Positions 1 to 20,908 of a stretch of 20,908 nt of DNA are shown here, one piece after another. The notes beneath the pieces are model-generated. The model had not been told where the DNA came from and ran no database searches. It saw only the letters and a list, made by a program, of their open reading frames with translations. The stretch comes from a virus. The position numbers were made by a program, and so were the translations under genes. The DNA is taken from positions 1-20,908 of IMG/VR virus record IMGVR_UViG_3300035201_000388; one strand, written 5' to 3'. Numbering within the stretch: position 1 is the stretch's first letter; every line of letters starts with the position of its first letter.

Positions 1-20
1 TAACTAAAAAGTAAGATAAA
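1..20 (+). promoter_or_regulatory. Truncated late promoter leader of cassette 1
   Basis: The window opens with TAACTAAAAAG, which matches the leader that follows the ATAAATA late-promoter core at 4541, 8055, 8945 and 11603. The core itself would lie just before base 1. The ATG at 21 follows without a visible Shine-Dalgarno sequence, as at the other copies. Confidence 0.6.
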
Positions 21-899
21 ATGTCCCAGATACAAGTTGATACCATTTTAGATAAGGCAGGCACCGGTGCTCCCACGCTCACTTATGGTGTTGAATTTCC
101 TGTTGGATATGGTATTACTGGTGCTGGTGGAATTAATGTAAGTGGGGCTTGTACTGCTAGTGGTGGATTTGTTGGTGCCTTAACTGGAGATGTAACAGGA
201 ACAGCATCGACTGCAACTTACACAGGTAATGCGGGATATTCTACTTCTGCTGGTATTTCTAGTGGTCTTACTGGAACACCCAATGTTACAGTTAATAATG
301 TTACTGCTGGATTTGGAACTTATTCTGGTAATATTAGTGCTGTAGATGCTACTTTTACAGGAACAGTAACTTATGAAGATGTTACAAATGTAGAGTCAAC
401 AGGCATTGTAACTGCAGGAAAAGGATTTAGAGCAACTACTGGCGGTTTAGTTGTAACTGCTGGTGTTTCTACTTTAGGAGTTACAACTGTAAGTGGTTTT
501 ACTGCTAAAGGAACTCTGATAGAAGGAATGAGTTCCACTACTACGGCTTATAGTAGTAGTAGCGATCTTAATATAACCAATGGTAACTTCCAATTTAGTT
601 CGGCTAATTTAGGTGGAACCAATAATACTTTAAATATAATGTCTACAACAGGCATTAATACAGATTTAGCGACCAATCAGGTAATGAATGTAACTGCTGT
701 AACAGCGGTTAATGCATCAACAGCATATGTTAATAGAGTGTCTATTGATGGATTACTGACAGGAATTACAACTCATTGGGTAGGTGGTAGTGCTCCTACT
801 GATGGGGGAGGAAGTGGATTAGATACTTATTCGTTTAATGTTATGAAAACTGGAAGTGCGACATATATAGTCATTGCTAATCAGGTGAAGACTTCGTAA
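21..899 (+). CDS. Fibre-like virion structural protein, cassette 1
   Basis: This 292-residue protein is rich in Gly, Thr, Val and Ala and very poor in charged residues, as expected of a beta-helical phage fibre or tail appendage. Residues 13-42 form a TGAP...VPVGYGITGAGGINV-type module that recurs at 4569-5465 and inside 8082-8948. Residues 116-131 carry the TYEDVTNV...TGIVTA repeat typical of cyanophage fibre proteins. Residues 162-292 form a C-terminal domain nearly colinear with the last 131 residues of the 4569-5465 product. The ATG follows the late-type leader without a clear ribosome site. The gene lies 12 bases before a Gly-rich adhesin-like gene, so the two are probably co-transcribed late. 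The role in the virion is inferred from the family; no enzymatic motif is visible. Confidence 0.8.
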   Translation: MSQIQVDTILDKAGTGAPTLTYGVEFPVGYGITGAGGINVSGACTASGGFVGALTGDVTGTASTATYTGNAGYSTSAGISSGLTGTPNVTVNNVTAGFGTYSGNISAVDATFTGTVTYEDVTNVESTGIVTAGKGFRATTGGLVVTAGVSTLGVTTVSGFTAKGTLIEGMSSTTTAYSSSSDLNITNGNFQFSSANLGGTNNTLNIMSTTGINTDLATNQVMNVTAVTAVNASTAYVNRVSIDGLLTGITTHWVGGSAPTDGGGSGLDTYSFNVMKTGSATYIVIANQVKTS

Positions 900-911
900 G
901 GGGATTGATTG

Positions 912-2564
912 ATGTTTGGTAATTCCTGGTTTCGTAAATTAAAACCCTTACCTTCTATGATAGGAATGGGTGGGGGTGCTACTAGTTTAATGCAAAATGC
1001 TGGTGGTCCTGAGGAATGGAGAATTTTTATGATAGGTGCCGGTGGTGGAGGATTTTCTGGACCTTTTCAGGATCCTACTGGATCTAAAGGGGGTGGTGGA
1101 AGTGTTGTTATTGCGAGTCATACTGCTATATTAGCAACAGATGTTTTCTATTGTTATGTTGGTAATCCTGGTTCTGGTGCCGGAGATCCATCATACCAGC
1201 CTATTTTGGGACCTTTACCTTTTGGAGGATCCAGTCCAGCACCTCCTAATGCCGGACCCGGTGGTGGTGGAGGTGGAGGAGGATTAGCAGCAGTAGTACT
1301 GAATGGACCAGCTACTGTAGCAGGACCATATATGGATCCTCAAACACCGGATGCTTCTGTTCTTTATGTTGCAGCAGTTGCTGGCGGTGGTGGTGGAACA
1401 TCTTATAGAGGTGGTGGTTCTGGTGGTGGTCCTTTACAAGTTCCTAATACTCCTGCAGGTCCTGGACCTGCAACTCACCCATACCCTGAATGGACTCGTG
1501 GTGGGTTAAGAGGATCACCTCATGGTGGTGGATATGGTGGTTCTGGTGGTGGATATGATCCTCCAACAGGAAACCCTGGACCAAGAGGTAATAAAGGGGG
1601 TAATAAGGGTAATGCATCTCCTGGATATCCATCACCTGGTCAAGAAGGTGCGTTCTTTTATGGTGGTCCTGGCGGTAATGGTAATCATAGTACCCAAGGT
1701 GGCGGCGGTGCCGGTGGATACTACGGCGGTGGTGGCGGCGGTGGTGGTTCTCAGCCCAATGCTAATCCAGGTGATAGTAGACCAGGTAATGGCGGTGGCG
1801 GAAGTAGTTATGTCCATCCGGGATGGACTACTGAATTAATGACCGTAGGGGCTGATTTAAGTGATCAGTATGCCACGGGATCTCAACCAGGTACAATAGG
1901 AACTGTTCCTGCACCTTATCATCCTTATTATTCTACTCCAACTGATCCTCAAATGAAGTATTATGGATGGGGTGCTCCTTATTCTAATCCTTATTGGCAT
2001 GGACCGGGTACATCGCATTATGGTGGTAGAGCAAGAATTGTATTGGAAAATGTAACTAAAGGATATAAGAGGACTGTTAATTTTAGTGGTGCGATAGAGA
2101 CAGTTCCTGCTATAGAAGGTAGTGCTGGACTGGATTTCTCACTTGATTCTTTTTCAACTACGGGTAGCCAAGACAAATATAAACAGGGATTAGGGTGGGG
2201 ATTCTGGTCTCCTGGAACTAGAAACTCTCAGTTAGTAGCATCTCATGCTAGTAGTAGTGGTTTTGGTATGGAGTTTAATTTCAGTGGACCTAATAGTACC
2301 TTTACTGATTTTGAAGTAATGTCATGTCAAGGTGGTGGTGGATCTTTTACGGGAAACTTTAACACGGATAGTCCCTTCCCTATGACTACGGGATCTGAAC
2401 CTACTGGGATGGCACCTTCCGGATCTTTAGCTCCTAATTTACCGGGTGGGAATGTAACTAAGTTTACTATTACTACTAGTGGTAATAGTACTAACGCGAA
2501 TATTCAAGTTATGGCAATAAAGGTGAATGGTAAGATAATTGATTTTGGACAGAACTGGATTTAA
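912..2564 (+). CDS. Large glycine-rich adhesin-like protein, cassette 1
   Basis: This 550-residue protein starts at the ATG at 912, seven bases after AAGGGGA; a TTG at 909 is in frame but badly spaced. Residues 1-25 (MFGNSWFRKLKPL then GMGGG) resemble the head of the 5480-6568 product. Residues about 35-375 are extremely Gly-rich with many GPG, PGN and GGY motifs, plus broken collagen-like triplets (GNPGPRGNK, near base 1570). They end in GGRARIVLENV, the usual closing strand of phage glycine-rich domains. Residues about 380-550 form an additional C-terminal beta-rich domain. Gly-rich repeats of this kind form polyglycine-II sandwiches in gp38-type adhesins of T-even phages, so a tip adhesin is the best inference. 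It has many Trp, Tyr and Pro residues that the nearby oxygenases or halogenase could modify. Confidence 0.75.
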   Translation: MFGNSWFRKLKPLPSMIGMGGGATSLMQNAGGPEEWRIFMIGAGGGGFSGPFQDPTGSKGGGGSVVIASHTAILATDVFYCYVGNPGSGAGDPSYQPILGPLPFGGSSPAPPNAGPGGGGGGGGLAAVVLNGPATVAGPYMDPQTPDASVLYVAAVAGGGGGTSYRGGGSGGGPLQVPNTPAGPGPATHPYPEWTRGGLRGSPHGGGYGGSGGGYDPPTGNPGPRGNKGGNKGNASPGYPSPGQEGAFFYGGPGGNGNHSTQGGGGAGGYYGGGGGGGGSQPNANPGDSRPGNGGGGSSYVHPGWTTELMTVGADLSDQYATGSQPGTIGTVPAPYHPYYSTPTDPQMKYYGWGAPYSNPYWHGPGTSHYGGRARIVLENVTKGYKRTVNFSGAIETVPAIEGSAGLDFSLDSFSTTGSQDKYKQGLGWGFWSPGTRNSQLVASHASSSGFGMEFNFSGPNSTFTDFEVMSCQGGGGSFTGNFNTDSPFPMTTGSEPTGMAPSGSLAPNLPGGNVTKFTITTSGNSTNANIQVMAIKVNGKIIDFGQNWI

Positions 2565-2567
2565 TTG

Positions 2568-2596
2568 TTGACATTCTAAAAAACCTCCTATATAAT
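2568..2596 (+). promoter_or_regulatory. Perfect sigma70 promoter for oxygenase block 1
   Basis: TTGACA at 2568-2573 and TATAAT at 2591-2596 are separated by exactly 17 bases, a full match to the bacterial housekeeping consensus. It begins 3 bases after the stop of the Gly-rich gene and would start transcripts near 2603, just before the ATG at 2620. The host polymerase could therefore read the oxygenase genes without the phage late factors. Confidence 0.85.
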
Positions 2597-2619
2597 TAAC
2601 TGAAACACATCATAGGTAT

Positions 2620-3240
2620 ATGGCATATCAGAGTATATGGTATTTTACGGACCTTCCCGATAAGATTATAGATACGATTGAGGAGGATCTTACAGAAACT
2701 TTTGATCCACAGATGGCAGACTCCAAGTTACATGGAGATGCACTGAATAAGGATAAGAGAAATTCGCAGAATGCTTGGATACCTACTACTCATTGGGTAG
2801 GTGGGTTTTTATGGCATTATATTCAGAGAGCAAATCGTGAGAATTTTATGTATGATTTGCGCTGTATAGATGGTGAGAGTATGCAATATACTCGGTATCA
2901 AGAAGGTCAGTTCTATGGATGGCACAATGATGCTGGATTGGCAACACAATATAAACCAGTATCTGTAGGTAATCGCCAAGATGGATTAGCACAGGATTTT
3001 GTAAATGAAAATATTGAACTGGTAAGGAAATTATCTTTTGCTATGCAATTGTCTGACCCTGATGATTATGAAGGTGGTAATGTTCAACTCCTTGATGAAG
3101 CAGGTAATAGTTATATCGTTCCGCGTAAGAAAGGATGTATAGTATTATTTGACTCTCGTACACAACATAGAGTTCTTAAGGTAACTAAAGGAACACGTAA
3201 GTCTATCGTTGGATGGACTGTCGGACCTCGTTGGAAATAG
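2620..3240 (+). CDS. Prolyl-4-hydroxylase-like 2OG-Fe(II) oxygenase
   Basis: This 206-residue protein has the full 2-oxoglutarate/Fe(II) dioxygenase signature. The iron ligands are H102-x-D104 (in GWHNDAG) and H183 (in TQHRV). R193 in GTRKSIVGW is placed to bind the 2-oxoglutarate carboxylate. The EGGNVQLLD segment at 151-159 is typical of the P4Hc-type double-stranded beta-helix core. Family members hydroxylate Pro or other side chains using O2 and 2-oxoglutarate and give off succinate and CO2. It is first of three oxygenase-like genes and lies directly behind the perfect sigma70 promoter; the ribosome site is weak (TAGG). The substrate is not visible. A Pro- and Gly-rich adhesin just upstream is a plausible target, by inference. 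Confidence 0.85.
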   Translation: MAYQSIWYFTDLPDKIIDTIEEDLTETFDPQMADSKLHGDALNKDKRNSQNAWIPTTHWVGGFLWHYIQRANRENFMYDLRCIDGESMQYTRYQEGQFYGWHNDAGLATQYKPVSVGNRQDGLAQDFVNENIELVRKLSFAMQLSDPDDYEGGNVQLLDEAGNSYIVPRKKGCIVLFDSRTQHRVLKVTKGTRKSIVGWTVGPRWK

Positions 3241-3249
3241 GAGGTTATT

Positions 3250-3987
3250 ATGGCAGAAGGAATGACTGAAGCGCAGTTGATGTTTCAAGAGAAACAGAAC
3301 ACTGGAACTGCATGGACAAAAAATGAGAAGTTTGAGAAGGATGGGTATCTTGTTATAAAAGACCTATGGGATCCTGAAGAACTTTATCATCCTGTTCCTG
3401 ATATGAAGGGACAGTTGAATTATTGGGATAGGAACCCAGACCATTTTAATCATACAGAAGTTGAGATGCAAGTAGAAGGTTCACTTGCACGTTATTGGCA
3501 TCCACAATATAGAACGATTCATAGTGGTGTGCGTAAAAAGTTGGAGGAAGTAATTGGTAGGAAGTTATATAATACCTATTATTATGATAGATATTATTTT
3601 CCTGGACAAGCATTAACTAAACATGCCGATAGAGATGCATGTGAAATCTCTGTTAGTATTCATATTAGTACTAATCTTCCAGAAGGTGAAAGGGATTGGC
3701 CCTTTAAGATTAAGACTCCTGATACTTATACAGATAAAAAGAAAACTGCTGTATTAGTACCTGGTGAAGAACGTTCTGCTGTTCTTAATCCTGGTGATGG
3801 ATTATTGTATAAAGGATGTGAGAGACCACATTGGAGGGATCCCATGCCTGGTACTCCTATAGGTAAGAAGAGTAAAAAACTATTTGGTAAGAAGCAACAA
3901 CAGGAACAGTATTATCATCAAATATTTTTCCATTATGTTCTACAAGATGGTCAACGTGCTCACTGTGCATGGGATAGGTCACGATGA
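3250..3987 (+). CDS. 2OG-Fe(II) oxygenase-like protein
   Basis: This 245-residue protein starts at an ATG four bases after AGGAGGT. H125-x-D127 (in LTKHADRDACEISVSIHIS) and H194 (in CERPHWRD) fit the 2-His-1-carboxylate iron triad, and PGDGLLYKGCERPHW at 181-195 is the typical strand leading to the distal His. A Lys-rich insert (KKSKKLFGKK, residues 206-215) follows the distal His. The Arg or Lys that would bind 2-oxoglutarate is not obvious, so co-substrate use is less certain than for the upstream gene. The C-terminus (QYYHQIFFHYVLQDG) looks like the final core strand. The gene is 9 bases after the P4H-like gene and overlaps the next start by ATGA, so the three are one operon. Confidence 0.75.
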   Translation: MAEGMTEAQLMFQEKQNTGTAWTKNEKFEKDGYLVIKDLWDPEELYHPVPDMKGQLNYWDRNPDHFNHTEVEMQVEGSLARYWHPQYRTIHSGVRKKLEEVIGRKLYNTYYYDRYYFPGQALTKHADRDACEISVSIHISTNLPEGERDWPFKIKTPDTYTDKKKTAVLVPGEERSAVLNPGDGLLYKGCERPHWRDPMPGTPIGKKSKKLFGKKQQQEQYYHQIFFHYVLQDGQRAHCAWDRSR

Positions 3988-4541
3988 AGGCACCACTTTT
4001 TGAATTTCCTTCTTATCAGTATGAAGTAGATGATTGGGACTTTAAAAAGAAAGGATTACTTAGTCGTATCAATAAGGGTAACTTTATAAGAACTGAACTA
4101 CAGACCTTTGAGACTGATAGGCAGACTGCTGGTAAGTCTTATGTGCATTATTTGCAAGATTTTTTAAAAGATATTCTTTGGGAATTTTGTCAAGAAGCAC
4201 AGGTTACTTGTGGTATGACTGATGCATGGTGCGTTAGATACCAGAAAGGAGATCAACAGACTATTCATAATCATAGAGGATGGGGATTTTCTGGAATTTT
4301 ATATGTAGAGTTTGATCCAAAGGTCCATACTCCTACTTGTTTTATGGCACCTTGGCAAGATCCAAGAACTGATACCACATCTCTTGCATTTCCACAAAAT
4401 GTAAAGGAGGGAACTGTAATTATTGCTCCTTCATTTACACACCATTTTGTTCATCCAAATAAAGCACGAAAGCAAAGAACTGTTATATCATTTGATTTAT
4501 TACCAAAACTTCCTGATCATCAGTCTATAAATACAGAATGA
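3984..4541 (+). CDS. Putative 2OG-Fe(II) oxygenase, HxH type
   Basis: This 185-residue protein resembles the putative 2OG-Fe(II) oxygenase family often listed as 2OG-FeII_Oxy_5 (PF13759). It has H95-x-H97 followed by SGILYVEF, then IIAPSFTHHFVHPN with H154 as the likely distal ligand, then R165 before TVISFDLL. The position that is Asp or Glu in most 2OG enzymes is His here. The start codon overlaps the stop of the preceding gene (ATGA), which indicates translational coupling. The stop at 4539-4541 runs straight into the late promoter of cassette 2. The substrate is unknown; modification of fibre or adhesin residues is inferred from position alone. Confidence 0.75.
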   Translation: MKAPLFEFPSYQYEVDDWDFKKKGLLSRINKGNFIRTELQTFETDRQTAGKSYVHYLQDFLKDILWEFCQEAQVTCGMTDAWCVRYQKGDQQTIHNHRGWGFSGILYVEFDPKVHTPTCFMAPWQDPRTDTTSLAFPQNVKEGTVIIAPSFTHHFVHPNKARKQRTVISFDLLPKLPDHQSINTE

Positions 4542-4560
4542 TAAATAACTAGAAAGTATT
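4526..4560 (+). promoter_or_regulatory. Late promoter and leader of cassette 2 (doubled core)
   Basis: GATAAATA at 4540-4547 is followed by ACTAGAAAGTATT, the leader shared with the other cassettes. It lies 28 bases before the ATG at 4569. A second exact T4 late core, TATAAATA, lies at 4526-4533 inside the end of the oxygenase gene; it may be chance or a tandem promoter. There is no Shine-Dalgarno sequence before the ATG. Confidence 0.75.
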
Positions 4561-4568
4561 ATAGAATA

Positions 4569-5465
4569 ATGTCAAGAGTTCGCGCAGACAAACTTGTTGA
4601 TAGGAATGCCACGGGTGCTCCGCAATTTACTTATGGTGTTGAAGTTCCGGTAGGATATGGAATAACAGGTGCGGGTGGAATTAATGTTTCCGGGATGGTT
4701 ACTGCCACGGCAGGTTTTGATGGTGATGCAACTGGATTAACGGGTTCTCCTGATATTACAATAACTAATTTAACTGGTGTTGCTGCTACCTTTACGGGAG
4801 CAGTGAGTTATGAAGATGTAACTAATGTAGATTCAACTGGTATTGTTACTGCACGAGGAGGATTTAAGGCAGGATCTCCGACAGGTGTTGGTGCAACGAT
4901 TGGTGTTGATAATGCAGGAGACGCAATATTCTCTGGTATTGTAACTGCTGGTACTTGCTTTAAAGCAGGATCAGTTTCTGGTGGCGCATTTGGTGCTGGT
5001 GTAGGTGTAACGATTACTGGTGATGGTAACGCAGTATTTTCTGGAATTACAACGGTAACTAATTTTGATGCTAAAGGAACTCTTGTAGAAGCATTTAGTT
5101 CAACAACCACTGCATGGAGTAGTGCGGCGGATCTTAATATAACTAACGGCAATGTTCAATTCTCCTCGGCGAACTTGGGAGGAACTAATAATACCCTTAA
5201 CATTTATTCTACAACTGGTATTAATACAGATTTAGCAATTAACCAGACTCTGACGGTTACTGGAATAACTGCTGTTAATGCTACGACGGCATATGTTAAT
5301 AAGGTTACCGTCGATGGTGTAGCAACTGGTATTACGACTCATTGGATAGGAGGAAGTGTTCCGAGTGATGGTGGAGGATCAGGAGTTGACCTTTATACCT
5401 TTAACTTATTAAAAACAGGTGATGCCACATACATTATTGTTGCTAATCAAAGTAAGACTTCTTAA
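4569..5465 (+). CDS. Fibre-like virion structural protein, cassette 2
   Basis: This 298-residue protein is a paralogue of the cassette 1 fibre protein. Residues 15-41 hold the TGAP...VPVGYGITGAGGINV module, 80-95 the YEDVTNVDSTGIVTA repeat, and 168-298 the shared C-terminal domain ending in IANQSKTS. The middle differs, with two FKAGS...G repeats (about 99-160) replacing the cassette 1 sequence. The shared C-terminal parts agree closely in protein but differ at most synonymous sites, so the duplication is old. The gene is preceded by a late promoter without a ribosome site and followed 14 bases later by the Gly-rich partner gene. Residue composition fits a beta-structured fibre; virion location is inferred. 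Confidence 0.8.
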   Translation: MSRVRADKLVDRNATGAPQFTYGVEVPVGYGITGAGGINVSGMVTATAGFDGDATGLTGSPDITITNLTGVAATFTGAVSYEDVTNVDSTGIVTARGGFKAGSPTGVGATIGVDNAGDAIFSGIVTAGTCFKAGSVSGGAFGAGVGVTITGDGNAVFSGITTVTNFDAKGTLVEAFSSTTTAWSSAADLNITNGNVQFSSANLGGTNNTLNIYSTTGINTDLAINQTLTVTGITAVNATTAYVNKVTVDGVATGITTHWIGGSVPSDGGGSGVDLYTFNLLKTGDATYIIVANQSKTS

Positions 5466-5479
5466 GGGAGGATTAGTTG

Positions 5480-6568
5480 ATGTTTAGTAATTTCTGGCAT
5501 AAAAAAGAAAAACCTTTAATGGGTCTAACCGGTCTGGGTGGCGGTGCCGCTGGATATGGTCGTGTGGGAGCTGGTGACACTTTCTATGCCACTGGTGGTA
5601 CTAAAACATATGAACCAGGACCTAATGGACCCACTCATTATACGATCCATACCTTCCAAAATCCTGCTAGTCCTGAACCTTATAGTGCAGATTATTCTAC
5701 CAGTTTTGTAGTTGAAACTACTTCTAAAGATGTTACTGACTTTGAATATCTTGTAGTTGGTGGTGGCGGAGGAGGAGGAAGGGGATTTAACTCCTTTGCC
5801 CTAGGTGGTGGCGGAGGTGCGGGAGGTTATCGCGCAGGAACTCTTTCTTATCCTACAGGATTAGGAGCTGATACTTATCCAGTTCAAGTAGGTGCTGGTG
5901 GAATTAATGGTAATTCTACTGATAATGGGGATCCTGGATCACAACCTAGTTTCGGTGGTAAAGGTGGTGACTCTAAGCTTATGTTCCCAACTCCCGTAGT
6001 TGGTAGCGGTGGTGGAGGAGGAGGAGCCCATCATGGAGTCAATGCTATTCAAAATGGTGCTAGTGGAGGTGGTGGAGGTAACCCAGGACCATATGCATCC
6101 CCAACTCAACCGAATAAGGGTACAGACGTAGTTTCTCCTGATGGAATAAGTCCTACCATTCAAGGTTATAATGGTGCGGATGGTGGTATTTATCACAATG
6201 GGGGTAGTAATGTTGGTGGTGGCGGCGGTGGATCGAGTCAAGCTGGTGCTAGAGGAACTCCTACAAACAATTGGCCCGATGAGGCAAGTACTGGTGGAAA
6301 CGGTGGTGATGGAACAACAAATACTATAAGTGGTGCATCTGTAACCTATGGTGGTGGAGGTGGTGGAGGTTGCGCTGGATCTGGCGTTCAAGGTGGTGAG
6401 GGTGGATCTGGCGGTGGTGGTGATGGTGGAAAAGATAGTGTAGGTGGATCTTCTGCAACTGACCACCTTGGTGGTGGAGGTGGCGGTGGAGGTGCCTCCA
6501 GCAGTGATACTCCAGGTGGTAAGGGTGGTACAGGAGTTGTTATTGTTAAATATGTTGGTAGTCAGTAA
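5480..6568 (+). CDS. Glycine-rich adhesin-like protein, cassette 2
   Basis: This 362-residue protein starts at the ATG at 5480, seven bases after AAGGGAGGA; an in-frame TTG at 5477 is less well spaced. The head (MFSNFWHKKEKPL then GLGGG) matches the 912-2564 product. Residues about 38-82 form a short non-Gly domain (YTIHTFQNP..SFVVETTSKDVTDFEYLVVGGGG). Residues 88-350 are GGGGG-rich with scattered PG motifs, and the end GGTGVVIVKYVGSQ is the standard closing strand of phage glycine-rich tail domains. It lacks the extra C-terminal domain of the cassette 1 protein. The GGT/GGA/GGC codon runs make the DNA highly repetitive. A receptor-binding role is inferred from composition and its place after a fibre gene. 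Confidence 0.75.
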   Translation: MFSNFWHKKEKPLMGLTGLGGGAAGYGRVGAGDTFYATGGTKTYEPGPNGPTHYTIHTFQNPASPEPYSADYSTSFVVETTSKDVTDFEYLVVGGGGGGGRGFNSFALGGGGGAGGYRAGTLSYPTGLGADTYPVQVGAGGINGNSTDNGDPGSQPSFGGKGGDSKLMFPTPVVGSGGGGGGAHHGVNAIQNGASGGGGGNPGPYASPTQPNKGTDVVSPDGISPTIQGYNGADGGIYHNGGSNVGGGGGGSSQAGARGTPTNNWPDEASTGGNGGDGTTNTISGASVTYGGGGGGGCAGSGVQGGEGGSGGGGDGGKDSVGGSSATDHLGGGGGGGGASSSDTPGGKGGTGVVIVKYVGSQ

Positions 6569-6584
6569 TAAACTGTGTTATAAT
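6555..6584 (+). promoter_or_regulatory. Extended -10 sigma70-like promoter for halogenase
   Basis: TGTTATAAT at 6576-6584 is a perfect extended -10 element, with TTGGTA (4 of 6 matches) at 6555-6560 and an 18-base spacer. It lies just after the stop of the Gly-rich gene and 23 bases before the TTG start at 6608. No late-type ATAAATA is present, so this enzyme gene seems set up for host polymerase. Confidence 0.6.
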
Positions 6585-6607
6585 ACTGAAGAGTAGAAGA
6601 ATTACCA

Positions 6608-8062
6608 TTGAAAATTTGTATTGTTGGAGGTGGGTCCGCTGGATGGATGAGTGCGACTACTTTGGTACGTCTTTTAGATGCTGATGTCACCTTAATTGAA
6701 TCCCCGGATGTTAAAATAATTGGAGTAGGTGAGAGTACTTTATTTCAAATACAGTCTTGGATAGATTTGGTTGGGATTCGTGCTGATGAGGTAGATTTTA
6801 TTAGAAAAACGGGTGCTACTTTAAAGCATAGTATAAAGTTTACTAATTTTTTAACTAAGGACTCAGGAAGTTTTCATTATCCTTTTGGAGATGAACCTTT
6901 GATTAACCCTGTTGAATGGTGGAAAGCCATGAATGGTGGAAATCAGGACGTTTCATTTAATTCTTATGCAGAAGATATAAATCCTCTTGCATTATGTGCA
7001 GAAAGAGGTAAGTTTGATAGTACAGCATCTTATTCATATCATTTTGATGCTGTAAAATTTGGAGAATATTTAAAGAAAAAGTATTGTAAAGAGGTTGATC
7101 ATATTAGTGCTAATGTAGTTGATAGTAATATAAATGAGGATGGGATAGAATCTCTTAAGTTGGATAATGGAAAGAATATAGAAGCAGATTTGTTTATAGA
7201 TTGTACAGGATTTAAGAGTTTATTACTTGGGGAATTTTTAAAGGAACCTTTTATTCCTTATGACCATGTGATTCCTAATGATAGTGCATGGGCAACTCAT
7301 ATTGCTTATACTGATAAAGAATCACAAATGGTTGCTTACACAGAATGTACGGCCATTGATAATGGATGGGTATGGAATATTCCTTTATGGGATAATATAG
7401 GGACGGGGTATGTTTATTCTTCTAAACATATTAGTAGGGATGATGCTAAGAAAGAGTTTATTGATCACTTAGGTACGAGTGATTGTGAATTTAGACATAT
7501 TCCAATGAAAGTTGGAAGATATAAGAGAACTTGGGTTAAGAATGTTGTTGCTATTGGATTAGCTGGTGGTTTTATTGAACCATTAGAATCTAATGGTCTT
7601 CTTACTGTCCATGAGAATTTAATTGCCCTTTATAAGGTATTGAGAAGGGGTAAAGCATCTCATATATTGAAGGAAATGTATAATTTTGGAACTAATAGAA
7701 AATTTGATGAATTTGTAGATTTTATTGCGATACATTATGCCTTCACTCAAAGAAGAGATACTAAGTATTGGGAAGATATTTTTAATAAAGATTATAATAT
7801 AGAATCGAGTGATCAACTTACTAGATTTGGATTAATGTCGTTTGGAAATAGTCTTTTTGTGGAAAATAATTTTATTAATTTGGGTGCAGGATTTCATTAT
7901 ATTGCGTCGGGGATGGGAGTTTCTCCTTACTCTGCAGAAGGAGAGATAACTAATATTGATAAGACAAAAAAAGACTGGGAAAAAGTTATTCAACAAAAAC
8001 CTTTTTTATATCAATATCTGAGTGATGTTGTTTATAAGACATATCCTATAGTTTATAAATAA
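6608..8062 (+). CDS. Flavin-dependent tryptophan halogenase-like protein
   Basis: This 484-residue flavoprotein resembles PrnA/RebH-type tryptophan halogenases. The FAD site GGGSAGW is at residues 7-13. VGEST at 40-44 and ATLKHSIKF at 70-78 place the catalytic Lys at K73. The halogenase signature WVWNIP is at 254-259, and GLAGGFIEPLESNGL at 317-331 carries the Glu-Ser pair expected near the substrate and chloride site. Such enzymes use FADH2, O2 and halide to chlorinate or brominate indole rings through HOX and a lysine chloramine. It is slightly shorter than typical members (about 510-540). TTG is chosen as the start because the next ATG would remove the FAD motif. No flavin reductase is seen nearby. 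Substrate could be free Trp, another indole, or Trp in a virion protein; the latter is inference from context. Confidence 0.88.
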   Translation: MKICIVGGGSAGWMSATTLVRLLDADVTLIESPDVKIIGVGESTLFQIQSWIDLVGIRADEVDFIRKTGATLKHSIKFTNFLTKDSGSFHYPFGDEPLINPVEWWKAMNGGNQDVSFNSYAEDINPLALCAERGKFDSTASYSYHFDAVKFGEYLKKKYCKEVDHISANVVDSNINEDGIESLKLDNGKNIEADLFIDCTGFKSLLLGEFLKEPFIPYDHVIPNDSAWATHIAYTDKESQMVAYTECTAIDNGWVWNIPLWDNIGTGYVYSSKHISRDDAKKEFIDHLGTSDCEFRHIPMKVGRYKRTWVKNVVAIGLAGGFIEPLESNGLLTVHENLIALYKVLRRGKASHILKEMYNFGTNRKFDEFVDFIAIHYAFTQRRDTKYWEDIFNKDYNIESSDQLTRFGLMSFGNSLFVENNFINLGAGFHYIASGMGVSPYSAEGEITNIDKTKKDWEKVIQQKPFLYQYLSDVVYKTYPIVYK

Positions 8063-8075
8063 CTAGAAAAGTATT
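8054..8075 (+). promoter_or_regulatory. Late promoter and leader of cassette 3
   Basis: TATAAATA at 8054-8061 is an exact T4 late core, followed by ACTAGAAAAGTATTT. It overlaps the halogenase stop codon (8060-8062) and lies 21-28 bases before the ATG at 8082. There is no Shine-Dalgarno sequence. Confidence 0.8.
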
Positions 8076-8081
8076 TAAATA

Positions 8082-8948
8082 ATGTCTGCTGCAAGAGACT
8101 TAGCAAAATTAGGTAATACCAATACCTTAAAAGTAGATACTATTAGGAGCAAGGTTGGAATTAATTCCACTGTTCCTACCGGTGATTTGCAAGTTGGTGC
8201 TGCAATTACAGTAGGTAGTGCAAGTGGTATTATTAGTGCTACTGCTTTTTATGGTGATGGTTCCAATCTTGATGGTGTATCTAGTGCAGGTTTAGGAACA
8301 GCATTAAGTGAAACTGATGGAGATCCTGCAAAGTTAATTTATTATACTAATAATACTTTAGGTATTGGTTCAACAGTTCATATTAAAGTTCCTACTGGTT
8401 CTGATGTTGCTTATACCCAGTATGCTGATATTGATGTAGCAGAGAATTGTGATTTTATTGTTGATGCTGGTGATGATTTTATTCCTGATGTTTTAGGATT
8501 ATCCACTGCTGGTGTTGATGTTATATCAGGAGCTGGTGGAAGAATCAGAGCAGGATATTTCACTAATAAAGCAGGCACAGGTGCTCCACAATTAACATTC
8601 GGTGCAGAAGTTCCTGTAGGGTATGGAATTACTGGTGCTGGTGGTATTAATGTAGGAGGTGCCGCTACTGTTTTAAGTTTGAATGCTACTGGTAATATAA
8701 CTGCAGTAGATGCTACTTTCAGTGGAACTCTTACTTATGAAGATGTAACTAATGTAGATGCCACTGGGATTATAACTGCAAAGTCTGGAATTGAGTTTGG
8801 TACGGCTGGGGTTGGTGGTACTATTACTGGTGCAGGTCAAGCAGAATTTGTGGGTGTTGTAACTGCTAGTGATTTTGTAGGTGGAGGATCTCAACTTACA
8901 GGACTACCTGCTGGGTTTACTGAACTGGATGCAGCTTTATTTAACTAA
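8082..8948 (+). CDS. Chimeric fibre-like structural protein, cassette 3
   Basis: This 288-residue protein combines two units that are separate genes in cassette 4. Residues 1-143 resemble the 11629-12090 product: a TAFYGDGSNLDGV repeat, then TNNTLGIGSTVHIKV and YADIDV...FIVDAGDDFIPDVLGL. Residues 150-191 match the start of the cassette 1 and 2 fibre proteins (GGRIRAGYFTNKAGTGAPQL, then VPVGYGITGAGGIN). The YEDVTNVDATGIITA repeat at 219-233 and VTASDFVGGGSQLTGL at 260-275 follow. It lacks the 131-residue C-terminal domain of the other two. The late promoter overlaps the preceding stop codon. A virion fibre or appendage role is inferred from the repeats. Confidence 0.78.
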   Translation: MSAARDLAKLGNTNTLKVDTIRSKVGINSTVPTGDLQVGAAITVGSASGIISATAFYGDGSNLDGVSSAGLGTALSETDGDPAKLIYYTNNTLGIGSTVHIKVPTGSDVAYTQYADIDVAENCDFIVDAGDDFIPDVLGLSTAGVDVISGAGGRIRAGYFTNKAGTGAPQLTFGAEVPVGYGITGAGGINVGGAATVLSLNATGNITAVDATFSGTLTYEDVTNVDATGIITAKSGIEFGTAGVGGTITGAGQAEFVGVVTASDFVGGGSQLTGLPAGFTELDAALFN

Positions 8949-8965
8949 ATAACTAAAAAGTATTA
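8945..8965 (+). promoter_or_regulatory. Second late promoter in cassette 3
   Basis: CTAAATA at 8945-8951 followed by ACTAAAAAGTATT repeats the late core plus leader found at the other cassettes. It includes the stop codon (8946-8948) of the preceding fibre gene and lies 20-26 bases before the ATG at 8971. Confidence 0.7.
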
Positions 8966-8970
8966 TACCA

Positions 8971-9375
8971 ATGGCGTTAAAAAGAACTAAACTATTAGGA
9001 ATAACGAGTGTAACTGGAATAAACACCGTTGGTATTTTTACGGTGGGAGTTACAGATTGTACTGGTCCTGTAGGGGTTGCATCTACCACTTATGTTCGTG
9101 GTATTATACAGCATAATACTGGATTAAATACATGTACTTCTACGGTATATGTTTATCCTGGTGAACATACGCCAACGGCAGTAGGAGATACTTCATATAG
9201 AATATCAAGAGTAGATTTGGCACAGAATGAAACCTATTATTTTGAACCAAATTATCCTATAGTATTGGTAGATAGAGAAACAATTGTATGTGAAGTTACG
9301 ACCTCAACTGTTGCTGGAACTGGTATAGGAAGTCAAGTCAATTATCAGTTACTTGGCGATACTGACGTTAACTGA
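8971..9375 (+). CDS. Small virion structural protein, cassette 3
   Basis: This 134-residue protein is Thr-, Val- and Gly-rich (TSVTGINTVGIFTVGVTD near the start) with few charged residues. It contains SYRISRVDLAQNETYYFEPNYPIVLVDRETIVCEV at about 75-108, which reads like an immunoglobulin-like or beta-sandwich virion domain. I do not recognise a specific family. It has its own late promoter and lies between the chimeric fibre gene and the Gly-rich gene, 11 bases before the latter. A fibre connector or short tail component is an inference from position and composition. Confidence 0.65.
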   Translation: MALKRTKLLGITSVTGINTVGIFTVGVTDCTGPVGVASTTYVRGIIQHNTGLNTCTSTVYVYPGEHTPTAVGDTSYRISRVDLAQNETYYFEPNYPIVLVDRETIVCEVTTSTVAGTGIGSQVNYQLLGDTDVN

Positions 9376-9386
9376 GGGACTTAAAA

Positions 9387-10472
9387 ATGGGAGCACGGTC
9401 CGATAATACTAATAGAAAAGGTAGTCGTTCTCAAAGTCAAAATAGACTTTTAAATGGACATGCAACAACTTTTTTTAATAGTAGATTAGATGCAGGTAAC
9501 ATAGGTCCTAATAATAAAGTTGTTGTTCAAGCATCAGGTGGTAATGTAGAATTTACAGCGGGTGGTTATAAGTATCATTTGTTTAGAGGTCCTGGTACTT
9601 TCACTGTTACTGTTGGTGGAGAAGCACAAGTTGTTGCTTTTGGTGGAGGAGGTTCTGCTGGATTCTTCTATGGTGATGGTGGAGGTGCTGGTGGACTTTT
9701 ACTGGCACCTGCTTATCCTTTAGATGCGGGATCTTATACAGTAGCTGTTGGTGAAGGAGGTGCTGCACCAGGAGCCTCTCCTAGTGGAGAAGTAGGTGCT
9801 GTAGGAACAGCTTCAGAATTTTATCCTACGCCTGCGGGGCCGGGAGAAGGTGCAAGTAATATGTATGCAAGAGGTGGTGGCGGTGGTGGACATAAGCAAG
9901 CAGAACCTCATCCTGCTCCTACTAGTGGATTTCCTTGGAACCCTGTTAGTGGCACAGGATCCGGGGGTGGACAGCATAATGGATCAACACCTGAAATAGC
10001 TCCTAATTTTACTAGTAGTACTCAACACCCGGCTGTAACCGTTAAGGCTGCAGGACAGGGTGGAGATATGCCTTACTATGAGAATGGTGGTAGTGGTGGA
10101 TCTGGAGCTGGTGGAGGGGGTGAAACTCCTGGATCATTTAATGCAGCATATGGTGGAGCTGGATATGGTGTGCCTGGATTCCCTGGACCAGTTCTGTATG
10201 ATGGGATGCCTGCTCCTGAACAATCTTCGTGGGGTGGAACTACATGGCGGGATACTCTAGGTCCGAGTGGTTATGTTTGTGGTGGAGGTGGTGGATGGAG
10301 ACCTCTTCCTGCCACACCGAGGTCTAATGGTGGTGGAGGTGTAGGTGGTAGTGGTGCACCTACGTCGGATGTACAAGCTATTAATTATACTGGATCTGCT
10401 GGAGGTGCCTATGCTCCTCCGGGATCAGGAGCTGGTGCGGATGGAGGAGTGTGGATTAAGTATGAGGCTTAG
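9387..10472 (+). CDS. Glycine-rich adhesin-like protein, cassette 3
   Basis: This 361-residue protein follows a TGAGGGA ribosome site. The first 30 residues are basic and polar (MGARSDNTNRKGSRSQSQNR) and differ from the heads of the cassette 1 and 2 proteins. Residues about 52-90 (FTAGGYKYHLFRGPGTFTV, then AQVVAFGGGG) open a phage glycine-rich domain. The Gly- and Pro-rich core runs to about 350 and closes with GGVWIKYEA. Proline is common in GPG, PGF and APT contexts, and Trp appears at several exposed-looking Gly-flanked sites. It is the last gene of the cassette, with an extended -10 promoter for oxygenase-like genes just after it. An adhesin role is inferred. Confidence 0.75.
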   Translation: MGARSDNTNRKGSRSQSQNRLLNGHATTFFNSRLDAGNIGPNNKVVVQASGGNVEFTAGGYKYHLFRGPGTFTVTVGGEAQVVAFGGGGSAGFFYGDGGGAGGLLLAPAYPLDAGSYTVAVGEGGAAPGASPSGEVGAVGTASEFYPTPAGPGEGASNMYARGGGGGGHKQAEPHPAPTSGFPWNPVSGTGSGGGQHNGSTPEIAPNFTSSTQHPAVTVKAAGQGGDMPYYENGGSGGSGAGGGGETPGSFNAAYGGAGYGVPGFPGPVLYDGMPAPEQSSWGGTTWRDTLGPSGYVCGGGGGWRPLPATPRSNGGGGVGGSGAPTSDVQAINYTGSAGGAYAPPGSGAGADGGVWIKYEA

Positions 10473-10495
10473 GTATATGAGATATTCTTAATTTG

Positions 10496-10504
10496 TGATA
10501 TAAT
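10496..10504 (+). promoter_or_regulatory. Extended -10 promoter for oxygenase block 3
   Basis: TGATATAAT at 10496-10504 matches TGnTATAAT exactly and lies 9 bases before the ATG at 10514. I see no good -35 at the proper distance. The predicted transcript start (about 10511) would leave almost no leader, which fits the absence of a ribosome site. Confidence 0.5.
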
Positions 10505-10513
10505 TATTTTATT

Positions 10514-11113
10514 ATGTTTAGAACTGAAAAAAAGAATAAAGCGATTCTTAATCGCGTAAATCAATTAAAGAGATCAAGGTCTTCCTCACCAGAGTATGAA
10601 GATTTTGATCTCTTTGAAATGCCATCTTTTATTTTTAGGAAGAAATTTCCCAATCATAATGAAATAAAGGATAAAATTTTAGAGGCACTGAAGGTTACTC
10701 CCACTTCTCCATCCCAATTTCATAATCTAAAGAAGCACGATTGGGATATACCTCATGAGGTTCCTCGATCTTATACTAATTATTTTCTTCCCAATCTTAC
10801 AAAGGTTGCTCAACCTTTTATAACCAACTATACTCTTAATGCATATAGGTTTTGGTTTAATCAGTATGAAATTGGTGAGAGTGAATGTTTCATTCATATT
10901 CATCAAGGTGCCACTATTTCTGGTGCTTATTTTGTAGAGTTAGAAAAGAATAAAGATTCTACTATATTTGTAAATCCTTCTGCTACTGTGGGATATCAAG
11001 TTCCGGTTAAAGAGGGTGATATATTATTTTGGGATCCTATGCTTCCTCATGCAGCCCCTGTTACAAGAGGATTAAAAACTATTATTTCCTTTAATCTTAA
11101 TTATGAAAAGTGA
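10514..11113 (+). CDS. Putative 2OG-Fe(II) oxygenase, HxH type
   Basis: This 199-residue protein belongs to the same HxH-type family as the 3984-4541 product. H128-x-H130 lies in CFIHIHQGATISGAYFVEL. The distal H179 is in LFWDPMLPHAAPV, and K188 precedes TIISFNLNYEK. The first 30 residues are basic and Ser-rich, with no counterpart in the shorter family members here. The stop overlaps the GTG start of the next gene (GTGA), so the two are coupled. No strong Shine-Dalgarno sequence is present. Iron use is inferred from the family; the substrate is unknown. Confidence 0.72.
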   Translation: MFRTEKKNKAILNRVNQLKRSRSSSPEYEDFDLFEMPSFIFRKKFPNHNEIKDKILEALKVTPTSPSQFHNLKKHDWDIPHEVPRSYTNYFLPNLTKVAQPFITNYTLNAYRFWFNQYEIGESECFIHIHQGATISGAYFVELEKNKDSTIFVNPSATVGYQVPVKEGDILFWDPMLPHAAPVTRGLKTIISFNLNYEK

Positions 11114-11589
11114 AATTACTTATTAAAGACGTTCTTACTCAAAAAGAAAGAGAAAAATTAATAATCGATTGTAAACCTTTTTTGTATGATAAAGGACTTA
11201 CTAATCCGGGACTTCAGTCAGATTTTGTACAAAAGTATGGGAGTGGGTATCCGCAATTTAAAAATGTTCATAATAAATTTTTAGACATTGCTCAAAAAGG
11301 ACTTAATATTAGATTGAAGTGGGATGTATCATGGTTTTTTTCTAGTAAAGGTAAAATAAAAAATAATTGTTTCCATACTCATCCTGTGGATTATACAGGG
11401 GTTTATTATATGCAAACTTTTCCTTTTTTAATTAATGGAACTGTATTTGAAGATGGATTTTTTAAAGCCCCTCAAAATAGTTTATTAATATTTCCAGGAT
11501 CTTTATCTCATATGGCCCCTTCATCTCCATTTCCATTGGAAAGATATACGATGTCATTAAACTGGAATAAATATCAGGCGATATATTAA
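11110..11589 (+). CDS. Putative 2OG-Fe(II) oxygenase, HxH type (short)
   Basis: This 159-residue protein starts at a GTG that overlaps the preceding stop; the next in-frame ATG would cut off the N-terminal KLLIKDVLTQKEREKL segment. It carries H89-x-H91 in FHTHPVDYTGVYYMQ, H134 in IFPGSLSHMAPSS, and R145 in LERYTMSLNWN. These are the conserved points of the HxH-type oxygenase family. It is the shortest member here, with a reduced N-terminal helical part. The operon ends here, and the late promoter of cassette 4 begins 13 bases later. Confidence 0.72.
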   Translation: MKLLIKDVLTQKEREKLIIDCKPFLYDKGLTNPGLQSDFVQKYGSGYPQFKNVHNKFLDIAQKGLNIRLKWDVSWFFSSKGKIKNNCFHTHPVDYTGVYYMQTFPFLINGTVFEDGFFKAPQNSLLIFPGSLSHMAPSSPFPLERYTMSLNWNKYQAIY

Positions 11590-11601
11590 GTTTATAATAA
11601 C

Positions 11602-11620
11602 AATAAATAACTAAAAAGAT
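11602..11620 (+). promoter_or_regulatory. Late promoter and leader of cassette 4
   Basis: AATAAATA at 11602-11609 followed by ACTAAAAAG is the late core plus shared leader, 26 bases before the ATG at 11629. There is no Shine-Dalgarno sequence. Confidence 0.75.
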
Positions 11621-11628
11621 TTGCTATA

Positions 11629-12090
11629 ATGGCGATTTCCAATGCAAGTAGATTAGCTGATTTTGGTACTGGTATAGGTACGCAAGGCGCTACTATTACC
11701 GTTGACAATACTAATAATCGTTTAGGAGTCGGTACTACTGCTCCTGGGACTACTTTTCAGGTAGGTGTGGGTGCATCTATTGGAGATGATGGAGTTTGTA
11801 ATTTTGCTGGTCAGGTTAGTGCCGGATCTTTCGTGGGCGATGGTTCCCAATTAACAGGGGTAAGTGGATTTTCTACTGCTCTTGCTAGCACAGGACCTGG
11901 ACAGCAAATATTTAAAACTGATAAAATTTTGAATATTGGAGCTGGTACTTCTTATAAGGTTGAATCTGATAGTGCATCGGGTTATGTGGCATTTAGTAGA
12001 TTTAGTGATATACATTTAGGGACGGGTGCTACTTTTGTTGTAGGAAGTGGAACTACCATGATTATGGATGTGCTGAATGTATTTTCATAA
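11629..12090 (+). CDS. Short fibre-like structural protein, cassette 4
   Basis: This 153-residue protein has a NNRLGVGTTAPGTTFQVG motif (30-46), widespread in phage fibre proteins, and a SAGSFVGDGSQLTGV repeat (64-78). Residues 95-153 are colinear with residues 85-143 of the chimeric cassette 3 fibre, ending in VLNVFS instead of running on into a second module. It is thus a stand-alone version of that N-terminal half. Its stop codon lies within the next late promoter core. A virion role is inferred. Confidence 0.72.
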   Translation: MAISNASRLADFGTGIGTQGATITVDNTNNRLGVGTTAPGTTFQVGVGASIGDDGVCNFAGQVSAGSFVGDGSQLTGVSGFSTALASTGPGQQIFKTDKILNIGAGTSYKVESDSASGYVAFSRFSDIHLGTGATFVVGSGTTMIMDVLNVFS

Positions 12091-12093
12091 ATA
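12086..12093 (+). promoter_or_regulatory. Late promoter core before 12120 gene
   Basis: CATAAATA at 12086-12093 matches the late core and contains the preceding stop codon. The usual AACTARAAAG leader is missing. Instead AGAGGATTTAGGA lies ahead of the ATG at 12120, so this gene has a ribosome site while the leader-type genes do not. Confidence 0.6.
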
Positions 12094-12119
12094 AAACATA
12101 GAAGAGGATTTAGGAAACC

Positions 12120-13034
12120 ATGTCTCAAATTAGAGTTGATGATATTGTAGGTGAAAATGGTACGAGTGCCGTTGAATTTACAAAGGGTGTTAATGCTACT
12201 GGGGTGATAACTGCTGCTAGTTTCACTGGAACAGCATCATCTGCTACTAATGCTACTCAAGCATATGGGTTAACTGGTACTCCTACAATCGCCGTTAATG
12301 ATATAACAGTTGCGGGTGATTCAACAATTACTGGTAATTTAACGGTTAATGGTTCTCAGACCATTATTTCAACAGAAACATTAGAGGTTGGTGATAAAAC
12401 AATTGGTATTGGATCTACTACTACTGCATCAAACGTAACTGCTGATGATGCAGGTATTGTTGTATATGGATCAGTTGATGGATCAAATGACAAAACAATG
12501 CTTTGGAATAAGGATTCCACTTGTTTTGAATATAATGTTCCTCTTAAACCTAAAGGGGTAATTGAAACGGTTGCTGCTGCTAGTACCCATGAAAGTGGGG
12601 TAGCGGGACGATCAGTTATAGAATTAGATGTACAAGCATCGAATGTTTATAGGTATGCTGTACCGGCAACAGGTAATATTGGTATTGTTTCCTTTAAGAA
12701 TATGCCTGCCAATGCCGAGTGTAGTGCTACCGTAACAGTTATCTTTACTCAAAACTCATCAACTCCTACTAGTGGAGTTGGTAATACCGTAGATACAAGT
12801 GGTATTGGTACTTACTGTAATGTAACTGGTATTTCTAGTGATACTGTTGCTGGTATTTCTACTAGAGGGGATGTTGGTTCTGCAAGTACAGTTACTCTCT
12901 CTGCTACCGCAAGTGATGAGGACTTTGTTTCCTTCTTTGTTCATTATAACGGTGGTACTAATACGGATGCATCTAGTTACAAAGTATATGTAACTAAGAA
13001 AGGCGGATTCCGTCCTGGTTTAATTGGCGTTTAA
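12120..13034 (+). CDS. Fibre-like structural protein, cassette 4
   Basis: This 304-residue protein starts MSQIRVDDIVGENGTSAVEF, clearly related to the start of the 21-899 product. It then has the TGVITAASFTG repeat. Residues about 73-125 contain the block GNLTVNGSQTIISTETLEV, then DKTIGIGSTTTAS and GIVVYGSVDGSNDKTMLWN. That block is widespread in cyanophage virion proteins. Residues about 150-304 form a beta-rich C-terminal domain ending in YKVYVTKKGGFRPGLIGV. Its late promoter core lies at 12086. It is followed by a 53-residue gene and a Gly-rich gene, repeating the fibre-then-adhesin order. Confidence 0.8.
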   Translation: MSQIRVDDIVGENGTSAVEFTKGVNATGVITAASFTGTASSATNATQAYGLTGTPTIAVNDITVAGDSTITGNLTVNGSQTIISTETLEVGDKTIGIGSTTTASNVTADDAGIVVYGSVDGSNDKTMLWNKDSTCFEYNVPLKPKGVIETVAAASTHESGVAGRSVIELDVQASNVYRYAVPATGNIGIVSFKNMPANAECSATVTVIFTQNSSTPTSGVGNTVDTSGIGTYCNVTGISSDTVAGISTRGDVGSASTVTLSATASDEDFVSFFVHYNGGTNTDASSYKVYVTKKGGFRPGLIGV

Positions 13035-13055
13035 TTCTTTGGAGGTTTTCCTATC

Positions 13056-13217
13056 ATGACTCGTATTTTAGACTTTTTTGTAAAAGAAGCACCATTTGGT
13101 GTGGGTTATTGGTTTGGAATGGGTTCTGCTAGTGAGAGTAGTGGTGGCGACTCTATTAATACTGGTGAGGAAAATTATTGGGGTGATGGTTCCGATGGGG
13201 ATTTTGAGTCATCATGA
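13056..13217 (+). CDS. Small 53-residue protein with adhesin-head-like start
   Basis: An ATG ten bases after GGAGG opens a 53-residue frame beginning MTRILDFFVKEAPFG, then YWFGMGS, with a Ser/Gly/Asp-rich acidic tail (SSGGDSINTGEENYWGDGSDG). The opening is loosely similar to the heads of the Gly-rich proteins at 912 and 5480 (aromatic, basic, KPL/EAP, then GMG). It may be a split-off or degenerate head of a Gly-rich protein, or a small tail component. The strong ribosome site and its place between two structural genes argue that it is translated. No known family is recognised. Confidence 0.55.
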   Translation: MTRILDFFVKEAPFGVGYWFGMGSASESSGGDSINTGEENYWGDGSDGDFESS

Positions 13218-13255
13218 CAGGTGAGAGGAATTTTCAGTACTTAGGAGTGAATTAA

Positions 13256-14344
13256 ATGGCAAATATTAACTTTACAACCACAGCTGGTGGAGATGCTATT
13301 GTAAAACAGTATACCTCCATGAATATTAAGGCTGGAGACACTGTATCTGTTAGTAATACTAATAAGGGATTAATAATATATTGTACTGGTGACTGTACTA
13401 TTGACGGTCATCTCACGATGAGTGGGAAAGCGGGTACTGCCAATAATAGTCCGGTTCCAGCTAATGGACTTAGATGGACTTTTTATGATCCAACTCAGAG
13501 TAATGGTCCTCTTACTTATCCTCAAGTTCCTGTTTCTTCTTTAGGAACAGCAGCGGATACTGTCGCACAAAAAATGACCGCATTGCCTGGTCCTTCAGGA
13601 CGGGTAATTGCGGTAGCAAAGACTGGAGCAGGTGGGGGAAATAATGTTAATGGTGGGGAACCTGGATGGGCCCCACAGGTAGACCAATCTGTAAGTGGAG
13701 TATCTGGAGCTCCCAATAATCAAACCGGCGGTGGTGGTGGAGGACGTGGATATAATGGTGGTGGAAACGGTGGTACTGGAATATGTTGGGGTGGCGGCGG
13801 TGGTGCTGGCGGCGGTGGTGCTGGCGGATCGGGTGGTGAAGGTAATGATGGCGGTATAGCGCCAGGTCCAACAGGACCACAAGTTGAAGGTGGTAATGGT
13901 GGTAATGCACCTGAAACTGGTAGAGTAGGTGGTGGCGGTGGTGCTGGTAATCCTGCGGGTAATGGTGGATCTGGACCTTCTGGTGCTGGTACAGCTGGTG
14001 GTGTGGGTGGTGGTGGTCTTTTAGCCCTCTTTGTAGGAGGTGACCTCACTATTGGTCCTACAGGTGGAATATTCTCTGATGGTGGTTCTGGCGGTAATGC
14101 TGGTGCACCTGGTGGTGGTAGTAATGGTGGAGGTGGCGGTGCTGCTGGCGGTGGCGCTATCTTCGTAGTATATGGGGGTAGTTTTACGAATAACGGATCT
14201 ATTACAGCTAATGGTGGTACAGGTGGGGGATGTGGTCCTTCACCAGGACCTCCTAGTGGTGGAACTGGTGGACCGGCTCCTTCTACTAATTCTTCTGGAG
14301 ATGGTGGTGCTGGATATGTTCTTACTGCACCAGTTCCGTTCTAA
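13256..14344 (+). CDS. Glycine-rich structural protein, cassette 4
   Basis: This 362-residue protein follows a TAGGAGT ribosome site. The N-terminal part (about 1-60: INFTTTAGGDAIVKQYTSMNIKAGD, then IDGHLTMSGKAG) and the internal GDLTIGPTGGIFSDGGSGG and GSFTNNGSITANGG segments have the rhythm of a beta-helix whose turns are filled with Gly. This differs from the other three Gly-rich proteins, since no VVGGGG opener or VVIVKY closer is present; it ends GAGYVLTAPVPF. The Gly core is at about 150-340. The stop overlaps the convergent minus-strand gene by 4 bases. An adhesin role is inferred from composition and gene order. Confidence 0.7.
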   Translation: MANINFTTTAGGDAIVKQYTSMNIKAGDTVSVSNTNKGLIIYCTGDCTIDGHLTMSGKAGTANNSPVPANGLRWTFYDPTQSNGPLTYPQVPVSSLGTAADTVAQKMTALPGPSGRVIAVAKTGAGGGNNVNGGEPGWAPQVDQSVSGVSGAPNNQTGGGGGGRGYNGGGNGGTGICWGGGGGAGGGGAGGSGGEGNDGGIAPGPTGPQVEGGNGGNAPETGRVGGGGGAGNPAGNGGSGPSGAGTAGGVGGGGLLALFVGGDLTIGPTGGIFSDGGSGGNAGAPGGGSNGGGGGAAGGGAIFVVYGGSFTNNGSITANGGTGGGCGPSPGPPSGGTGGPAPSTNSSGDGGAGYVLTAPVPF

Positions 14345-14940
14345 CCTATTATTTTAATATTGAAGGAAGACTTTGTTTCTATTGAAAGACTTCCTTCAAC
14401 AAAGAAATTAAAAGAGATGGAGTGCTTTGTAGAAGTGCTCGGAAGAGTATAGTGTCTTAGGTAGGAAGGGAAAAATATTATAGTTTCTTTTTTACATGAA
14501 ACTTTGAATGTGTGATATGTAAAATTATTCTGTTCATCATATTCTGGGCATATTATCATCGATTGTTCTATAGGATTTTCAAATACTATAGGGGAATCTT
14601 CGTTTCCATAGGGATAATATACTCCTGACCAATAAGAATTTTTATGTGAATGGGTGGGTATATCCCCTCCTGCGTCATATTGATTATACCAACTTGTAAT
14701 TAAGATAGGGGTAGAGTTTCTAGAATTTTGGAGGGAACCGTAAAAAATATTATTATATTTCTCTGTGATGGTTGAAATAAAATTGGTGCTGAATTTATAC
14801 CGTTGAATGTTATTTACTTGTTTAAGTTTATTTTTGTCATTTCTTACTAAATATGATAAACTCTTTATAAGACTATCTTTGGATGGAATATTGCATTCTT
14901 CGTAGAATATGGGAACTGTAAAAGGAGTAAAATAATCCAT
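14341..14940 (-). CDS. Putative 2OG-Fe(II) oxygenase, HxH type, minus strand
   Basis: This 199-residue protein is the only minus-strand gene supported in the window. It has H97-x-H99 in IPTHSHKNSYWSGVYYP, H163 in IIFFPSYLRHYTLP, and K172 where Arg is more usual before HSISFNFF. A longer segment (about 113-150) separates the two halves than in its relatives. The last 20 residues (LSIETKSSFNIKIIG) extend beyond the core and contain the hairpin. Its start codon shares CATG with the start of the divergent 14939 gene, and its promoter appears to lie inside that gene. The reversed orientation suggests inversion or separate insertion. Confidence 0.75.
   Translation of the reverse strand: MDYFTPFTVPIFYEECNIPSKDSLIKSLSYLVRNDKNKLKQVNNIQRYKFSTNFISTITEKYNNIFYGSLQNSRNSTPILITSWYNQYDAGGDIPTHSHKNSYWSGVYYPYGNEDSPIVFENPIEQSMIICPEYDEQNNFTYHTFKVSCKKETIIFFPSYLRHYTLPSTSTKHSISFNFFVEGSLSIETKSSFNIKIIG
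14360..14399. terminator. Strong hairpin at convergent gene ends
   Basis: TTGAAGGAAG (14360-14369) and CTTCCTTCAA (14390-14399) are perfect inverted repeats. After one A-A mismatch the stem continues with CTTT/AAAG, leaving a 10-base loop. It lies 16 bases after the plus-strand stop and inside the 3' coding part of the minus-strand gene. There is no good T-run on either side, so it may be a bidirectional terminator or an RNA-stabilising or processing hairpin. Confidence 0.5.
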
Positions 14941-15466
14941 GACTTTTGATATTAAAGTTCCGGTATTCCAGAAACAAATTATAGATCATCAGAAGTATAA
15001 AAGTCAAATATTAGATTTGATTCGGTTATATTCTTTGGGTGAAATTAAGAAAGGTTCTTTAGATCTGATCTCTGATTATGAATTACCGAGAGATCATCCT
15101 CGACCTTATTTGGATTTGGTGAGAGAGAGGGTGATGAATTGTTTGCTCGATTTTAAGGATATCTCTGATCATTATGAGAAGATAGAGGTTAGATGTTTTT
15201 TCTATCAACAATATACCAAAGAACAATACCATGGATGGCATGTTCATGATTGTCATTATAGTGGAGTATATTATTTAGATTTACCGGAAGGATCTCCCAA
15301 GACAGAGTATATTGATCCTTTTACTAATGATGTATGTGAATTGGATATAAAGGAAGGAGATGTGGTTGCATTTCCTAGTTTTTTGGTTCATAGAGCACCA
15401 CCTAACCCCATAAGTACTCCCAAAACTATTATTTCTTTTAACTTTAATTTTTGGAACAATGACTAA
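14939..15466 (+). CDS. Putative 2OG-Fe(II) oxygenase, HxH type
   Basis: This 175-residue protein has H101-x-H103 in GWHVHDCHYSGVYYLDL, H151 in AFPSFLVHRAPPNP, and K162 before TIISFNFNF, the complete HxH-type signature. The GWH context also recalls the P4H-like genes. AAAGGAG at 14921-14926 is a ribosome site with a rather long spacer. Its start overlaps the divergent minus-strand start by two bases, and its end overlaps the next gene by 8 bases. A weak promoter (TTGGAT, 18 bases, TAGAAT at 14903) lies within the minus-strand gene. The substrate is unknown. Confidence 0.75.
   Translation: MTFDIKVPVFQKQIIDHQKYKSQILDLIRLYSLGEIKKGSLDLISDYELPRDHPRPYLDLVRERVMNCLLDFKDISDHYEKIEVRCFFYQQYTKEQYHGWHVHDCHYSGVYYLDLPEGSPKTEYIDPFTNDVCELDIKEGDVVAFPSFLVHRAPPNPISTPKTIISFNFNFWNND
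14978..15007 (-). promoter_or_regulatory. Minus-strand sigma70-like promoter
   Basis: Read on the minus strand, TTGACT (15007-15002) and TATAAT (14983-14978) are separated by 18 bases. They point at the start of the minus-strand oxygenase-like gene at 14940. The promoter is embedded in the first codons of the plus-strand gene 14939-15466. No Shine-Dalgarno sequence is visible before the minus-strand ATG. Confidence 0.55.
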
Positions 15467-16118
15467 AGATTTTATTGAATTATATGATAATGCTCTTACT
15501 TCTTCCGAGTGTAAAGAGATAATAGATATGATGAATAATGAAGATCTAACACCAGGGAAGTGTGGGAGTGGTGAGGATAATAAGCCCCACGTCCGTAAAG
15601 AGGTGAAAGATAGTCATGATATAGGTGGAAGTTTTTCAGAGCATACTACTCATCCTATTACCATTAATTTAGTGAGGGTTCTTGAGAAAGGTGTAAATTT
15701 ATATGTGAAGAAGCATCCTCAAATGAACTTAATTTCTCTCTGGGATGCAGTTGATTATTATAATTTTCAGAAATATGATCCTGGACAAGGATATTTTGGT
15801 AATCATTGTGAAAATATGGCTCCTGCTCATATGGCAAGAGTTGGGGTATGGATGATTTATTTAAATACAGTGACTGAAGGAGGAGGGACGAGGTTTGATA
15901 ATTATGATAGAGTAGTAGATGCGGTGGAAGGAAGATTAGTTATATGGCCCGCATATTGGACGCATTTTCATCATGGGATAGTGAGTAAGACACAGACTAA
16001 GTATATTGTTACAGGATGGTTTGCTTATAATACTGAAGATTATACAAAATACCAAGAGAAAGAAATAGTAGAAAAGAGTATGAAAGATGCTATTTCTACT
16101 TTGTTTAGTGGATTATAG
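15459..16118 (+). CDS. P4H-like 2OG-Fe(II) oxygenase with HxE motif
   Basis: This 219-residue protein reads as a prolyl-4-hydroxylase-type core. YDPGQGYFGNHCEN places H116-x-E118 as the first iron ligands; Glu replaces the commoner Asp. MIYLNTVTEGGGTRFDNYD (132-150), RLVIWPAYWTHFHHG (159-173, H169 the likely distal ligand) and K181 in KYIVTGWFAY complete the pattern. HxE is tolerated in some 2OG enzymes. It is translationally coupled to the upstream oxygenase-like gene by an 8-base overlap. About 35 residues after the core are charged and probably helical. Protein hydroxylation is plausible from the family, but the target is unknown. Confidence 0.82.
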   Translation: MTKDFIELYDNALTSSECKEIIDMMNNEDLTPGKCGSGEDNKPHVRKEVKDSHDIGGSFSEHTTHPITINLVRVLEKGVNLYVKKHPQMNLISLWDAVDYYNFQKYDPGQGYFGNHCENMAPAHMARVGVWMIYLNTVTEGGGTRFDNYDRVVDAVEGRLVIWPAYWTHFHHGIVSKTQTKYIVTGWFAYNTEDYTKYQEKEIVEKSMKDAISTLFSGL

Positions 16119-16201
16119 GGATAGTCCACCCTAATAAGTGGCACATAAAATTACCGTTGGGGTAGAGTGGGGTTTATAGTATAGGAGTTCGTGAATAAAA
16201 A

Positions 16202-16324
16202 ATGAGCAAAGACATGACAGGCAGGGAGAAATTACTCTTTCTTGCTTCTTTCTTTTGGGTGATGCATTGGGGGGTTCGCCTTACTGCTGCTATCTTCACT
16301 ACTCTTGAATTAAATTATTTCTGA
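16202..16324 (+). CDS. Small single-pass membrane protein
   Basis: This 40-residue frame, MSKDMTGREK then LLFLASFFWVMHWGV and AAIFTTLELNYF, has a charged start and a hydrophobic aromatic stretch (about 11-35) that could span the membrane once. TAGGAG at 16181-16186 is a possible but distant ribosome site. The stop TGA shares its last base with the ATG of the metallopeptidase gene, so the two are coupled. Candidate roles such as membrane anchoring of the peptidase or lysis timing are open. No family is recognised. Confidence 0.5.
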   Translation: MSKDMTGREKLLFLASFFWVMHWGVRLTAAIFTTLELNYF

Positions 16325-16761
16325 TGCTTTATCTTACTTTCTCTGGTTACAATTATAGCAAGAGACGGTGCGAACGAGTCGTGAATTGGTTCGTTGAGCA
16401 GTACCTTCCACGTCACAAGATTCTTATTAACGTAGACCATAAGGGATTACGTCGTGAGAATATTTTTGGGTGGATGTGGGCTGCTGATTGTGATTATCGA
16501 CCTCGTGACTTTGAGATTGAACTTCATGCAGGAATGAACCCCGATCTTTACATTGAAACTCTTTTACATGAACTGTGGCACTTGTATCAGCATGTGCAGG
16601 GTACATTAAGAGATAAACGTGGAAAGAGGTTTTGGAGGGGTGTAGATCACTCTAAAACTAACTACGATGACCAACCATGGGAGAAGGAAGCATATCGCAT
16701 GGAGAAGGATCTCGTGGATGATTACTTTATTTACCTTTCTGACAATCAACTACCATTATGA
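16324..16761 (+). CDS. SprT-like zinc metallopeptidase
   Basis: This 145-residue protein has a zincin motif HELWH (82-86) in TLLHELWHLYQHVQGTLRDK, followed by a PWEKEAYRME segment (119-127) whose E120 or E122 could be the third zinc ligand. The layout (short beta region, HExxH helix, then a Glu-bearing helix) recalls SprT-like and related phage metallopeptidases. Substrate and stage of action cannot be told from sequence. It is coupled to the small membrane-protein gene upstream (TGATG) and overlaps the next gene by ATGA. There are no signal peptide or membrane segments, so it acts in the cytoplasm unless tethered. Confidence 0.75.
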   Translation: MLYLTFSGYNYSKRRCERVVNWFVEQYLPRHKILINVDHKGLRRENIFGWMWAADCDYRPRDFEIELHAGMNPDLYIETLLHELWHLYQHVQGTLRDKRGKRFWRGVDHSKTNYDDQPWEKEAYRMEKDLVDDYFIYLSDNQLPL

Positions 16762-16964
16762 AAACCGCAATTAAAACTGAGTTTATTTGTGTTAAACCAC
16801 GTTCTGCACTAGCAAAGGATAGATTTGATAATTGTATGGATAGATTACATTCATGTAGAGTAGTAAAACGTGAATTTGGTAAGGTCGTGTTAGAATCTAT
16901 TTCTAATCGTTATACTTTTGAGATGTTTGAGGGTGCTGATGATAATTGGGAAATAATTACTTGA
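16758..16964 (+). CDS. Small protein of unknown function
   Basis: This 68-residue protein begins MKTAIKTEFICVKPRSALAKDRF and ends YTFEMFEGADDNWEIIT. It looks like a compact alpha/beta fold with alternating hydrophobic strands (FGKVVLESI, RYTFEMF). The ATGA overlap with the metallopeptidase gene indicates coupling, and its stop runs into the TTAAATA element at 16965. No known family is recognised. Confidence 0.65.
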   Translation: MKTAIKTEFICVKPRSALAKDRFDNCMDRLHSCRVVKREFGKVVLESISNRYTFEMFEGADDNWEIIT

Positions 16965-16971
16965 TTAAATA
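16965..16971 (+). promoter_or_regulatory. Late promoter-like core
   Basis: TTAAATA lies directly after the preceding stop codon and is followed by ACACGGAGGATGCTATG. It resembles the late cores upstream but without the AACTARAAAG leader. The next gene has its own strong GGAGG. Confidence 0.4.
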
Positions 16972-16985
16972 ACACGGAGGATGCT

Positions 16986-17153
16986 ATGATTGATCTTATT
17001 CTTGCTGCTGCTCTCAGTTGTTCTGAATCTAAAGAGATAGTTCAGAATGTAATGGAATCTGGAGAGTCAACAATAGATAAGCATGAATTGATAGAAGTAA
17101 TTAAAATTAACACCAAACCGGAGTGCTATGAAGGATCAGAACACAATTCTTGA
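16986..17153 (+). CDS. Small protein with hydrophobic N-terminus
   Basis: This 55-residue frame starts after ACGGAGGATGCT, a strong ribosome site. The sequence MIDLILAAALSCSESKEIVQ opens hydrophobic and turns polar, with a Cys at residue 12. This could suggest a lipoprotein-like start, but the basic residues of a signal peptide are missing and the stretch is short. The remainder (STIDKHELIEVIKINTKPEC) is probably helical. It overlaps the next gene by 26 bases. Function unknown. Confidence 0.55.
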   Translation: MIDLILAAALSCSESKEIVQNVMESGESTIDKHELIEVIKINTKPECYEGSEHNS

Positions 17154-17322
17154 AGATGAAACATCAGATCAAAAATGGAATCGTGGATTGGATTTGTTTG
17201 TAGAATCAGTACAAAAACCAGATAGTCAGTTACGTGGGTGTGCTCATAATCAAAAATGTTTTAATGAGTTGATGGAAGTAAGAGAGCATGTATTAGAGTA
17301 TCTTAAGACAATAAGGAGATGA
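17128..17322 (+). CDS. Small acidic helical protein
   Basis: This 64-residue protein (MKDQNTILEDETSDQKWNRGLDLF, then CAHNQKCFNELMEVREHVLEYLKTIRR) has two Cys six residues apart and a helical, Leu-rich C-terminus. CCGGAG lies five bases before the ATG. It overlaps the previous gene in another frame; both have their own ribosome sites. Function unknown. Confidence 0.55.
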   Translation: MKDQNTILEDETSDQKWNRGLDLFVESVQKPDSQLRGCAHNQKCFNELMEVREHVLEYLKTIRR

Positions 17323-17332
17323 GTATATACTC
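17321..17332. repeat. Perfect 12-base palindrome
   Basis: GAGTATATACTC is its own reverse complement and includes the last two bases of the preceding stop codon. A second small inverted repeat, CATAAATTTTTATG, follows at 17338-17351. Either could be an operator or weak hairpin; no regulator is identified. Confidence 0.35.
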
Positions 17333-17382
17333 GTAGGCATAAATTTTTATGTATTAAAAGTTGTCAAAACCACACAATTCTG

Positions 17383-17389
17383 CTAAATA
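17383..17389 (+). promoter_or_regulatory. Possible late promoter core
   Basis: CTAAATA matches the core of the late promoter at 8945 and starts the 100-base leader before the gene at 17488. TTGTCA lies 17 bases upstream at 17361, so a sigma70-like reading is also possible though the -10 would be poor. Confidence 0.4.
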
Positions 17390-17398
17390 TTAATAGTC

Positions 17399-17438
17399 AC
17401 CTTTAAGGTACACAAGGAGAAGAAAATGCATTAAAGGT
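17399..17438 (+). promoter_or_regulatory. Leader hairpin enclosing a two-codon frame
   Basis: ACCTTTAA (17399-17406) and TTAAAGGT (17431-17438) are perfect inverted repeats. The 24-base loop holds AAGGAG (17414-17419) and an ATG (17426), and the frame reads Met-His-stop with the stop inside the 3' arm. This could be a translation-coupled leader control or the remains of a lost start site. Confidence 0.4.
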
Positions 17439-17487
17439 CTATATGATGACCTATATTATGAGTAAACTTGTCACATGGAGGAGATTA

Positions 17488-17655
17488 ATGCACAATTTAA
17501 TATCACACAATCAGTTAGCAGGATCTAGACACAAAGAATATATGTCTGATTCACATAACGATTTAATAGAAGAATACTACGAGTGCTTAATCGAATGCGA
17601 CGATGAGCAGCACATCTGTAAACGAATATGTAAGGAGGTTTTAGTCTACGGTTAA
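17488..17655 (+). CDS. Small Cys-rich acidic protein
   Basis: The ATG at 17488 is chosen because GGAGGAG (17477-17483) sits five bases ahead of it; the earlier in-frame ATGs at 17443 and 17446 lack a ribosome site. The 55-residue product (MHNLISHNQLAGSRHKEYMS, then EEYYECLIECDDEQHICKRICKEV) has four Cys as two C-x3-C pairs, with spacing that could bind a metal or form disulphides. It may be a small zinc-finger-like or helical hairpin protein. Function unknown. An AT-rich hairpin with a T-run follows. Confidence 0.6.
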   Translation: MHNLISHNQLAGSRHKEYMSDSHNDLIEEYYECLIECDDEQHICKRICKEVLVYG

Positions 17656-17674
17656 AGTGTAAACTATTAAATCT

Positions 17675-17694
17675 AATTAATATGTTAATTTTTT
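17675..17694 (+). terminator. Weak AT-stem terminator candidate
   Basis: AATTAA, loop TATG, TTAATT, then a T-run to 17694. The stem has no G-C pair, so it would be weak; the stronger hairpin at 17743 may be the real stop. Confidence 0.3.
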
Positions 17695-17742
17695 CACATC
17701 CACCTTAGCAAACTTTAGTTACAATTAGTCCAATGTAAACTT

Positions 17743-17774
17743 AACCCACTTGACTTTTAGTTGAGTGGGTTTTA
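17743..17774 (+). terminator. Rho-independent terminator
   Basis: AACCCACTTGAC (17743-17754) pairs with GTTGAGTGGGTT (17760-17771) in a 12-base-pair stem with two G-T pairs and a five-base loop. It ends in a short T-run. It closes the small-gene operon upstream. The same bases overlap a sigma70-like promoter. Confidence 0.65.
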
Positions 17775-17778
17775 TACT
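17750..17778 (+). promoter_or_regulatory. Sigma70-like promoter overlapping terminator
   Basis: TTGACT (17750-17755) and TATACT (17773-17778) are separated by 17 bases, each 5 of 6 to consensus. The -35 lies in the hairpin stem and loop. Transcription would start near 17785, the ATG of the next gene, so the message may be leaderless or use a later start. Confidence 0.6.
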
Positions 17779-17784
17779 GGGAAT

Positions 17785-17985
17785 ATGAATAATTCTAATA
17801 TACATACTTCAGATGCTTATGAGCAAATGAAGAATCCTCTTAGTCCTGTTAAGATGGTGAGAGAATCTTATTCTAAATGGTTACAACGCTCTGTAACCGA
17901 GGTTCAAGTTCAGTTTAAAGATGAGGAACCTGCTTGGATTCCTTATGAAACCCTATTAGCAATTCAAAATACTAACAATGGATAA
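17785..17985 (+). CDS. Small protein upstream of PyrE-like gene
   Basis: This 66-residue protein (MNNSNIHTSDAYEQMKNPLSP, then SYSKWLQRSVTEVQVQFKDEEPAWIPYETLLAIQN) is placed at the ATG at 17785. A longer frame from TTG at 17761 would start within the terminator stem and is unlikely. The ATG at 17827 would give 52 residues. The conserved-looking half is the WLQRSVTEVQVQF...PAWIPYETL region. It overlaps the phosphoribosyltransferase gene by 8 bases, suggesting coupling. Function unknown. Confidence 0.5.
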   Translation: MNNSNIHTSDAYEQMKNPLSPVKMVRESYSKWLQRSVTEVQVQFKDEEPAWIPYETLLAIQNTNNG

Positions 17986-18646
17986 CATACTGGATGGTAA
18001 GGTTGCTTGTTACATTGATGACAAGAGAGTAAGTTGCAAGACGTGGGATGATTATCATAGAGATAATCTATTAGAATTAATAGTAAGAGATGGTTATGAG
18101 AAGGGTGAATATACCCTATCATCTGGAAGAAGTAGTGAGCATTATGTAAATTGTAAACCAATTACTTTAAGTGGTGAAGGTTTATGTAGTGCATCTTCCT
18201 TACTACTAGAGTTTATTGAAACCGATTCAGTTGCAGTAGCAGGACTTACATTAGGTGCAGATCCTTTAGTAAGTGGAGTTGCTATGGCAGCATGGAATAA
18301 AGATTGGCATCTGAATGGTCTAATTGTTCGTAAAGAAGCAAAAGGTCATGGTACAGGTGCATGGATAGAAGGACCATTACCACCATTAGGATCTAAAGTT
18401 ACTATCTTAGAAGATGTTATTACAACTGGGGGATCTGCTATTAAAGCAGCAACTAGGATACGTGATGCAGGATATGTGGTGGAGAGAGTAGTTGCTTTGG
18501 TTGATCGTCAAGAAAATGGTGAAGCAGATGAGTTCATGGAATCTGCCGGATTAGAACTTTATAGTTTATTTAATTTGGAGGAAGTAGTTAATCCTCCTGT
18601 ATATGAACCAACTTATGAATTAACACACGATTCGGAGGGATGTTAA
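17978..18646 (+). CDS. pyrE: Orotate phosphoribosyltransferase-like enzyme
   Basis: This 222-residue protein matches the orotate phosphoribosyltransferase pattern. YTLSSGRSSEHYVNCK (45-60) is the substrate-loop signature. GLTLGADPLVSGVAMAAW (89-106) and IVRKEAKGHGTGAWIEGP (116-133) hold the flexible catalytic loop. ILEDVITTGGSAIKAA (143-158) is the PRPP-binding motif. The enzyme joins orotate to PRPP to give OMP in pyrimidine synthesis. About 25 extra residues precede the usual start. As a phage metabolic gene it could raise nucleotide supply for genome replication. It sits in an operon with two small genes behind a sigma70-like promoter. Confidence 0.88.
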   Translation: MDNILDGKVACYIDDKRVSCKTWDDYHRDNLLELIVRDGYEKGEYTLSSGRSSEHYVNCKPITLSGEGLCSASSLLLEFIETDSVAVAGLTLGADPLVSGVAMAAWNKDWHLNGLIVRKEAKGHGTGAWIEGPLPPLGSKVTILEDVITTGGSAIKAATRIRDAGYVVERVVALVDRQENGEADEFMESAGLELYSLFNLEEVVNPPVYEPTYELTHDSEGC

Positions 18647-18793
18647 ATGACAACTAGAACATTTAAGAAAATTGATAAGAAAGGACGTGAAGAAACATGG
18701 GAGTGGGAAGAAACTCCTGAACTTCTAGCAGCACTAGAACAGTTGAGCAAATCCACACAAGTTGTCAAAGACTTGGGTAGTGTGGTAAAATAA
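18647..18793 (+). CDS. Small charged protein
   Basis: This 48-residue frame follows GGAGGGA at six bases and starts right after the PyrE-like stop. MTTRTFKKIDKKGREETWEW then EETPELLAALEQLSKSTQVV suggests a beta hairpin and an amphipathic helix. Its stop codon is part of the next late promoter core (AATAAATA). Function unknown. Confidence 0.6.
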   Translation: MTTRTFKKIDKKGREETWEWEETPELLAALEQLSKSTQVVKDLGSVVK

Positions 18794-18796
18794 ATA
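18789..18796 (+). promoter_or_regulatory. Late promoter core before ferredoxin gene
   Basis: AATAAATA, containing the preceding stop codon, lies 23-30 bases before the ATG at 18819. The spacing matches the cassette late promoters, though the AACTARAAAG leader is replaced by CATCGAGTCG. There is no Shine-Dalgarno sequence. Confidence 0.55.
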
Positions 18797-18818
18797 CATC
18801 GAGTCGTAACTATTAAAC

Positions 18819-19115
18819 ATGGCATCGTATCAAGTAACTCTCAAAGAAACAGACGGTACAGAACATACCTTTGACTGTGCTGATGATGAGTATATTCTAG
18901 ACAAGGCAGAAGAAGAAGGTATTGATGCTCCTTATTCTTGTCGTGCTGGTGCGTGTTCAACGTGTGCTGGTAAAATTTTAGAAGGAACTGTTAGTCAAGA
19001 GGATCAATCTTTCCTTGATGATGACCAACTAGAAGAAGGATTTGTTCTTACTTGTGTGGCATATCCTACTTCTGATGTAACTATAGAATTAGGAGCAGAG
19101 GAGAAGTTGTACTAA
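18819..19115 (+). CDS. petF: Plant-type [2Fe-2S] ferredoxin
   Basis: This 98-residue protein has the cluster ligands C41, C46, C49 (CRAGACSTC) and C79 in FVLTCVAYP, with the usual acidic surface ([23 protein letters not shown]). Length and layout fit cyanobacterial photosynthetic ferredoxins, which carry electrons from photosystem I. In the infected cell it could feed phage or host reductases and possibly flavin reduction for the halogenase, though the last is only inference. The late-type promoter suggests expression in the second half of infection. The stop and next start share one base (TAATG). Confidence 0.93.
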
Positions 19116-19324
19116 TGAGAAAACAGTTGTTAAATGCCCTGTTAGCACATGCTCAAGGTGAGATTGCTATGCACAGGGCAAATGTGGAAGTTTATCTTAA
19201 CAATCCGGTAGGTATTGGGGAACATCCAGATGTTACTCAAGCAATGCAAGAAGAGTTAGATAAGATTGCTAGGTGGCATGATCAAATCGAGGTTATAAAT
19301 ACCTATTTTAAAGGTAAAGACTAG
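19115..19324 (+). CDS. Small helical protein downstream of ferredoxin
   Basis: This 69-residue protein starts at an ATG overlapping the ferredoxin stop by one base; GGAGAAG is nearby upstream. [40 protein letters not shown] is followed by a helix to the end (ARWHDQIEVINTYFKGKD). The pattern suggests two helices joined by an NPVGIGEHPD turn. It resembles conserved small proteins that I recall from T4-like cyanophages, but no function is known to me. Confidence 0.7.
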   Translation: MRKQLLNALLAHAQGEIAMHRANVEVYLNNPVGIGEHPDVTQAMQEELDKIARWHDQIEVINTYFKGKD

Positions 19325-19326
19325 GT

Positions 19327-19473
19327 TTGAAGGACAAGAAAGCAGCAAAGAAAATTATTAAACTTGCAAAAGAACATCCTGGGTGGTATACTGAACAGGA
19401 TGTTTTTTATGCTAAAATGGTTAAAAGGCGTATTAAACAAGAGAAACTAGCAAAGAAGGAACAAACCCCATGA
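19327..19473 (+). CDS. Small Lys-rich protein, TTG start
   Basis: A TTG three bases after the preceding stop opens a 48-residue frame (KDKKAAKKIIKLAKEHPGWY, TEQDVFYAKMVKRRIKQEKL). It is strongly basic and helical, and AAAGG precedes it. An internal ATG would remove most of the helix, so TTG is preferred. The stop overlaps the next start (ATGA). It may bind nucleic acid or membranes, inferred from charge only. Confidence 0.55.
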   Translation: MKDKKAAKKIIKLAKEHPGWYTEQDVFYAKMVKRRIKQEKLAKKEQTP

Positions 19474-19604
19474 TTAAAAAGGAGTATAGTGAAAAAGATT
19501 ATTGGGAAGGTAAAGTTCCTGATGAGAAATTCAATGAATACTTAAAGAAGTATGGTTATGAGTATACTCCTACTGATTATGACAAGATTCCTCATAGATA
19601 TTAA
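19470..19604 (+). CDS. Small Tyr-rich charged protein
   Basis: This 44-residue frame, coupled by ATGA to the gene before, reads MIKKEYSEKDYWEGKVPDEK, then FNEYLKKYGYEYTPTDYDKI. It has seven Tyr and alternating charges. Function unknown; coupling and compact layout are the evidence for translation. Confidence 0.5.
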   Translation: MIKKEYSEKDYWEGKVPDEKFNEYLKKYGYEYTPTDYDKIPHRY

Positions 19605-19693
19605 AAAGTTTTACGCAACTCTAAAGAAAGTATTAAGTTTCGTTAAATTCTACATAGATAGTGTTAGGATACTCCCACATACCTAGTAGAATT

Positions 19694-19873
19694 ATGACTT
19701 TCATCTCCAAAACCACAGATTATTTGACTGAAGAAGAGCAAAGCGAGATGGAAGCACTACGGGAAATGATGAAATTTACTCCTCATGCGGTTCATCCTGA
19801 TAAAATGGAGAAATATACTAATTATTTGGTGAGAAGCATGAAAAAGATGGAGACGGTCAAGAAAGTGGCATAG
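19694..19873 (+). CDS. Small helical protein
   Basis: The ATG at 19694 is preferred over a GTG at 19661, as the sequence between reads like a promoter region (TGTTAGGAT at 19662-19670 resembles an extended -10). The 59-residue product (MTFISKTTDYLTEEEQSEME, then MKFTPHAVHPDKMEKYTNYLVRSMKK) is amphipathic and charged. Function unknown. Confidence 0.5.
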   Translation: MTFISKTTDYLTEEEQSEMEALREMMKFTPHAVHPDKMEKYTNYLVRSMKKMETVKKVA

Positions 19874-19929
19874 TATTTATCCATTGCTTCTTTTTTTCTA
19901 GTATTATACCTACATAATTAAAAAATCTA

Positions 19930-20361
19930 ATGAAAATTGCACTTGCCGCCCTTGTTGCTTTGAGTGCTTGTACTCCAGCAGTAGCAGGTGAGTCACAAGC
20001 AGGATGGTCACATGAACGTACTTGCTTTAAGAGTGAGTATAGAGAAGAATACATCCCAGGAACGGAGAATGATCCTGGTTATGTAAAGTCGTGGAAAGAA
20101 ACCGTGGAAGTTCCTTGTGAAGATACTCCCACTCATGTTCATCCAGATCCCCATCCTAATGTAGGTCAGAGCACTTATCGTCGCCATGTTACCGTGTATG
20201 AAAATGTAGATACGAATGATTGTTCCGATGGCACAGTGATTGGTGGTCTATTAGGTGGAGGACTAGCAGGATTTGGTTCTCGTGGAAAAGACCGCTGGTG
20301 GGCGATTCCTACTGGTATCATCGGTGGTGCTATGGTAGGATGTCAGATGGATGGAGGTTAA
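19930..20361 (+). CDS. Glycine-zipper envelope lipoprotein
   Basis: This 143-residue protein has an N-terminal export signal MKIALAALVALSACTPAVAG with a good lipobox LSAC, giving a lipidated Cys at residue 14. Cleavage after AVA is the alternative. The middle holds C32 and C63 and a His/Pro stretch (HVHPDPHPN). Residues about 101-137 form a glycine zipper (GTVIGGLLGGGLAG, then WWAIPTGIIGGAMVG), like the tandem Gly-zipper segments of bacterial outer-membrane lipoproteins. It is probably placed in the cell envelope of the infected host. Candidate roles are superinfection exclusion or help with lysis; neither is shown by sequence. It stands alone with gaps on both sides. Confidence 0.7.
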   Translation: MKIALAALVALSACTPAVAGESQAGWSHERTCFKSEYREEYIPGTENDPGYVKSWKETVEVPCEDTPTHVHPDPHPNVGQSTYRRHVTVYENVDTNDCSDGTVIGGLLGGGLAGFGSRGKDRWWAIPTGIIGGAMVGCQMDGG

Positions 20362-20407
20362 AGGGGGGACGCATAAACTGTCCTTAAATTAGATGGAGCA
20401 TTTATTC

Positions 20408-20908
20408 ATGCCAACTGTTATTGAGTCCTATAATAAGGAAGTTGATGCACTCCCAGAAATCCATCAGGAAGGTGGAGGTGGAGAGGCACGAAATGCTTCT
20501 GGACTCGTGTATGAGAATTTAATCAAGAGAACTTGTGACAATCTAGGACTAGATGCCAAGAAGAATGATTATGTTAAAACAGAAGAGGTTAATGGACATT
20601 GTTTAGAGAATTTGCAAGTTGATTGGCATGTTTATAAGAATAGTGAGATGAAAAAAGCAATTGAATCCAAGTGCTATTTGGATGCTTGCTATCTCAAACG
20701 TGCTGTAATGGACTTCATTGAACTAGAACAATCTCCAGAAGTTCCTGATGATGTGGAGTATGCAATCTTTGCAGGTCAAAATGCCTGTGGTGATGCACCT
20801 TTTGCATATTATCCTGCATTTTTCAAGAAGATTACAGGCAAAGAGGTGAAGATCTTCTTTGTTAATCCTTCTCGCAAGAGATCATCTTCCAGACCTATCT
20901 ACAAAGAA
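20408..20908 (+). CDS. Possible PD-(D/E)XK nuclease, 3' end outside window
   Basis: An open frame of 167 codons runs off the window. GGAG sits nine bases before the ATG. The product has GGEARNASGLVYENLI (25-40), then LQVDWHVY (69-76) and MKKAIESKCYLDACYLKRAV (81-100). E36, D72 and E86-x-K88 fit the order of a PD-(D/E)XK nuclease core, as in type II restriction enzymes. A host-DNA-degrading or defence nuclease is plausible. Without the C-terminal part, and with no partner methylase visible, the call is tentative. Confidence 0.5.
   Translation, partial: MPTVIESYNKEVDALPEIHQEGGGGEARNASGLVYENLIKRTCDNLGLDAKKNDYVKTEEVNGHCLENLQVDWHVYKNSEMKKAIESKCYLDACYLKRAVMDFIELEQSPEVPDDVEYAIFAGQNACGDAPFAYYPAFFKKITGKEVKIFFVNPSRKRSSSRPIYKE

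Follow-up and report, generated by a model that had tools for sequence, protein, structure and literature searches.

Tandem fibre-tip cassettes of a cyanomyovirus carry oxidative enzyme genes that may tailor tail-fibre tips

The window analysed here, a 20.9 kb fragment of a cyanomyovirus (a virus of marine cyanobacteria), carries four tandem cassettes, each composed, as judged from open reading frames and domains, of one or more fibre-like genes, a glycine-rich gene and one or more genes for oxidative enzymes. Of the enzyme genes, eight are 2OG-Fe(II) oxygenase-like and the remaining one codes for a VirX1-type flavin halogenase. We propose, with a probability of about 0.5, that this locus encodes late, interchangeable tailoring enzymes for the tail-fibre tips. 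The arrangement suggests, without proving it, that the proteins with which these viruses recognise their hosts receive a chemical finish from the viruses themselves. Megablast of the whole stretch against named phages returned no matches.

The fourfold order of fibre, glycine-rich and enzyme genes, which a sequence-only reading had described, is borne out by the coordinates of the reading frames and by domain profile matches. All genes lie on the plus strand except one in cassette 4. Cassette 1 comprises the fibre gene F1 (21–899, 292 aa; tail-fibre families phrog_5906, phrog_36132 and phrog_30742), the glycine-rich tip gene gly1 (909–2564, 551 aa, TTG start; assigned by composition and N-terminal motif), enzA (2620–3240; PF13640, phrog_61), enzB (3250–3987; 2OG oxygenase fold) and enzC (3984–4541; 2OG-FeII_Oxy_5, PF13759), the last overlapping enzB by 4 bases. 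Cassette 2 contains fibre-like F2 (4569–5465; phrog_36132, 3.8e-22), the tip gene gly2 (5477–6568, TTG start; PF21722, 5.9e-17, and an AF2 model) and the flavin-dependent halogenase, a VirX1 relative (6608–8062; PF04820, E 2.4e-106). Cassette 3 has two fibre genes, namely fibre-like F3 (8082–8948; phrog_28668, phrog_36132) and a second small fibre-locus protein (8971–9375; phrog_20100, 2e-42), followed by the tip gene gly3 (9387–10472; PF21722, 5.2e-9), enzD (10514–11113; 2OG-FeII_Oxy_5, PF13759 at 28 bits, phrog_81 at 9e-24) and the weakly 2OG-FeII_Oxy_5-like enzE (11110–11589, GTG start; phrog_81, 6.8e-7); the enzD and enzE frames overlap by 4 bases. Cassette 4 starts with a first fibre-locus protein (11629–12090; phrog_28668, 3.3e-38) and fibre-like F4 (12120–13034; phrog_36132, 9.3e-82), continues with the glycine-rich gly4 (13256–14344), recognised by composition and carrying, on N-terminal comparison, a different N-terminal domain, and ends with enzF (14341–14940, minus strand; 2OG-FeII_Oxy_5, PF13759, 3.5e-15), enzG (14939–15466; 2OG-FeII_Oxy_5, PF13759, 2.8e-9) and the 2OG-Fe(II) oxygenase enzH (15459–16118; PF13640, phrog_61). 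Reading frames and domains agree with the earlier tally of enzymes per cassette (three oxygenase-like, the halogenase, two and three oxygenase-like), enzE being represented by a weak match only; enzymes do follow all four cassettes in gene order, but enzF is inverted. The F1 and F2 proteins share 53% identity, and the fibre genes are diverged duplicates.

A late-promoter-like element, TAAATAACTARAAA, is located upstream of fibre genes and almost never of enzyme genes. On the plus strand, it was recognised by sequence at the starts of cassette 2 (4542–4555), cassette 3 (8056–8069, overlapping the halogenase stop) and cassette 4 (11604–11617) and, inside cassette 3, also ahead of its second fibre gene (8946–8959), while a shortened form, TAACTAAAAAG, stands at the start of cassette 1 (1–11, plus strand), its lost part being beyond the contig end. 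At four fibre starts, a NATAAATA-like site begins 25–27 bases upstream; in S-PM2 and Syn9, NATAAATA has been described as the late promoter (PMC2984593), and by sequence the present sites are of the T4 late-promoter type. Among relatives, the element precedes 54 of 115 fibre genes vs. 10 of 354 other genes (Fisher 2e-28), and in the relatives scanned it was not found upstream of tip genes. Since the element stands before fibre genes and rarely before enzymes, most cassettes look like late operons with the order promoter–fibre–tip–enzymes. Being inverted, enzF runs towards gly4 and away from enzG and cannot share the plus-strand transcript of cassette 4.

Of the glycine-rich proteins, gly2 is the one covered by the tip-fold model. 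Structural matches of its AF2 model include the tail tip of Bxb1, at Z 18.1, and the fibre of Pam3, at Z 16.6 over 222 residues. According to this model, gly2 has the Pam3 gp24/Bxb1 tail-tip fold, a fold of the receptor-binding-tip kind, and represents a glycine-rich fold adjoining a fibre gene. PF21722 matches gly2 and gly3, and the Pfam profile search gave no match to it in gly1 and gly4; the N-terminal motif MMFxNxWxxKxKP is common to gly1 and gly2. The glycine-rich tips are likely to grip the host. S16 gp38 was also considered as the nearest solved tip and was dropped, having no sequence match and being absent among the structure matches listed, where Pam3 gp24 and Bxb1 appear instead. Pam3 gp24, which resembles gly2 in fold, depends on the fibre chaperone gp25 (PMC9608196), whereas in the present locus enzymes fill the position behind the tip and several tips occur in tandem.

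The halogenase carries GGGSAG at position 7, K73, WVWNIP at 254 and E327, i.e., the GxGxxG, WxWxIP and catalytic Lys and Glu motifs of the PF04820/VirX1 group, and its best PDB match is VirX1 of cyanophage Syn10 (PDB 6QGM, E 4e-91). It shares the FAD, WxWxIP and Lys/Glu motifs with VirX1, from which it differs in identity (about 37% over the full length), in length (484 vs. 531 aa) and in having its own fibre-tip cassette; in Syn10, a halogenase pair lies behind two glycine-rich tip genes. Alignment with PrnA ends at query residue 389 (PrnA residue 408), short of the C-terminal region with which PrnA binds free Trp. VirX1 accepts many bulky aromatic substrates in an open site (PMC8407142), such as would be required by an enzyme acting on proteins.

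Six of the eight oxygenases score above the curated Pfam cut-offs for PF13640 or PF13759. For enzB, which has no Pfam match, the double-stranded beta-helix fold is supported by the AF2 model, which finds 2OG oxygenases throughout the PDB matches listed (Foldseek), and the residues H125, D127 and H194 are invariant; the PHROG label “ferrochelatase” was rejected for this gene because the fold is that of a 2OG oxygenase. enzE scores 15.3 bits with PF13759, below the cut-off of 27, and is therefore the least certain “oxygenase” of the eight. The iron triad HxD/E...H can be traced in enzA (HND at 102, distal H183), enzB (HAD) and enzH (HCE at 116), while the PF13759-type members have HxH where HxD/E stands in the others.

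These enzymes belong to the same Pfam and PHROG families (PF13640, PF13759) as the 2OG-Fe(II) oxygenase genes of cyanophages, which are many per genome (PMC9602691, PMC3037559) and were previously reported as auxiliary metabolic genes without mention of tip genes; here, they are placed behind tips. The published proposal (PMC3037559, PMC2984593; repeated in PMC9602691) is that such genes act on small molecules, affecting the 2OG pool, host nitrogen signalling or DNA repair, and a halogenase could similarly yield a protective or signalling metabolite; their place in the fibre region would then be a coincidence. Across 24 isolate genomes, 145 of the 186 2OG genes have no glycine-rich gene within 6 kb, so the family overall is not tied to tips, which speaks for a metabolic role. 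Of the 186, 41 are within 6 kb of glycine-rich genes vs. 8.9 expected (0 of 3000 shifts), and among the 21 halogenases of these genomes 13 have a PF21722 gene no more than 3 kb upstream vs. 0.6 expected, a value reached in 0 of 5000 circular shifts. Metabolic action leaves unexplained the repeated placement right behind tips within what would be the same transcription unit, the several divergent oxygenases per locus and the occurrence together of halogenase, sulfotransferase and carbamoyltransferase genes, and we consider it rather unlikely as the explanation of the locus.

The position behind the tip recurs among relatives, where 23 of 44 enzyme blocks stand directly behind a tip gene (8.3 expected; 0 of 5000). 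A near likeness is found in the Kyanoviridae fibre loci of Bellamy and S-SM2, which have the same enzABC triad behind fibre genes (enzA identity 90% and 87%, respectively) and, unlike the present locus, no halogenase; Bellamy also shares the promoter element and the repeated fibre-tip pairs; its tip genes are more numerous, and it has a single enzyme block. Many fibre-tip pairs have no enzyme behind them, and some relatives (S-B64, P-SSM2, HTVC008M) have halogenases far from tips. The slot is also occupied in relatives by sulfotransferase and carbamoyltransferase genes, the identities of which were confirmed, and by chaperone-like genes, which occur behind 11 tips and are so called from position and sequence character, not from a Pfam match.

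One can suggest that the region behind tips is simply a recombination hot spot, open to any gene, and that the enzymes are passengers maintained because host-range loci are exchanged often. Homing-endonuclease-like genes occur in the same slots, which thus take selfish insertions too, and this suggestion would also agree with the duplicated fibre genes and with enzymes varying independently of tips. However, the slot content is far from random: in slots lacking the ABC triad, modifying enzymes make up 11/32 vs. a genome background of 4.6%. In addition, enzABC have kept about 80% identity with their metal-binding motifs intact, and none of the 44 enzyme blocks in relatives stands directly behind a fibre gene. 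Mere hitchhiking is therefore an unlikely explanation in our estimation.

The independence of enzymes and tips bears on the tailoring proposal itself, since in the sequence-only reading each enzyme set modifies the receptor-binding proteins of its own cassette. For block 1, such a specific pairing was not upheld: enzA orthologues have a median identity of 82%, while the tips before them are 34% identical, the level of unrelated tips. Tip identity in the comparison of adjacent vs. non-adjacent tips was 36%, with 29% for shuffled tips, and a 78%-identical tip is followed by enzymes in contig L055 and by none in L053. Such independent variation is, for block 1, the outcome that the sequence-only reading had itself named as a refutation. 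A one-to-one pairing was thus rejected for enzABC, as tip identity does not track enzyme identity, and what persists over relatives is the recurrent order, with gly4 and enzF/enzG as a possible exception. A gly4 homologue (53% identical) is present in contigs L050 and L080, and L080 has enzF inverted at the same position and an enzG of 71% identity. The combination of gly4 with enzF and enzG is the only one that looks co-inherited, in no more than two contigs; scans for further such modules gave one contig for enzG, only relatives of 28–29% identity for enzF and nothing for gly4. A substrate-residue signature in the tips (Trp/Tyr for the halogenase, Pro/Asn/Lys for the oxygenases) was dropped as well, since among 112 tip proteins the enzyme-linked ones had no enrichment that survived correction.

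Enzymes expressed late could also have the host envelope (LPS, S-layer, porins or glycans) as their target, for instance so that released or secondary virions do not stick to debris or re-infect. Co-expression with adhesins, if it is indeed late, would fit such receptor masking; sulfotransferases and carbamoyltransferases are able to act on glycans, and a weakly supported phosphoheptose isomerase-like gene occupies one slot of relatives. Yet the cofactors that 2OG and flavin enzymes require are cytosolic, and inspection of the enzymes by eye revealed no secretion signals or membrane anchors, which makes an envelope target quite improbable.

Under the tailoring proposal, the region would be the part of a T4-like cyanophage genome that serves host recognition, with its cassettes in tandem; in most of them, a T4-type late promoter would drive a short fibre protein, then a receptor-binding tip and then the genes of a “maturation slot”, filled here by the eight oxygenase-like genes and the halogenase. 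The enzymes would be made beside the tip proteins, and tip or fibre proteins could be hydroxylated or halogenated (in relatives, sulfated or carbamoylated) before assembly, tuning receptor binding, stability or recognition. As interchangeable modules, the enzymes probably act on features common to many tips. The order and families of the genes, the promoter element, the positional enrichment, the fold of gly2 and the looseness of the pairing are observed; late transcription, protein targets and host-range effects are what we infer.

In the published accounts consulted, these enzymes figure as metabolic or antibiotic genes, and the ideas given there on native substrates of VirX1 and 2OG enzymes are metabolic or protective. 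Gene placement and the promoter element lead to a different candidate, namely the virion's own receptor-binding tips. We tentatively suppose that in cyanomyoviruses late cassettes form a modular system diversifying tips after translation by means of hydroxylases and halogenases, joined in relatives by sulfotransferases and carbamoyltransferases; it is likewise conceivable, somewhat short of probable, that VirX1-type halogenases and many “auxiliary metabolic” 2OG oxygenases would thereby gain a native role. If this is true, phages would offer protein-modifying halogenases and hydroxylases among the enzymes they encode, and the way in which abundant marine viruses recognise their hosts would rest on a chemistry that is unreadable from the tip gene alone.

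Judging by its proteins, which match cyanophage PHROGs and Kyanoviridae isolates, the window of 20,908 bases from an IMG/VR virus record is a fragment of a T4-like cyanophage; comparison of the whole window with named phages gave no DNA-level match. Four tandem cassettes of fibre-like gene(s), glycine-rich tip gene and oxidative enzyme gene(s) are present at 21-16118. The gene order described in the sequence-only reading therefore stands, with one correction: the first cassette 4 enzyme (enzF, 14341-14940) lies on the minus strand, an inversion also seen in a second contig, L080. At 14339-14942, enzF converges on the tip gene gly4, the two sharing 4 bases, and diverges from enzG, whose start codon overlaps that of enzF. 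Since this layout is identical in L080, enzF expression must differ from that of the rest of the cassette. The fibre proteins are duplicates (F1/F2, 53% identity), and enzymes of different cassettes mostly share <30% identity and are thus not recent duplicates of each other. The fibre part therefore arose by duplication, with different enzymes plugged in.

The cassette 2 halogenase (6608-8062) matches PF04820 (E 2.4e-106), retains intact catalytic motifs and has VirX1 of cyanophage Syn10 as its best solved relative. The 2OG-Fe(II) oxygenase Pfam cut-off is passed by 6 of the 8 remaining enzymes, while enzE (11110-11589) shows a weak likeness to this family and enzB (3250-3987) has no Pfam match. 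The PHROG label “ferrochelatase” for enzB is contradicted by the 2OG oxygenase fold of its AF2 model (21 sequences from the window and IMG/VR; pTM 0.79), for which 2OG oxygenases occur throughout the PDB matches listed, and by the invariant H125, D127 and H194. The labels “ferrochelatase” (phrog_2954, phrog_3531) and “DNA endonuclease V” (phrog_274) are probable misannotations of 2OG-oxygenase-like proteins, carried at window 3250-3987 and, in other loci compared, at L013:7329-7892 and L015:6790-7317.

Among structural matches to the gly2 model (pTM 0.76), the Bxb1 tail tip reaches Z 18.1 over 210 residues and the Pam3 cyanophage fibre Z 16.6 over 222 residues, the ALK/LTK glycine-rich domains scoring far below (Z ~8). 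Pam3 gp24, which gly2 resembles in modelled fold, is a receptor-binding fibre proposed to contact the host via variable loop tips and requires a dedicated chaperone, gp25 (PMC9608196). By this predicted fold, “adhesin” is a fair name for gly2, to which the fold evidence pertains; gly1 and gly4 lack a PF21722 match. No substrate residue signature was found in the tips. As a less probable alternative to action on the tips, the enzymes may modify the host envelope.

Of the 21 halogenases in 24 cyanophage-type isolate records, picked for a halogenase or enzA homologue regardless of position, 13 are found no more than 3 kb downstream of a PF21722 gene, where 0.6 would be expected and 5000 circular shifts never gave as many. 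For 2OG genes, 41/186 lie within 6 kb of such a gene against 8.9 expected; most sit elsewhere in these genomes, so that the published metabolic role (PMC3037559, PMC2984593, PMC9602691) is possible. Eight isolate maps (L004, L104-L110) show a long fibre, 1-3 tips, a small chaperone-like gene, 1-2 halogenases and several oxygenases. Among contigs related to the window, retrieved via enzC and hence containing the enzA-enzC triad by construction, a tip gene immediately precedes 23 of 44 enzyme blocks against 8.3 expected, and a fibre gene immediately precedes none. Because the records share ancestry, independent events are fewer than all these counts suggest. In S-SRM01 (MW015081; 41680-44261), a flavin-dependent halogenase immediately precedes a gene annotated by its depositors as a gp37-gp38 adhesin tip complex. 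The halogenases at 61.8 kb in S-B64, 175 kb in P-SSM2 and 63.8 kb in HTVC008M are distant from glycine-rich tip genes; these halogenases, some adjoining other 2OG genes, possibly have a different role.

Modifying enzymes make up 11/32 genes in the slot directly behind the tip (tallied by hand from gene maps, window included, triad left out) versus 4.6% of genes genome-wide. The slot also holds sulfotransferases (PF00685, PF13469), a carbamoyltransferase (PF16861, PF02543), an aspartyl/asparaginyl hydroxylase (PF05118), NUMOD3 homing-endonuclease-type genes, and small genes of families phrog_7759 and phrog_1787, whose position and sequence character are chaperone-like and which have no Pfam match. 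In related phages, sulfotransferase and carbamoyltransferase genes follow glycine-rich tips at L052:11896-12699, L059:10672-11475 and L067:10160-11641, with 2OG enzymes as neighbours at two of these loci; on a protein, hydroxylation and then sulfation or carbamoylation would make chemical sense. In several relatives, NUMOD3 genes lie inside the enzA-enzB-enzC array (L061:6556-7278, L055:7423-8004, L068:535-1260). A passenger hot spot is supported in part: homing-endonuclease-type genes are present and enzymes are exchanged as modules, but the functional content of the slots is narrow.

Each enzyme set had been thought to modify its own cassette's receptor-binding proteins, which predicts resemblance among tips preceding orthologous enzymes. 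However, enzA orthologues have a median identity of 82%, while their adjacent tips (34%) are no closer than adjacent versus other tips (36%; shuffled tips, 29%). L053 and L055 share a tip at 78% identity, yet enzABC immediately follows it in L055 and no enzyme does so in L053. The findings thus do not fit the one-to-one code, although gly4, enzF and enzG count the other way, staying together in the window and L050/L080 (53, 61 and 71% identity). The enzymes are thus modules moving semi-independently, compatible with action on features common to many tips.

The component families are already known. Neither the promoter–fibre–tip–enzyme cassette with its recurrence nor a slot common to chaperone-like and modifying genes was found in the searchable literature (subscription papers mostly outside), which does not prove absence. 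Beyond the cassettes lie a small putative metallopeptidase (16324-16761, directly after them; DUF6782/SprT-like, below cut-off), with similar genes behind the fibre loci of relatives, L061 among them; a phosphoribosyltransferase gene (17978-18646, phrog_32468), orotate phosphoribosyltransferase-like by eye; and, 2.7 kb past the last cassette, a phage ferredoxin gene (18819-19115), a possible electron source for the oxidative enzymes.

Exactly four copies of TAAATAACTARAAA occur in the window, beginning at 4542, 8056, 8946 and 11604, 25-27 bases ahead of fibre start codons, with a partial copy at the contig start. In relatives, its core AAATAACTA precedes 54/115 fibre genes versus 10/354 other genes (Fisher 2e-28) and no glycine-rich genes. 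Since the element stands ahead of fibres, not tips, and agrees with the late promoter published for cyanophages, NATAAATA (PMC2984593), most enzymes probably share a late transcript with the preceding tip, enzF being excluded. We favour, with a probability of roughly one half, the explanation that these late-made enzymes would tailor or mature the fibre tips.

Follow-up and report, generated by a model that had tools for sequence, protein, structure and literature searches.

Results

Gene content of the locus

The window, that is, the whole stretch of DNA analysed here, is a virus record of 20,908 bases (IMGVR_UViG_3300035201_000388). It looks like a piece of a T4-like cyanophage, because its predicted ferredoxin shares 78% identity with the one from Synechococcus phage S-BM3 and tail-fibre PHROGs match its fibre genes. 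A large share of the window consists of fibre-like and Gly-rich genes and of genes for 2OG-Fe(II) oxygenases. Among them, an open reading frame with a TTG start (6608–8062, plus strand) encodes a VirX1-like flavin-dependent halogenase of 484 residues, assigned from PF04820, the solved structure 6QGM, residues K73 and E324, and AlphaFold and Foldseek.

The gene immediately upstream (5477–6568, plus strand) encodes a Gly-rich protein (31% Gly, with 2 Trp and 15 Tyr) that matches PF21722 (62.9 bits) and phrog_2295 and is a putative fibre adhesin. The immediate downstream neighbour (8082–8948, plus strand) is fibre-like (phrog_28668, phrog_36132), and its product lacks Trp and contains 17% Gly. 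Further downstream, a second PF21722 member is the next gene for a Gly-rich protein (9387–10472, plus strand; 36.9 bits; 5 Trp, 16 Tyr). The original prediction had placed the halogenase between two Gly-rich genes, which is correct on the upstream side but not for the immediate downstream neighbour. Two further Gly-rich proteins, encoded on the plus strand at 909–2564 (24% Gly) and 13256–14344 (32% Gly), have no family match in Pfam or PHROG. Tail-fibre-like proteins matching both phrog_30742 (tail fiber protein) and phrog_36132 are encoded on the same strand at 21–899, 4569–5465 and 12120–13034, the last with 276 bits to phrog_36132.

Six 2OG-Fe(II) oxygenases with Pfam support and two probable ones are encoded in the window. 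On the plus strand, members of PF13759 lie at 3984–4541 (44.7 bits; phrog_81), 10514–11113 (28 bits; phrog_81) and 14939–15466 (37.7 bits), and members of PF13640 at 2620–3240 and 15459–16118 (36.6 bits for the latter). The sixth (14341–14940; PF13759, 56.7 bits) sits on the minus strand amid plus-strand fibre and 2OG genes. One probable member (11110–11589, plus strand) matches phrog_81 with an E value of 6.8e-7; the other, a 2OG-like enzyme (3250–3987, plus strand), matches phrog_2954 and phrog_3531, but no Pfam family, and carries the PHROG label 'ferrochelatase'. This label probably marks a 2OG-type enzyme, because phrog_3531 also matches the neighbouring 2OG gene at 2620–3240.

The product of 2620–3240 is PKHD- or prolyl-hydroxylase-like, with the PKHD-type NCBIfam model PRK05467 matching below its cut-off. 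In Foldseek, its predicted model best matched the P. putida P4H, an EF-Tu prolyl hydroxylase, followed by PHD2 and, from a Chlorella virus, the collagen prolyl hydroxylase vCPH. The highest-ranking rows belonged to bacterial P4H and to human PHD2, and the model fitted onto the fold of vCPH with a TMq of 0.62, where a TM of about 0.6 signifies a shared fold class only and the library is rich in PHD2. vCPH, cited in the available portion of PMC9301287, provides an earlier case of viral proteins being hydroxylated by an enzyme that the virus encodes. Towards the end of the window, 19930–20361 matches PHROG 767, 'cAMP phosphodiesterase' (153 bits).

Sequence and predicted structure of the halogenase

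The Trp_halogenase profile PF04820 spans residues 2–433 of the enzyme (356.8 bits; cut-off 21), and PHROG 2928 (tryptophan halogenase) matches with 443 bits. The GxGxxG dinucleotide motif, catalytic Lys, WxWxIP and catalytic Glu of the PF04820 family are all present, as GGGSAGW (residues 7–13), K73, WVWNIP (254–259) and EPLES (324–328), in agreement with the motifs named in the original prediction. The catalytic residues are near-invariant across 77 phage and viral homologues: the K73 column holds Lys in 76 and the E324 column Glu in all 77. The W254 and P259 columns are invariant.

A structure prediction had been proposed as a check, and the resulting AlphaFold model (pLDDT 89.5) matches VirX1 of cyanophage Syn10 (PDB 6QGM). 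Foldseek placed 6qgm first (TMq 0.91, 2.6 Å, about 36% identity), and VIA-align superposed VirX1 with a Z score of 46.7 at 1.7 Å over 471 residues; several Trp halogenases reached Z scores of up to 48.1 at 2.0 Å and, because these values are on a par, fold alone does not separate VirX1 from the Trp halogenases. Among solved structures, VirX1 is also the nearest by sequence (E = 4.1e-91) and precedes every tryptophan halogenase. Residues from about 396 to 425, the region that bears on the question of a helical lid (described in PMC7948982), whose absence would give the open active site of a VirX1-type enzyme, were modelled with low confidence. The intact motifs and the match of the predicted structure to VirX1 suggest that the enzyme is likely active, as had been proposed.

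The Trp4 motif, in its group A or group B pattern, was found in none of the 77 phage and viral homologues, the window enzyme included. The available portions of a survey that defines motif groups A, B and C tie Trp4 to activity on free Trp and place both VirX1 and MibH in group C, without Trp4 (PMC8269204). Because Trp4 is absent and VirX1 shares group C with the peptide-acting MibH, we read 'tryptophan halogenase' as a family name rather than as a substrate, and the strict sense in which the original prediction had used it is not supported. Free tryptophan is an unlikely substrate, given that none of the 77 homologues has the motif.

Relationship to VirX1 and other halogenases

VirX1 is the product of Syn10 CPUG_00131, as identified by a 1271-bit match to 6qgm, and its gene has Gly-rich fibre genes on one side and a 2OG array on the other. 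The window enzyme shares the STLxxx and YPFG motifs and the type of locus with VirX1, but it is 36.7% identical (tblastn) and 46 residues shorter. In a tree of 77 rows, the two fall into a common clade of 60 rows (support 94/94, below the starred level) but into different subclades. The window enzyme belongs to a subclade of 36 rows (99/99), together with the upstream member of each tandem pair in Syn10, P-TIM40 and S-RIM44; in Syn10 this member is CPUG_00132, the halogenase just upstream of VirX1. VirX1 itself sits in another subclade, as do the downstream copies found in P-TIM40 and S-RIM44. Judged by its sequence, the window halogenase is a relative of VirX1 and not new in kind. At three loci (L047:10473–13578, L051:12001–15097 and L055:8500–11611), the tandem halogenases come from two different old subclades, a pairing that suggests two targets or positions.

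VirX1 is described as a trimer with the preference I > Br > Cl and is known for small-molecule substrates (PMC8407142, available portion); the accessible parts of the open-licence literature found do not name the natural substrate of this characterised enzyme. PrnA, RebH and PyrH have the PF04820 fold, GxGxxG, the catalytic Lys and Glu and WxWxIP in common with the window enzyme, which differs in lacking the Trp4 of group A or B. The phmmer alignment with PrnA stops at residue 389 of 484. MibH (5uao) adopts the same fold (Z 39.0) at 25% identity. According to the available portion of PMC12615548, MibH and SrpI halogenate ribosomal peptides, and peptide Trp halogenation by MibH depends on prior Pro hydroxylation. 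These two enzymes work in peptide natural-product clusters, whereas the neighbours of the window halogenase are phage fibre genes.

Supply of reduced flavin

The original prediction had remarked on the lack of a flavin reductase as a puzzle. A profile search with PF01613 (Flavin_Reduct) confirmed that there is none in the window. The same profile had no match in any of 20 halogenase-bearing phage records but matched 13 of the 14 cellular genomes used as controls, including Synechococcus elongatus, so that its absence is normal for halogenase phages and no puzzle. According to the accessible part of a review, one reductase can stand in for another as partner, and PrnA was functional in Streptomyces although its own reductase was missing (PMC8407142). 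Supply of FADH2 by the host is the ordinary case for phage halogenases.

Genomic neighbourhoods of phage halogenases

Neighbourhoods were read in 23 halogenase-bearing phage records (one without annotation), and 20 records were used in genome-wide tests. Fibre or Gly-rich genes are followed by the halogenase (often two) and then by 2OG enzymes in 10 of 11 genomes with a VirX1-like halogenase; in the variant order of Sf-CH11, 2OG genes flank both sides. Counted over genomes that are related and a cassette that moves as a block, and therefore not independent, a PF21722 gene lay within 4 kb of the VirX1-like halogenase in 10/11 genomes (0.69 expected) and of the PrnA-like halogenase in 0/11 (0.33 expected). 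Within 6 kb of 15 VirX1-like copies we found 43 2OG domains against 11.3 expected, a number that none of 4000 random placements reached. The 11 PrnA-like copies had 13 against 7.2 expected (P 0.07). Within 3 kb, the excess was 16 against 5.7 for VirX1-like and 10 against 3.6 for PrnA-like copies.

Three genomes carry both kinds of halogenase, and there the PrnA-like copy, whose label agrees with its 55–92% identity to the Syn1 or S-PM2 copies and 27–30% to the window enzyme, is 9–69 kb away from any PF21722 gene. S-SSM7 was labelled PrnA-like, on a long branch whose placement in the 77-row tree is unsure; S-MbCM6, which has neither the PF21722 nor the 2OG feature and whose halogenase adjoins psbA, was counted separately. 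In the window, a PF21722 Gly-rich gene adjoins the halogenase and multiple 2OG oxygenase genes are close. VirX1-like halogenase, Gly-rich adhesin and 2OG array thus form a recurrent physical link. The connection of the halogenase to Gly-rich virion-type proteins that had been proposed is therefore strengthened by comparative genomics; the kind of enzyme was already known, and this test of its context is the new element.

In a wider set of 60 VirX1-clade copies (loci plus the window), 27 non-duplicate copies with at least 3.5 kb on both sides, including tandem copies and the window, were kept and 33 dropped. A Gly-rich or fibre gene was present within 6 kb of 21 of these 27 and absent in six, and 26 had at least one 2OG gene. 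On the 77-row tree, a 2OG gene lies within five genes of the halogenase in 58 rows and a Gly-rich or fibre gene in 26, and the combined fibre and 2OG context requires at least seven gains or losses. A second niche was apparent in S-B64 and in several contigs (L007:9992–11482 and its neighbours, L021, L044 and L049), where VirX1-clade halogenases lie beside gp46/gp47-type genes with no fibres near; the substrate may differ in this niche.

Among more distant phages, the halogenase of S-SRM01 lies between the tail fibre and the gp37–gp38 adhesin tip complex. In actinophage DSL-LC01 (L070:1079–7621), two PF01391 collagen genes and the gene of a YHYH protein precede a distant halogenase, and a glycosyltransferase with TPR repeats follows it. 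The neighbourhood of the Campylobacter phage CP21 halogenase showed no fibre context. The halogenase neighbours of L067 (MT835646, 'Bacteriophage sp.', human faeces) look bacterial, and this record, although part of the tree, carries no weight here.

Co-occurrence of the Gly-rich adhesin and the halogenase

The Syn10-type Gly-rich protein, annotated as gp38 or tail fiber assembly in syn9, occurs in 19 of the 50,697 phage records, all 19 of which also carry a VirX1-like halogenase; because the genomes are related and represent about eight distinct phages, these are not 19 independent events. For scale, a T4-like neck gene occurs in at least 439 Synechococcus or Cyanophage records. All 19 are among 26 records whose best halogenase match is 35.6–44.6% identical to the window enzyme. 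By tblastn, the remaining seven lack a Syn10-type adhesin: Sf-CH11, Sf-CH1a, Sf-FR1, S-B64 (two records) and S-H35 (two records). A profile search, which covered three of these phages, detected PF21722 genes beside the halogenase in Sf-CH11 and Sf-FR1 and none in S-B64. The window adhesin (5477–6568) had no tblastn match among the phages. In S-CREM1, a Gly-rich adhesin copy at 54494–55291 (L050:9817–10614) is annotated only as a short ORF, and the match is interrupted by stops; it is perhaps a decaying copy.

Records of S-RIM44 differ in the presence of the cassette. Five carry both the adhesin and a VirX1-like halogenase, one of them a RefSeq entry equal in length to another, and four carry neither; KX349292 is the only negative record read in detail. 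Upstream of gp13, KX349291 carries two halogenases and six 2OG-like genes along with three Gly-rich genes and one small gene. KX349292 has a fibre-like and a small gene in the same place, plus a single gene read as 2OG from its sequence, and lacks both Gly-rich adhesin and halogenase. From just upstream of gp13 onwards the two records are 96.6% identical (3,445 aligned columns). In S-RIM44, the modifying enzymes therefore change together with the adhesin, as a block.

Aromatic residues of the Gly-rich proteins and a small partner gene

Gly-flanked Trp residues had been pointed out near 10230–10300 as a hint to the substrate. They do occur (codons at positions 10230 and 10296) but are not enriched: among 42 Gly-rich proteins encoded no more than five genes from a halogenase we counted 52 Gly-flanked Trp against 73.3 expected, and 187 Gly-flanked Tyr against 230.5 expected, and a contrast between near and far Gly-rich proteins is weak, because only five comparison proteins are farther away. 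The Trp content of the adhesins is unremarkable, at 1.26% against a background of 1.57%. Since Gly-flanked Trp is rarer than composition predicts, we rejected it as a substrate signature, and the cue provides no evidence for the substrate. In 24 aligned isolate adhesins, conserved aromatic positions (L047:8305 numbering) are W70 (19/24), W91 (17/24), Y149 (22/24), Y195 (19/24) and H202 (21/24); they are taken from isolate adhesins and do not imply specificity to halogenase-linked proteins. A PDB profile search with the Gly-rich proteins returned only two weak rows, both labelled calcineurin (E 0.004 and 0.008); we took them as composition matches.

In isolates, a small gene of 135–221 aa lies between the Gly-rich adhesin and the halogenase (L047:9962–10456 and eight other phages). 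All nine isolate genes scanned match phrog_1787 (function unknown), with no match in Pfam or the PDB, and phrog_1787 had no match among 20 window proteins scanned. In the cyanophage Pam3, fibre Gly-rich domains recognise the receptor, gp24 having a Gly-rich receptor-binding domain, and the small partner gp25, a two-domain fibre chaperone of 162 aa, assembles the fibre; the accessible part of that report mentions no halogenase (PMC9608196). The small gene of the isolates resembles Pam3 gp25 in place and size, a likeness that does not imply fold kinship.

Discussion

Flavin-dependent halogenases combine FADH2 with O2 to form a flavin hydroperoxide, which converts halide to HOX, and Lys and Glu direct the electrophilic halogenation. 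For the window enzyme, host flavin reductases would provide the FADH2, HOX would form at the flavin and be delivered through K73, and E324 would act as the activating base. By analogy with VirX1, the halide is probably bromide or iodide. Free tryptophan is probably not what the enzyme acts on, and its genomic context suggests a target at the tip of the fibre. The halogenase and the prolyl-hydroxylase-like 2OG oxygenases next to it may constitute a tail-fibre tailoring cassette, which would modify aromatic residues (Trp, Tyr or His) of the adjoining Gly-rich receptor-binding fibre proteins while the fibre is being assembled or earlier, and might affect adsorption. We consider tailoring of the receptor-binding fibre by halogenation and 2OG hydroxylation the likeliest role, at a little below an even chance. 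A more far-reaching form of this proposal, to which we hold tentatively and with more doubt than belief, is that cyanophages add halogen and hydroxyl groups to the receptor-binding tips of their own fibres: the true substrates of the VirX1 clade would be aromatics of Gly-rich adhesins, virions would carry organohalogen (possibly Br or I) chosen with the adhesin type, and the two halogenases of each tandem pair (Syn10, P-TIM40, S-RIM44) would act on different residues. Fibre tailoring draws its support from the family and fold of the enzyme, the placement of VirX1-like halogenases near PF21722 and 2OG genes, their co-occurrence with the Syn10-type adhesin, the block exchange in S-RIM44, the repeated changes of context on the tree, the fibre neighbours in S-SRM01 and DSL-LC01, the prolyl-hydroxylase-like model of 2620–3240 and the precedent of MibH and SrpI. 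It also has evidence against it, in the six of 27 copies without a fibre or Gly-rich gene, the gp46/gp47 and psbA niches, the depletion of Gly-flanked Trp and Tyr, the small-molecule substrates of VirX1, the lack of a tblastn match for the window adhesin and the absence of phrog_1787 from the window.

In the accessible parts of the literature, cyanophage prnA is treated as an auxiliary metabolic gene with an antibiotic or free-Trp role (PMC2984593, PMC9964418), and a phage halogenase is connected with altered host metabolites (PMC10452541). Viral collagen in tail fibres has been suggested to relate to viral prolyl 4-hydroxylase (PMC9301287, available portion). Within the open-licence literature, as far as its text was accessible, we found no proposal of a halogenated virion or of a virion substrate for a phage halogenase.

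That the product is a halogenated small molecule made from a host or phage precursor, be it antibiotic-like, signalling or stress-protective, seems to us unlikely, although it agrees with the in vitro iodination of many small aromatics by VirX1 (PMC8407142), with the assignment of the S-CREM1 copy to free-Trp chlorination and pyrrolnitrin (PMC9964418) and with a jumbo-phage survey that proposes a halogenated amino-acid or sugar metabolite cluster in S-SSM6a (PMC7824862), each as given in the available portions. The S-SSM7 copy, moreover, lies among sugar and carbamoyl enzymes, and the gp46/gp47 and psbA niches are without fibres. Free Trp is, however, an improbable precursor when no homologue has Trp4; the neighbours in 10 of 11 VirX1-like genomes are fibre and 2OG genes, not a biosynthetic pathway, and a small-molecule product leaves unexplained why the Syn10-type adhesin was not found without the halogenase in the phage records searched.

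The tail-fibre regions of T4-like phages are variable. Halogenase and 2OG genes could hence be passengers of a hypervariable insertion hotspot behind the tail-fibre genes, swapped via homologous flanks and not acting on fibres, and the exchange of the S-RIM44 cassette as a block fits this explanation. We regard it as improbable: the insert is biased to 2OG/JmjC-type enzymes and halogenases instead of mixed auxiliary genes, PrnA-like halogenases in the same genomes lie elsewhere, and fibre neighbours recur in the more distant S-SRM01 and DSL-LC01. It is most improbable that the enzyme modifies another macromolecule of the infected cell, such as a host surface glycan or protein or the phage DNA. 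The glycosyltransferase after the DSL-LC01 halogenase and the DNA-metabolism neighbourhood of the gp46/gp47 niche would suit such a target, but in the fibre-linked isolates examined no glycan-synthesis pathway was seen next to the VirX1-like halogenases, and the DNA methylase genes of Syn10 and P-TIM40 are some 9–11 kb away.

If fibre tailoring is true, halogenases and 2OG oxygenase arrays, so-called auxiliary metabolic genes, would belong to host recognition, and the modified fibre would be, to our knowledge, the first halogenated virion protein. The question of the natural substrate of VirX1 becomes directly testable by virion mass spectrometry.
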